Source: Rugalucina vietnamica (taxonomy: Eukaryota > Mollusca > Bivalvia > Lucinida > Lucinidae). From it: a DNA stretch of 64,000 bases. The notes beneath the pieces were generated by a model that was not told where the DNA came from, did not search any database, and saw only the letters and a program-made list of their open reading frames with translations. The position numbers and the translations under genes are program-made. Positions 1-64,000 of the stretch are shown piece after piece. The first letter of the stretch is position 1; the number at the start of each line of letters is the position of its first letter. The stretch is from assembly GCA_964017185.1 (NCBI GenBank), contig OZ024876.1, positions 32,153,778 through 32,217,777 of the forward strand, written 5' to 3'.

Positions 1-1246
1 TAGTTGTGAAACTCAGTTAATTACAGTGATAAATGATTGGACAAAAATATTGGACAAAAAGGGTCAGGTTGACACTTTTATTTTGGACTTTGAAAAAGCT
101 TTTGACACCCCTCCACATGAACTTCTTAAAAGCAAATTGTTTAGTTATGGTATAGGTGGAAAGACATTGGAATGGATAAATGCTTTTTTGTGCTTCAGGC
201 AGCAAAGGGTAGTAGTTAATGGTGTTAAATCTGACTGGGCCCCTGTTGTGTCTGGTGTCCCTCAGGGCACCGTTCTCGGTCCATTGTTGTTCTCCTTGTA
301 CATAAATGACATACCCGTTGGCATTGACTCTCAAATCAGGCTTTTTGCTGATGACTGTGTTTGTTACCGTGAAATTAAAACAGTAGAAGATACATTGAAA
401 CTTCAGAAAGACATTGACCTTTTAGGGAGCTGGGCCCGAAAATGGGGCATGAGATTTCAACCTGTCAAATGCAACATGATGCAGCTGACAAATAAGCGGA
501 TAAATAAAATTGAGGCCTCGTACACCCTCGAGGGAACGGTTTTGGAAAATGTTGATAGCATTAAATATCTAGGTGTAACAATTACAAATGACCTCAAGTG
601 GAATACCCATATCAATAATATCTGTACTAAAGCCAACAGAACACTTGGATTCTTGAGGAGAAACTTATTTTCTTGCCCCCAAGATGTTAAAGAAGCAGCT
701 TATAAAGGACTGGTGCGCCCAGTCCTGGAATATGGAAGTTCTGTTTGGGATCCTCATACTAAATGCCTCCAGGAGGAATTGGAGAAGGTTCAGAATCGTG
801 CCGCTAGATTTGTAACCAGGAATTATACTTTCGAGGAAGGTAGTATGACTGGCATTCTTGAACAACTCAGATGGGAATCTCTCAAGAAAAGGAGGACGGA
901 TAATCGACTTATATTACTATACAAAGGTCTGAAGGGTAAAGCCAGAATACCTACAGGTGACCTTATCCCAAAGACTAGGCGTTGTAGAAATAGCCACTCC
1001 AAGGCATTTCAGCTTCCATCTGCTAGTATAGAGGCCTATAAATGTAGTTTTTTTCCCCAGACTATTAGGGACTGGAATGACCTCCCTGACTCTCTGTTTT
1101 CTACTGCTGAAATGTCAGATGATTGTGTGTCCAAGTTCGCTTCACTCGTGCGTTCAAGGGACTAATTTTCCCCCCCATCCGAACCCCCTGGTGAAATAAT
1201 GTCATTTGGCGTGTCACCAGTAAACTATTCTGATTCTGATTCTGAA
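1..1246 (+). mobile_element. CR1-like LINE, 3' portion
   Basis: The RT ORF is followed by an 80-base 3' UTR that ends in a (ATTCTG)n run at about 1228-1246. This is the kind of short tandem tail CR1/L2-type LINEs carry instead of poly(A). The 5' end is outside the window. Confidence 0.75.
2..1165 (+). CDS. Non-LTR retrotransposon reverse transcriptase, 3' part of ORF2 (CR1-like)
   Basis: The frame is open from the left edge to the TAG ending at 1165, about 388 residues, so the N-terminal part (endonuclease and early RT) lies outside the window. Visible RT landmarks are the FDxxKAFD-type block near 87-110, SGVPQGTVLGPLLFSLYIND near 250-310, and the catalytic FADD near 343-354. The C-terminal half has the KYLGV, NRTLGFLRRNL and RPVLEYGSSVWDP blocks typical of the CR1/Jockey RT thumb region. 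No frameshift or internal stop is visible, so the copy is fairly young. It would encode target-primed reverse transcription. I infer the CR1 clade from the protein pattern and the short-repeat tail. Confidence 0.88.
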   Translation, partial: SCETQLITVINDWTKILDKKGQVDTFILDFEKAFDTPPHELLKSKLFSYGIGGKTLEWINAFLCFRQQRVVVNGVKSDWAPVVSGVPQGTVLGPLLFSLYINDIPVGIDSQIRLFADDCVCYREIKTVEDTLKLQKDIDLLGSWARKWGMRFQPVKCNMMQLTNKRINKIEASYTLEGTVLENVDSIKYLGVTITNDLKWNTHINNICTKANRTLGFLRRNLFSCPQDVKEAAYKGLVRPVLEYGSSVWDPHTKCLQEELEKVQNRAARFVTRNYTFEEGSMTGILEQLRWESLKKRRTDNRLILLYKGLKGKARIPTGDLIPKTRRCRNSHSKAFQLPSASIEAYKCSFFPQTIRDWNDLPDSLFSTAEMSDDCVSKFASLVRSRD

Positions 1247-1311
1247 GTATTTATAGACCAAACACTTACAGATAATAGCACGCAGGTTAATATCACGCAG
1301 GTTAATATCAC

Positions 1312-1501
1312 ATGAGAAAACGAACAGTTTGGACCAGGTCCGACACAAACCAGCCTGTACAGTCACAGAAGAAGGCTAGAAGCTTGAGATTTTGGATTTA
1401 AGAAGAGAGATTGTACTGTGTAGAGAAAACAAAGGTGATGGTCTGAGCCTTTTTTTCCGCATATGCAGATTGTTGGTTTTCTGATGCGGTGGCTCATTAA
1501 A
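1312..1501 (+). repeat. MITE-A copy 1 (family description)
   Basis: This is the first of about 35 copies of a foldback element of roughly 190-270 bp. The family has ends reading GAGAAAACCAACAAT / ATTGTTGGTTTTCTCATG next to GAGC/GCTC. It has a central GCTGATCAGC-type hairpin flanked by ACAAAGGCGC and GCGCCTTTGTTTTCGC. Asymmetric arms carry a TGTGACTGTACAG block and a TTTGTGTCAGACCTGGTC block. It has no coding capacity. The terminal inverted repeats make it a non-autonomous DNA transposon; its parent superfamily is unknown. In this copy the central hairpin is degraded. Confidence 0.7.
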
Positions 1502-1637
1502 AACTGGAAGTGTAATTTTTATTTCACCTTATACTGATTCCTGTTTTGAAGTAAACAAACAAAATATTGGTGAGAATTGATTATTGTTAGCCATGCTTTG
1601 ATTCAAAAAAGCCTAGGCATGTCTTGTTTTGTTGTAG

Positions 1638-1682
1638 GGCGGATATTGAAAGGAAGAAAGAAGACCTTAGAACTATGGTGGG
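1638..1682 (+). CDS. COG1: COG1 window exon 1
   Basis: A 45-nt microexon follows a TTGTTTTGTTGTAG acceptor and encodes ADIERKKEDLRTMVG. It starts and ends inside codons (phase 2 on both sides), so it could be skipped or repeated without frameshift. The donor is GTAAGT. The whole exon is also the template of the minisatellite that follows. Confidence 0.92.
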
Positions 1683-3474
1683 GTAAGTCTCAGTATACAG
1701 ACTAGTAGGGCTGATATTGAAAGGAAGACCATAGAACTATGGTGGGGTAAGTCTCAGTATACAGACTAGTAGGGCTGATATTGAAAGAAGACAAACTATG
1801 GTGGGGTAAGTCTCAGTATACAGTCTAGTAGGGCTGATATTGAAAGGAAGACCATAGAACTATGGTGGGGTAAGTCTCAGTATACAGACTAGTAGGGCTG
1901 ATATTGAAAGAAGACAAACTATGGTGGGGTAAGTCTCAGTATACAGTCTAGTAAGGCTGATATTGAAAGGAAGACCATAGAACTATGGTGGGGTAAGTCT
2001 CAGTATACAGACTAGTAGGGCTGATATTGAAAGAAGACAAACTATGGTGGGGTAAGTCTCAGTATACAGTCTAGTAGGGCTGATATTGAAAGGAAGACCA
2101 TAGAACTATGGTGGGGTAAGTCTCAGTATACAGACTAGTAGGGCTGATATTGAAAGAAGACAAACTATGGTGGGGTAAGTCTCAGTATACAGTCTAGTAA
2201 GGCTGATATTGAAAGGAAGACCATAGAACTATGGTGGGGTAAGTCTCAGTATACAGACTAGTAGGGCTGATATTGAAAGAAGACAAACTATGGTGGGGTA
2301 AGTCTCAGTATACAGTCTAGTAAGGCTGATATTGAAAGAAGACAAACTATGGTGGGGTAAGTCTCAGTATACAGTCTATTAGGGCTGATATTGAAAGAAG
2401 ACAAACTATGGTGGGGTAAGTCTCAGTATACAGTCTAGTAAGTCTCCGTATACAGTCTAGTAAGTCTCAGTATACAGTCTAGTAAGTCTCAGTAAACAGT
2501 CTAGTAGGGCTGATATTGAAAGGAAGACCTTAGAACTATGGTGGGGTTAGTCTCAGTATAAGTCTAGTAGGGCTGATATTGAAAGGAAGACCTTAGAATA
2601 GAACTATGGTGGGGTAGGTCTCAGTATAAGTCTAGTAGGGCTGATATTGAAAGAAGACCTTAGAATTATGGTGGGGTAAGTCTCAGTATACAGTCTAGTA
2701 GGGCTGATATTGAAAGGAAGACCTTAGAACTATAGTGGGGTAAGTCTCAGAATACAGTCTAGTAGGGCTGATATTGAAAGAAGACCTTAGAACTATGGTG
2801 GGGTAGGTCTCAGTATACAGTCTAGTAGGGCTGATATTGAAAGAAGACCTTAGAACTATGGTGAGGTAAGTCTCAGTATACAGTCTAGTAGGGCTGATAT
2901 TGAAAGGAAGACAAGAACTATGGTGGGGTAAGTCTCAGTATACAGTCTAGTAAGTCTCAGTATACAGTCTTGTAAGTCTCAGTATACAGTCTAGTAAGTC
3001 TCAGTATACAGTCTAGTAGGGCTGATATTGAAAGGAAGACCTTAGAACTATGGTGGGGTTAGTCTCAGTATAAGTCTAGTAGGGCTGATATTGAAAGGAA
3101 GACCTTAGAATAGAACTATGGTGGGGTAGGTCTCAGTATAAGTCTAGTAGGGCTGATATTGAAAGAAGACCTTAGAATTATGGTGGGGTAAGTCTCAGTA
3201 TACAGTCTAGTAGGGCTGATATTGAAAGAAGACCTTAGAACTATGGTGGGGTAAGTCTCAGTATACAGTCTAGTAGGGCTGATATTGAAAGGAAGACCTT
3301 AGAACTATAGTGGGGTAAGTCTCAGAATACAGTCTAGTAGGGCTGATATTGAAAGAAGACCTTAGAACTATGGTGGGGTAAGTCTCAGTATACAGTCTAG
3401 TAGGGCTGATATTGAAAGGAAGACCTTAGAACTATGATGGGGTAAGTCTCAGTATACAGTCTAGTAAGGCTAGT
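1638..3474 (+). repeat. Donor-anchored minisatellite, COG1 intron 1 (59/64-bp units)
   Basis: There are about 28-30 tandem units, each holding a shortened copy of window exon 1 (GCTGATATTGAAAG...ATGGTGGG), the donor GGTAAGT, and about 22 intron bases (CTCAGTATACAGTCTAGTAG). From 1683 to about 2400, 64-bp and 59-bp versions alternate, a dimeric higher-order pattern. Runs of the 22-bp intron part alone occur near 2430-2510 and 2945-3010. The second half (2510-3470) contains a segmental repeat of its own pattern. Unlike the true exon, the copies lack a seven-base AAAGAAG segment. Confidence 0.95.
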
Positions 3475-6400
3475 TGATACACAGATTTTAAGAGAGTTTT
3501 TGTCTACTGAGTGGGAAAAAAATATTATTGCCATTATTTTGATCTCTTTTGGTGCCAAAGGAGTGCCAAACGATCATTAGTCATCAGATATTTATTGTGG
3601 CCGAAATGAAATTTGAAGTTATTTGTTATTTTATGATAACTTGGGGCTTATCGCTATTTTTAGCTCACCTGAGCCGAAGGCTCACAGGTGAGCTTATAGT
3701 ATACCCATGCTCCGGCGTCCGTCCGTCCGTCGTCAGTCGTCCGTCGTTCACAATTTCAAAGATCTTCTCCTCTGAAACCGCTTGGCCAATCAAAGCCAAG
3801 CTTCATGTGGAGCATCCTTAGGAAGGGGGAACGAAAGTTTATATAAATGGTCCAGGTCACATGACCAAGATGGCCGTCATGGCTATAAATAGCAAAAACC
3901 TTTAAAAATCTTCTTCTCCAGAACCAGTGAGCCGATTTCCAGGAAACTTGGTATGTAGCATCGGGGATGCAGGCCCATCATAGTTTATATAAATCATGAC
4001 CCTAGGATGACCTTGACCTATTTAACGGCAAGGTCAACTTAGGTCGCCAATGCATTTGAATAGGAAAAAATGGTAAAATGCTATTTAATGGGTAAAACTT
4101 ACTGGGAATAGGCAAATGGACAGAAGGTTAATGTTAATGGAAAATTTTAGCCCCTCGGGGGTTGCATGCCCCTGCCCCGGGGCTATATACATGTATATGA
4201 CCATAATATTCAAACATCTTCTTCTCTGAAACCGCTAGGCCAATCAAAGCCAAACTTCATGTGGAGCATCCTTGGGAAGGGGGAATGAAAGTTTATATAA
4301 ATGGTCAAGGTCACATGACCAAGATGGCCGCCATGGCTATAAATAGCAAAAACATTTAAAAATCTTCTTCTTCAGAACCAGAAGGCCTATGATTTTGAAA
4401 CTTGGTATGAAGCATCTGGGAATGGAGCTCTACAAAGTTTTTATAAATCATGACCCTAGGATGACCTTGACCTATTTTACGGCAAGGTCAACTTAGGTCT
4501 CCCATTCATTGGAATGGGAAAAAATAGGAAAATGTAATTAAATGGCAGAAAACTTGCTAGAAATGAGCAAATGGACAGAAGGTTTATGTTAAGAAAACAT
4601 TTTTGGCCCAGGGGGTTGTCAGCCCCTGCCCCGGGGCTATATACATGTAGATGACCATAATATTGAAACATCTTCTTCTCTGAAATCGCTAGGCAGATCA
4701 AAGCCAAACTTGTTGTGGAGCATCCTTAGGAAGAGGGAATGAAAGTTTATATAAATGGTCAAGGTCACATGACCAAGATGGCCGCCATGGCTATAAATAG
4801 CAAAAACGTTTAAAAATCTTCTTCTTTAGAACCAGAAGGCCTATGATTTTGAAACTTGGTATGAAGCATCTGGGAATGGAGCTCTACAAAGTCTATATAA
4901 ATCATGACCCTGGGATGACCTTGACCTATTTTACGGCAAGGTCAACTTAGGTCGCCCATGCATTTGAATGGGAAAAAATAGAAAAATGTCATGTAATGGC
5001 AGAAAACTTGCTAGGAATAAGCAAATGGACACTAGATTTATGTTTATGAAAAAATTATATGCCCAGGGGTTGTCTGCCCCTGCCCCGGAGCTATATACAT
5101 GTAGATGACCATAATATTCAAACAGCTTTTTCTCAGAAACTGCTTAGTCAGTCAAAGCCAAACTTTATGTGGAGCATCCTTAGGAAGAGGAAATGAAAGT
5201 TTCTATAAATGGTCAAGGTCACATGACCAAGATGGCCGCCATGGGTATAAATAGCAAACATTTTTAAAAATCTTCTTCTTCAGAACCAGAAGGCCTATGA
5301 TTTTGAAACTTGGCATGAAGCATTAAGGAACGGAGGTCTACAAAATTTGTATAAATCATGACACTGGGATGACCTTGACCCATTTCACGGCAAGGTCAAC
5401 TTAGATCGCCCATGCATTTGAATGGAGAAAATTGTTAAAATGTCATTTGAAGGACAAAACTTGCAGTTGATTGGCAAATGGACTGAATTTTTATGATTTG
5501 AAAAAGACATTGACTCCAGGAGTTATTCTGACCCTCCCCTAGGGTTATATACATGCATTGTACCATTCTAGTCTAACAAGTTTATTGTTACATGTATATA
5601 TCTCAGGTCTCAGGTGAGCGTTTACAGGACCATTGGTCCTCTGGTATTTAATGAGTGCGCCATCTATTTAAGCAAAACAATGACACTGATTGGTTTATTT
5701 GTGCCTTTCTTTTTGCATAATGCTGAAATCGAGTTTCTTGTGATAAAGATATATACTGTAAATTAGGAAATTTTTGCAAGACTTTTATTTCGCGAAATTT
5801 CAATTTCGGAATTATAAGTGAGTCCTTGAATTTGCGAGCAAATACTTGTGCAGTCTATAAAGCTTGTAGTAAATCTTTATTAGCGAGAATTTTATTTTCG
5901 CTGGGAAACAAATTCGCGAATATTAGCGAAAATTAAGTTCTCGCAAATATTTCCGAATTTACAGTACACCATATGTGTTGGTTTGTCTTTTAGGGAGAGG
6001 TACCGAGATCTGATTGAAGCTGCTGATACTATAACAGAGATGAAGAACAGTGCCCAAAATGTGAGTTATTCTTCTTTACATTCTTAGTCACTCCACATGT
6101 GTGAAGCGATAATACACTAACATAAACCAGTGTGTAACTGAGCCACTTATGAGGAAACCAACACTCTGCATATGTGAAAACAAAGACGCAGATCAGCTTC
6201 ATGGTAACCGTGATGCTGATCAGTGCCTTTGTTTGCGCTACACAAAAAAGTACTTTTTCTCTTCTTCTTAAATCTAAAATTTCAAGCATTTGGCCTGCTT
6301 CTGTGACTGTACAGCCTAATTTGTGTTGGACCTGTTTGGAAACCACATTGTTGGTTTTCTCACAAGATGGCTCAACTTATGTAGACCATTTTTAGCAACC

Positions 6401-9400
6401 TATACAATACACGCCCGGTAAAGTGCAAATTGACCACCGCCGGTGGTCAACGGCAAAAAATTGATAGCCTGACATTCTTGGATTTTTATAATACGTTTTT
6501 GATCATAAAACATCTTACCTTCCACATCCACCAAACTCGCGAAAACTAATAACAGGAAATGCTCAAAACGACCACCATATGTATATCAACTTTTTTTACG
6601 TTGACCACTGGTGGTGGTCAATTTGCACTTTACCGGGCGTGCAATAATACAAATACATGGGTGTATTTTTTTTTCATTCTGTGTCATGTCTTGTGTTACT
6701 GCACAGCTGATCTGCGTCTTTGTTTTCGCATATGCAAAAATCCGGTGTTCCCATGACGCAGCTCATATATTATTCAGGTGATGTCCACCATTGGTAAGCT
6801 GGAAGTTCTGTGCACAGATCTAAAGACTGCGCAGTTGGTGAAAGGAAACTCACTACAACATCAGAGGAAACAAGAAATAGAGCACAAGTAAGAATAAGGA
6901 TTTTTTTTTCAGGACTAAGGATTTTTTACAAGATTTTTTCCCTAGTCAAACTGACGTAATAAAGGCAAACTGCTTAGAGGGTGTAGCATTGAAACATTGT
7001 CATTTTGAAAGCAAAATAAATGGGGAGCGTTGAACTCCTTGACTACTTATAGTGTGGGACCCTAGATAGTAAAGCAATACCTGGCTCACATGTTTCGTTA
7101 GTTAATCAAGGTTGAATTTGATTCTGTCTTGTAGTTGCAAGCTTAACTCGTTTAAGCCTAGCGTCCTTTTTGTGGGACATGGGCAAACAGAATGACCCCA
7201 GATGGGACGCTGCAAAACGCGGCGTCCAATCTGGGGCTATTCTGTTTGCCTAGAGAAAATTCATCGAAAAAGTGAACAAAAATCTAAAATCACACCTGAT
7301 GTCCCCGAAACTGAAAGTGGACTCGATGATAAAGATGGTAAAGTCCATTCAACATATATATGGGTTAAAAGAATGTGGTATTCTCCCTGATCAGCATCCT
7401 CACTGTTTGCATTTCTGACTAAGTCATTTTGCTTAAAGATTATGGAGAAGTCATCAGTTTTTCAGAGGTCTGAATACTTGAACATTTTATGTAACAAGAT
7501 TCATTATCATGAATTGCATAATGAGAATGCCAACCTCTGAATTACGTGTATGCAAAACGAAACACAAGATGTAAAATCAAGGTCTTTGATGTTAAAATCT
7601 GTCTTCTTCTTAAATTTGAAGTTCCATGCTCCTAGCCCTCTGAGACAGGCTGATTTGTGTGTGGCCTGACCCCAAGGTTATGTTTTTTTTTTTCATGGTC
7701 AGCTCATCTGAAACTAAAATTTATCCTGCTCATAAATCTTAAAATGCCAACAATTGTTGGCATTTTAACATTTATAAGCAGCATAGATTACAGACTTTGG
7801 AGTTCTCAACTTTCAATTTCAATATATTTGGGCTGTTTTGGTATTTATGAGCAATGTACATTTTATGCTTAGCCAGAGTTGAGCATGAGAAAAGTTTCAT
7901 AACCTTGGGGCCTGGTCAGAAACCCCATTGACATGTTGTCTAATGGTGTAGCTCATGTTTTGTTGCAGAAGAAAAGAAGAGGCAAGGTTTTACGGTGTTG
8001 CTTCCCAGATCAAGCTATTGCTGGATATGCCGGAAAAGGTGGGTCAAATACAGTCACAATGTCCTACATACCAAATATCAGTTTCTTAGGTGTCACTTAT
8101 ATTCAAGGAAAAGCATAATTGAATGCTGTTGGTAATGGAAAGAGCCTATCTTAGTAGTTTATCACATCTTGCAGTGGCACAGCAAAAGTTTTAAATATTA
8201 TAAACAAAAAGACCCCCCCCCCCCAAAAAAAAAAAAAAAAAAGACATTAAATAAATAAATAAAATGAAACTTTATATGGCTCTTCATAGACACTTTCTTG
8301 CACTCAAATACAAAAGTTATTATGTTAGCAGTCTAAATGTCAAGTTTTTAATCATATGATATGACCTATATGAGTGACACTGAATTTCAGATTTGGTCAA
8401 GTTTAGACTGTGAGGATTTTCTATCTGCCAGTAGGCTGTTTCTGCTCTCCCAACATATCAATACCAGTCTACAGTTAGACTCCCAGCATGCACCTAACTT
8501 CCTGTACTGGTTCCCAGTTTTGAACAGGCAGTGGGCAGCCATCAGTCACTTCAAGATTAGTATACTGCAGGGATGCCGACGGTTACTGAAGGAACCAAGT
8601 GCATCAGATCAGGTATTTAGTTATAGATAATTAACAGATGTTTTCCCTAAGGGCAGGGTTTTGGAAATTAATCAAGACTTTCAATAACCTTTCATCATGA
8701 CCTCACGAGCTTATAGTATATTTAAAGTTGCTCATTGATAAGTCTAAAAAGTGTTGGTTAACCGAAATTCTAACACGATGTTATCATCTTTTCTATTGAA
8801 CCTGATGGAAATGTCACTGATTGCAAATAACCAATAATTCACTGTAAACAAAATTACGCCCATAAGGTGGCGGGCGTTTTTGTGACATTGCACATAAACA
8901 TTTATGTCCGCTGTCAGAGAATAAGTCCACTGGAAAACATTTTGAAATGTAAGCATGTATTTATTATAGTCGTGTTAGAATAAAAAAAAAATTACTTTAC
9001 GGTGAATTATCTTTGATTAACATGTGATGTTGTCAATCAGATGCAATATTCACTCCAGTGGCACCATTGTGGATTAATACATCGCAATCTGCCCTCCAAC
9101 ATCTGGCGTTAATGACGATAATGATTAAGTTCTTAAGTGAACATATAATTTACCATTATTGTTTAACTTCACAGTTTTGTCTCCATAGGCTCTGTACTTT
9201 GCCTATAGGATAATGTTACTATATTGATAAAAAAACCTTGGTTTTTAGATTGACATCCAAGTTGTCTGTCCAGATCTAACAAGATACATAAATGAGCTGC
9301 ATCATGAGAAAACCAACAATGTGGTTTGCCAACAGGTCTGACACAAACAGAGCTGTACAAGCACAGAAGATGGCTAGAGGCTACTATCTGTGTAGCGAAA

Positions 9401-12400
9401 ACAATGTCGCCTGATCAGCTTTGCAGTTACTATGCAAAATGTTGGTTGGGGACTTTGAGATTTGTCCAGCACCCCACCCCTCCCCACCCCACCCCCACTC
9501 CCTACAACCCTTCTTTTACCTTCATTTCACAAACCCCGCTTGTTTCTCTGGCACTGTTGAGTGACCATGCAAAGATCAAAGCCTTGACAGGTTAGGATCG
9601 TCGAGATTTCTCGCATACTGTGCCAAAGTCAACTCTTTGACTGGTTGGTCAGAGTGTTAGACTTAAAAAGTTTTTTTTTATTCCTATCAATTGGCATATA
9701 GGAGTATACTAGAAAATAAGTTGACTTTGATATGCTTATGGCCACACCCTTGAGTGCACCCTAAGGGTGGTTAAGCAACAAATGAGCTGCACCATGAGAA
9801 AACCAACAATCTGCATATGCAAAAACAAAGGGGCAGATCAGCTTCGCCATAACTGCGAAGCTGATCAGTGCATTTATTTTCGCTACACAGATTGTATAAT
9901 TCTTCTACTTTCTAAATCCAAAATTTTAAGCTTCTAGCCATCTTCTGTGCTTGTACAGCTTGGTTTGTGTCAAACCTGTTTGGAAACGACATTTTTAGTT
10001 TATTCAAGATGCAGCTCAAATGGATGTTCTATTTTTAGAAAATAGCGGAGAGCTTATGTTCCATTTTACTCCTGGAGAACTCCAACCCTAGACAAGTCTT
10101 CAATGAATTCCTGTTGGCTAGAACATCGGCTGTGCAGCAGCTCTTCCACGGCAGTAACCAGTCAGTGAGCACCAAGGATCAGATTGGCACCATTGTACAA
10201 CTGGTTACGACAACCATTCACCAAATACACGCTGTGTTCTATGAACTAGAGACAGAAAACCAGTCAGAATCTGACCAGACAGGTACATTACTAAAACATG
10301 CCCATGCAATATACAGACTTATTTTAAGTTGTAAAAATTGAAAATGTAGAAAAAATTTGATATTTTTCTTATTTTTGTTCAAAACATAGATTTTGGGTAC
10401 ATGTTAGTGGACCGACAGTCTATGTTTTGGAGCAAAAATAAGAAAAATAGGTATACTCTTGTATAACCTAGTTTTACTATCTAATATTGGGGTATTCTGG
10501 GGTATATATTACACAGACATGTTATCCTGATGTAGAAATAGAAAGATTGTGGGTACATAATAGAACCACCTTGGCGAGGCGGTTCTAATGAGTACCCACA
10601 ATCTATGTTTTGGAGCAAAACTAAGAAAAATAGGTTACCCCTGCATACCCCAGTTTTGCTATATACAAGTTGGGTTTAAGGGGGTATATCCTAATGGACG
10701 GTTTTTCATCAATGTCCACCCCCCCCCCCCCCAAAAAAAAAAAACACAACAAACAAAAACAAAAAAACACACACAAAAAAACAACAAAAAAACAGTGCTT
10801 TATAGTCACAGAAGATTTGAAATTTTGGATTGAATTTAAGGATTGCATCACTTTTAAACCACCAACAATGATGAGTTCAATTGATCTGCTTTTTCATATG
10901 CGAAAAGCTGGTTTTCTCATATCATGGCTTGTGTATACATTATTCCAGTTACCAGCAACCTTCTGTGGAAAATTCTAACCAAAGTTACATCGGATAAACA
11001 AATTGGTAAGCATGTGCTTTTCTCCTCTCTCATCTGAGTCGCGTCGCGAGAAAACCGGTCTTTGGGGTTTCCGACCAGGTCTGTCACAAACAGGCCTTTG
11101 CAGCTATAGAAGACGGCTAGAAGCTTGAAATTTCGGATTTAAGAAGAAGAGAAATTGTAATATACATGTAGCGAAAACAAAGGCGCTGATCAGCTGTGCA
11201 GTTACTGCATGGATCAGCTGTGCAGTTGCTGCACAGCTGATCTGCGCCTTTGTTTTTGCATATGCAAAAATCCGGTTTTCTCATGATGCGGCTCATCTTT
11301 AGTCATTGCACATACTCAGATCAGTATGAAAAAAAAAGAAGTTTACTTTGATTTTAAATTTTTAATTTGTTGTGAAAAATGCAAATAAAGCTCCATAACC
11401 CAAATACATGTTTTACATAGCTTAGGTTAGAAAATAGCTCAGGTTACTTACATGGTATGACTTCTATAATAATCATTGTTTCATGATAATTGTTCATAGT
11501 TGGATATTGCTGAATGTAATGAAACCATGGAAACTAATGCAACTCTTGGGGTAAGGTTTCTCAAAATGAAATGAGCCACTGCATAAGAAAACCATCAATC
11601 TGCATATGTGAAAACAAAGGCGCAGACCAGCTTCACGGTAACCGCAAAGCTGATCAGTGCCTTTGTTTTCGCTACACAGATAGTACAATCACTCCCCTTG
11701 TTGAATCCAAAATTTCAAGCATGTTGGTTTTCTCATGCACATGCTCAAATTTAAATTTGTGTCTAGGGGGCATGGCGTCCTAGACTGTTGGACTGTGGAT
11801 TGCGAGGTCGGGGTTCAAATGCTTAAAACTTCCTGCAGATTATATTACCTGTTTATACCAAGTTAATGGTGACTCCCTTTCAACATAACAGAAAATTTGT
11901 AGATTAGGTAGTTAAACCAATAAAACCTATAAAAATAATGAATTACAAAATGAGGCCTGACGCGAGAAAGCCGGTCTTCGGTGTTTCAGATCAGGTTCAA
12001 CACATACCAGTCCGTGCAGCTGCAGAAGAGTGCTAGAAGCTTGAAATTGATTTCGCATTTAAGAAGAAGAGGTATTGTACTATCTGTGTAGCGAAAACAA
12101 AGGCGCTGATCAGCTGTGCAGTTACTGCACAGCTGATCTGAGCCTTTGTTTTTGCATAGGCAAAAATACATTTTTCTCGTGATGCGGCTCAAATTCTGTC
12201 AGTGTATTATTCAGAGATTTTTGGCTTTGATTAATGAAAATTTTCAGAAGAAAAATTTGGATTTTGTTCTTGATTATGATCAAAACATTAATTGTGGGTA
12301 CATGTACGACCCGGTTCTAATGAGTACCCACAATCTATGTTTTGGATCAAAAGTAAGAAAAATAGGTAAAACCTATTTTCACTAGATGAAATTGGGGTAT

Positions 12401-15400
12401 GCATTACACAGACATGTTTTCCTGATGTACAGATTTTCTGTTTATATAGATACAGGGTTGTTGGATCTGCGTAGCTCTATATCAGCAAAGACCTTGCCCA
12501 GGACCGTGACAGAGTTCTGCCCCAGTCACAAGTCTATGTCCCAGGGGGTCTCCAAGACTTATCTACAGGACAACTGCAAACAGTGGATACAAACGTAAGC
12601 GGCGGCTCCTGTGGCCGAGTGGTAAAGGCAGCCCCTGTGGCTGAGTGGCAAAGGTGGCCCCTGTGGCCAAGTGGTAAAGGCGGCCACTGTGGCTGAGTGG
12701 CAAAGGTGGCCCCTGTGGCCAAGTGGTAAAGGCGGCCACTGTGGCCGAGTGGTTAAGGTGGCCCCTGCGGCCAAGTGGTAAAGGCGGCCCCTGCAGCTGA
12801 GTGGCAAAGGTGGCCCCTGTGGCCATGTGGTAAAGGCGGCCACTGTGGCCGAGTGGTTAAGGTGGCCCCTGCGGCCAAGTGGTAAAGGCGGCCACTGTGG
12901 CCGAGTGGTTAAGGTGGCCCCTGCGGCCAAGTGGTAAAGGCGGCCCCTGCAGCTGAGTGGCAAAGGTGGCCCCTGTGGCCAAGTGGTAAAGGCGGCCACT
13001 GTGGCCGAGTGGTTAAGGTGGCCCCTGCGACCAAGTGGTAAAGGCGGCCCCTGCAGCTGAGTGGCAAAGGTGGCCCCTGTGGCCAAGTGGTAAAGGCGGC
13101 CACTGTGGCCAAGTGGTTAAGGTGGCCCCTGCGGCCAAGTGGTAAAGGCGGCCCCTGCGGCCGAGTGGTAAAGGGTGCTGGTTTAATTGAGCCACAACGC
13201 GAGAAAACCGGTCTTTGGGGTTTCGGACCAGGTATGACACAAACTGGCCTGTGCAGCTTCAAAAGATGGCTAGAAGCTTGAACTTTTGGATTTAGGAAGA
13301 GGAGGAATTGTACTGTCTGTGTAGTGAAAACAAAGGCGCTGATCAACGTTGCAGTTGCTGCACAGCTGATCTGCACCTTTGTTTTTGCATAGGCAAAAAT
13401 CGGGTTCAATTAATATGCTTAATCATTCGAACATGTCACCGCTGTGTCTGATATGGTTTCAAGCTCAACATGGGGCATATGTGAGACAAGCCAAGTTCTG
13501 CTTTTGTGTGTGTCAGGGATTTTTCTTGGGTTTTCTCCTGTTTTTGCCCCACATATTGAATTGTCCTTCCCATATGAGGTGAAAAAATCTTGAAGGGATG
13601 TAAAACTGAATAAAAAAATCCCCAAAAAACCTAAGACATTATTGAATCTTTTGAAGAAGTTTGTATGATTAAAAAAATTTTTTCATGAGAATTCTACTTT
13701 GAGGCTGTAAATAGGAAAATGATGAAGAAAGGTTATAAAATCAAAGAGGAGTAGCACGGTGGGCTAGTGGTTAGACCGTCCGATTCAAGATTGAGAGATC
13801 AGGGGTTTGAACCTTTTGGGCACAAAGTTGTGTGTTTTAGCAAGACACATGAACTCTCCATATTGTAAAAAGGGAGCGAAGTGGTGTAGTGGTAGAGCAT
13901 CAGACTCCTAATCGAGAGGTCCTGGGTTCGATCCTCACAGGTGGCACTGTGTTGTGTCCTTGAGCAAGATACATTAACTCCCTAGCTCCGTCCCGGCATG
14001 ACTGAAAAATTGTTGACTGGTATGTTAAGCCTCAATACAAACAAACATATTGTAACAGGTTAATTAAAGGAAGGTAAAATTTGGTTTCAAAACTTGTAAA
14101 ATGTAGCTGGCTTAATTAACACCTTGGAATATTGTTGATGCACGAAGAGAAAAATATGAAAAATTTTATTGGTACTATATATCCATTTGGGATATAAGAT
14201 TATCATGTCTCCTTGACCTTAGAGGGTATCAACATAATAAGAGTACTTGTATTTTTTCAATATAGGTGCATTGGTGATGTAAAAGTTGGTGTCACAAAAC
14301 TGTTGAACTTTGTGAACACAGTGAAACACCTGGCAACGATCAGAGACACTGTCTGGGAACAATTGGCACAGGTACAGTAGAACAATAACTGTCCATTTCG
14401 AATACATGCCCATGCAATAACACTGTTGGGAAACAAACTCTGTGTAAGTTATCATTTGCGTACAAAGCGGTGACTTCACAGGGAATTTTTACATTTCGGA
14501 CTAAACCTAAGTTGGGAAAAATTGTGGCGCCGTTTGCACAAGTTATATGTGAAATAGTTTACTTATCCTATCATATGCATCACACATTTTTGGTTGTATA
14601 ACGGTAAAAACTTCCACAATTTATCATCTGTTCGCTGAGAACACTTCGGAAACTTTAAAGTGTATGAGTACAACATTTTGCATATGCAAAAACAAAGACG
14701 CAGATCAGCTTCACAGCAATTGCTATGCTGATCAGCGCATTTGTGTTTGGTTCACGGATAGAACAATTCCACTACTTTCTAAATCCAAAATTTCCAGCCT
14801 CTGGTCATCTCCTGTGCTTGTACATAGTAAATAACTACCCCTTGACCAAAAATAAACCGATTTATCACGTGAGGATTAGTAAGCAGATGAAAGGGCGAGC
14901 TTTCAGCGAGCCCTTTCATCTGCTTACGGTCTGAGCGTGATAAATCGGTTTATTTTTGGTCATGGGGTAGTTATTCACTTTATAATGCAACGAAAACCGA
15001 CATTTCGCGAAAAAACTCACCCGATGTGAAACGATTTGCTTTTCGCCATTTTGTTTTTTAGTCAACAGCTCAGCAATTACTCCGCATAACGACTCCTCAA
15101 AATTCGCCACCATAACAATACATTTTGTTGATTATTTATGTTTTTCTTGTCCATTGTTTCATCTACGTAACGTTACATAATAATGGCGGAGATTGACGTC
15201 ACAAAAACGTGACTAAATTTGACTTCACTGGCGCGCTCTTTTTTGTTGCGTTAAATAAAAGTGCAATGCGGTCTTTATTTGGTTAGTAGGGATGGCCTTT
15301 ATTCGGTCAGTAGCTAAATAAAGCTTCTATTTATGAACCCACTTTTATTAGGCCGATATGTAGGGTTTTTGCATTATAAAGCTCTGTTTGTGTCTGACCT

Positions 15401-18400
15401 GTTTGGAAACCACATTGTTTTCTCATGATTTGGCTCATTTTGATTTATCTCTGTCAAGAGTTATATGAGTCACAGCATGCGAAAACCAGTCTTCAGGGTT
15501 GTTGACCTAGTGTGATACAAACAGGCCTGTACAGTCACTGAAGAATGTTAGAAGTTTGAAATTTACGATTAAAAAAAAAAAGAAGAGGAATTATATTATC
15601 TATGGAGTGAAAACAGAGGTGCTGATCAACTGTGCAGTTACTGCACAATTGGGCAGTTACTGCTCAGCAGATCTGTGTCTTTGTTTCTACACATGCTAAA
15701 ATCTGTTTTTCCTCATGATGCAGCTCATATGAGAAAACCAGATTTTTGCCTAAGCAAAAACAAAGGCGCAGCAGTCAGCGCCTTTGTTTTTCGCCACTTG
15801 GATAGTACAATCCTTCTTTTTCTTAAATCTGAAATTTCAAGCTTCTAGCGTTCTTCTGTTACTGTATAGGCCAGTTTTTGTAGGACCTTGTTGGAACCCC
15901 AGAAGATAGGTTTTCTCACTTCGCTGCTCATATGTATGTTTGTTTTCTGTAGGATAGCAGCATGTCTAACTGGGAGACAGTCTGTGTTAGAATCCTGGAC
16001 CAGAAGCTCTCGGTGTGGGAGGACTTGCTGAGACCATTGTTTGTGGGCAGAGTTAAGGTATAGTACTACATATTTGTTACTGTATGGGCGGTACCTCATG
16101 TATATAGTGCCACATAAGGGTTACCATATGGGCGGCACCTCTCGCCTATACATTTTACTCTGGTTATAACACAGATTGGATAGCTAACACAGAATTGACT
16201 TGGACCCCAGCAATAGTGTTATAGAGAGGTTGAGGTATATTGACAACCAATTGTTAGAACACATTCATACTTGGGATGCTGGTACCCTGTAGGAGTTGTT
16301 TTGTTTCATGGCATCAGATCCCTGGGTCCTTGCCTAGGTTTGGGGATAGAGGTTAAAATCTAGAACACTGTAAAAATAGATGTACTGCTGTATAGTTTGG
16401 GTTTTCTTAGGGGGGGCATTTTTGTGTATGCTGATTTGGCTCATTTTCTGTTTCTTGATATAGGCTCTGGTGCGGTATCAACTAGATTCTTCAGTTGAAC
16501 TGACTGAGAGACAGGTCTCCAAGGTTCTTACAGAACTTCAGAGTACAGCAGATAGGTAAACTGTCTTGTCAACTATCCATTATGAAAACTTGCCCATGCA
16601 ATATACAGAGATTTTTTAGCTCACCTGAGCCGTTAGGCTCACAAGGTGAGCTTATAGGATGGCCATGATCCGGCGTCCGTCGTCCGTCCGTCTTCCGTCG
16701 TCCGTCCGTCGTCCGTCCACAATTTCAAAGATCTTCTCCTCTGAAACCGCTTGGCCAATCAAAGCCAAATTTTATATGAAGCATCAATAGAAAGGGGGAA
16801 CCAATGTATATATAAGAAATCCAGGTCACATGACCAAGATGGCCGCCATGCCCATATATGGTAGAAACCCTTCAAAAATCTTCTTCTCCAGAACCGGTGG
16901 ACCGATTTCAACGAAACTTGGCATGAAGCATTAATGACTCAAGCACTACAATGTGTATATAAATCATGACCCTGTGATGACCTTGACCTATTTTACGGCA
17001 AGGTCAACATAGGTCGTCAATGCATTTGAATGGGGAAAACTTTTAAAATGTCATTTGAAGTGAAAGTCTTGCAGGAAATGGGCAGTAGAACTGAATATTA
17101 ATGATTCTGAAAAAAATTGGACCCCAGGGGCTCATGGGCCCCCACCCCGGGGCAATATACATGTATATCTCCATAATATTCAAACGTCTTCTCCTCTGAA
17201 ACCACTTGGCCAATCAAAGCCAAATTTTATGTGAAGCATCAATAGGAAGGGGTTACAAATATGTATATAAAAAATCCAGGTCACATGACCAAGATGGCCG
17301 CCATGCCCATATATGGTAAAAAACCTTCAAAAATCTTCTTCTCCAGAACCGGTGGACCGATTTCAACAAAACTTGGCATGAAGCATCGATGGCTCAAGCA
17401 CTACAATGTATATATAATTCATGACCTTTTGATGACCTTGACCTATTTTACGGCAAGGTCAACATAGGTCGCCAATGCATTTGAATGGTGAAAACTTTTA
17501 AAATGTAATTTAAAGTGAAAGTCTTGCAGGAAATGGGAAGTAGGACTGAAAATTAATGATTCTGAAAAAAATTGGACCCCAGGGGCTCATGTGCCCCCAC
17601 CCCGGGGCAATATACATGTATATTTCCATAATATTCAAACCTCTTCTCCTCTGAAATCGCTCGGCCAATCAAAGCCAAATTTTATGTGAAGCATCTATAG
17701 AATTGAGGAATCAATGTGTATATAAATAATCTAGGTCACATGACAAAGATGGCCGCCATGCCCATACATGGTAAAAACCCATCAAAAATCTTCTTCTCTG
17801 AAACCAATAGACTGATTTCAAGGAAACTTGGCGTGAAGCATCGATGGCTAAAGTACTCCAATGTATATATAAATCATGACCCTGTGATGACCTTGACCAA
17901 GTTTATGGCAAGGTCAACATGGGTTGCCTATGCATTTGAATTGGGAAAACTGTTAAAATGTCATTTGAAGGGAAAAGCCAGCAGGAAATTGGCAAATGGA
18001 CAGAATATTGAAGATTCTGAAAAAAGAAAATGGCCCAAGGGCTTCATCTGCCCCTGCACTGGAGTTAAATACCATAATATTAAAACATGTTTATTGGTAT
18101 ATGCAGCAGATCTCAGGTGAGCGTTTACAGGACCATTGGTCCTCTGGTTTAGCTTTAAAATTGAAAATTTTCCTCTGAAAAAGCTTGATATTTTCCTTAT
18201 TTTTGCTCCAACCATAGATTGTGGGTACAAGTTAGAACCGCCTCGCTGAGGCGGTTCTAACGAGTACCCACAATCTATGTTTTGGAGCAAAAATAAGAAA
18301 AATAGGTTTACCCCTGCATATCCCAGTTTTTCTATATAAAAGTGGGGTTCAGCGGATATACATTTCATGGACACGTTTTCCTGATGCACTCACAGTATCA

Positions 18401-21400
18401 CAATGATTAGTCTACGGACAACCTATGGAATAGAACTAAGAGCCATGATTGAACAGAGCCTTTAATTTGCTGCTTCTCTTTGCTAATATATGGACAGATG
18501 TGTTGAAGATCTAGTAAAAATAGCTTAAAATTGGTTTTTTTATGTCAGAATTCCGTTTCTGATATATGGATATTGGATATTTGTGTTTAAAAACAGTCAA
18601 GACTGTAGGAGCAGAAATTTTCATGTGACCTTATTTTAGACATTTCTATTCCAGAATTATTCCTTGAATTCACAAGCAAGTATACTTGCACTCTATTGTA
18701 AGCCTTTATTAGCAGCAATATTGAATCAATGAGGCCACAAGTTCACAAAATTTAGCAAGCTTTTCAAAACTTACAGTATATGAGCCGTATCATGAGAAAA
18801 CCAGATTTTTGCCTATGCAAAAACAAAGGCGCAGATCAGCTGTGCAGTAAATGCATAACTGATCAGCACCTTTGTTTTTGCTACACAGATAGTATAATTC
18901 CTCTTCTTTTTAAATACAAAATTTCAGGCTTCTAGCCTGTTTCTGTCACTGTACAGGCTGGTTTGTGTCAGACTTGGTCAGAAACCCCGAAGACCAATTT
19001 TCCCACGTCCCAGCTCATATGTTGTCAGTTTTGTTACTTTACCTGAGCCGGGTCATGAGAAAACAGGATTTTTGCCTATGCAAAAACAAAGTTGCAGATC
19101 AGCATCTTTGTTTTCGCTATACGGATTGTACAATTTCTCTTCTTCTTAAATTCGAAATTTCAAGCTTCTAGCCTGCTTCTGTGACTGTAGATCTCGGTTT
19201 GTGTCAGACATGGTCGGAAACCCCGAAGACCGGTTTTCTCGCATCGCAGCTCACCTGTCGGTGTATGTTTTTTTGTCAGCTCTCTGAAGTCAGAAACAGA
19301 CCTTGCCACCTATATCTGGTCTGAGTCTGCGAATGACATTGCTCCTAACACGGCCTGGACTGTGTCAGGCTCCAGAACACTACTCGAGAGTGGGGGACTT
19401 ATGATGAAAGCGAAGGCTTACACTCCAGTTGTACAGAGGTATGTGTGGGAGGTGGGGGTGGGGTTGGGTGGGTGTTGGGGGGTGGGGGGATGGGGGGGCT
19501 TATGATGAAAGCGAAGGCTTACACTCCAGCTGTACAGAGGTATGTGTGGGAGGTGGGGGTGGGGTTGGGTGGGTGTTGGGGGGTGGGGGGATGGGGGGGC
19601 TTATGATGAAAGCGAAGGCTTACACTCCAGTTGTACAGAGGTATGTGTGGGAGGTGGGGATGGGGTTGGATGGGTGTTGGGGGGATGGGGGGGCTTATGA
19701 TGAAAGCGAAGTCTTACACTCCAGTTGTGCAGAGGTATGTGTGGGAGGTGGGGGTGGGGTTGGGTGGGTGTTGGGGGGTGGGGGATGGGGGGGCTTATGA
19801 TGAAAGCGAAGGCTTACACTCCAGTTGTACAGAGGTATGTGTGGGAGGTGGGGGTGGGGTTGGGTGGGTGTTGGGGGGATGGGGGGGCTTATGATGAAAG
19901 CGAAGGCTTACACTCCAGTTGTACAGAGGTATGTGTGGGAGGTGGGGGTGGGGTTGGGTGGGTGTTGGGGGGGGTGGGGGGATGGGGGGGCTTATGATGA
20001 AAGTGAAGGCTTACACTCCAGCTGTACAGAGGTATGTGTGGGAGGTGGGGGTGGGGTTGGGTGGGTGTTGGGGGGGTGGGGGGCATGGGGGGGCTTATGA
20101 TGAAAGCGAAGGCTTACACTCCAGCTGTACAGAGGTATGTGTGGGAGGTGGGGTAGGGTTTGGTGAGTGTGGGGGGCTTATGCTGAAAGCGAAGGCTTAT
20201 GTGGGGTAGGGTATGGTGAGTGTGGGGGGCTTATGCTGAAAGCGAAGGCATACTCCAGTTCTACAGAGCTATGTGTGGGATTTAGGGGTGGGGTGCCAGG
20301 GGAGGGGGGGGTGTCTAAACTAGCACCATTTTCGCTCCTGAACACAGGAAATTCAGTTTGACCCGAACGTCATGTAAAATGGTGGTTAGCAACGCCACCA
20401 GCTCCAGGGGCCGGTAAACGAGACCATAATGATGCATATTGATGCTACCAGCCCCAGGGGCCATCACAACATGTAAGACATGCCTACTGGCCCCAGGGGC
20501 CGGTGAATTGTTGTTAAACGCATGGGGATAGGTAAAGAAGAGGGGCGGTTTACCGGCCGTAAAAGGGTATATAAACACCGCAAAATATCAGACCACCAGG
20601 ATTGTGGTCAATCCTCTGAAGAAATCCATATTATTGGAAGAAACTAGTCAGGAATTTGCGAAAGAAAACTTTTGCATTGAACCACTAGAGCATGACTGAG
20701 GAGCACAGACACGAATCGTCACCCACTCCCCATTTCATAATGTAAAATTGGATACATTAAAAGTAAATGATTTAAATTCATAGCCAAGTCAGAGACTTTT
20801 ATATCTTCTTTATGTTGTCTTTTCAGTTTATGTAAAAATTTTGATGAGAAACTGAGATTAATGTTAGACGATACAAGGTTCTATCTCTACTGTGAGGAGG
20901 AGCCTGTTGCCATGGCAACAAGGTCACCATTCAGTAAATATGAGGACACGCCCACTCTACTTAGTTACATCCAGACATCTTGTGTGGATGAAATAAATGG
21001 GTAAGAATTTTGTTTAGAAGGGATACGAGTATATCCTGTTTCAGAGTTGCTTTATCAAGGTAAGATTCAATTGGGCCTGTGCGTGTCAACAGGCTTGCTG
21101 GGATCTTGGAAGTAACGGATTAAGAAACAAGTCATTCTGTGGCATCACATCTGGGGCTATTCTGTTTGCCCATGTCCCACATATGTCATGACGTCCTCAT
21201 TTTGGTAAAAAGTCCAATAAAATGGAAGCAATGTCCCAACATGACCTTAGCTGTTGACTGGGACCTTAAGCATCAATTCAAATGAACAAACAAGCAAACA
21301 AAAAGGACGCCAGGCTTATATGAGTGAAACCACTATAAGAGAGAAATCACTAATCAAACAAAAAAAAAATCATTCTGTATTTATTTCAGCATACTGAATT

Positions 21401-24400
21401 TCCTTGGTGATAAACTGACCGAGTATAAACAGATTCTCACATACAGTAAAGACAGAAACATTGCTACGGGCAACAGGTAATGACAGCAGATGAAATCCAG
21501 TGAACCACAACACAAGAAACTGGTCTTAGGTGTTTTCGACCAGCTCCTCCACAGACCGGCTTGAACAATCACAGTTGAAGACGAATCTTAAAATTTTGGA
21601 TTTAAGGGAAGAGGAACAGTTCTATCAGTGAAGCGAAAACAAATACCCTGATCGGCTGCGCAGTTACTGAGCACAAACTTTTATAGAAGAAAATTGTAGA
21701 CATTATGAGCTGCGTCATGAGAAAACCAGATTTTTGCCTATGAGAAGACAAAGCCACAGTAACTGCGAAGCTGATCAGCGGCTTTATTTTCGCTACATGG
21801 ATAGTACAATTCCTCTACTTTCTAAATCCAAAATTTCCAGCCTCTAGCCATCTTCTGTGACTGCACAGGTCGGTTTGTGTCAGACCGGGTCGGAAACCCC
21901 GAAGACAGGTTTTCTCACGCCACGGCTCTTATTACAACAGGAGAAAGAGGTATTTGTTTCTAATATTTTGTTGCGGAAAACATAATGTACATGGTACATT
22001 GATTAAATTGAAGCATACAAATCAGTGGAAAAAAACTAAAGCAGCAAAATTGTTTGTCATTTCATTATACCATTTTTATTTAAATACCTCTTTCAGCCAT
22101 TAACAATAAAGATCTTGTTTTCAGATTACTTTTGATTGGTCGACTGTGTGCTGCCATCTGTGACCTCATGCCACACCTGAAGCAATGCATGCTGGGACAT
22201 GTCAAGTTAGAGAGACAGGACAGTCTGAAGTAAGAGGGTTTTCGGACTCAAGTTTTGTTCATTCATTATTATTTTTTTCCTTTCTAGTTGGTCACATATT
22301 AAAGAAAAGGCCAATCATATGAGACATATAATTTTGTGTAAATTACTGATTTTATGTGTGGAAGTTTAATCTGCTCATTGATTGATCACAATACAAAAAG
22401 TGTGTTTTCTCACCTTTCAAGCTGATATAAGATTGTATTCAGGTTTAAGATTTTTCTGTTTTGTGAGTTCATGGTGTATTCCAGCAAAATACTTGAATAT
22501 GTAACAAGAGATGATTTTATATCGCCAGGTCAATGAAGAAGCCTGGTCGGGGTAGTGAACACAATACAGTGTGGGACACCAGTAGAACTAAACTCATAGC
22601 ATGTCAACATGATACATACAAGTAGGTACCATTCAGTATTTGAGTAAAGATTAACTTGGTGCATTGGCCTGACCCTAGTTTGTTAAAGAATTAAACTCGA
22701 GATTGAGAGCTTGGTCAGGGGTTAAATCCCCACTGGTGCTGTTTTGTGTTGTTGACTACCGATAGAACTGGCCCAAGAACTTCTCTGGCTATCTGTGGGA
22801 CCAAGAAGTATTGATCCTGTCTTGACATGAATGTAAAACTTGTTGACTGGGACAATAAACCATAACCATAAACCAACAATTACCAATAAAATGTACACAA
22901 CAACAGTAATATGTATATGTGGAGTCAAGAAATTACAGGCATTGTTATAGTCAAAACAGTGTCTATAAAGAAGCATGTTATTAAGAGGTTGAGATGTAAT
23001 ATAGTTGAGTTCCAATGGACATGTAGTATCCCATTATTTCAGAATTTGGATAGACCACATAGCAGAGATAGTGCTGGAAGGATTCAGACTGGCGGCAGAC
23101 TCCGAAACTGCTCAGGATCTTGTCAGGACTTGCTCAGTAAGTTTAATGGGCCATAAATTGATAATGCTTTGAAGTTTAATGGGTTCATATGGTTTGTATG
23201 TTTAATTGGCCTCATTGCCCAGTAAGTTTAATGGGTTACAATGCTTTGAAGTTCAATGGGTTCCTTTGCTTTTAAGTTTAATGTGCCTCATTGCTCTGAA
23301 GTTTAATGGGTTTCTATGCTTTGAATGTTTAATGGGCCTTGGCGCTGACTAAGTTTAGTGGGTCACAATGCTTTGAAGTTTAATGGGTTCCTTTGCTTTT
23401 AAGTTTAATGTGCCTCATTGCTCTGAAGTTTAATGGGTTCATATGCTTTGTATGCTTAATGGGCCTCATTGCTCTGAAGTTTAATGGGACCCTATGCTCA
23501 GTAAGTTAAATGGGTCTAATGCTCTGCATGCTCAATGGGCTCTAATGCTATGTAAGCTTAATAAGCCCCAAGAGTCTGAAGAACAATGGAGCTAATGCTA
23601 TGAAAGTTTAATGGACCAATTCTCTGTTGGATAATGGGCCTCAGTGCTCTGTAAGTTTAAGGGCGGACCAAGTGCTTTCAAGTTTTTTGTAAGATTATTG
23701 GGCCAAAATGCTCTGTAGTTTAGTGCTTTGTAGTTTAATGGGCTCTTTTACTCTTTTATAAGTTTAATGGGCACCAGTGCTCTGTAAGTTAATGGGCCCC
23801 AATGCCCTGTAATTTAATTTATCCCAATTCTGTGTAAGTTTAATAAACCCCCTAATGCTCTAAAGTTCACCTTAAAGTTCACTAGTCCCAATTTTCTGTT
23901 AGTTTTATGGAACCCCAATACTCTGAAGTTTAACGGGCCTCAATGCATGACTGCAGTGCCTTTATTTTCTGGTTGTTACTATTTTTAGCGTTGGGAGGAG
24001 GTATCAATAGAAGAAGAGACAGAAGATGGGAAGAAGATTAGTTCAAAAATAGCTGTACCCTCACAGGTAAGTCATCTGTGCCCTTGCAGGTAAGGTGGCT
24101 GTGCCCTCACAGTTAATATAGCTGTACCCTCACAGGTAAGGTAGATGTACCCTCACAGGTAAGATAGCTGTACCCTCACAGGTGAGAGAGATGTATCCTC
24201 ACAGGTGCGATAGCTGTACCCTCACAGGTAAGATAGTTGTACCCTCACAGGTAGAATTGTTGTACCCACACAGATGAGATAGCTGTACCCTTACAGGTTA
24301 AAGTAGCTGTACCCTCACAGGTCAGATAGCTGTACCCTCACAGGTAAGATAGCTTTACCCACACAGGTAATGTAGCTGTACCCTCACAGGTAAGATAGCT

Positions 24401-27400
24401 TTACCCACACAGGTAAGGTAGCTGTACCCTCACAGGTAAGATAGCTTTACCCACACAGGTAAGGTAGCTGTACCCTCACAGGTAAGATAGCTTTACCCAC
24501 ACAGGTAAGGTAGCTGTAGCTGTACCCTCATAGGTAAGATAGCTTTGCCCACACAGGTAAGGTAGCTGTACCCTCACAGGTGAGATAGCTTTACCTTCAC
24601 AGGTAAGACAGCTGTACCCTCACAGGTGAGATAGCTGTACCATCATAGGTAAGATAGCTGTACCCTCACAGGTATGGTAGCTGTACTTCCGCAGGTAAGA
24701 TAGCTGTACCCTCACAGGTATGGTAGCTGTACTTCCGCAGGTAAGATAGCTGTACCCTCACAGGTATGGTAGCTGTACTCCCGCAGGTAAGGTAGCTGTA
24801 CCCTCACAGGTATGGTAGCTGTACTCCCGCAGGTAAGGTAGCTGTACCCTCATAGGTAAGATAGCTGTACCCATCAAATAAGCTAGTCGTACCATCACAG
24901 GTAAGGTAGCTGTACCCTCACAGGTAGTTGTACCCTCACAGGTGCTTTGTAACTTTCCTGCAGCAAGGCACATTTGCTCCTCAAAATAATGGTAAATACC
25001 CAGGAAGCAGTGGCTCTGTTTGAACATAATTAGAAATTGTTGACTGGGACAATAAGGATGGAACAAAAACACTCCCCCTGTGTAAAAAGAGGTTGAATAG
25101 TTTTGACTATTTGTACAAATCAGTACTTAATTGGCACATGATGTGCGAAATGCACCAGCGGGGCAGTAGTTTTAACTGTACCATGCTAGTTACATCACCC
25201 AAGCAAACATAATGGAAAAATAGGAAACAGCAGTTTTGACTATACCATAGCTAATGACGTCAACGTCACTGGAATGGCATAGAATATTTCAGGCATAAAC
25301 AGCTTCACACGCAAATTAAAAGTCAATTTTGCAGCAAAATCACTAATTGGTTAAGTTGGGCAATAAAGCAGTCATTTTATGGCTGTTTGGCAAAATAGTC
25401 AAAAGTATGCCCCTAGATACCATTGACAGCTCAATGGGCCCTTGGCCTAACAGCATAGTTTTGACTATTCCCCAACCAGGCATGAACTGGTTAATATGCT
25501 TAATATTGAGCTATATTTTGCAGGCATCCTGGTATCTTCTGTCCCTACTTTACAGTGTCTGTCAAGACTTGAACCAAGTTGGAGGGCATGCTGTTGGAAG
25601 GTATTTTATTACTAAATTAGTTTTACTAATTTATTTTGTGTGATTAATATTTGCAACTTTCGTGGGCAGAATTATTGGTGAAAATATAAATTGCCGCTAA
25701 CATGTCAATTTTAATATATCATACATTATTTTCAGTGTGCTAAGTTTCACTGTCCAGGAAAATGAATCACACTGAAAATATGCATGGAGACGAAATCACG
25801 ATATTTGAGCTGTGGGGCGAGAAAACCGGTCTTTGGGGTTTGTGACCAGGTGCGACACAAATCTGCCTGTGCAGTCACAGAAGCAGGCTAGAGGCATGAA
25901 ATTTTGGCTATTAGTAGAAGAGGAATTGTACTTTCCGGGTAGCAAACACAAAGGCGTGATGCACAGTTATGTCAAAAACATAGGCTTTCTTATGCAGCTG
26001 CATTATTTCAGTTGATAATCTTCTTCAAACGAGGTGCAGTGGTTTACTAGAAAGTGCGAGAAAAAAAAAAGATATGACAAAAAATTGTCAAACTGAAAAA
26101 GCATATGAGGTCCTTTAAGCTATCTACCAATTGGTCAGTGATAAACATTCAGTTACATACCAGGGTCATTGACTTGTACAAGAAACACACTTTTGACTCT
26201 CTTATGGCATTGTTCATTTAACATTTCTTTGTTATGTGGGGAGAATGTCTGACTCCCAATCCAGAGTTCCTGGGTTCAAACCCCACTGGAGCGGTGTTGT
26301 GTCCTTGAGTAAGAGACATTAACTCTCCATAGTACTGGCCCCGAGGTTATAAAACTTTTTTCATGCTCAGCTCAGCTGAGACTAAAATTTATCCTGCTCA
26401 TAAATGTTAAAATGCCAACAATTGTTGGCATTTTAACATTTATGGGCAGGATAAATTACAAGTTTTTGAGTTTTGAACCTGAATTTTCCAATAATTTTGA
26501 CTATTTCAGCATTTATGAGCAGTTGAAATTTCATGCTCAGCTGAGCTGAGCTTGAAAAAAGTTTTATAACCTCGGGGCCTGGATAATACTCGGGTAGTGG
26601 TGGGTCCATCCAATTATGACTGTAAAAGTGAAGACTAAGGCATTAAACCACAATACAAACATGTTTATTCTTTCGAATTTCAGGTCAGTTCTCCAACACC
26701 TAGTCTGCCTTATATCAGATGGATTATTGAAGACTTATGAAACCATCATAAAGGAGAGGAGAGCGGACTCTAGTCCCTGCCCACTCAACCAACAGAGGGC
26801 ACTTCAGTTGCTGTTTGATATAAGATTTTTGTTGTTGATAATACCCAGGAAAGATGATTCTAGAGTAAGTCTATCCATTTGTTTTATGTCTATATAATGT
26901 TATATGTACATATATGTGTAATGTTACATGTACATATATATGTAGATACTTACCATTATAGCAATTTTATTTGTTTGTATTGAGGTTTAATGTCCAAGTC
27001 AACCATTTTTATACTCCGCCACTTAAAAAAGTGCGGGGTATTATGTTACCGGTATACCCTCCAAAAAAATTGTGTTTGAGTGTCCGTCTGTCCTTCTGTC
27101 CGTCTGTCCATCCGTCAGCATTTCATTTCCGGGCTTTATCTTGAGCATTTATTGACCGATTTTCTTCAAACTTTGTATAGGAGTTCATATCAGGAAGGAG
27201 TGGTTTGGGAAAGAAGATGGGTAAATTTCTTCAAATAAGTACAGAGTTATGGCCCTTGAGTTACATTAAAATTTCGTTTCCAGGCTCTATCATGAGTATT
27301 TATTGACCGATTTTCTTTAAACTTTGTATAGGAGTTCATATCATGAAGGAGTGGTCTGGGATCGAAGATGGGTAAATTTTGTCAAATAAGTACAGAGTTA

Positions 27401-30400
27401 TGGCCCTTGATTTGCGTTAAAATTTTGTTTCAGGGCTCTATCTTGAGCATTTATTGACCGATTTTCTTCAAACTTTGTATAGGAGTTCGTACCAAGAAGG
27501 AGTGGTCTGGGATTGAAGATGGGTAAATTTCGTCAAATAAGTACAGAGTTATGGCCCTTGATTTACGTTAAAATTTTGTTTCCGGGCTCTATCTTGAGCA
27601 TTTATTGACCGATTTTCTTTAAACTTTGTATAGGAGTTCGTATTAGGAAGGAGTGGTTTGGGATTGAAAACGAATAAATTTCGTTAAATAAGTACAGCGT
27701 TATGGCCCATGATTTACATTAAAATTTCGTTTCCTGCCTCTATTTTGTGCATTTATCAACCAATTTTCTTCAAACTTTGTATAAAAGTTCAAATCAGGAA
27801 GTAGTGGTTTGGGATTGAAGATGGGTAAATTTTATCAATGTATATAGAGTTATGGTCCTTCATTTATGACAAAATTTTGTTCTGCTCTTTATCTTGAGAA
27901 TTTATTGACAGACATTTTTGCTAAATTAAATTTGCGTGGCGGGGTATCATGCATGCCTGCAGCGCTTGTATTCTGTCATGTCGGGATGGAGTATTGATAT
28001 GGGAAAAACGTCTTGCATATAAGTTTCCATCACAAATTTTACACAAACTGGGCAGTACAACATAATGTAGGCTGGAGAATTTAAGAAGGATAAGCATTGT
28101 ACTAACACGAAGAAAAACAAAAGCGGTGCTTATCAGCTGGGCAGCTGATCTGCTTTGCAGCTTATCTTTTTGCATACATGCATTCTCATTATACACCTCC
28201 CTTCTCTCCCAACAGAGATGTACTTGGGTCCAAACTCCACTGATGCCGAGTTGTTTCTTTGAGCAAGATACATTACAAGTAACTTTCCAAAGTAATGGTT
28301 AATTCATTTAAGCCTGGCGTCCCTTTTATGGGACATTGGCAAACAGAATAGCCCCAGATGTGACACCGCAGAATGCGGCGTCCCATCCGGGGCTATTCTG
28401 TTTGCTTAGAGAATTTTCATTGAAAAATTGAATAAAATTTAAAAATCACTCCTGACACCCCTAAAAATGAAAGTGGATACACCAAAATGATAATGATGGG
28501 AAAATCCATTCGTCAAATATGGGTTAATACTCAAGAAGTAACGGCTACATTGCATTGGCTGGGATAATAAACTACAAATCAAGCAAAGATTAAGGGATTT
28601 GATTTAGACAATTGACTCCTCCGCCAGCAAGGTATAACCACGCCCACCAATATTTCCTTAGACAAACATTGTGTTTTTGCACCTATATTTACCTGTAAAA
28701 AGCATGTGTTGGTTTGTTTGTCTAACTCACGTGTTGTTTAAACATCATTGACCGTTAGCTAATGTGCTGATTTGAATGGTCAATATAAAATGAATATTAA
28801 TGATGGGTGGTTTGACGGAGGACTCAATTAAATTTGTTCATACTTTCAGGACAGTAAACGCTATAACCAGAGAATGCAGGGTATCATATCGAAACTTGAA
28901 GAACTGGTGGACCCATTCGATCTGGATGTGTTTTCACCATATATACAGTCAAACTTGTCGAAGTTGGCACAAAGATCTTCAGTAAGTGCAGGACTTTGCT
29001 CTCAGTTTGATTTTTTTACTTGTCTAGGGGGCATATCATGTGCATAGCTTCTTTAAATGTCTTTACAGCTAAAATATTTTGTAGAAATTTTGGATTTAAG
29101 AAAAAGAAAAAGTTTACTATCAGTGTAGCGAAAACAAAGGTGCTGATTAGCTTCGCGGTCACTGCGAAGCTGATCTGCTTCTTTGTTTTTCGCATATGCA
29201 GACTGTTGGTTTTCTCATAACGTGGCACAACGGGGCCCTGAGAAATTTTATAAATGAGCCCCCAGGGCATGATTGGCTAAACCACTTGCCTTGTAAACAA
29301 GGGTTTGTGGATTTGCTCCATAACTTCACTCTTTCAGATTAGACTTTAAATCAAGGTCCCAACCCCATATGGCCATAGCTGTTGAGTGGGATGTAAGACA
29401 CCACATAAACCAACAAACCTAGTCAAGAACCTGTTCTCAACATTCCCAACAAGTAATGACCTTAAGCCACATATGAAAGAAACATTCCTTCATTATACAA
29501 GTTTGTTTATCCAGGTACTACTAGGTGCCCTCACCAGTATAGACAAGTCGGGACTGTATGGTCTAAGTTCTCGCCCTGCAGCAAGCTCCCAGCAGGAGCA
29601 ACATAATGTGATATTGTTGTCGAGTTGTTCTACACGGTTCTCAACACTACCCCTGAGTACACAGATGAGTAGATACTCTACACCCCAGCCGGTGCCGAAC
29701 CAGACAGTTTACACTGTAAGTATTGTGGTGAGTAGATACTCTACATCCCAGCCAGTGCCAAATTAGACTGTTTACACTGTAAGTATAGTGGTGAGTAGAT
29801 ACTCTACACCCCAGCCAGTGCCAAATTAGACTGTTTACACTGTAAGTATAGTGGTGAGTAGATACTCTACACCTCAGTCAGTGCCAAACCAGTCTGTTTA
29901 CACTGTAAGTATTCTGATGAGTAGATACTCCACACCTCAGTCAGTGCCAAACCAGACATTTTACACTGTAAGTATTGTGGTGAGTAGATACTCTATACTC
30001 CAGCCAGTGCCAAACCAGACAGTTTACACTGTAAGTATTGTGGTGAGTAGATATGCCACACCCCAGCCAGTGCCAAATCGGACTGTTTACTCTGTATGTA
30101 TTGTGGTGAGTAGATACTCTACACCCCAGCCAGTGCCAAACCAGACGGTTTACACTGTAAGGATTGTGGTGAGTAGATATGCCACACCCCAGCCAGTGCC
30201 AAACCAGACTGTTTACACTGTAAGTATTGTGGTGAGTAGATACTCCACACCTCAGTCAGTGCCAAACCAGACAGTTTACACTGTAAGGATTGTGGTGAGT
30301 AGATACTCCACACCCCAGTCTGTGCCAAACCAGACAGTTTACACTGTAAGGATTGTGGTGAGTAGATACTCCACACCCCAGTCTGTGCCAAACCAGACAG

Positions 30401-31567
30401 TTTACACTGTAAGGATTGTGGTGAGTAGATACTCCACACCCCAGTCAGTGCCAAACCAGACAGTTTACACTGTAAGGATTGTGGTGAGTAGATACTCCAC
30501 ACCCCAGTCTGTGCCAAACCAGACAGTTTACACTGTAAGGATTGTGGTGAGTAGATACTCCACACCCCCGTCAGTGCCAAACCAGACAGTTTACACTGTA
30601 AGGATTGTGGTGAGTAGATACTCCACACCCCAGTCAGTGCCAAACCAGAGTTTACACTGTAAGGATTGTGGTGAGTAGATACTCCACACCCCAGTCTGTG
30701 CCAAACCAGACAGTTTACACTGTAAGGATTGCGGTGAGTAGATACTCCACACCCCAGTCAGTGCCAAACCAGACAGTTTACACTGTAAGGATTGTGGTGA
30801 GTAGATACTCCACACCCCAGTCAGTGCCAAACCAGACAGTTTACACTGTAAGGATTGTGGTGAGTAGATACTCCACACCCCAGTCTGTGCCAAACCAGAC
30901 TGTTTACACTGTAAGTATTGTGGTGAGTAGATACTCCACACCTCAGTCAGTGCCAAACCAGACAGTTTACGCTGTAAGTATTGTGGTGAGTAGATACCAG
31001 ACTGTTTACACTGTAAGTATAGTGGTGAGTAGATACTCCACACCCCAGCCGGTGCCAAACCAGACAGTTTCCACTGTAAGTATTGTGGTGAGTAGATACT
31101 CTACACCCCAGTCAGTGCCAAATTAGACTGTTTACACTATAAGTATAGTGGTGAGTAGATACTCCACACCCCAGCCAGTGCCAAATTAGACAGTTTACGC
31201 TGTAAGTTTTGTTGAAGGGATTGGCTTATCAAGGAAAGGATTTTGTTCTGGAGTTTATAAATTTTGAGTAGCAATGGAAACAAGAAGGCATGAAGAACTT
31301 ATGTAATAAACACTTTTTTATGACAATTTCATCGATGTCTTATAAATTTGTAAATTGACTCCTTGAAACCCTTGTTATTTGTATACTTTTCAGCGATCCT
31401 CTGACACTGGTGGTCCATCTCTCTCCGAGACTGCTGGTTCCATTCTACCCCCTCCATCTATGCAGAAACTGGCAAATAGCTCGTCATTCTACGACAAACT
31501 GGGCACCGGTCTTGGCAGCATGAGTGAACTCTCCAACTGGTTCTCGAATATCGGCTCTAAGTCTTAG
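1638..31567 (+). CDS. COG1: COG1, conserved oligomeric Golgi complex subunit 1 (N-terminus outside window)
   Basis: Twenty-three exons join in phase: 1638-1682, 5994-6060, 6778-6887, 7969-8038, 8391-8612, 10039-10282, 10949-11005, 12456-12594, 14266-14371, 15953-16057, 16464-16555, 19280-19438, 20827-21000, 21390-21476, 22125-22229, 22529-22621, 23043-23136, 23989-24066, 25524-25600, 26684-26864, 28850-28981, 29515-29715, 31394-31567. They encode about 936 residues. The order and spacing of conserved blocks follow vertebrate COG1 from near residue 40 to the C-terminus: MVGERYRDLIEAADTI (Vps51-type N-terminal region), AQIKLLLDMPEK, DLMPHLKQCMLG, NQVGGHAVGR, NQQRALQLLFDIRF, DPFDLDVFSPYIQSNL, LSNWFSNIGSKS. 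COG1 is a cytosolic peripheral Golgi protein that bridges the two lobes of the COG tether in intra-Golgi retrograde traffic. The promoter and first coding exon lie to the left of the window. All introns are GT-AG. Confidence 0.95.
3475..3660. other. Intron 1 remainder without recognised content
   Basis: A short AT-rich stretch between the minisatellite and the composite repeat. I see no gene or repeat in it. Confidence 0.6.
3661..5645 (+). mobile_element. CACCTGAG-type composite repeat element, copy H1
   Basis: It begins with a hairpin (AGCTCACCTGAGCC...GGCTCACAGGTGAGCT), followed by CGTCCGTCCGTCGTC runs and four internal units of about 450 bp starting near 3752, 4201, 4658 and 5108. It ends CAGGTGAGCG...GGACCATTGGTCCTCTGGT. 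Each unit carries AAGATGGCCGCCATGGCTAT and TGACCTTGACCTATTTTACG blocks. There is no ORF, so it is non-autonomous. Short stem-loops near both ends would allow a Helitron-like origin, but I cannot show it. Confidence 0.75.
5754..5966. mobile_element. TA-flanked MITE with TACTGTAAATT ends
   Basis: Terminal inverted repeats TACTGTAAATTaGGAAAT and ATTTCCGAATTTACAGTA are flanked by TA, as expected of a Tc1/mariner-type MITE. Inside are short GCGAA/TTCGC inverted motifs. It ends 28 bp before the acceptor of COG1 window exon 2. Confidence 0.7.
5994..6060 (+). CDS. COG1: COG1 window exon 2
   Basis: Acceptor TTGTCTTTTAG, donor GTGAGT. It encodes GERYRDLIEAADTITEMKNS-AQN, the most conserved stretch of the COG1/Vps51 N-terminal domain. 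Its first base completes the glycine codon left by exon 1. Confidence 0.97.
6136..6376 (+). repeat. MITE-A copy 2
   Basis: Nearly full length, with a central hairpin GCAGATCAGCTTCATGGTAA...GCTGATCAG and the right arm ending TTGGTTTTCTCACAAGATGG. Confidence 0.75.
6410..6641. mobile_element. MITE with CACGCCCGGTAAAGTG inverted ends, 5-bp TSD
   Basis: Inverted repeats of about 45 bp: CACGCCCGGTAAAGTGCAAA at the left and its complement ending CCGGGCGTG at the right. Each contains a nested GACCACC/GGTGGTC palindrome. The flanks carry the direct repeat CAATA at 6405-6409 and 6642-6646. Confidence 0.82.
6778..6887 (+). CDS. COG1: COG1 window exon 3
   Basis: Encodes VMSTIGKLEVLCTDLKTAQL...QEIEHK. 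Acceptor ATTATTCAG, donor GTAAGA; it ends after two bases of a lysine codon. This is the weakly conserved linker after the N-terminal domain, predicted helical. Confidence 0.92.
7143..7366 (+). repeat. MITE-C copy 1 (family description)
   Basis: A foldback element of about 225 bp. It begins TTTAAGCCTAGCGTCC, has a central inverted pair GGCAAACAGAATGACCCCAG / CTGGGGCTATTCTGTTTGCC around GGACGC...GCGTCC, and ends with TCCATTC...ATATGGGTTAA. Other copies are at 21119, 28306, 31858 and 38352. Confidence 0.75.
7667..7913. repeat. Foldback MITE with CCCCAAGGTTAT ends
   Basis: The outer inverted ends are CCCCAAGGTTATG and CATAACCTTGGGGCC. The centre is a hairpin of AAAATGCCAACAATTGTTGG type. A second copy at 26338-26578 has the same design. 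Confidence 0.72.
7969..8038 (+). CDS. COG1: COG1 window exon 4
   Basis: Encodes RKEEARFYGVASQIKLLLDM-PEK. Acceptor TTTTGTTGCAG, donor GTGGGT. It matches the conserved QIKLLLE.PEK segment of COG1 and ends on a codon boundary. Confidence 0.96.
8039..8390. other. COG1 intron 4
   Basis: An AT-rich intron with a homopolymer pair at about 8213-8242 (about 12 C followed by about 19 A). Nothing else recognised. Confidence 0.8.
8391..8612 (+). CDS. COG1: COG1 window exon 5
   Basis: Seventy-four codons: IWSSLDCEDFLSASRLFLLS, then SLQLDSQHAPNFLYWFPVLN and AAISHFKISILQGCRRLL. It aligns with the human segment that begins IWSSMEAS and continues through the HFRSTIL region. It is phase 0 at both ends; donor GTATTT. 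Confidence 0.97.
8613..9290. other. COG1 intron 5, first part
   Basis: AT-rich, without a recognised repeat. Short ORFs here show no family resemblance. Confidence 0.6.
9294..9450 (+). repeat. MITE-A copy 3, truncated
   Basis: The left end CATGAGAAAACCAACAATGTG, the TCTGACACAAACAGAGCTGTAC arm and part of the centre remain. The right end runs into a C-rich stretch (CCCCACCCC) at 9468-9520. Confidence 0.65.
9783..10018 (+). repeat. MITE-A copy 4
   Basis: Full length, with a good central hairpin (GATCAGCTTCGCCATAACTG...GCTGATCAG). It ends just 20 bp before the acceptor of window exon 6. Confidence 0.78.
10039..10282 (+). CDS. COG1: COG1 window exon 6
   Basis: Encodes KIAESLCSILLLENSNPRQV, FNEFLLARTSAVQQLFHGSN and QIGTIVQLVTTTIHQIHAVF. 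This is the conserved region around LLEESSPRQALTDFLLARK in vertebrates. It ends one base into a codon; donor GTACAT. Confidence 0.97.
10292..10533 (+). repeat. MITE-P copy 1 (family description)
   Basis: A foldback family of about 250-300 bp. The left end is GCCCATGCAATATACAGA. A long palindrome pairs ATTTTTGCTC/AAACATAGATTGTGGGTAC with GTACCCACAATCTATGTTTT. The core of fresher copies is AACCGCCTC...GAGGCGGTT, and the right part reads CCCCAGTTTTGC...GGGGTATA...GACATGTTTTCCTGATG. No coding capacity. This copy has lost the GC-rich core. Confidence 0.72.
10534..10725 (+). repeat. MITE-P copy 2, directly adjacent
   Basis: This second copy keeps the AACCACCTTGGCGAGGCGGTTC core. It is followed by a C-run/A-rich simple repeat at 10718-10795. 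Confidence 0.7.
10949..11005 (+). CDS. COG1: COG1 window exon 7
   Basis: A 57-nt exon encoding VTSNLLWKILTKVTSDKQIG; acceptor TTATTCCAG, donor GTAAGC. It corresponds to the CGLLFSTLETITG region of human COG1. The intron phases (1/1) match both neighbours. Confidence 0.92.
11034..11307 (+). repeat. MITE-A copy 5
   Basis: Full length, with the central hairpin partly duplicated (CAGCTGTGCAGTTACTGC twice near 11190-11235). Confidence 0.75.
11571..11740 (+). repeat. MITE-A copy 6, right arm shortened
   Basis: The central hairpin GACCAGCTTCACGGTAACCG...CTGATCAG is intact; the right arm jumps to the TTGGTTTTCTCATGC end. Confidence 0.72.
11951..12192 (+). repeat. MITE-A copy 7
   Basis: Full length, starting GACGCGAGAAAGCCGGTCTTC and ending TTTTTCTCGTGATGCGGCTC, so the outer ends are inverted. 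Confidence 0.75.
12205..12437 (+). repeat. MITE-P copy 3
   Basis: The palindrome arms GATTGTGGGTACATG and GAGTACCCACAATCTATG surround a shortened core. It ends GACATGTTTTCCTGATG, 18 bp before the acceptor of window exon 8. Confidence 0.72.
12456..12594 (+). CDS. COG1: COG1 window exon 8
   Basis: Encodes GLLDLRSSISAKTLPRTVTE, FCPSHKSMSQGVSKTYLQDN and CKQWIQT. It matches the human SISQEYLKDTLQKWI region. Donor GTAAGC; it ends two bases into a codon. Confidence 0.95.
12595..13176 (+). repeat. Minisatellite of tRNA-like A-box units at the start of COG1 intron 8 (26/27 bp)
   Basis: There are about 22 units of the type CCTGTGGCCGAGTGGTAAAG-GCGGCC, starting at the splice donor. The donor sequence itself (GTAAGCGGCGGCTCCTG) resembles the GGTAAAGGCGGCCCCTG junction of the units. 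Each unit contains TGGCCGAGTGG or a close variant. This fits the RNA polymerase III A-box TRGYNNARNGG and looks like the D-arm of Ser/Leu tRNAs. No B-box accompanies them. GC content is far above the surroundings. Long ORFs here on the minus strand are low-complexity shadows. Confidence 0.9.
13184..13408 (+). repeat. MITE-A copy 8
   Basis: Follows the A-box array directly. It runs from GAGCCACAACGCGAGAAAACC to the CAAAAATCGGGTTCAATTAA end; the right terminus is worn. Confidence 0.7.
13748..13868 (+). repeat. tRNA-derived SINE, degraded copy
   Basis: A-box-like TGGGCTAGTGGTTAGACC and B-box-like GGGGTTTGAACC are separated as in a tRNA. A CAAGACACATGAACTCTCC body segment follows, shared with the neighbouring SINE. 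Confidence 0.65.
13869..14048 (+). repeat. tRNA-derived SINE
   Basis: The tRNA-like head carries A-box TGGTGTAGTGGTAGAGC and B-box GGTTCGATCC at 13881-13937. The body is GTTGTGTCCTTGAGCAAGAT and TTAACTCC. The tail TTGTTGACTGG...TTAAGCC ends with A-rich CAATACAAACAAAC. The acceptor stem does not pair well, so this is a SINE head and not a working tRNA gene. Confidence 0.8.
14266..14371 (+). CDS. COG1: COG1 window exon 9
   Basis: Encodes TCIGDVKVGVTKLLNFVNTV and KHLATIRDTVWEQLAQ, like the human NGITNLLMYVKSMKGLAGIR region. Donor GTACAG, phase 0. Confidence 0.96.
14826..14977. repeat. Large foldback hairpin nested in MITE-A copy 9
   Basis: Arms of about 70 bp: TAACTACCCCTTGACCAAAA...GATTTATCACG and its complement CGTGATAAATCG...TTTTTGGTCATGGGGTAGTTA. 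The loop has its own palindrome, AAGCAGATGAAAGGGC/GCCCTTTCATCTGCTT. Confidence 0.85.
14978..15382. repeat. TIR-bounded insert with CTTTATAATGCAACGAAAACC ends
   Basis: Left end CTTTATAATGCAACGAAAAC, right end GGGTTTTTGCATTATAAAG. It has no coding capacity and lies next to the foldback hairpin inside MITE-A copy 9. Confidence 0.6.
15460..15728 (+). repeat. MITE-A copy 10
   Basis: Degenerate; the central TGTGCAGTTACTGCACA hairpin is partly duplicated. Confidence 0.68.
15726..15932 (+). repeat. MITE-A copy 11, abutting copy 10
   Basis: Starts immediately after copy 10 (CAGCTCATATGAGAAAACCAG) and ends 20 bp before the acceptor of window exon 10. Confidence 0.68.
15953..16057 (+). CDS. COG1: COG1 window exon 10
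   Basis: Thirty-five codons, DSSMSNWETVCVRILDQKLS and VWEDLLRPLFVGRVK. It parallels human NHSWDVLCRRLLEKPLLFWE. Phase 0/0. The donor GTATAG begins a two-copy ~43-bp duplication. Confidence 0.96.
16058..16145 (+). repeat. Two-copy tandem duplication starting at the intron 10 donor
   Basis: GTATAGTACTACATA...GGGCGGTACCTC is followed by a diverged copy, GTATATAGTGCCACATA...GGGCGGCACCTC. The first copy starts exactly at the splice donor. Confidence 0.6.
16146..16463. other. COG1 intron 10 remainder
   Basis: No recognised gene or repeat; moderately T-rich towards the acceptor. Confidence 0.6.
16464..16555 (+). CDS. COG1: COG1 window exon 11
   Basis: Encodes ALVRYQLDSSVELTERQVSK and VLTELQSTADR/S. 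It matches the human region ending LVSALQELESS. Acceptor TTGATATAG, donor GTAAAC, phase 0/2. Confidence 0.92.
16575..18392 (+). repeat. MITE-P copy 4, interrupted by composite element H2
   Basis: The left end GCCCATGCAATATACAGAG lies at 16587-16606. The palindrome (GATTGTGGGTACAAG...AACCGCCTCGCTGAGGCGG...) and right part resume at 18149. The 1.5-kb insert is element H2. Confidence 0.78.
16618..18148 (+). mobile_element. CACCTGAG-type composite repeat element, copy H2
   Basis: Same termini as H1, with three internal ~450-bp units starting near 16728, 17180 and 17630. It lies inside a MITE-P copy, so it arrived later. I see no clear target duplication beyond T/A runs. Confidence 0.75.
18393..18779. 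other. COG1 intron 11 segment with a decayed TA-type MITE
   Basis: At about 18604-18778, GACTGTAGGAGCAGAAATTT...AAAACTTACAGTAT is a worn relative of the MITE at 5754. Otherwise nothing recognised. Confidence 0.5.
18780..19018 (+). repeat. MITE-A copy 12
   Basis: Full length, GAGCCGTATCATGAGAAAAC to TTTTCCCACGTCCCAGCTC. Confidence 0.75.
19044..19254 (+). repeat. MITE-A copy 13, central hairpin shortened
   Basis: The ends GAGCCGGGTCATGAGAAAAC and GGTTTTCTCGCATCGCAGCTC are preserved. The hairpin is reduced to a single GATCAGCA. Confidence 0.75.
19280..19438 (+). CDS. COG1: COG1 window exon 12
   Basis: Encodes SLKSETDLATYIWSESANDI, APNTAWTVSGSRTLLESGGL and MMKAKAYTPVVQR. It matches human SLFLWSESPNDLPSDAAW...SSGLSMKAQAISPCVQ. 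Donor GTATGT. Its last ~45 bases are copied in the array that follows. Confidence 0.96.
19393..20262 (+). repeat. Donor-anchored G-rich minisatellite, COG1 intron 12 (~94-105 bp)
   Basis: The exon 3' end (CTTATGATGAAAGCGAAGGC...GTACAGAG) with its donor GTATGTGTGGG and a run of G-rich intron sequence is repeated about eight times. Two shorter degraded units follow near 20180 and 20226. The intron part, such as GGTGGGGGTGGGGTTGGGTG, has many G-triplets on the sense strand and could form G-quadruplexes in DNA or pre-mRNA beside each donor. Unit length varies through G-run changes. Confidence 0.95.
20263..20826. other. COG1 intron 12 remainder
   Basis: Contains three dispersed CCAGGGGCC-type motifs (20403, 20452, 20493). 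No protein resemblance found. Confidence 0.5.
20827..21000 (+). CDS. COG1: COG1 window exon 13
   Basis: Encodes SLCKNFDEKLRLMLDDTRFY, SPFSKYEDTPTLLSYIQTSC and VDEING. It parallels human CSALDSKLKVKLDDLLAYL and AFDRYADAGTVQEMLRTQS. Donor GTAAGA, phase 2/2. Confidence 0.95.
21119..21322 (-). repeat. MITE-C copy 2, interrupted by SINE tail
   Basis: CATCTGGGGCTATTCTGTTTG and CCATGTCCCACA are followed by a SINE-like tail (CTTAGCTGTTGACTGGGACC...AAACAAGCAAAC), then the end AAGGACGCCAGGCTTA. Confidence 0.6.
21390..21476 (+). CDS. COG1: COG1 window exon 14
   Basis: Encodes GILNFLGDKLTEYKQILTYS and KDRNIATGNR. This region is variable in the family. Acceptor TTTATTTCAG, donor GTAATG, phase 2/2. Confidence 0.9.
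21490..21660 (+). repeat. MITE-A copy 14, partial
   Basis: The arm ACAATCACAGTTGAAGACG and the segment GAAGCGAAAACAAATACCCTG remain; the ends are lost. Confidence 0.55.
21707..21930 (+). repeat. MITE-A copy 15
   Basis: Nearly full length, GAGCTGCGTCATGAGAAAAC to GGTTTTCTCACGCCACGGCTC, with half the central hairpin missing. Confidence 0.75.
22125..22229 (+). CDS. COG1: COG1 window exon 15
   Basis: Encodes RLLLIGRLCAAICDLMPHLK and QCMLGHVKLERQDSLK. It corresponds to the very conserved FMARLCQSLGELCPHLKQCI segment. Phase 2/2, donor GTAAGA. Confidence 0.97.
22529..22621 (+). CDS. COG1: COG1 window exon 16
   Basis: Encodes SMKKPGRGSEHNTVWDTSRT and KLIACQHDTYK. It lies in the divergent linker of the family, so its support comes from the splice sites (CGCCAG, GTAGGT) and phase fit. 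A diverged-intron alternative is possible but unlikely. Confidence 0.82.
22690..22880 (+). repeat. tRNA-derived SINE
   Basis: B-box-like GGGGTTAAATCCCC follows a worn head. The tail AACTTGTTGACTGGGACAAT and AAACCATAACCATAAACC matches other SINE tails in the window. Confidence 0.65.
23043..23136 (+). CDS. COG1: COG1 window exon 17
   Basis: Encodes KIWIDHIAEIVLEGFRLAAD and SETAQDLVRTCS. It parallels human VWSSAVVKVLIHGF. Acceptor TTATTTCAG, donor GTAAGT, phase 2/0. Confidence 0.95.
23130..23945 (+). repeat. Donor-anchored minisatellite, COG1 intron 17 (~23-26 bp)
   Basis: About 30 degenerate units of the type AAGTTTAATGGGCCTCAATG-CTCTG start at the donor. The exon end plus donor reads TGCTCAGTAAGTTTAATGGG, and several units keep that junction (CCCAGTAAGTTTAATGGG near 23219, GCTCAGTAAGTTAAATGGG near 23497). 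The array ends about 45 bp before the next acceptor and so fills almost the whole intron. Confidence 0.9.
23989..24066 (+). CDS. COG1: COG1 window exon 18
   Basis: Twenty-six codons, RWEEVSIEEETEDGKKISSK and IAVPSQ. It matches human SWDELEIQEEAESGSSVTSK. Phase 0/0; donor GTAAGT. The last six codons are the template of the next array. Confidence 0.95.
24048..24948 (+). repeat. Donor-anchored minisatellite, COG1 intron 18 (23 bp)
   Basis: There are about 38 units of ATAGCTGTACCCTCACAGGT-AAG: the last 18 coding bases (IAVPSQ), the donor, and almost no extra intron sequence. Each unit therefore presents CCCTCACAG joined to GTAAG, a 3' splice site fused to a 5' splice site. Variants include a TTACCCACACAG type that alternates with the main type near 24350-24560. 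Confidence 0.95.
24949..25523. other. COG1 intron 18 remainder
   Basis: A SINE-like tail (AATTGTTGACTGGGACAATA) lies at about 25030-25075. Three TTTTGACTAT.CC motifs are spread over 25095-25470. No gene seen. Confidence 0.55.
25524..25600 (+). CDS. COG1: COG1 window exon 19
   Basis: Encodes ASWYLLSLLYSVCQDLNQVG and GHAVGR. It matches human PSWYVQSFLFSLCQEINRVG. Acceptor TATTTTGCAG, donor GTATTT, phase 0/2. Confidence 0.98.
25806..26005 (+). repeat. MITE-A copy 16
   Basis: The ends GAGCTGTGGGGCGAGAAAACC and GCTTTCTTATGCAGCTGC remain; the central hairpin is mostly lost. Confidence 0.68.
26230..26662 (+). repeat. tRNA-derived SINE interrupted by foldback MITE
   Basis: The head with B-box GGGTTCAAACCCC and the body GTGTCCTTGAGTAAGAGACA run to 26337. 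A 241-bp foldback follows, then the SINE tail (GACTGTAAAAGTGAAGACTA, CATTAAACCACAATACAAAC) to 26662. Confidence 0.72.
26338..26578. repeat. Foldback MITE with CCCCGAGGTTATAAAAC ends
   Basis: Second copy of the family at 7667. Ends CCCCGAGGTTATAAAAC and GTTTTATAACCTCGGGG; centre ATGCCAACAATTGTTGGCAT. It is nested in a SINE. Confidence 0.82.
26684..26864 (+). CDS. COG1: COG1 window exon 20
   Basis: Encodes RSVLQHLVCLISDGLLKTYE, PLNQQRALQLLFDIRFLLLI and IPRKDDSR. It matches human QNRALQLLYDLRYLNIVL. Phase 2/0, donor GTAAGT. Confidence 0.97.
27008..27951 (+). repeat. Composite repeat of ~145-bp units bounded by CCGCCACTT / GTGGCGGGGTATCAT
   Basis: After a GTCCGTCTGTCCTTCTGTCC run come six units of TTTATTGACCGATTTTCTTC...GAGTTATGGCCCTTGA. 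The left end ACTCCGCCACTTAAAAAAG and the right end GTGGCGGGGTATCATGC close the element. It is built like the CACCTGAG elements but unrelated in sequence. Confidence 0.78.
27985..28190 (+). repeat. MITE-A copy 17, degraded
   Basis: GAAGAAAAACAAAAGCGGTGC, GCAGCTGATCTGC and TTTTGCATACATGCATTCTC are recognisable remnants. Confidence 0.5.
28206..28590 (+). repeat. SINE remnant interrupted by MITE-C copy 3
   Basis: B-box-like GGGTCCAAACTCC and TTGAGCAAGATACATTACAA precede MITE-C (28306-28531). The SINE tail GGCTGGGATAATAAACTAC follows it. Confidence 0.6.
28306..28531 (+). repeat. MITE-C copy 3
   Basis: Full length: TTTAAGCCTGGCGTCCC, GCAAACAGAATAGCCCCAG, GGGGCTATTCTGTTTGC, ATATGGGTTAA. Confidence 0.8.
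28850..28981 (+). CDS. COG1: COG1 window exon 21
   Basis: Forty-four codons, DSKRYNQRMQGIISKLEELV, DPFDLDVFSPYIQSNLSKLA and QRSS. It matches human ALIDPFDLDVFTPHLNSNLH. Phase 0/0, donor GTAAGT. Confidence 0.98.
29080..29228 (+). repeat. MITE-A copy 18, left end missing
   Basis: The hairpin GATTAGCTTCGCGGTCACTG CGAAGCTGAT and the right end CTGTTGGTTTTCTCATAACG are preserved. Confidence 0.68.
29265..29415 (+). repeat. SINE-like repeat
   Basis: A-box-like TGATTGGCTAAACC and the tail ATGGCCATAGCTGTTGAGTG plus ACATAAACCAAC match SINE tails elsewhere in the window. Confidence 0.5.
29515..29715 (+). CDS. COG1: COG1 window exon 22
   Basis: Sixty-seven codons: VLLGALTSIDKSGLYGLSSR, EQHNVILLSSCSTRFSTLPL and STQMSRYSTPQPVPNQTVYT. 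It matches human VLFGLVTG and EPHNILPLASSQIRFGLLPLS. Phase 0/0, donor GTAAGT. The last ~51 bases are the template of the array. Confidence 0.96.
29660..31205 (+). repeat. Donor-anchored minisatellite, COG1 intron 22 (63 bp)
   Basis: About 24 units: GTGAGTAGATACTCTACACC...CAGACAGTTTACACT, the donor GTAAGTATTGTG, then the next GTGAGTAGA. Each unit holds two donor-like motifs (GTAAGT or GTAAGG, and GTGAGT). The unit is 21 codons, and its consensus has no stop in the exon's frame, so long ORFs run through it (29851-30678). However, copies 2 and 3 carry TAG in that frame (near 29764 and 29827), and a small deletion near 30650 shifts it. Confidence 0.96.
31394..31567 (+). CDS. COG1: COG1 window exon 23 (terminal)
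   Basis: Encodes RSSDTGGPSLSETAGSILPP, the conserved C-terminal block KLANSSSFYDKLGTGLGSMS and ELSNWFSNIGSKS, then TAG. It resembles the human GWLSSM-type terminus. Acceptor TATACTTTTCAG. Confidence 0.96.
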   Translation, partial: RSSDTGGPSLSETAGSILPPPSMQKLANSSSFYDKLGTGLGSMSELSNWFSNIGSKS

Positions 31568-31620
31568 CTTTAACAGAAATTCTATAACTAATTATGTTTT
31601 GAAGCTTAAACCATTCAAAG

Positions 31621-31683
31621 CTGGAGCTTAAATCATTCATTCTACGACAAACTGGTTCTTAAATACTGGGTGCAAGTCTTACC
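31621..31683 (+). repeat. Echo of the COG1 terminal exon in the 3' flank
   Basis: ATTCTACGACAAACTGGTTC...GCAAGTCTTA repeats two separate parts of the last exon, joined at AACTGG. The exon bases between the exon's two AACTGG copies are missing. It follows the stop codon. Confidence 0.8.
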
Positions 31684-32237
31684 GTATTCATCATAATTAG
31701 CGTAAGGTAACAAAATATTGTTCTAATTAGTGCATACTACAAACTAAAACAACCCACAAACTTCTGAAACAACCATGTCAAACGTGTAAATGATGATGTC
31801 ATTTATTTTGTGTTACAATCTTTGCAAAATAGTGTTCCATCATTAAAGGATAAGTTTAACTCATTTAAGCCTAGCGTCCCTTTTATGGGACATAGGCAAA
31901 CAGAACAGCCTCTAATGTGATGCCGCAGAACGCAGCGTCCCATCTGGGGCTATTCTGTTTGCTTAGAGAAATTTCATCGAAAAATGAAATAAAAATTCAA
32001 AATTACCAGCCATAACACCCATAAATATGAAAGTGGACACACCCAATTGATAATGATGGGAAAACCTATTCGTCAAATATGGGGTAAATGGGTTTTAAAT
32101 ACGGCATTTATATATGTAAAACTGGTACAAACTACCAAGAGTCCAGTCAAAGAATATATGCTTATGCTCATGTGTTCCGGAAATTACCAAGGTGTGCGCT
32201 TATTGGAGCATGTGTGCTAATTAGAACGAATACGGTA
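31680..32237. mobile_element. TIR element with TACCGTATTC ends, carrying MITE-C
   Basis: Left end TACCGTATTCATCATAATTAG, right end CTAATTAGAACGAATACGGTA. The inner part is interrupted by MITE-C copy 4. A related sequence lies at about 42980-43315. Possibly TA-flanked. Confidence 0.65.
31858..32095 (+). repeat. MITE-C copy 4, nested
   Basis: TTTAAGCCTAGCGTCCC to AAATATGGGGTAA, with central AAACAGAACAGCC / GGGGCTATTCTGTTTGC. Confidence 0.78.
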
Positions 32238-32353
32238 GTATAATCCAAATGGAATCTGTAGTACTTGAAATATTATGTGAGGTTCAGTGTCTTGAGCAGG
32301 GGATATACCAGCTGCAGGTATATGTGCCTAGTGCTTTAAGCTTATATTTATTT

Positions 32354-33189
32354 TAGGGATGTCAACGAATATTCGAATGTTCGAATATTCGCATTTCATA
32401 CGAATATTCGAATGCGATTTCTGGATTCGAATATTCGCATAATTTTCTAACCTGCAATATTGTAATGTATCAGTGTAAAGGAGGACTCAAATTTAAGGCC
32501 AAAGGTAAAAAAATGATATGACCAGTAATCCTGCTTGTCTGTTGAGTAATTCAAGATGGTCAACATTTTGACACACTTGCAAATTGAGATTGCTCAATTA
32601 ACAGTTTGACACTTTGTTGAGAAAAGTGACACTTTGTTGATTCAAGTTGAGAAGAAAGCATCATTTGCTTGCTTTCAATAAATGTTTTTAAGGTGTGAAA
32701 CTGTGAACTGTGTCATTTGAAAACTTAACATGGCTGGATAGATTGACAACTCAATCCTTTAAGAACAACACAGTCACAACAGACCTTTCACAAAGTATAT
32801 GTAGGCCACACGATTACAATAGACCCATTTAGCATTCTTGATGGCCGATATCAACGACATGCATGCAGAACTTAATCTTCGCTTGACAATAATGGTGTGT
32901 CGTTGCTTTCTCAGACACAACCCCAGAGATTTGTCATAATTAAACACCTCCAGATTGTCTAGTTTTCTGTGCAAAATCTGTTGCTTTTCTTACATGGCGC
33001 CATTGGTATAGCCCAGATACGATACCATGCATTTACATGTACCTCATATTTTCAATACATGTACCACCAAGTCAGTCATCGTAATGGGTCTATTGGGCAA
33101 AGATGTGTATATCATTCGAATATTCGAATATATTCGAATATCCTATGCGAATATTCGAATACCAATTTTGGCATTCGTTGACATCCCTA
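32354..33189. mobile_element. hAT-type non-autonomous element, 836 bp, 8-bp TSD
   Basis: Terminal inverted repeats TAGGGATGTCAACGAAT and ATTCGTTGACATCCCTA are flanked by the direct repeat ATTTATTT at 32346-32353 and 33190-33197. An 8-bp duplication with YAGGG ends is the hAT signature. Subterminal regions are rich in CGAATATTCG palindromes. There is no transposase ORF. Confidence 0.88.
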
Positions 33190-33197
33190 ATTTATTT

Positions 33198-33543
33198 TTA
33201 AGTTATAGATAAATTTAATCATTGTGGGAATAAAATGGTTAAAAAAAAACCAGATTTATTTTGTTTTCAACTTTTCATTATTATTTTAAATCCTGTTTAT
33301 TTCCTGAAAAGTCTTCCAGTATTTATCATAACCCCTATACTAGTTTAAGGAGCTGAAATCAATTTGCTAATACATGTAGGACATATGCATATTGAAGTGA
33401 ACCAGTGATCAGTTCTCATGTAAAAATATGTCTGCAGTTATTATTCTCTGCTTATTCAAAAAGAGACTCAATTAGTGTTGAAGAAAAGTACATGTACTGG
33501 AAACTGCCTTGACAATGCTTGGCCAAGAATAGTGTGGTTAAGA
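33198..33543. other. Intergenic, no recognised feature
   Basis: AT-rich sequence between the hAT element and the 49-bp minisatellite. Confidence 0.5.
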
Positions 33544-34866
33544 TAAATTAGTCCCAACATGACTCAATCTGAATAGTTTCCTGGTGACCGGTGACATGCA
33601 AAACAACATGACTCAATCTGAATAGTTTCCTGGTGACCGGTGACATACAAAACAACATGACTCAATCTGAAGAGTTTCCTGCTGACTAGTGACATGCAAA
33701 ACAACATGACTCAATCTGAATAGTTTCCTGGTGACCAGTGACATACAAAACAACATGACTCAATCTGAATAGTTTCCTGGTGACCGGTGACATGCAAAAC
33801 AACATGACTCAATCTGAAGAGTTTCCTGGTGACCAGTGAGATACAAAACAACATGACTCAATCTGAATAGTTTCCTGGTGACCGGTGACATACAAAACAA
33901 CATGACTCAATCTGAAGAGTTTCCTGGTGACCGGTGAGATACAAAACAACATGACTCAATCTGAATAGTTACCTGGTGACCGGTGACATGCAAAACAACA
34001 TGACTCAATCTGAATAGTTTCCTGGTGACCGGTGACATGCAAAACAACATGACTCAATCTGAAGAGTTTCCTGGTGACCGGTGACATGCAAAACAACATG
34101 ACTCAATCTGAATAGTTTCCTGGTGACCGGTGACATGCAAAACAACATGACTCAATCTGAATAGTTTCCTGGTGACCGGTGACATGCAAAACAACATGAC
34201 TCAATCTGAATAGTTTCCTGGTGACCGGTGATATGCAAAACAACATGACTCAATCTGAATAGTTTCCTGGTGACCGGTGACATGCAAAACAACATGACTC
34301 AATCTGAAGAGTTTCCTGGTGACCGGTGACATGCAAAACAACATGACTCAATCTGAAGAGTTTCCTGGTGACCGGTGACATGCAAAACAACATGACTCAA
34401 TCTGAATAGTTTCCTGGTGACCGGTGACATACAAAACAACATGACTCAATCTGAATAGTTTCCTGGTGACCGGTGACATGCAAAACAACATGACTCAATC
34501 TGAATAGTTTCCTGGTGACCGGTGATATGCAAAACAACATGACTCAATCTGAATAGTTTCCTGGTGACCGGTGACATGCAAAACAACATGACTCAATCTG
34601 AAGAGTTTCCTGGTGACCGGTGACATGCAAAACAACATGACTCAATCTGAATAGTTTCCTGGTGACCGGTGACATACAAAACAACATGACTCAATCTGAA
34701 TAGTTTCCTGGTGACCGGTGACATACAAAACAACATGACTCAATCTGAAGAGTTTCCTGGTGACCGGTGACATACAAAACAACATGACTCAATCTGAAGA
34801 GTTTCCTGGTGACCGGTGACATACAAAACAACATGACTCAATCTGAAGAGTTTCCTGGTGACCAGT
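33544..34866 (+). repeat. 49-bp minisatellite (~27 copies)
   Basis: The unit is ACATGACTCAATCTGAATAG plus TTTCCTGGTGACCGGTGACA and TGCAAAACA. Copies differ mainly at AATAG/AAGAG, ATGC/ATAC and CCGG/CCAG. It lies 2 kb past the COG1 stop, and no exon junction is recognisable in the unit. Confidence 0.95.
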
Positions 34867-34916
34867 ATACATGACCTTAGCGTATACCGGTGGATGTAAT
34901 GTAATAAAACAAAAAA

Positions 34917-35147
34917 TGAGCTGCCTCATGAGAAAACCAGCAATCTGCATATGCGTTAACAAAAACGCAGATCAGCTTCCTTGTAACCGCTAAGCTGATC
35001 AGCGCCTTTTTTTTTGCTACACGGATAGTACAATTCATCTTCTTTCTAAATCCAAAATTTCTAGCTGTCTTCTGTGTGTGTACAGCTCGGTTTGTGTCAG
35101 ACCTGTTCGGAAACCACATTGTTGGTTTTCTCATGAGACGGCTCAAA
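34917..35147 (+). repeat. MITE-A copy 19
   Basis: Full length, GAGCTGCCTCATGAGAAAAC to TTGGTTTTCTCATGAGACGG. Confidence 0.78.
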
Positions 35148-35194
35148 TATGACCATGGAAAGGCGGCACGGGTGGTAGACAACCTCATCACATT

Positions 35195-35275
35195 TGAGGT
35201 CTGACACAAACCGGCCTGTGCTGTCACAGAAGATGGCTTCGGATTTAAGGAGGAGAGGAATTGTACTATCCGATT
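35195..35275 (+). repeat. MITE-A copy 20, fragment
   Basis: TCTGACACAAACCGGCCTGTG to GAATTGTACTATCCG only; the 108-bp array follows immediately. Confidence 0.6.
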
Positions 35276-35277
35276 AT

Positions 35278-36672
35278 AACGTTAACTGCAATTGAAAGAG
35301 TTCAGTCCCTTGTTCAGGTCTTCGAGAGTGACCTCCCTTGCATCTCACAGGAGAAACAACTCTTGCACATTTTTTTATTTTCTATAATGCCAACTGCAAT
35401 TGAAAGAGTTCGGTCCCTTGTTCAGGTCTTTGAGAGTGATATCCCTTGCATCTCACAGGAGAAACAACTCTTGCACATTTTTTTTATTTTCTATAACGCC
35501 AACTGCAATTGAAAGAGTTCGGTCCCTTGTTCAGGTCTTTGAGAGTGATATCCCTTGCGTCTCACAGGAGAAACAACTCTTGTATATTTGTTTATTTTCT
35601 ATAACGCCAACTGCAATTGAAAGAGTTCGGTCCCTTGTTCAGGTCTTTGACAGTGACATCCCTTGCGTCTCACAGGAGAAACAACTCTTGCATATCTTTT
35701 CATTTTCTATAACGTTAACTGCAATTGAAAGAGTTCGGTCCCTTGTTCATGTCTTTGAGAGTGACTTCCCTTGCATCTCATAGGAGAAACAACTCTTGTA
35801 TATTTGTTTATTTTCTATAACGCCAACTGCAATATTTTCTATAACGCCAACTGCAATTGAAAGAGTTCGGTCCCTTGTTCAGGTCTTTGAGAGTGACTTC
35901 CCTTGCGTCTAACAGGAGAAACAACTCTTGTATATTTGTTTATTTTCTATAACGCCAACTGCAATTGAAAGAGTTCGGTTCCTTGTTCAGGTCTTTGAGA
36001 GTGATATCCCTTGCATCTCACAGGAGAAACAACTCTTGCATATTTTGTATTTTCTATAATGCCAACTGCAATTGAGAGTACAGTCCCTTGTTCAGGTCTT
36101 TAAGAGTGACATCCCTTGCGTCTCACAGGAGAAACAACTCTTGCATGTCTTTTCATTTTCTATAACGTTTACTGCAATTGAAAGAGTTCGGTCCCTTGTT
36201 CAGGTCTTTGAGAGTGACATCCCTCACGTCTCACAGGAGAAACAACTCTTGCATGTCTTTTCATTTTCTATAACGTTTACTGCAATTGAAAGAGTTCGGT
36301 CCCTTGTTCAGGTCTTTGAGAGTGACTTCCCTTGCGTCTCACAGGAGAAACAACTCTTGCATATCTTTTCATTTTCTATCAAGTTAACTGCAATTGAAAG
36401 ACTTTGGTCCCTTGTTCAGGTCTTTGCGAGTGACTTTCCTTGCGTCTCACAGGAGAAACAACTCATGCACATTTTTAATTTTCTATAAAGCTAACTGCAA
36501 TTGAAAGAGTTCAGTCCCTTGTTCAGGTCTTTGAGAGTGACTTCCCTTGTGTCTCACAGGACAAACAACTCTTGCATATTTGTTTATTTTCTATAATGCT
36601 AACTGCAATTGAAAGAGTTTGGTCCCTTTGAGAATGAGTTCCCTTGCGTTTCACAGGAGAAACAACTTTTTT
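35278..36672 (+). repeat. ~108-bp minisatellite (~13 copies)
   Basis: The unit contains GCCAACTGCAATTGAAAGAG, TTCGGTCCCTTGTTCAGGTC, TTTGAGAGTGACTTCCC and CTCACAGGAGAAACAACTC. Many units are open in one frame (ERVRSLVQVFESD...VSQEKQLLHIF; 35400-35783 and 36072-36488), because the period is often 36 codons. I find no homology or splice context, so I do not call a gene. Confidence 0.93.
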
Positions 36673-37689
36673 TATTTATTTTTTATTTCAAGGTCAGGGA
36701 ATTTTGAAATAGTTGGTTAATGTCAGGGAATTTTGAAAACATGTTTCAAGTCAAATTACTTCGTGAATTTATCTACATCCCAACAATATTTTTGGGGCAG
36801 TCTCAAACCAGATAGTACCCAGAAATTTATTTCACGTTTTATTAAGTTCTGATTGGTTATGTTGTGGTAATAAATGACTTTCCAAGTTTTTAAGAATTGT
36901 CCTATTAAACAGTCATAACAGGCCACATGCCAAGATGTTGATGTCAGGGAAATTTGAAAATCTGTCAGGCCACAGTCAGGGAATTGTCAGGGAAATAAAA
37001 TTAAAACTCAGATCCTTTAAGATTAGTGAACACAATAATGAGAAAGGTGATGGGCCATACCACGGTTTCGACTATTCAAGTCTCGTCAGTGACCCTTTAG
37101 ATTTGGCAACATGGAGCCAAAGAGAATTAAAGACATTTTGCAACTTTCAACAGGGTAGTCGATACTACCGCGGTTTCGACTATTCAAGTATCGTCAGTGA
37201 CCCTTTAGATTTGGCAACATGGAGCCAGAGAGAATTACAGACTTTCAACACTTGCAGACTTGCAACTTTCAACAGGGTAGTCGATACAAAGACTAACATT
37301 ATCTAAATGGGACCAAATATGTTATACTGTGGTTAGAAAATGAATCTTAACCGATAATAAATTTCTGATTTCTCAGAATATCCTCGCTGATCTTAAAGGA
37401 CCAAAAAGAAAATATAACCTGCACTATGGATGATGTACGGGGAGACTTTTTAGGGCCGCCACACGGCACAACACCAGCTGCAGTAATAGCAAATAAAATT
37501 AAAACTCAGATCCTTTAAGAGCAGGGAATTGACCCTGCCCAGGCTGTGTCATACTTAAGTAAAAAAAAAAATGGTTGTTTGGCGCTCAGCATTACAAGGC
37601 AAGCACTGCATCGAATGCCTAACAAAAAAAAGAAATACATAGTCGGAATAATAGCAAGGAAGGTTTGATAATAATCAATGTCTGTATTC
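36673..37689. other. Intergenic with small local duplications
   Basis: Repeated GTCAGGGAATTTTGAAA motifs occur at 36690-36985. A ~115-bp tandem duplication at 37056-37280 carries GGTTTCGACTATTCAAGT and GATTTGGCAACATGGAGCC. AAATTAAAACTCAGATCC is duplicated at 36998 and 37497. No gene supported. Confidence 0.55.
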
Positions 37690-37995
37690 AATGCATTACG
37701 AAAACTTGCCCATGCAATATACAGAGATTTTTTTCCGTTTTAAAAAATGAAAATTTCATCCGATAAATTTTGATGTTTTTCTTATTTTTGCTCAAAACAT
37801 AGATTGTGGGTACACGTTAGAACCGCCTCAGCCTAGAACCGCCTCGCTGAGGCGGTTCTAACGAGTACCCACAATCTATGTTTTGGAGCAAAAATAAGAA
37901 AAATAGGTATACCCCTGCATACCCCAGTTTTGCTATATAAAAGTGGGGTTTGAGGGGGTGGTATACATTACACGGACATGTTTTCCTGATGGGAG
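37690..37995 (+). repeat. MITE-P copy 5
   Basis: Full length with a duplicated GC core (AACCGCCTCAGCCTAG AACCGCC...GAGGCGGTT). The best preserved member here. Confidence 0.82.
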
Positions 37996-38060
37996 TTCTG
38001 TATGGAAGACTGGCGTTTGTGCTAAATACATTATCCTCCTAAAATATATAGATTATTATA

Positions 38061-38282
38061 ATTGAGCTGCCGCATGGGAAAACCAACAATTTGCATAGGC
38101 GAGAACAAAGATGCAGATCACCTGTGCAGTAACTGTGTCTTTGTTTTCGCTACACGTATAGTACAATCCCGCTTCTTTTATCCAAAATTTCAAGCTTCTA
38201 GTCTTCTGTCACTGTACAGTCAGGTCTGTGTCGGACCTGGTCGGAACCCAAATTGTTGGTTTTCTCATGCACAGGCTCAATT
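38061..38282 (+). repeat. MITE-A copy 21
   Basis: GAGCTGCCGCATGGGAAAACC to TTGTTGGTTTTCTCATGCAC; hairpin partly deleted. Confidence 0.72.
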
Positions 38283-38351
38283 GTTATTACTTTTAGTCGG
38301 ACTAGACTGAGTTTGATCTGTGCTGACTACAGTTTTTGATCTAACTCTCTC

Positions 38352-38596
38352 ATTAACCCATACATGTATTAGACGAATGGATTTTCCTATCATTTTCATT
38401 TGGGTCAGTCCACTTTCATTTTTAGGGGTCTTAGGAGTGATTTTTAATTTGTATCTCATTTTTCGATGAAATTCCTTCAAGCAAACAGAATAGCCCCAGA
38501 TGGGACGCCGCGTTCTGCGGCGTCACATCTGGGGCAATTCTGTTTGCCTATGTCCCACAAAAGGGACACCAGGCATAAAATTTAATGAGTTAATGT
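38352..38596 (-). repeat. MITE-C copy 5, inverted
   Basis: CAAACAGAATAGCCCCAGAT and CATCTGGGGCAATTCTGTTT around GGACGCCGC. The element runs right to left, ending TTAATGAGTTAA. Confidence 0.78.
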
Positions 38597-38663
38597 GGGC
38601 GTCAATAAATCAACTGCATACAAAAAGAAATTTATTTCATTAAAATAAGAAAGACAGACTACA

Positions 38664-38857
38664 TGTACAGGTCAACCTCATTATAACGCTATCTTTGGGG
38701 TCCATAGAAACAGACCATGTTATAAGTGAACCATGTTATAATGAGGTTATTTACTATAGACATATAGCAAAATAATCAACTTGGGAGCCATGACATGGCC
38801 GTGTTATATTGAAAACCGCATTATAATGAGGTGCGTTATAATGAGGTTGAAGTGTAC
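38664..38857. mobile_element. TIR element with GTACAGGTCAACCTCATTAT ends
   Basis: Left TGTACAGGTCAACCTCATTA TAACG, right CGTTATAATGAGGTTGAAGT GTAC, with internal repeats of TTATAA.GAGG. A non-autonomous DNA transposon. Confidence 0.75.
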
Positions 38858-38945
38858 TTCTTTCTAAACAAAGGTATATAAACATATTGGCTTAAAAATG
38901 AAATGTTTTGAGATAAAAAGTGATAATTTCTGAGACAAATTTCTG

Positions 38946-39186
38946 TGAGCCGCGTCCTGAGAAAATCAACAATGTTTTTGAACAGGTCCAACACAAATCC
39001 AGCTGTACAAGCTTAGTCTTAGGATAAGGCTAGAGGCTGGAAATTTTGGTTTCAGAAAGAAGAGGACTTGTACTATCTATGTAGCAAAAACAAAGGCCCT
39101 GATCAGCTTGGCACTTACTGCGAAGCTGATCTGAGCCTTTGTTATTTGCATATGCAAAAGTTGGTTTTCTCATGACGCGGCTCATG
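38946..39186 (+). repeat. MITE-A copy 22
   Basis: Full length, GAGCCGCGTCCTGAGAAAATC to TTGGTTTTCTCATGACGCGG. Confidence 0.76.
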
Positions 39187-39268
39187 TATTTCAAATTTTT
39201 AATACACAAGAACAAATTAAGTCTAAGCATTCTCTACAAAGGGTCAGACCGTTATGATTTTATAACAT

Positions 39269-39508
39269 GAGCTGCATCCTGAGAAAATCAACAATTTGCA
39301 TATGCGAAAACAAAGGCACAGATCAGCGTCACAGTTACCGTGAAGCTGATCATCGCCTTTGTTTTTGCTACAGGGATAGTAGGTTCCCTCTTCCACTTAC
39401 ACCCAAAGTTTCGAGCTTCTAGCTATATTCTGTGACTGTACACTCTGGTTTGTGTCAGACCTGGTCAGAACCCCCAAAAATTGTTGGTTTTCTCATGCAC
39501 AGGCTCAC
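39269..39508 (+). repeat. MITE-A copy 23
   Basis: Full length, GAGCTGCATCCTGAGAAAATC to TTGTTGGTTTTCTCATGCAC. Confidence 0.78.
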
Positions 39509-39769
39509 ATAACATGCTGTCAAAGAAAAAGTCCAAAGTGGATCCAGCTGAATATACATTGAATGATTTGGACGGAAAAAATGCAATATCTGCTACAATA
39601 AAAGCTAGAAAATTGGTAAAAAATATGAAAAATAACAATAACAAGAATTACATTTTAACGATATGTTATACATAGTGCAATGTCTTTAGCCATGCCAGTT
39701 TACCTTTGACATAGACTAACATTTGTTGACCGGACTGCTTCATTTGGGCATTTTTTCAACAAAAAGACA

Positions 39770-40000
39770 CAATTGAGCCTGTGCGTAAGAAAACCAACAA
39801 TTTGGGTTTCCGACTAGGTCAGACACAAACCAGCCTTTACAGTCACAGAAGCAGGTTAGAAGCTTGAAATTTCAGATTTAAGAAAAAGAAGGATTGTACT
39901 ATCCGTGCAGCGAAAATAAAGACGCTGATCAGCTGTGCAGTTACTGCACAGCTGATCTGCGGCAAGGCAAATTGTTGATTTTCACATGCCGTGGCTCAAT
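39770..40000 (+). repeat. MITE-A copy 24
   Basis: GAGCCTGTGCGTAAGAAAACC to GATTTTCACATGCCGTGGCTC. Confidence 0.74.
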
Positions 40001-40223
40001 CACAGTAAACAAGACACGCTCATGTGCTTCACATGGCACTGAAAAAATGTCTACAGCATGCAGGTACCCCTTTTCTAGTGTTTACAAAACTTAGTTATAT
40101 GAGGTTAACTGGCACGGTCAAAGTTTTTTACTATGCTGTATAATCTAACAAAATTTAATGATATGAGGGAAGATCCAGAATTAACTGAAATGAGTAAATA
40201 ACTTCAGAAGTTACATGTAATAT

Positions 40224-40463
40224 TTGAGCTGTCTTGTGAGAAAACCAACAATGAGGTTTCCGAACAGGTCTGACACAAATCAGGCTGTGCAGTCACAGAA
40301 GATGGCTAGACGCTTGAAATTTTGGATTTAGAAAGTAGTGGAATTATAATATCCATGTAGCGAAAAGAAAGGCGCTGATCAGCTTCGCAGTAACTGCAAA
40401 GCTGATCTGCGCCTTTGGTTTCGCATATGCAGATTGTTGGGTATCTCATGAGATGGTTCATTT
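40224..40463 (+). repeat. MITE-A copy 25
   Basis: Full length, with hairpin GATCAGCTTCGCAGTAACTG CAAAGCTGATC. Confidence 0.77.
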
Positions 40464-41512
40464 TGTGAAATACACACCATAGCAAACTTCAATCTTTCAG
40501 CTACTGAGTCATAAAATGTTATCTATTTCTGTCATCAACTATATTTTTACATCGTCTCCAGTAACCATAGTAGCATAGCCATGGCGCATATAATAAAACA
40601 CAGCATCTGCTGATTATAAAGTATGTTGGAGTCACAGAAAAAAACAACCCATATTGTAAAAAAAAAAAATCGACATACTATCATGTTATATGATGGTAAC
40701 AAAATTTGCCGTCATTGATCCTAAGAATCTAATGTAAGCAAGTTTTACCTGTTGGTATTGTAATGTCTCCAACTTGAAAATAGTGTCGACGTTTTGAAAT
40801 AGGAGCAATAATAATATTTTGCCAACAATGCTGAAATTCTCTCACATAAACCAGTAATATGCTGTATGAAATGCTATGTGAATGTATGGATGCACGGTAA
40901 TGGTTAATGAATCACATAAAAGTTGACGGACAGGCCTTCACGATGGTACGGGTCGCGGGTGTAAGCATCCATTATGCTTGAAAATGACATGAAGAACAGC
41001 CCTGAGGGTGACTGTGCGAGGCCTTGTTGAAATGTTTGATGTTAGCTACCGGATGGTGCATGCAATACTTATGGAATAACAGAATATGGTTTGTTTACTT
41101 GTTATTACTCATTAATATTAATATTTTGTTTCAACAAAACTAGGTCTAGATAAGTCTTAATAAACCATGACATCATCGTAACGTTTTGACTGGGCACCTT
41201 GCACACATTACTATGGTTCTTCAAATGGTTATGTGCTTAGATTATAGTCACATTGTTTAACTCTACCCAGTTTAGTCGTGCTGTTAAGGGGATAGAATCT
41301 GCTTTGTTTTTGGTGTATTATTTATTATGGTAGTAAAATCAATACATTTAGTATCTGAGATATGGTTTAATTCTGGATCATCCCTTGTATATGCATATAA
41401 ATACATCAAATGACTGTAAAATGATATAAAAATATGTACGTGTATAGAGTATCACATGTAAAGAAATAATGTGTTGATCACATAAGGTGAATATCACAGA
41501 CTTATTATCCCT
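40464..41512. other. Intergenic, no recognised feature
   Basis: AT-rich. Short ORFs only, none with a family resemblance. Confidence 0.55.
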
Positions 41513-41727
41513 GGGCCGCATCATGACATAAACCAGGTTTTTGCATATGTGAAAACAAAGGCGCAGATCAGCACCTTTGTTTTCGCTACACAGATAGTAC
41601 AATTCCTCTTCTTCTTAAATCTGAAATTTCTATGTTCTAGCCTTTTTCTGTGACTGTGCAGGCCATTTTTAGTTGGACCTGGTCGGAAACCCTGAAGACC
41701 AGTTTTCTCACGTCACGGCTTGAATAA
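41513..41727 (+). repeat. MITE-A copy 26, hairpin shortened
   Basis: GGCCGCATCATGACATAAACC to CAGTTTTCTCACGTCACGG. Confidence 0.72.
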
Positions 41728-42004
41728 TAGTGATTAAAACATGCAGGGTTGAGAAAATGCAGGCATTAAATTTTATGAACGAAAGTCCATGCCACTGGCA
41801 TTTGCCAGAATGATCCAGCATTATTTGGCATATTTTGGTGTTTACAACTTTGTATATGTCGGAGTAGACACAGTCAAATGAATAATAGATTTAAATGAAT
41901 TTGCTGAATTACACCAAAATATGATTATTATATGCATAAATTTAGCCATATAATTGTGATTGAAATAAAGCCTCACAGACGAAATCACACATTGGAGTGA
42001 AGAA

Positions 42005-42490
42005 AGTTATATGTGACAGTATCTGACATTTTGGGTCTTGTGGAGTCAGAGTCGGAAATTTAGTTCTTAACATTTTTACAATGTTTATTATGTTTAGAAT
42101 CCAAGTTTAAAAGCTTTAATAAAAAGCGCTAACGATAAATGAGAAAAATAGAGAAAACACGCGCCACCCTCAAATTGCATCTTAGGGTTTTTAATTGGCA
42201 AAGGCATTAATTGGCCTTGTAAAAACTTTTGTAACTCTGAGTTATAGTGTCCTGTTTTGTTGTGCTTCACAGTGAATGATGTCAACATATTAAAGAGTCG
42301 GAAATTTCAAGCTCTTGCCAGAAATTTCCAACTTTTATTGTAAGACGGCGTATCGAAACTAGTGACTGAGTGCGCAAAAATCCAATTAACGTCGCATGCA
42401 GTTTTGTGACGTCAACTTTAATTCACGTTTTGTGACGTCACGTCATACCTCCACAAGACCGAAAATCTCAGAGAACGTCACATATAACCT
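42005..42490. mobile_element. TIR element with TTATATGTGAC ends
   Basis: Left GTTATATGTGACAGTATCTG...GTCTTGTGGAG, right CTCCACAAGACC...AACGTCACATATAACC: imperfect inverted repeats of about 40 bp. No ORF of note. Confidence 0.68.
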
Positions 42491-42979
42491 CGGGACCTGG
42501 CCATCATAAACCTTAATGGTTTTACAGAATTATAAGCTTTTGAGTATTTGTGAGCTCTTAATGAAGTACATTACACACAAAAATTGTGGTCAATAGATAA
42601 TTTGATTTTGGATAAAATTAAATCAAATGAAAAATCTGAATTTTGTGTGAATACAAAGTTTTTAACTAACAATATTGAAAATCAGGGATGTAGAAATGCG
42701 AGTTAGACAATAAAGGTCTAGTACATAAGAACTAAAATAATCAATAACTGAGTAAACTTCAGGGGCTACATAACAATCAGTTGGATTAGTAAACATTCTA
42801 TATATGAATCAGAAAAAGTTGATTCCCAAATGGAGTGCAGATATTTTAATAACAACAATGACAACAATTAAAGTAAATATACTAGTACATGTATTTTGTA
42901 AAAAATAAAATTAAAGGTGCCCGATGATGTATTGATGTTGGTTCATAAATAAGATGCAAATGAACATACAATATTCTTT

Positions 42980-43315
42980 CTAATTAGCGCACATGCTCCA
43001 AAGCAAACACCCTGGTCATTTCCGAAAAACATAAGTGCACACTGCTTAACTAGCATTGGTATTTTATACTAAGTTTTACACGTTTACATTATATTACCCG
43101 AATAAAAACTTAACTTGAATGATCAAACACTATTTTGCAACCATTGGAACACTTAAATGACGACATTACTGATATTTTTTCAAATGGTAATTATAGCAGT
43201 TTTTGTGTTGTTTTCATTCGTAGTGTGTGCCAATTAGAACAATATTTTGTTACCTTATTATTTTGAAAGTTAAGCGCACTAGTACTGTGCACTAACTGGA
43301 ACAAATATGGTATTA
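42980..43315. repeat. Relative of the TACCGTATTC element
   Basis: TAATTAGCGCACATGCTCC, TGCCAATTAGAACAATATTT and GGAACAAATATGGTA match parts of the element at 31680-32237. Confidence 0.5.
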
Positions 43316-43414
43316 TTCTCTTCTTTTAAGCATATGCAAACATAACTTGACCAATTTTTTACTAGCCTCATGATTAGATACCTCAACCAGTTTATCACTC
43401 AAGTCAGAGCCATC

Positions 43415-43983
43415 TCACATAAGACTACATAACCTGCTCTTTTTTGGTGTCTGATGGGTGGATTTCGTAGGTATTGCCTGGAGTGGGTCTTTCTGCTGAT
43501 TATTTCTTGGAACTGCACGGTCTGTCAATGAGGTCCTCGAGCTCATGGTATTCTCACTGCCTTGTTTCTGCCTCGGTTCTTTCTCTCGTTTGTCTTCAAC
43601 TACCTCTTTTGCCTCAGTCTTCATGACTGCTATCGTAGCCATCTTGTTTGCTGCATCAAGCTGCTCTGACTGTGTCTTTGGTTTTACCCCAAACTGGTTC
43701 CCTGACTGTTGGGTAAAAGATCTCAGGCTAGACTGTGACCCTGATCTGTTGTTATTAGACTGTGCCTGCACAGACTGGGTTTCGGTTATTCCTGACCCAA
43801 ATCCTGAATCATTAGCTGTTGTCATGTTCTTTGCAACAGGAATTGCATCTTTCTTTGTTTCTGGGTATTTTTCCTTCTGTTTTTCCATTACATCTGTTTT
43901 CTCTACCACTGTCTGGTAGGATTTTTTACCCGTCTTTTTCTTCACTGGTTCAGGAAGGGTTGGTACCTTCACAATGGCAGAAC
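43415..43983 (-). CDS. Minus-strand gene, terminal exon
   Basis: 188 codons plus TGA. Low-complexity tail: VKVPTLPEPVKKKTGKKSYQ, then Ser/Asn/Gln-rich and Lys/Glu-rich runs (SNNNRSGSQSSLRSF, VVEDKREKEPRQKQ). It ends KKSRLCSLM with a basic stretch before CSLM, as in prenylated proteins. Acceptor TATTTCAAG at 43984. Intron phase 1. Confidence 0.85.
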
Positions 43984-46369
43984 CTTGAAATAGATATATG
44001 AATGAAACTTAAGGCTGAAGTGCATTTAAATCAAAGCTTCTTTATCAAAGGATATCAATAAGCTTACAACCAGAGGAAATACATCAAACCTAAAGATTTA
44101 ATATTGCTACACATTTTTGCTAATTATTTTATTCAGTATTCAACCATAACAGTCCAATTTTGGATCAAATCAGGCAATGTATCTTTGTGTAAACATGTAG
44201 AAGCTTTCCCTAGAGATGAACTCTTTATAAGAAAAGTCATCAGTGTCTTCAAATTTATTGCTCCCCTCAATGAATATATGATCAATTTCACCACAGTTCT
44301 CATTAAGCACAGACAGATAGATGTACATGTACAGGACACACAAGCTAGCATGCCCCCCACCCCCCCACCCACTAAAACTTTTAAAAGCTTGGGGCAGGAA
44401 AAAATCTCTAACAAATGCCCTCTTGAATTTTTTTGAAGTTGTGTGCAACTCAAAATCTCCTAAAAAAAATTCTAAACTTACTATCCTGCCTTCTCAATGA
44501 CTTCCTAGTTGACTTGAACTTGTCTGTGTACACTTTGTGATCTAGTTCTCGTAGGCCTTCTATGATATAATCCCCGGCTCCCGTGTCGGTCTCGGGCTGT
44601 TTGTCAGACACGGCTGCCTCGGTGCCAAGAACCGTCACTCTCATTGAACTACGGTGTTTGTCACACAGCCAGATTGTTTTCCCATTCGGAAGACGACACC
44701 TGGTATATAGGAAATGCATCATTTTTGAGCAATTTTGCATTAGTTAAGACAAAGGTGCAATAAAGGGAAATCTCCGGCTAGCTAGGCCTATAAAGTTGGA
44801 AGTTCCAAAACCAATAAGTAGTTGCATCCAAAATTCATGGTTTTCCCTCATGAGTGTACCATCATTTACTGCCACCTAAATAAATCATAACTTCCCCATA
44901 ATATTTTGCAGTATTAGACAAATCTGATTTTTATCTACATTTTTTTCAACTTTTTCACTTTGACGTTGCCCTTGCTTTGATGTCCCACCAACAGCCAAGG
45001 TCATACAGACATGGCCTTAGTTTCTTATTTGAGCCGCCGCATGGGAAACCAACAATCTGCATAGGTGAAAACAAAGGCGCTGATCTGCTTCGCAGTAACT
45101 GCGAAGCTGATCAGTGCCTTTGTTTTCGCTACACAGATAGTACAATTCCTCTACTTTCTAAATCCAAAATTTCCAGCCTCTGACCATCTTCTGTGACTGT
45201 ACAGCCCGGTTTGCGTCGGACCTGATCAGAAACCCAAATTGTTGATTTCTCACGCACAGGCTCATATTAATTGAGACTGACCCTCACATCCAGCACATTT
45301 CATTAATGAAGACTTAGTCACAAAAATATTTCTACAGCCACCCTCCATCTTCCCTAGCTTAAAAAAGAGCAGTTTATGGCAAAAGTACTGGTTATCTTCT
45401 TTGGGTGTGCTTGCCAAAGAATAATGTTGATAATTGACTTTCCTGACATGAAACAGCTGCTTAACAAGATTGTTAAGGTCAGGGTGAAGTAAAACGTCGT
45501 TATGCAGCGTTACGCGTGACGTTGCTTTGCGACGCCAGCGAAACAAGAATCGACGCTCTTATGTCGCGCCTTTTTGAACCAAAGAAGGCTGTAGCTTTTA
45601 CGTCATTTAGTACGAATTTTACATTTTTCTTCCCTTAAAGATGCGACAAATTTTTACCAAAACACAGAAATTGAGAATTTCTGCAGTAAAAGTAATTTAT
45701 TGTAATTCTTGCGTCAGTCGCACACTGAAATGCAACGCGTGTTCGCGCCACGACGTTACGTTATGTCACGCAAAATACCAAAAACGCACTACCATACATA
45801 ACAAAACCTCTAATAGCACGAAAACGAGCCTGGTTGTCAAGGACTTTTTTTCAAGCAACCTGTTCCAAACTGATTCACGCAGATAATATCAGTTTTTAAA
45901 AAAACTTCATCGTGGAATTTAGGAGAAAAATATGTTTATGTGCGAAATCCGACATCTATTTCCCATTTCCCCATTGAGTTCAATGGCAAAAATGGTGTTT
46001 TTAGATTGTCTATAGCTCAAAAACTAATCTGGTAGTCAAGGAATATTTTTGCATATTCCGATGGGGGAGCATTTAATACATCGATATGCAAAAAATAAGA
46101 AAATTCCATCGTAGCGTTTTTTACTTCACCCTGACCTTAAACAAACAAACAAAAGTTCTTGCAAGGCAGAAAACTTGTCAAAATTTTGGTTTGGTTGTGG
46201 CTTAGCCATCACAAAAATATGTCTTTGTAATAACCCCTTTGAACCCCACTTTTATATCGCAAAACTGGGGTATGCAGGGGTATACCTATTTTTCTTATTT
46301 TTGCTCTGGGTACTTGTTAGAACCGCCTCAGCGAGGCAGTTCAAATAAGTATCCACAATCTATGTTTTA

Positions 46370-46405
<36 letters not shown>

Positions 46406-49400
46406 AAAATATCAACATTTTTTTGCTAAAAAATTTCAATTTTCAAAGCTCAAGAAATCTTTGTTTATTGCATGGGCAAGCTTTCGTAATGGCTTCCTAG
46501 TCAATTTTTCAGTCATGTCAACTTCCTGGGTACTATGGGACGCTTAGAGTCTTGTTTGAGGACATTATATGGCAGGAATAGGTACCAAACCAAGGACCTC
46601 CCACTCAAGTGTTCTCTACAATTAGGCCACCATGACTGACATTACAGAGAATTGCCTGAATTACCTCATAAGATTTTCCATACTCCAGTAGAGGTCTGCC
46701 TCTATTACCATGGGTATAATTACCTCATAAGATTTCCCATTTTCCTGTAGAGGTCTGCCTCTATTACCACAGGTATAATTACCTCATAAGATTTCCCATT
46801 TTCCTGTAGAGGTCTGCCTCTATAACCACAGGTATAATTACCTCATAAGATTTCCCATTTTCCTGTAGAGGTCTGCCTCTATAACTATGGGTTTAATTAC
46901 CTCATAAGATTTCCCATTTTCCTGTAGAGGTCTGCCTCTATAACTATGGGTTTAATTACCTCATAAGATTTCCCATTTTCCTGTAGAGGTCTGCTTCTAT
47001 AACCATGGGTATAATTACCTCATAAGATTTCCCATTTTCCTGTAGAGGTCTGCCTCTATAACTATGGGTATTATTACCTCATAAGATTTCCCATTTTCCT
47101 GTAGAGGTCTGCCTCTATAACGAAGGGTATAATTACCTCATAAGATTTCTCATTTTCCTGTAGAGGTCTGCCTCTATAACTATGGGTTTAATTACCTCAT
47201 AAGATTTCCCATTTTCCTGTAGAGGTCTGCCTCTATAACTATGGGTTTAATTACCTCATAAGATTTCCCATTTTCCTGTAGAGGTCTGCTTCTATAACCA
47301 TGGGTATAATTACCTCATAAGATTTCCCATTTTCCTGTAGAGGTCTGTCTCTATAACCATGGGTATAATTACCTCATAAGATTTCCCATTTTCCTGTAGA
47401 GGTCTGCCTCTATAACCATGGGTATTATTACCTCATAAGATTTCCCATTTTCCTGTAGAGGTCTGCCTCTATAACGAAGGGTATAATTACCTCATAAGAT
47501 TTCTCATTTTCCTGTAGAGGTCTGCCTCTATAACCATGGGTATAATTACCTCATAAGATTTCCCATTTTCCTGTAGAGGCCTTCCTCTATAAACACAGGT
47601 ATAATTGCCTCATAAGATTTCCCATTTTCCTGTAGAGGCCTTCCTCTATAACCACGGGTATAATTACCTCATAAGATTTCCCATTTTCCTGTAGAGGTCT
47701 GCCTCTATAACCACGGGTATAATTACCTCATAAGATTTCCCATTTTCCTGTAGAGGCCTTCCTCTATAACTATGGGTATAATTACCTCATAAGATTTCCC
47801 ATTTTCCTGTAGAGGCCTTCCTCTATAACTATGGGTATAATTACCTCATAAGATTTCCCATTTTCCTGTAGAGGTCTGCCTCTATGACCATCTTTCTGAA
47901 GTCATGGTAAACACTCTGGTAGTCAGAAACTGTAGCCTCAGGACACTGAAATGAGCCACGTCATGAGAAAACCAACAATGTGCTTTCCGAACAGGTTTGA
48001 CACAAAATGAGCTGTATTTGGAAAGCAGACAAATTGTACTATCCGTGTAGTGAAAACAGTGGCACTGATTAGCTTATTTGACAATTGCTGTGCTTTTGTT
48101 TTCGCATATGCAAAATGTTGGTTTTCTCAGGACACTGAAATATGAAAATCATAGGTAAATCAGATAAGCCACTCTGACTCATAAACCAGAGGACCAATGG
48201 CCATGAGAACCCTCACCTGGGATTTAGTCTTTGAAAACTGACCTTTGGCCAAGGTCATGTTGGCCAAGGTCAAAAATGACCATGACCTTGAATACTCACA
48301 TAATTATTTCATTAACATAGTAAATTGTCTGTATCTACTAATTTTTGGTTCACAGGCTTATATACTTTCTGAACAAATCCAATAATTACACCGTTTCCCA
48401 TTGAAAAGCTTTGATTGGCCAAGCAGTTCCTGAGAAAATAAAGTTTTAATTTTAATATGTAATTGACCTTTGGCCAAGGTCAAGAAATGACCTTGACCTT
48501 GAATACTCACATTACTTCATTAACTCAGTAAGTTGTCTGTTTCTACCAACTTTCAGGTCACAGGCTAAAAGCTTTCTGAAATTTTCTGTTTCCTCTTTTT
48601 CTTGATTGAAAAGCCTATATGACCAATTTGATGGACAAGAGTCCCCCATGCCACATACCAAGTTTTGTTGAAAACTTGAAATCGGTCCACTGGTTCCAGA
48701 GAAGATTTTTACCTTATATAGCTATGGCAGCCATCTTGATCATGTGACCTGGACCATTTATACAAACTTTAATTCATCCTTCCTAAGAATGCTATGCATA
48801 AAGTTTGGCTATGATTGCTAAGTAGTTTCAGAGGAGGTTCTTTGAAAATGAGACATTGGATTACTGTCACGGACTGACTCTACTTAATATAAAGTCAGAG
48901 GATACAATGGCTTGTTGTGCCCAACAAATCATGTATCGAATGACCAAGGGTATACGCTTCCTGCTATGAATGACCAGCAAATCTATGGGAGGGTTCAATT
49001 AAACAGAATTTTCAAATTATGATGATTTATTTAAAATGATGTTTAAAGTGAGAAGCAAAGAAGGAGAAAAAAGATAGAAAGAGATTACAAAAAGAAATTA
49101 CTGAGAAAAGAAAAACAAAATACGTCCTTTGTTCATCAATTTCCCATTGGCATCTCCGGGTATACTGTCACACGTTCGTCTCACTAGTATACTCCGCACC
49201 ACTGCTTGCAAAAACAGTCTAGTGTTCCCAATACGAACTGTAGACCACGCCCGTCCATTGTAAACCAAACACCAATGATTTTATATCGTCCCGTTTATAC
49301 CGTCACTGCCCCATCATATAGTTTAGCCCAGTTTAGTTTCAGGAATTCAGATTACGTCCATAAATTACAATTTCAGCTTCAAGGCCTGAAATAAAGTAAC

Positions 49401-52400
49401 TGTGTCTTAACAACAAAATAACTGATAGTGTCGCAATTTATCATAACGAAATCTCCTGCAGCTATGCACGTCACAACATCCAATTGCAAATAACCTCCCA
49501 CAATTCCGTACCCCGGAACTGTATTAGTTTATTCGCTAGATTGCTTGTACTATACATATAAACTATAATACTCCAGTATCTACATTGAAACATTTATTCA
49601 CATGCACGATACAGTTAAACCACATATGTCGCGAACTAACCCTAGTTCCTTACCCAGCGACATCACAAGCAAATCTCCGACATGCATCCACAATTCCTCA
49701 CCCAGGAATTGGTCCTGCCAATCTATGACCAAATTCATAGAAAGCCATTTCTCAGAATACGATAAATCTTGCGAGACAATCTTGTTACAATATTAAACCT
49801 TTCTTAAATGACATCACTAATTTCAGTAATAGCGAATATTCTTAATGACGTCATTAACGTCAAATTTAAGTGTTACGTTACTATAACGTAAAACTTAAAA
49901 TCTGAAATTTCCAGTCTTACAGCTTTGTTCCGAGTCAACATTAACTTCCTTTATGATGAGATGATTAGATAACAAAACATAACATGAAACTAAATGTACG
50001 TCAATGACAATAACGTCGCTACAAGTAACGTAGCACATAACAGAAATTTCCATTTTACAACTTTGGTTGACATACATACCGCGCAATGTCATTCTTACGC
50101 GAAATTTAATACATAAAAACTAAACCAATGCCGCTTCACGGCAACGTAGCGTGCAGAAATATAGAAATCTTCATTTTTACAACCCTATCAATGTGCTTTC
50201 CACCATAATGAGCTACATTATTATGGCTATACAATCTCACTGTACAAAATGTATATTTATGAACTGTTATAACTTACCGACGGCCGACTACTCAGACTGG
50301 CGCTGACCATAACCAGGTGTACCAGATAAACCCTTATCCAAACATCTCAAATTCATGCCCAATCTTTACATTCTTCCGATAATTCATATTGATTCCACAC
50401 AAAATAAGCTGCCTATTTATACGCATAAGTTTGTGAACATTTCCCTGAAAACCATACCGTTTTCCATCATATATTCCAAAACCATTCATCAGAACATGTG
50501 AATAACCCACCGTGAGCAAGTGAATAACAATTCTAAATGCACATCCACTGACACCCACACCCAGATCAGCTTGCAAAAAGTTATATTGCTAACCATAAAA
50601 TCGGCAATACAAATTTTCTCTGGATTATACCTCAAGGTGTAAATCATATGATTCAAATCCCCGGACTTCATGTTTTCGTTAAAGCCGTGTCACTCTCAGA
50701 AACCATTTATGGCAAACTGATAAAACACGAATCTGAGCCCAGTACAGAATCCAATTAAACTGCACATAATGCCAATTTCCACGCCACAAATCAACAAATA
50801 CCATAACACAAAAAGAATGTTAAAATATCACAATTGAGCATAAAACTCTTCATGGCACAAATATTTTTTGCCGTGTCTAACATACATAGATATCCTTGAC
50901 AATGCAGTAAACATGTCATGTTTACTCCTGTGTAAGAGTTTCCAAGTACCTATTATGCTCAACTAAACATTTAAAAAATCAAACAAATTATCCAAACCCC
51001 ACAAACAGCAAAAGTACATTTTTTATCGTGACATACCTTCCCCCTTTTGAAGTGTGAAGCATCTCAAAAATGCGTAACACTAGATCTACGCGATAAAAAA
51101 TTTACTAAATGAAGTCATATCTAGAGAATCATACTTGCAAAAACCTGCTTCCACGTATCGCAATCTAAATCTTTTATGATAAATGGAACATACTCGGATC
51201 TCGGAGGAAACTGCAAAGCTGCTTTCTTGCCCTTGATTCACTACATACGCAACAAATAGATAACCTTAATGCACAATACTCATGTTTCACAGAGTAACAC
51301 TAATTGAAGTCATATTTAGAAGATTATACTTTCAAGAACCGTACCCCGATTACCGCGAACTTAAACTTTCCATGACAATCGGATCTATACTCGGATTCCG
51401 GAGGAAACAGCAAAAGCTATCGGCGTTAACCGTAATCCACTAAATACGCGACAAATAGTCTGTTCCGCCTTCCTTGCTTTCCATCTTACATATTTCCATT
51501 CAACGTCACTGGAACACTCCGCATTACTACATGTAGTATTAACCTTATTATTGGGCTTCCGTCTATGCGGCCACAGCCACCAGTTAGTCATTACACTGAC
51601 TACACTTACCCAAATAAAAGATATATGCCAGTCAGTTACAATACTGTCTACCCGCAACGCCACGGTAACCACCGCAACAAACGTGATCACGTTATTACAT
51701 ATCGACAAAAACCAAACCATGAATGCCAATATATCTCCTGGACATTGGGAAGTAAGGAACAACATTATACTGATACGAATGTGTACCCAACCTGTGAAAG
51801 TAAGATATTGTCTACCTGCCAAACTCTCGTTAAATCTTAAACCTGGATGATATCTTGTCTCTAAACTACAACTTCCGGTGTCGGTCTCGTTAACGTCGGA
51901 GCTGAAAATACCAACCATACTTTGAGCATAACACTGTGTTACATCCTTTGCCGGCTTTTCTTCTGTCGATCTTTCTGGTAACAAACATGCACTCGCTCCC
52001 ACTGGCAACGTTGCCACACAATCTCCATCTCGGCCATTCTGACTCTCCATGTTTCTGTAAATGATAAATGGTAACTTACCACAATCTGCTGATTTCTCCG
52101 TATAGATTCTTATCAGCATGCTGTTTATCGTCCACCTGAAATGTTCCACAAATACGTCATGTACCGTAGAATACGTGGCGGTACACGGGACGGTATACAG
52201 AGCGATGTACGGGTTGATGTACGGGTTGGTGTACGAGTTGGTGTACAAGTTGGTGTACGGGTTAGTGTACGGTGTAGAGTGCGGTGTAGAGTGCGGGCCC
52301 GTCATTGATCGCCTGAAAAACATCCTAGTACTCACTTCCTTCATAATGGATGACGTAAATTGTGATCCTAAGTCTGAGCTGATCTCATCGGTTACTCCAA

Positions 52401-55400
52401 CTTGATTAAAAATACTTACCAATGCATCTGCAACAGCTTCCGTGTCAATCGACGCTAGTGGTACTGCTTCTGGGTATCTTGTCGCATAGTCAACTACAGT
52501 GAGCATGAACCGGTTCTTACTGTATGTCACAGGTTTCAAAGGTCCTATCAAATCAGTTGCAACTCTCTTGAATGGTACATCTATTCTAGGCATCTTTCCT
52601 AAGGGTGCTCGAATTATCTTACCCTTGGGTACAGTACGTTGACAAATGTCACATGACTGACAAAATCGTTTTATGTCGCTACTGATGCCTGGCCAATAAA
52701 ATTCTGAGAGAACTTTTTGTATGGTTCGTTTAACAGCTAAATGACCTGCCATTATTGACTCGTGAGCCAACTTCATTACCGTTTTGCGAAATTGCTGTGG
52801 CACTATAAGCTGTGTAAATAACCTACCTCGCTCAATGTTCGGCGAGCTAAACTTCCGGTACATCAAGTTATTTTTAATAAAATATGATGCATTCTTAAGA
52901 CACTCCTTGGCTTCACACCGTGCCTTCATTACCTTCAAACTCTGATCTTCATTCTGGGCCTTCCGAATTTGATCCGGTGTAACTTCTTGTATAACTATTT
53001 CTGGTGTCTTCATACTCACATGTGTTCCTTCCTGTTTCTTCTGTGCCCTAGTTTGCACTGCTAATGTTGGCACCCAGTCTATATCCGGTTTGTTGCGTTC
53101 CCGTGCACCTGGAATATTACCTATGATTAAATCAACCAATGGCTTTTCCACACATAGTGCCAATACTTCTCCTTTGTAATATGGTGTGTCAATATTTACC
53201 TTCACTTCCGGTACAACTCTTGTAGAATAATCTACCATTACCATAGTTTGATTTCTTCCTGTATATGCACCTTCCGGGACTACATGTTTACTTACTATCA
53301 CGCCCGAACATCCAGTATCTCGTAAAACCTCAACCGATTTCTCTTCAACCATTCCTTGTACAGTACTAAGTTCTGAAAGAGATGATACTGAACTCACACT
53401 TACTTGGTGTTTCTCATGTAAGTTATCCTTACTCTCCATTGCTGCTTTGGAATAACTGACAGTATTTGTATACGTCAAGCAAGCTCCACATTTCTTAACA
53501 TCTGTTGTTGTATCCTCATGACCGTCTTCATATGTAGTCTGTACCTCCGAATCCTTGCTCTGAAAAGTAACCTTCTTTGTTGGTGATCTACCTCTATGTC
53601 CTACCGCACCTACTTTCATGATACCGGGTTTTAGTTCCGGACACTCCCTCCTGTAATGTGTTCCACCACAATTATAACATTTCAAACCTGGATAGTATTT
53701 ACCTCTTCCTCTTCCATATGAGTTTTGATTATTAGGAATCTGGTCTCTTTTCACTGGTGACCTTGATCTGGATGCTGAATTAGAACGAGATCTACCTCTG
53801 TCATTCTTGAAAGTCAAATTAACAATATCCACATACCTAGCTTCCTTGTAGGAATCCGCCAATTTACTAGCTTGCTCCAACGAAGTTGGTTCTCTCTCCC
53901 GTAGAAATAACTCCAGTTCTCTGTTACAAATAAATGTAAACTGGTCTCTCAACATGAGATCCTGCAAACCTTCAAAAGTTTTAGGAATACCTGACATATC
54001 TATCCATCTTGTAAAGTAGCTCTTCAACCGTGCTGAAAACTGCTGAAACGTTTCACCAGTTTCTGGTCTACACTTTCTGTACTTACGCTTGAATCCTTCC
54101 TCTGTTAATTGATACCTTTGTAACAATGCACACTTCAACTTGTCATAGTCCATTGCATCCTCCTGTGGCATCAATGCGTACACATCTAACGCTTTACCCT
54201 GTAATAACGCACTCAAATCAGTTGCCCATGTTTCTCTTTTCCACCCTTGTGCTGAAGCATACCGTTCAAACCTAAGTAAATATGCATCCATTTCGTCCTT
54301 ACCTTCATTAAATGCCGGGATTTTAGGCGTTCTTGCCTTAATAGTGTCTCTTGGCGCTGGAATTGGCCTCTCCGCCCTTTGCGCTGTGATCCTCTCCATT
54401 TCTGCGAAATGTCTTCTGTCCTGTAATTCAATCTGCATTTCATACTCACGTTCTAATTTCTCTCTCTCTGCTACTAACCTCTCTCGTTCCAATGCAATCT
54501 CTGCCTCATACTTAGCCCTATCTGCAATTCGGATCTTACGCTCCTCATCTGCCTTAAGCTCCATTTCTTCATTTGCATGCCTGTATTGTACTTCCAGTTC
54601 ACGCTCTTTTAATTCTTTCTGTCTTACCTTTTCAGCTTCTTGCGCTAGCAACTCATTCCGCTTCAGTTCAATTTCCTGTTTCTTAAGTTGCTTAATTTCA
54701 CGCTGCTTTTCTTGTTCATCAGCTTTGGCTTTTAACTCGCGCTCATGGCGTTCGCGTTCAGCTCTTAATTCCATCTCGCGGATTTCGCGTTCTGCTTTTT
54801 CTTTTGCTTCGCGACTAATACGCTCTGCTTCTCGACGCTCACGTTCTGCATCACGTGCCGCTTGACGTTCATCACGTAGTATTACTTGTTGCTCTGAAAC
54901 AAACGCATTAAGTGCTTCACCTTCAAGACCTAAATCTTTTCCCACTTTGGTTAACTCTTTAACTACATCCATGATTATTTCCCTTTCGAAAAATTATTAC
55001 TGTTTGTAAGGATGGTCACAATAAAACGAAATCTGAGTTATCAATTGATTCTGAACAACGTAAACTTCACAGTATTCACATCTATAAATAAGCAAAACCC
55101 AATGCTTACCAAGCTTCAACTTTTGTTTACCAATTGCCTCAACGCAACCTATTCTTAATAACCCATTAAGAATCACCCAGACATTCTACCACAATCAACT
55201 AATGCCTTTAACTGTTGCGTAACATTTTACAAAAGTAAGCCCATACTCATGAATACTTTCAACAAACCGTTCAATTGACAAACCTCAAATTTCAGGATCA
55301 CCTGGTGCTTCACTGGTACACCCCGTCTCTGGTGCTCGCCAACCCTGACAGTCGGTCGACGGGAATATGAATTATCGGAGGACTCCCATCAGTCTAACCA

Positions 55401-58400
55401 TCGGCCCTCATAACTGAAATATACTTTGATATCTTGTTCTTAAGTGACAGTGTGACTGTAACATATACCAGTACAATGAAATTTTAGAGGTTACATTTGC
55501 ATTATTTTAAACAATTACTTTTACTTTGCTTAAGCATTGCTTACTTTGGTACACTAGAGAATTTCACTGTGATTCACATTTGGTTCTCTAAATCCTAGCA
55601 TATATAAACACCTCCAAGAGTTACTGATATCCAATGCAGAAATGTTGGGCGTATCCCACTTCTGACACCAAATGTCACGGACTGACTCTACTTAATATAA
55701 AGTCAGAGGATACAATGGCTTGTTGTGCCCAACAAATCATGTATCGAATGACCAAGGGTATACGCTTCCTGCTATGAATGACCAGCAAATCTATGGGAGG
55801 GTTCAATTAAACAGAATTTTCAAATTATGATGATTTATTTAAAATGATGTTTAAAGTGAGAAGCAAAGAAGGAGAAAAAAGATAGAAAGAGATTACAAAA
55901 AGAAATTACTGAGAAAAGAAAAACAAAATACGTCCTTTGTTCATCAATTTCCCATTGGCATCTCCGGGTATACTGTCACACGTTCGTCTCACTAGTATAC
56001 TCCGCACCACTGCTTGCAAAAACAGTCTAGTGTTCCCAATACGAACTGTAGACCACGCCCGTCCATTGTAAACCAAACACCAATGATTTTATATCGTCCC
56101 GTTTATACCGTCACTGCCCCATCATATAGTTTAGCCCAGTTTAGTTTCAGGAATTCAGATTACGTCCATAAATTACAATTTCAGCTTCAAGGCCTGAAAT
56201 AAAGTAACTGTGTCTTAACAACAAAATAACTGATAGTGTCGCAATTTATCATAACGAAATCTCCTGCAGCTATGCACGTCACAACATCCAATTGCAAATA
56301 ACCTCCCACAATTCCGTACCCCGGAACTGTATTAGTTTATTCGCTAGATTGCTTGTACTATACATATAAACTATAATACTCCAGTATCTACATTGAAACA
56401 TTTATTCACATGCACGATACAGTTAAACCACATATGTCGCGAACTAACCCTAGTTCCTTACCCAGCGACATCACAAGCAAATCTCCGACATGCATCCACA
56501 ATTCCTCACCCAGGAATTGGTCCTGCCAATCTATGACCAAATTCATAGAAAGCCATTTCTCAGAATACGATAAATCTTGCGAGACAATCTTGTTACAATA
56601 TTAAACCTTTCTTAAATGACATCACTAATTTCAGTAATAGCGAATATTCTTAATGACGTCATTAACGTCAAATTTAAGTGTTACGTTACTATAACGTAAA
56701 ACTTAAAATCTGAAATTTCCAGTCTTACAGCTTTGTTCCGAGTCAACATTAACTTCCTTTATGATGAGATGATTAGATAACAAAACATAACATGAAACTA
56801 AATGTACGTCAATGACAATAACGTCGCTACAAGTAACGTAGCACATAACAGAAATTTCCATTTTACAACTTTGGTTGACATACATACCGCGCAATGTCAT
56901 TCTTACGCGAAATTTAATACATAAAAACTAAACCAATGCCGCTTCACGGCAACGTAGCGTGCAGAAATATAGAAATCTTCATTTTTACAACCCTATCAAT
57001 GTGCTTTCCACCATAATGAGCTACATTATTATGGCTATACAATCTCACTGTACAAAATGTATATTTATGAACTGTTATAACTTACCGACGGCCGACTACT
57101 CAGACTGGCGCTGACCATAACCAGGTGTACCAGATAAACCCTTATCCAAACATCTCAAATTCATGCCCAATCTTTACATTCTTCCGATAATTCATATTGA
57201 TTCCACACAAAATAAGCTGCCTATTTATACGCATAAGTTTGTGAACATTTCCCTGAAAACCATACCGTTTTCCATCATATATTCCAAAACCATTCATCAG
57301 AACATGTGAATAACCCACCGTGAGCAAGTGAATAACAATTCTAAATGCACATCCACTGACACCCACACCCAGATCAGCTTGCAAAAAGTTATATTGCTAA
57401 CCATAAAATCGGCAATACAAATTTTCTCTGGATTATACCTCAAGGTGTAAATCATATGATTCAAATCCCCGGACTTCATGTTTTCGTTAAAGCCGTGTCA
57501 CTCTCAGAAACCATTTATGGCAAACTGATAAAACACGAATCTGAGCCCAGTACAGAATCCAATTAAACTGCACATAATGCCAATTTCCACGCCACAAATC
57601 AACAAATACCATAACACAAAAAGAATGTTAAAATATCACAATTGAGCATAAAACTCTTCATGGCACAAATATTTTTTGCCGTGTCTAACATACATAGATA
57701 TCCTTGACAATGCAGTAAACATGTCATGTTTACTCCTGTGTAAGAGTTTCCAAGTACCTATTATGCTCAACTAAACATTTAAAAAATCAAACAAATTATC
57801 CAAACCCCACAAACAGCAAAAGTACATTTTTTATCGTGACAATTACTATAAGCTCACCTTGTGTGCCTGCAGCACAGATGAGCTAAAAAAGTACTGACTG
57901 GTTTGGGCCTTTGTTTCAATTACACAGTACAAACACCCAACATAATAAATCCAAAATTTCGAATCCCCTCTAAACCCAATCAACACACACCAGTCATCTC
58001 GATTCAAATCTTTTCTGTAATCATCCAAAATGTTTGGGAGTTGACGAATAAGAAATGAGCCGCCACATGGGAAAACCAACAATCTGCTTAGGCGAAAACA
58101 AAGGCGCAGATCAGCTTCACGGTAACCGCGAAGCTGATCAGCGCCTTTGTTTTCGCTACACAGATAGTACACCTCTTCTTCTAAAATCCGAAATTTCAAT
58201 CTTCTAGCATGTCTCTGTGACTGTATAGGCCGATTTGTGTCAGATCTGTTTGGAAACCACATTGTTGGTTTTCCCACGAGGGGGCTCAAATGTTACCATA
58301 CTAAATGTAGCCATTTGATTTGTTTGTCATTTAATATCCCCATCAACAATTTTTCAGTCAAATTGGTATGTACCAACCACTACCTTGGTATTTTTTTGAG

Positions 58401-61400
58401 TTACTGTGTCTTGCTGTATGGCAAAACCCAGTGGGTAGGAACCTCCGACAGCTCAACAGCCCAACAGCCTAACCACTAGGCCACTGGGCTCCCCCTATAA
58501 CCATTTTAGCCGCAACTCAAAAACCGGTCTTCAGAGTTTCTGACCAGGTGCGACACAAATCAGCCTGTACAGTCACTGAAGCAGACTAGATGCTTGAAAT
58601 TTTGGATTTAAGTATAGGAATTGTACTATCCGTGTAGCAAAAACACCTATAGTACAATTCTTCTTCTTAAATCCAAAATTTCAAGCTTCTAGCTTTCTTT
58701 TCAGACTGTACAGGCAGTTTGTGTTGGACCTGGACGGAAAACCCGAAGACCAATTTTCTCGTGTTGCGGCTCATATAGTGTAGGAAACGTTACGATACCT
58801 CTTCCAGCCATTTGAGATAGTCTTCCCCCAGCTCTTCCTCCTGAAACTGGAACGTCATGTGTTTGTTGTACTTCATCACTGCCGTCACACGCGCCAGGAA
58901 CGGCAAGAATTTTTTGTGACTGTACAGGCTGGTTTGTGTTGGACCTGGACGGAAACCTCGTGTCGCGGCCCATATAGTATAGGAAATGTTACAATACCTC
59001 TTCCAGCCATTTGAGATAGTCTTCTCCCAGCTCTTCTTCCTGGAACTGGAACGTCATGTGTTTGTTGTACTTCATCACCGCCGTCACACGTGCCAGGAAC
59101 GGCGAGAACTTCTCCACAGTCGACTGACCAGCCTCGTCAAATCCGGGAATCGGCAAGGGGTCTGTAACACTGTGCCAACCCTACAATATTGTAGCAGTGT
59201 TAAATTTACCCATAGTTTTTATGCGACAAAATAAATAGACATTTCCTCATCCAGTGTGTGTTTGAATTGTGATTTAACATCCCAGTCAACATTTGTTCAG
59301 TAATGTCAGGACAGACAAACTGCTTCTAGAGTATGCTCAATGACAAAATGTCCTCACAATATACTCACAATACATATTTGAGCTGCATCATGAGAAAACC
59401 AACAATGTGCAGGGATCTGGCGAATGCCAGATTCGGCGTCCCAGGACGAGAAAGCTTGGGCTCGGGTGCATAATTCTGCTAAGAGATGATTCCCCAGACA
59501 CAAGTATTTTTTTGCCTTGAGATGCCCAAAAAAGCCTATCTTTACATTGGCTTTGTTGTTTATTAGCCCCATATTGCCTTGTCTTTAAGTAGAGTAACAA
59601 CTTTATATTTCAGTCGCAACATGAGCCAGGCTTTACAAGCACAGAAGATGGCTTGAGGCTGGAAATTTTGGATTTAGAAAAAAGGGGGAATGTACTATCC
59701 CTGTAGCAAAATCAGTTACTGGGAAGCTGATCTGCACCTTTGTTTTCGCATATGCTAAATGTTGGTTTTCTCATGACGTGGCTCATTTCAGCTTTAATGT
59801 ATGTCTTCTTCAGTAAGCGAAATGAGCCGCTGCATGGGAAAACCAACAATCTGCAGAGGCGAAAACAAAAGCGCAGACCAGCTTCGCGGTAACCGCGAAG
59901 CCGATCAGCGCCTTTGTTTTCGCTTCACGGATAGTACATATCCATTTCTTCTTAAATCTGAAATTTCAAGCTTCTTACCTTCTTCTGTGATTGTACAGCC
60001 CAATTTGTGTCGGACCTGGTTGGAACCCAAATTGTTGGTTTTCTCATGCACAAGCTCAAATGTAAGTCCTCCCAACATTTCCAAAAATTTCATAGTTACT
60101 CCCATCAGGATAACATATCTGTGCAAAGTATACCCCTAAAACCCCACTTTTATAATTATAGTAAAGCTTGGGTATACAGGGGTACACCATTTTTCTTAAT
60201 TTTGATCAAAACATTGATTGTGGGTACTGGTTAGAACCTGGGGCGGTGGTAACATGTACCTATGATCTATGTTTTGAGTAAAAATATTCAAAATATCGAA
60301 TTTTTTCTAATGAATTTTTCAATTTTTACAGCGGAAAACCATTCTCTATATATTAAATGGGGTAGTTTTCGTAATGGTAAAACAACTGTTACCTCATCAT
60401 GCTCACAGAGGATATGGACGGCAAATCTCTGGAGCTTGAAGGCCGCCTTCACATCAGACAGTTTCTTACTCAGTTTGTGGCCATCTTGTGACATCAGTCT
60501 TGACAAAGGACGCTTTGTCTTCTCCGTCTTCTCAGATTCCTCCCCATCCTGTTTTTCTGCAAGAAAAAAAAGAGACTTGAGTTGCTTTGTACTGCATTTT
60601 TTTTTTTAAAAAATGTCCCGCAGTCAACAATTTTTCAGTGATGATGGGATGGAGCCACTGCTTCGTGGGTAATGAACAATACTTTTGGAGACTAAAAGTA
60701 TAGCTGCATTGTTTATTTGTGTGTACTTTAATATGCAGTCAAAACTGGTTCAGTCAAATCAAGATGGAGCCATGGCTTCTTGGGCATTAAGCAGTACTAC
60801 CCAAAGCCAGTGGGGTTCAATCTGTTTTATTTGAGCCATGACATGAGAAAACCAGTCTTTGGCCCATACTATCTCCCTATCTCCCTTTCAATGTTTTCTC
60901 TGCTACCAAAAGATCTTTTATATTTCATCTTTTATATTTTAATACCGGCAATATGCAAACCGGCTTAAACACCCACAGAAGAAAGCTAGAAACTTGAAAC
61001 TTTGGATATAGGTAGAGGAAGACTTGTACTATCCATGTAGCAAAAACAAAGGGGCTGATCAGCTGTGCAGTTACTGCACAGCTGATCTGCATCTTTGTTT
61101 TCGCATAGGCAAAATCCCGTTTTCTGATGACGTGGCTTATTTTATTGTGGCACTAAGTATACCTTTCATATAGCTTTTATCTATTGGCTTATTCCCTTAA
61201 CCAACTTGGGTGAAATTTGGCAAAGAGCATTATTCAAATCTTAACATAAACCATTTACAGATAAAAAAGTGATAACTATAAACATGCAATGATGATGATA
61301 TATGAGCCACCGCATGCGAAAACCAACAATTTGCATAGGCAAAAACAAAGCCACAGATCAGCTGTGCAGTAACTGCAAAGCTGATCAGCGCCTTTGTTTT

Positions 61401-61680
61401 CACTACTCGGATAGTACAATCCTTCTTCTTCTTTAATCCGAAATTTCAAGCTACTAGCCTGCTTCTGTGACTGTACAGCCCGGCTTGTGTCAGACCTGGT
61501 CAGAACCCAAATTGTTGGTTTTCTTGCGTCATGGCTCCTATCTGTTTTTCTACCTTGTTTAGGCGCCCTAGACTTAGCAAAGTCCACCACAAACAGTCTA
61601 GGGTAGACGGATACATCCTGATGTTCTGCATAGAAACTAAGCTGACGTAGCAACTTTCTCTGAGCCAACTCAAACAATTC
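43415..61680 (-). CDS. C-terminal part of a ROCO/LRR-type-like protein (identity uncertain), six exons
   Basis: Six minus-strand exons join in phase: 61680-61554, 60556-60393, 59180-58998, 47945-47845, 44699-44482, 43983-43415. They encode about 453 residues; the N-terminal part lies beyond 64000. Conserved-looking blocks in order are VYPRLFVVDFAKS, KLQRFAVHILCEHDEGWHSV, DPLPIPGFDEA, DFRKMVIEADLYRKMGNLMR and LPNGKTIWLCDKH. From memory, PRLF...LCEHxDGWH...WLCxxH is a C-terminal signature in invertebrate ROCO and related LRR proteins; I cannot confirm it here. The last exon is a disordered, charged Ser/Gln/Lys-rich tail ending PKKSRLCSLM, a CaaX-like end. Orientation is convergent with COG1. 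One intron carries a minisatellite and another insertion an LTR element. Confidence 0.8.
43984..44481. other. Intron of minus-strand gene
   Basis: No recognised repeat; a C-rich CCCCCCACCCCCCCACCC stretch at 44353-44370. Confidence 0.6.
44482..44699 (-). CDS. Minus-strand gene, internal exon with WLCDKH motif
   Basis: Encodes RCRLPNGKTIWLCDKHRSSM, RVTVLGTEAAVSDKQPETDT and KVYTDKFKSTRKSLRRQDS. Acceptor CTATATACCAG, donor GTAAGT. The Cys/His pair in WLCDKH may bind metal or be structural. Phase 2/1. Confidence 0.88.
45029..45266 (+). repeat. MITE-A copy 27
   Basis: Full length with a perfect CTTCGCAGTAACTGCGAAG hairpin. Confidence 0.8.
45477..46136. mobile_element. TIR element flanked by TTAA (piggyBac-like MITE)
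   Basis: Inverted ends GGTCAGGGTGAAGTAAAA and TTTTACTTCACCCTGACC lie between TTAA at 45473-45476 and 46137-46140. A TTAA target duplication suggests piggyBac; a TA-duplicating family cannot be excluded because the ends extend into TTAA. The 660-bp interior has no transposase. Confidence 0.75.
46205..46497 (-). repeat. MITE-P copy 6, inverted, with a poly(A) run
   Basis: AACCCCACTTTTATA at the left and TTGCATGGGCAAGC at the right. The core AACCGCCTCAGCGAGGCAGTT is followed by an A-run of about 30 at 46374-46402. Confidence 0.75.
46498..46640 (-). repeat. SINE-like repeat, minus orientation
   Basis: Read on the minus strand, an A-box-like TGGTGGCCTAATTG and a B-box-like GGTTTGGTACC precede a tail ending TTGACATGACTG. 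Confidence 0.5.
46663..47885 (-). repeat. Donor-anchored minisatellite in minus-strand gene (59 bp)
   Basis: About 20 units. Read on the minus strand, each holds the last ~38 bases of the preceding exon (GAGGCAGACCTCTACAGGAA...AATCTTATGAG), the donor GTAATTATAC, and a short intron stretch CCATGGTTATA. The first unit is continuous with the exon at 47945-47845. Period and sequence are very regular, with small variants (AACGAAGG, AACTATGG). Confidence 0.95.
47845..47945 (-). CDS. Minus-strand gene, internal exon
   Basis: Encodes CPEATVSDYQSVYHDFRKMV and IEADLYRKMGNLMR. Acceptor TCATTTCAG, donor GTAATT, phase 0/2. Its 3' third is the minisatellite template, so an alternative donor within the array would add repeat-encoded residues or shift the frame. 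Confidence 0.86.
47952..48130 (+). repeat. MITE-A copy 28
   Basis: GAGCCACGTCATGAGAAAACC to ATGTTGGTTTTCTCAGGAC. It sits directly upstream of the acceptor of the exon at 47945, so its end forms part of that splice-site region. Confidence 0.72.
48865..51033 (-). repeat. LTR (3' LTR in element orientation)
   Basis: 2169 bp, bounded by TGTCACG/CGTGACA. The sequence I compared (all short ORFs and both ends) is the same as in the other LTR, and the lengths are equal. AT-rich; it carries repeated AACGT/ACGTCA motifs. Confidence 0.93.
51034..51050 (-). other. Polypurine tract
   Basis: The plus strand reads TACCTTCCCCCTTTTGA, so the element strand reads TCAAAAGGGGGAAGGTA, immediately before the 3' LTR. 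This is the usual plus-strand primer site of LTR elements. Confidence 0.8.
51385..54972 (-). CDS. Gag-protease-integrase polyprotein with membrane-like C-terminal extension
   Basis: 1195 residues in one frame. Residues ~30-205 are a long Glu/Arg/Lys-rich coiled coil. ~215-400 is a Gypsy-type capsid region (KYRKCRPETGETFQQFSARL). C432-C444 is a CX2CX3HX4C zinc knuckle, preceded by an Arg/Ser-rich stretch. D552-T553-G554 is the aspartic protease motif. H737...C779 is the integrase HHCC zinc-binding part. D807 and D867 are the first two acidic residues of the integrase core. The third (E, normally ~36 residues on) is missing, because the frame enters a YTNP-type tandem repeat (~895-925). The last ~240 residues have two or three hydrophobic stretches and two N-glycosylation sequons (NET, NES), not gag-pol-like. 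No RT or RNase H. Confidence 0.88.
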   Translation of the reverse strand: MDVVKELTKVGKDLGLEGEALNAFVSEQQVILRDERQAARDAERERREAERISREAKEKAEREIREMELRAERERHERELKAKADEQEKQREIKQLKKQEIELKRNELLAQEAEKVRQKELKERELEVQYRHANEEMELKADEERKIRIADRAKYEAEIALERERLVAEREKLEREYEMQIELQDRRHFAEMERITAQRAERPIPAPRDTIKARTPKIPAFNEGKDEMDAYLLRFERYASAQGWKRETWATDLSALLQGKALDVYALMPQEDAMDYDKLKCALLQRYQLTEEGFKRKYRKCRPETGETFQQFSARLKSYFTRWIDMSGIPKTFEGLQDLMLRDQFTFICNRELELFLREREPTSLEQASKLADSYKEARYVDIVNLTFKNDRGRSRSNSASRSRSPVKRDQIPNNQNSYGRGRGKYYPGLKCYNCGGTHYRRECPELKPGIMKVGAVGHRGRSPTKKVTFQSKDSEVQTTYEDGHEDTTTDVKKCGACLTYTNTVSYSKAAMESKDNLHEKHQVSVSSVSSLSELSTVQGMVEEKSVEVLRDTGCSGVIVSKHVVPEGAYTGRNQTMVMVDYSTRVVPEVKVNIDTPYYKGEVLALCVEKPLVDLIIGNIPGARERNKPDIDWVPTLAVQTRAQKKQEGTHVSMKTPEIVIQEVTPDQIRKAQNEDQSLKVMKARCEAKECLKNASYFIKNNLMYRKFSSPNIERGRLFTQLIVPQQFRKTVMKLAHESIMAGHLAVKRTIQKVLSEFYWPGISSDIKRFCQSCDICQRTVPKGKIIRAPLGKMPRIDVPFKRVATDLIGPLKPVTYSKNRFMLTVVDYATRYPEAVPLASIDTEAVADALVSIFNQVGVTDEISSDLGSQFTSSIMKEVSTRMFFRRSMTGPHSTPHSTPYTNPYTNLYTNSYTNPYINPYIALYTVPCTATYSTVHDVFVEHFRWTINSMLIRIYTEKSADCGKLPFIIYRNMESQNGRDGDCVATLPVGASACLLPERSTEEKPAKDVTQCYAQSMVGIFSSDVNETDTGSCSLETRYHPGLRFNESLAGRQYLTFTGWVHIRISIMLFLTSQCPGDILAFMVWFLSICNNVITFVAVVTVALRVDSIVTDWHISFIWVSVVSVMTNWWLWPHRRKPNNKVNTTCSNAECSSDVEWKYVRWKARKAEQTICRVFSGLRLTPIAFAVSSGIRV
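52190..52302 (-). repeat. 15-bp tandem repeat inside the retrotransposon ORF
   Basis: Plus-strand GTACGGGTTGGTGTACGAGT type repeats (about seven units), coding for YTNP/YTNL/YTNS. They mark the junction where integrase homology stops. Confidence 0.85.
55653..55670 (-). other. Primer binding site, tRNA-Leu-like
   Basis: The element strand reads TGGTGTCAGAAGTGGGAT, two bases inside the 5' LTR. It is complementary to a tRNA 3' end ...ATCCCACTTCTGACACCA, which resembles tRNA-Leu. Confidence 0.82.
55673..57841 (-). repeat. LTR (5' LTR in element orientation)
   Basis: 2169 bp, equal in length to the other LTR. It would contain the promoter of the element; I do not place a TATA box with confidence. 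Confidence 0.93.
58055..58289 (+). repeat. MITE-A copy 29
   Basis: Full length with a perfect CTTCACGGTAACCGCGAAG hairpin; GAGCCGCCACATGGGAAAACC to TTTTCCCACGAGGGGGCTC. Confidence 0.8.
58315..58495 (-). repeat. tRNA-derived SINE, minus orientation
   Basis: On the minus strand, GAGCCCAGTGGCCTAGTGGT supplies an A-box. The tail region AAAATTGTTGATGGGGATAT TAAATGACAAAC lies at the low-coordinate end. Confidence 0.65.
58507..58770 (+). repeat. MITE-A copy 30
   Basis: The left end is worn (GCCGCAACTCAAAAACCGGTC); the right end CCAATTTTCTCGTGTTGCGG is intact. It joins the duplicated exon segment at 58771. Confidence 0.68.
58771..58977 (-). pseudogene. Partial duplicate of the 58998-59180 exon with its donor
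   Basis: 58795-58910 repeats the 3' ~108 coding bases of the next exon (FLARVTAVMKYNKHMTFQFQ, EEELGEDYLKWLEE) and its donor GTATCGTAACG. About 15 substitutions separate the two. The fragment continues into a MITE-A remnant (58910-58977). Copy and original form a two-unit tandem repeat of about 200 bp. Confidence 0.85.
58998..59180 (-). CDS. Minus-strand gene, internal exon with GWHSVTDPLPIPGFDEA
   Basis: Sixty-one codons: GWHSVTDPLPIPGFDEAGQS, TVEKFSPFLARVTAVMKYNK and HMTFQFQEEELGEDYLKWLE E. Acceptor ATATTGTAG, donor GTATTG, phase 0/0. It continues LCEHDE of the previous exon into LCEHDEGWH, the best conserved block. Confidence 0.9.
59379..59785 (+). repeat. MITE-A copy 31, with ~200-bp insertion
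   Basis: The left end GAGCTGCATCATGAGAAAACC is at 59381, the rest resumes near 59625 (GCTTTACAAGCACAGAAGAT) and ends TTGGTTTTCTCATGACGTGG. The insert reads GATCTGGCGAATGCCAGATTC (hairpin) and onward. Confidence 0.68.
59820..60057 (+). repeat. MITE-A copy 32
   Basis: Full length with a strong CTTCGCGGTAACCGCGAAG hairpin. Confidence 0.8.
60128..60378 (-). repeat. MITE-P copy 7, inverted
   Basis: AAACCCCACTTTTATAATTA at the left, GATTGTGGGTACTGG...GTACCTATGATCTATG palindrome. It ends next to the donor of the exon at 60393. Confidence 0.7.
60393..60556 (-). CDS. Minus-strand gene, internal exon ending LCEHDE
   Basis: Encodes EKQDGEESEKTEKTKRPLSR, LMSQDGHKLSKKLSDVKAAF and KLQRFAVHILCEHDE. Acceptor TTTTTCTTGCAG, donor GTAACA, phase 1/0. 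The first half is a charged linker; the second resembles the xLHxLCEHxxG segment. Confidence 0.9.
60833..61142 (+). repeat. MITE-A copy 33, with small insertion
   Basis: GAGCCATGACATGAGAAAACC to CCGTTTTCTGATGACGTGGC. About 70 bp of T-rich sequence lies in the left arm. Confidence 0.7.
61300..61541 (+). repeat. MITE-A copy 34
   Basis: Full length. Its right end lies only 10-12 bp from the donor of the exon ending at 61554, so the intron of the minus-strand gene starts almost directly with the MITE. Confidence 0.78.
61554..61680 (-). CDS. Minus-strand gene, first exon in window
   Basis: Encodes ELFELAQRKLLRQLSFYAEH and QDVSVYPRLFVVDFAKSRAP KQ. Acceptor CATACTGTTGCAG, donor GTAGAA, phase 0/1. 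Upstream exons are not in the window. Confidence 0.86.
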
Positions 61681-61964
61681 CTGCAACAGTATGTCAAGAA
61701 CTTATCAATTGGTATTTCAAGAGGCGGCGTCTGGGTTTTATGTCCCACTTAACAGCTAAGGTCATATGGAGACAGGGCCTCTATTTAAAGTTTCATCCAA
61801 GATTGAAAATGCCCGTGGCTTGAACCCTTGGCCCATGGTTTACATATCTTACACCACATACATTTCTACATTAAGAAGTGTAGCCTAAAAGCACTGTCAT
61901 ACCATGTCATACAATTTTCTCAGCAACCCACCAAGCCAGGGGGATTGTTAAGTTTGATAATATT
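61681..61964. other. Intron of minus-strand gene, first part
   Basis: A SINE-like tail remnant (CACTTAACAGCTAAGGTCAT) near 61746; no exon seen. Confidence 0.5.
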
Positions 61965-63762
61965 TCCGAAAGCATATCCATGCAATGAGCTGCAACTTTT
62001 TCTGGTTGTAAAAATGAAACATTTCTGTTGATTTTTTTTTTAAATATTTTCTGTACTTTTGTTTAAAACATTGATTGTGGGTACATGTTAGAACTGCCTC
62101 ACCAAGGCAGTTTAACAAGTACCCACAATGTATGTTTTAGAGCAAAAATAAGAACCAGAGGACCAATGGTCCTGTAAACGATCACCTGAAACCCGAGATA
62201 TATACCAATAAACTTGTTTGACTAGAATAGTAATATCCATGTATATAACCCCAGGGCTTGGTCAGAGCAACCCCTGGAGTCAATTTCTTTTTGAAAACAT
62301 AAAACTGCAGTCCATCTGCCAATTAACTGCAAGTTTTGCCCTTCAAATGACATTTTAACAATTTTCCCCATTCAAATGCATGGGTGACCTAAGTTGACCT
62401 TGCCGTAAAATAGGTCAAGGTCATCCCAGGGTCACGATTTATATAAACTTTGTAGAGCTCCATTGCCTGATGCTTCATGCCAAGTTTCAAAATCATAGGC
62501 CTTCTGGTTCTGGAGGAAAAGATTTTTAAAGGTTTTTGCTATTTATAGCCATGGCAGCCATCTTGGTCATGTGACCATAGCCATTTATATACACTTTCAT
62601 TCCCCCTTCCTAACAATGCTCCTCATAAAGTTTGGCTTTGATTGGCCAAGCAGTTTCAGAGAAAAAGATCTTTGAATATCACTGTAATATACATGTATAT
62701 TGCCCCGGGGTGGGGGCTGACATACCCCTGGGGTCCAAATTTTTTCAGAATCATCAATCGTAAGTCCATTTGCCCATTTCCTGCAAGCTTTTCCCTACAA
62801 ATGACGTTTTAACACTTTTCCTCATTCAAATGCATGAGCAACCTATGTTGACCTTGCCGTAAAATAGGTCAAGGTCATCCCAGGGTCATGATTTATATAA
62901 TTTTTGTAGAGCTCTAGTCATGCTTCACACCAAGTTTCAAATCATTGGCCTTCTGGTTCTGGAGAAGAAAATTTTTAAAGGTTTTTTCTATTTATAGCCA
63001 TGGCGGCCATCTTGGTCAAGTGACCTTGACCATTTGTATAAACTTTCTTTCCCCCTTCCCAAAGATGCTCCATATGAAGTTTGGCTTTGATTGGCCATGC
63101 GGTTTCATGGGAGAAGATGTTTCATTATTATGGAAATATACATGTATATAGCCCCGGGGCAGGGGCAGACAACCCCCCAGGGGCTAAAATTTTCCATTAA
63201 CATTAATCTTCTGTCCATTTGCCTATTCCCAGTAAGTTTTACCCATTATATAGCAATTAACCATTTTTTCCCATTCAAATGCATTGGCGACCTAAGTTGA
63301 CCTTGCCGTAAAATAGGTCAAGGTCATCCTAGGGTCATGATTTATATAAACTATGATGGGCCCATGTCCCTGATGCTACATACCAAGTTTCGTGGAAATC
63401 GGCCCACTGGTTCTGGAGAAGAAGATTTTTAAAGGTTTTTGCTATTTATAGCCATGGCGGCCATCTTGGTCATGTGACCTGGACCATTTATATAAACTTT
63501 CGTTCCCCCTTCCTAAGAATGCTCCACATGAAGTTTGGCTTTGATTGGCCAAGCGGTTTCAGAGGAGAAGATCTTTGAAATTGTGGACGACGGACGACGG
63601 ACGACAGACGACGGACGACGACGGACGGACGACGGAGCATGGGTATACTATAAGCTCACCTGTGAGCCTTCGGCTCAGGTGAGCTAAAAATAGGTATGCC
63701 CTTGTATATGAAAATGGGGTTTAAGGAAGTATACATTTCTTGGGCATGATATTCTGATGAAC
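61965..63762 (+). repeat. MITE-P copy 8, interrupted by composite element H4
   Basis: The left part with palindrome (GATTGTGGGTACATG...GTACCCACAATGTATG) runs to 62153. The right part AAAATAGGTATGCCC...CATGATATTCTGATG resumes at 63687. Joining the two restores the usual AATAAGAAAAATAGG of the family. Confidence 0.78.
62154..63686 (-). mobile_element. CACCTGAG-type composite repeat element, copy H4, inverted
   Basis: ACCAGAGGACCAATGGTCCTG at the left, three ~450-bp units, (GACGACGGAC)n runs at 63583-63640 and the terminal hairpin AGCTCACCTGTGAGCC...GGCTCAGGTGAGCT at the right. Confidence 0.78.
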
Positions 63763-63880
63763 TTGTGATGGCTGCTGGTCTATTGATTTGTATAAAAACA
63801 GGGGCCAGTTGTTCAAAATTAATGATGTCGCTAGTAAACGATTTAACATTTCATATGGCAATATTACAAATACATGTACA

Positions 63881-63967
63881 CTGTTATTTTTTGTTGAAAA
63901 ATGTGAGAATCCTTTGCGCAAAGTAATTGCAAAGGATTCTCACTTTTTTTTCAACAAAAAATAACAA
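63881..63967. repeat. Foldback hairpin
   Basis: Arms GTTATTTTTTGTTGAAAAA-TGTGAGAATCCTTTGC and GCAAAGGATTCTCA-CTTTTTTTTCAACAAAAAATAAC pair almost perfectly over about 35 bp around a short loop. Probably a small MITE or the end of one. Confidence 0.78.
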
Positions 63968-64000
63968 TGGATTGGCTTTTGAAGTTGATATATAGTTAAC

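What the first reader, a model, noticed from the sequence alone, without database searches (positions are those of the whole stretch)
1638..31205. Recurrent minisatellites anchored on exon 3' ends and their splice donors
Six COG1 introns (after window exons 1, 8, 12, 17, 18, 22) open with tandem arrays. In five, the unit visibly contains the last bases of the exon plus the GT donor; in intron 8 the array starts at the donor and resembles it. The units are unrelated to one another in sequence and length (59/64, 26, ~100, ~24, 23, 63 bp), so each arose separately. Finding this repeatedly in one gene, and again on the other strand in the neighbouring gene, suggests a process that amplifies exon-intron junctions in tandem. 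The first donor stays next to the intact exon, so splicing may be unaffected. This is the most unusual system-level signal in the window. Tandem duplication of AGGT-containing exon segments is a proposed route to new introns; here the outcome is long arrays.
Basis: partly seen in the sequence, partly recalled or inferred. Interest (0 to 1): 0.88.

Follow-up and report, generated by a model that had tools for sequence, protein, structure and literature searches.

The report
Tandem-repeated exon edges in COG1
In this animal genome the edges of exons, splice sites included, have been copied head to tail into long repeats inside the neighbouring introns, a known but little-studied kind of repeat named in amphioxus, seen here at exon starts as well as exon ends.

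Summary
COG1 was modelled as 23 in-frame exons. Six introns (after exons 1, 8, 12, 17, 18, 22) open with arrays. In five the unit carries exon sequence plus the donor (in intron 1 the whole exon); in intron 8 the array reaches exactly to the donor GT without exon bases. A minus-strand exon has the same (46659-47891).

The donor-centred reading is only partly right. In 90 exon loci of three families (87 used), seeds of 27 arrays hold acceptors as often as donors: 4 and 3 observed, 0.65 and 0.62 expected, together p = 3.6e-4. By coverage, exon edges are not enriched. Hit tables of five families show tandem copies in 17 of 380 exon groups: 6 donor-side, 6 acceptor-side, 5 undecided.

This matches the "mirages" of amphioxus: minisatellites spanning either exon boundary, with splice signals kept and splicing undisturbed (PMC3087553, passages). 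My reading: half-exon tandem duplications that grow in the intron and are tolerated because only the copy joined to the rest of the exon has both splice sites. Splicing and polymorphism were not testable. New member of a known kind.

The parts
1638..1682 (+). COG1 window exon 1 (45 bp), source of the intron 1 array unit (whole exon)
   Evidence: gene model; sequence
1656..3471 (+). intron 1 array, 59/64-bp unit with exon, acceptor-like AG and donor GTAAGT; 27 donor copies, 27 with GT
12450..12594 (+). COG1 window exon 8
12595..13174 (+). intron 8 array, 26-bp unit, reaches exactly to the donor GT; no exon bases
   Evidence: genome search matched only this locus
19280..19438 (+). COG1 window exon 12
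19392..20249 (+). intron 12 array, 94-103-bp unit = about 45 exon bases + donor + intron start; 9 copies, 8 with GT
23043..23136 (+). COG1 window exon 17
23137..23818 (+). intron 17 array, about 25-bp unit, degenerate; unit resembles TGCTCA|GTAAGTTTAATGGGCC (TRF rows 23163-23664 and 23759-23818)
23989..24066 (+). COG1 window exon 18
24049..24943 (+). intron 18 array, 23-bp unit ATAGCTGTACCCTCACAG|GTAAG; 33 copies, 31 with GT
29515..29715 (+). COG1 window exon 22
29666..31207 (+). intron 22 array, 63-bp unit = about 50 exon bases + donor; 25 copies, 24 with GT
   Evidence: matched only its own locus
47845..47945 (-). minus-strand exon; donor end from a script, acceptor end read by eye
   Evidence: donor; acceptor by eye
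46659..47891 (-). 59-bp array of that exon's tail + donor GTAATT; 21 copies, 20 with GT
58762..58912 (-). single downstream copy (139 of 151 bases identical) of a minus-strand exon tail + donor at 58961-59111; exon status by eye from the open frame

Best explanation
These are exon-edge minisatellites of the kind called 'mirages' in amphioxus. Shown: a stretch of genomic DNA that includes one exon edge (rarely the whole exon) with its splice site has been duplicated in tandem, at either edge of exons, with a different unit at each locus. Because the units hold exon and intron DNA joined as in the genome, no spliced RNA intermediate is needed. Shown: the extra copies lie on the intron side and mostly keep the splice dinucleotide, while the copy joined to the rest of the exon keeps the reading frame. 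Inferred: the extra copies are half-exons with only one splice site, so exon definition ignores them, and the array can grow by slippage or unequal exchange at little cost. Inferred: duplications that would break the exon are removed by selection, which is why survivors sit on an edge and extend into the intron. The apparent 5-fold excess of seeds at exon edges over intron positions is observed in a small sample and not explained.
For: Window: six COG1 arrays plus one minus-strand array, units unrelated to one another. Donor copies: 129 of 136 in seven arrays (five of the window, L077, L043; functional copies included) keep GT. Extending the exon past its true donor meets an in-frame stop 2, 2, 65, 34, 25 and 49 bp on (introns 1, 8, 12, 17, 18, 22), before any array donor except one loose site at +28 in intron 17, so the exon-adjacent donor must dominate in productive mRNA. 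Both edges elsewhere: donor arrays L077 (CCT exon, 178 bp x 7.7), L043 (55 bp, 13 copies; exon inferred by eye) and L039 (31 bp x 2.8); acceptor arrays L048 (170 bp, 5 copies of the acceptor motif, the true one included), L045 (105 bp x 3.9; exon inferred by eye), L028 (129 bp x 3) and L006 (28 bp x 2.9). Dynein exons with 13 tail copies (C17) and 5 tail copies (C4) behind the full exon. Seeds: 27 arrays of at least 2.5 copies after the TE filter; donors 3 vs 0.62 expected, acceptors 4 vs 0.65, together p = 3.6e-4. Three of seven window arrays searched genome-wide match only their own locus. Published parallel, with RT-PCR said to show regular splicing (PMC3087553).
Against: No RNA evidence here: use of the exon-adjacent site is inferred. 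Exon definition does not by itself explain the seed excess over intron positions. The excess rests on 7 arrays, one of them weak (L044, 69% match, 2.6 copies) and one a whole-exon array counted as donor (L082); with 42 arrays of at least 1.9 copies it is 7 vs 1.96, p = 0.004, and with 51 arrays without the TE filter p = 0.01. Whole-exon arrays exist (intron 1; L082), which exon definition should not hide. By coverage rather than seed, exon edges are not enriched. Donor GT columns are kept better than the mean of the other columns in 4 of 6 arrays in the right register, worse in 2, so some constraint on the copies is not excluded.
Confidence: 0.7

Rival explanations
1. Local tandem duplication in this genome is frequent and blind to gene structure. 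Exon-edge cases are the conspicuous, selection-filtered part of it, and COG1 is an extreme gene noticed because it is extreme.
For: 50-bp windows with a direct local copy, after setting aside windows that hit two or more other loci (10 of 77 donor, 14 of 79 acceptor, 38 of 194 exon-interior, 1270 of 4417 flank windows): donors 5 of 67, acceptors 7 of 65, exon interior 12 of 156, flanks 302 of 3147, all similar. Array coverage of donors 3 of 78, acceptors 3 of 80, flanks 5.9% of bases. The gene was chosen after the pattern was seen.
Against: Coverage counts every copy of an intron array but only one copy at an exon edge. Counted by seed, edges are in excess, 7 vs 1.27, p = 3.6e-4, and in COG1 5 of 6 arrays.
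Confidence: 0.25
2. One reading: a process that specifically amplifies splice donors, as a route towards new introns.
For: All seven long arrays at exon edges in the window hold a donor. Outside the window, edge arrays of at least 5 copies that could be assigned are 4 donor-side (C17, C4, C8/L077, L043) and 1 acceptor-side (L048); a seven-copy kinesin cluster on C10 is unassigned.
Against: Acceptor-side duplications are as frequent overall: 4 vs 3, 6 vs 6. In all six COG1 introns the TRF array ends short of the acceptor.
Confidence: 0.08
3. The arrays are functional: many U1-binding donor-like sites at the start of an intron act as decoys or as protection against premature polyadenylation.
For: 129 of 136 donor copies keep GT; GT columns are above the mean of other columns in 4 of 6 arrays in the right register.
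Against: GT columns are below that mean in the other 2, and many other columns are kept just as well. Acceptor arrays would need another function.
Confidence: 0.04
4. Assembly artefact.
For: Arrays are hard to assemble, and an amphioxus mirage was said to be aberrantly assembled in the genome draft (PMC3087553).
Against: Copies differ from one another (interior copies, mean identity to the rest 0.80 to 0.93 across seven arrays), units differ between loci, and the gene frame is intact. Copy numbers may still be wrong.
Confidence: 0.03

Closest known systems
'Mirages' of amphioxus (Adh3, globin genes BflGb6 and BflGb9; the naming paper, Canestro et al. 2002, known to me only as cited in PMC3087553)
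   [quoted passage not shown] either boundary; units of 10 to about 160 bp; many copies keep AG/GT signals; found at several genes of one genome
[quoted passage not shown] fission yeast SPOG_01682/SOCG_00815, PMC3629103, passages; potato RdRp, PMC4974935, passages)
   Same: Tandem duplication of a segment with splice signals; in fission yeast 24-nt repeat units make up the gained introns
   Different: Here the intron is not made of duplicates from donor to acceptor; the array lies in the 5' part of the intron
Variable internal tandem repeats at exon-intron boundaries of human segmental duplications (PMC2812944, passages)
   Same: Minisatellite units of about 30 bp at an exon-intron boundary
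   Different: There they are said to lengthen exons or form new introns through cryptic sites; here the repeats appear to stay intronic
Tandem (mutually exclusive) exon duplication (PMC6071210, passages)
   Same: Local duplication of exon with intron flanks
   Different: There whole exons are copied and used; here mostly half-exons

Membership tests
mirage minisatellites | tandem repeat unit spans an exon-intron boundary | tested here: met
   introns 1, 12, 17, 18, 22 and the minus-strand exon; intron 8 only from the GT on
mirage minisatellites | occurs at both 5' and 3' exon boundaries | tested here: met
   donor-side in the window; acceptor-side at L006, L028, L045, L048; 6 and 6 of 17 groups
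mirage minisatellites | units differ between loci in sequence and length | tested here: met
   3 of 7 window arrays searched genome-wide match only their own locus
mirage minisatellites | many copies keep AG/GT splice signals | tested here: met
   129 of 136 donor copies with GT; five copies of the acceptor motif in L048, the true one included
mirage minisatellites | regular splicing is not disturbed | not testable with these tools
   no RNA data; only indirect, in-frame stops
mirage minisatellites | length or somatic instability | not testable with these tools
   one assembly only
mirage minisatellites | concerted evolution with edge copies excluded | tested here: inconclusive
   the functional edge copy is within 0.02 of the interior mean in five of seven arrays and about 0.035 lower in intron 18 and L043; distal edge copies score low in six of seven, partly because the array ends there
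[quoted passage not shown]
   TRF arrays end at 3471, 13174, 20249, 23818, 24943, 31207; next exons start at 5994, 14266, 20827, 23989, 25524, 31394; looser repeat-like text continues to about 23940 in intron 17 (by eye)
introner-like elements | dispersed near-identical copies at many introns | tested here: not met
   for 3 of 7 arrays; the search skips very common words

The most novel reading that the evidence does not exclude
Short exon-edge duplications arise about equally at acceptors and donors, but long arrays (5 copies or more) accumulate mainly on the donor side. The first donor is transcribed and committed before the decoys exist, whereas upstream acceptor copies compete for the spliceosome. 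If so, such genomes hold a large set of natural tests of splice-site choice. Seeds would also be truly several-fold enriched at exon edges, pointing to a mutational cause at those edges.
Probability: 0.2. Interest if true: 0.68.

Novelty: new member of a known kind. Interest (0 to 1): 0.46.

Why it matters
Arrays with 7 to 30 intact decoy GTs directly behind a used donor (functional copy subtracted) are a natural experiment on how the spliceosome picks one site among near-identical ones. A genome where tandem copies were seen at 17 of 380 conserved exon groups (undecided cases included) would let that be tested at scale. It would also show that the 'mirage' phenomenon is not confined to amphioxus, which bears on where partial exon duplication and new introns come from.

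Tried and rejected
Donor-specific amplification: rejected as the main reading after acceptor-side arrays proved equally frequent. Mobile-element origin of the units: three arrays searched, each found only at its own locus. tRNA or SINE origin of the intron 8 array, which I suspected by eye: no Rfam match in 12400-14100 at E up to 0.1. Intron gain: array ends compared with acceptors, not met. Solved-structure search with the COG1 model: one chance-like match, E 0.34. Pfam scan of minus-strand pieces and of the 108-bp array's open frames: no match over a curated cut-off. Literature: ten searches (one search was malformed and returned an error); 'mirage' was found only through. A paper on an abalone gene reports a polymorphic 27-bp minisatellite in an intron (PMC6905558, passages); no boundary case is described in the passages seen. 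I make no claim that mollusc cases are absent from print.

Rows dropped before counts: L083, L084 and L059 as repeats of L082 and L048, and L024. One search's TE filter removed the L048 acceptor array, because its unit is a paralogous kinesin exon; L048 was exempted by hand and its 51-bp array left out. L082, a whole-exon array, counts as a donor case. One search used 426 of the 630 exon rows returned (Myosin, Kinesin, Cpn60, Adaptin, Dynein). The HECT, SNF2, UCH and E1-E2 rows (204) were only read by eye; one SNF2 pair (C13:33801368-33801754) looked donor-side, a UCH pair (C7:64460436-64460718) undecided. By sequence, one of the six acceptor-side groups (C8:61636712) is a whole-exon array, and one undecided group is a set of myosin exons about 950 bp apart. 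The exons and edges of L043 and L045 are calls by eye. The donor weight table is recalled, approximate. In one search the intron 22 row used a wrong register; replace it. My automatic acceptor call for L028 was off by 27 bp.

Full report
What is there. The window lies at C8:32153778-32217777 of a 1.09-Gb genome. The plus-strand gene from 1638 to 31567 can be modelled as 23 exons with GT-AG introns and one open frame; its start matches PF08700, the Vps51/EXO84/COG1 N-terminal family, E 6.4e-12. TRF finds long arrays at the start of introns 1, 8, 12, 17, 18 and 22. In introns 12, 17, 18 and 22 the unit is the end of the exon plus the donor and some intron. In intron 1 it is the whole 45-bp exon, with small internal losses in many copies, and both flanks. 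In intron 8 the array can be cut into 22 units of 26-27 bp, the first beginning at the donor GT, 17 of 22 beginning with GT, none with exon bases. A minus-strand exon ends in a 59-bp array of the same make (46659-47891), and another minus-strand exon tail has one extra copy 199 bp downstream, 139 of 151 bases identical. Three further gene-internal arrays, with units of 151 and about 454 bp, look like mobile-element repeats and were set aside.

The copies. Counting copies of the last ten exon bases with at most two mismatches, functional copy included, 129 of 136 in seven arrays (five of the window, L077, L043) keep the GT. By a recalled donor weight table, copies that score at least as high as the true donor are 21 of 26 in intron 1, 7 of 8 in intron 12, 9 of 24 in intron 22, 17 of 20 in the minus-strand array, but 0 of 32 in intron 18 and 3 of 41 loose matches in intron 17. 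If the exon were extended past its true donor, an in-frame stop follows after 2 to 65 bp, before any array donor except one loose site at +28 in intron 17. GT columns are kept better than the mean of other columns in 4 of 6 arrays in the right register and worse in 2, so there is no clear sign that decoys are either purged or protected. Use of the exon-adjacent donor is inferred, not seen.

Is it special to donors? I took exon hits of the Myosin, Kinesin and Cpn60 families across the genome as an exon-anchored sample (90 loci of about 3.3 kb), called donors and acceptors and asked three questions. First, does a 50-bp window have a direct local copy, after setting aside windows that hit two or more other loci (10 of 77 donor, 14 of 79 acceptor, 38 of 194 exon-interior, 1270 of 4417 flank windows): donors 5 of 67, acceptors 7 of 65, exon interior 12 of 156, flanks 302 of 3147. 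Second, is the site covered by a non-TE array: donors 3 of 78, acceptors 3 of 80, flanks 5.9% of bases. Third, does the seed unit of an array hold the edge, counted once per array: of 27 arrays of at least 2.5 copies, 3 donors against 0.62 expected and 4 acceptors against 0.65, together p = 3.6e-4; with 42 arrays of at least 1.9 copies p = 0.004, and with 51 arrays without the TE filter p = 0.01. The first two results go against a special role of exon edges; the third favours one. I hold the third to be the fairer count, because an intron array counts all its copies in the first two and an exon edge only one. The sample is small, three families; one acceptor case (L044) is weak and one donor case (L082) is a whole-exon array. 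All three counts agree that donors and acceptors behave alike.

A second count used only hit tables, partly of the same families. In 426 exon rows of five families, 380 exon groups, 17 groups have tandem copies within 1 kb: 6 donor-side, 6 acceptor-side (one of them a whole-exon array by sequence), 5 undecided, of which one is a set of myosin exons about 950 bp apart. The longest that could be assigned are donor-side: a dynein exon followed by 13 copies of its tail, mostly 112 bp apart (C17), another with 5 copies 156 bp apart after the first step (C4), a CCT exon with 6 more copies listed, mostly 172-181 bp apart (C8). Leaving the window out, edge arrays of at least 5 copies that could be assigned are 4 donor-side (C17, C4, C8/L077, L043) and 1 acceptor-side (L048); a seven-copy kinesin cluster on C10 is unassigned. 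That is suggestive, not significant.

What it works like. Because units join exon and intron DNA as in the genome, a DNA-level tandem duplication is enough. A duplication across one exon edge leaves one copy with both splice sites and one with a single site, a half-exon. Under exon definition (established knowledge, not tested here) half-exons are not recognised, so such duplications cost little and can grow in the intron, while those inside exons break the frame. This accounts for arrays sitting on exon edges and extending only into the intron, at both kinds of edge. It does not account for an excess of edge seeds over intron seeds, if that excess is real, nor for the whole-exon arrays (intron 1, L082).

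What is known. [quoted passage not shown] The 2002 paper that named them is not held, so I know it only through that citation. The present arrays meet the sequence-level features; splicing and instability could not be tested. Fission-yeast introns made of 24-nt repeats (PMC3629103, passages), the potato RdRp intron (PMC4974935, passages) and human tandem repeats at exon-intron boundaries (PMC2812944, passages) are related but concern intron gain or exon change, which is not seen here: all six TRF arrays end short of the acceptor.

Verdict. The new parts are its frequency in another genome, the equal use of both exon edges, the large number of intact decoy donors, and a hint that long arrays prefer the donor side.

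Noticed in passing
window 1-1145: Open stretch that reads like a reverse transcriptase fragment of a retroelement (by eye, not tested).
   Followed up: no
window 3755-5464, 16716-18025, 62309-63576: Tandem repeats of 449-455 bp, beside TCCGTCG-like microsatellites; similar 454-458-bp arrays lie in L034, L052, L066, so they look like a dispersed mobile element.
   Followed up: partly
window about 48868-51040 and 55675-57840: Near-identical direct repeats of about 2 kb around a 1202-aa minus-strand open frame, the look of an LTR retroelement (by eye).
   Followed up: no
window 33555-34863 and 35275-36628: Two more arrays (49 bp x 27; 108 bp) outside any gene I modelled; the 108-bp one has long open frames but no Pfam match over cut-off.
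   Followed up: partly
window 29830-30678: The 63-bp intron 22 array is a multiple of three and open for 282 codons in the frame of exon 22, but a stop at 29764 cuts it off from the exon.
   Followed up: yes
G000:C17:29963764-29965381 and C4:45152804-45153706: Dynein heavy-chain exons followed by 13 and 5 copies of their 3' part; sequence not fetched.
   Followed up: partly
   Followed up: partly
L082 1502-1899: A CCT exon repeated whole (144 bp x 2.8) with acceptor-like and donor sites in its copies; possible alternative exons.
   Followed up: no
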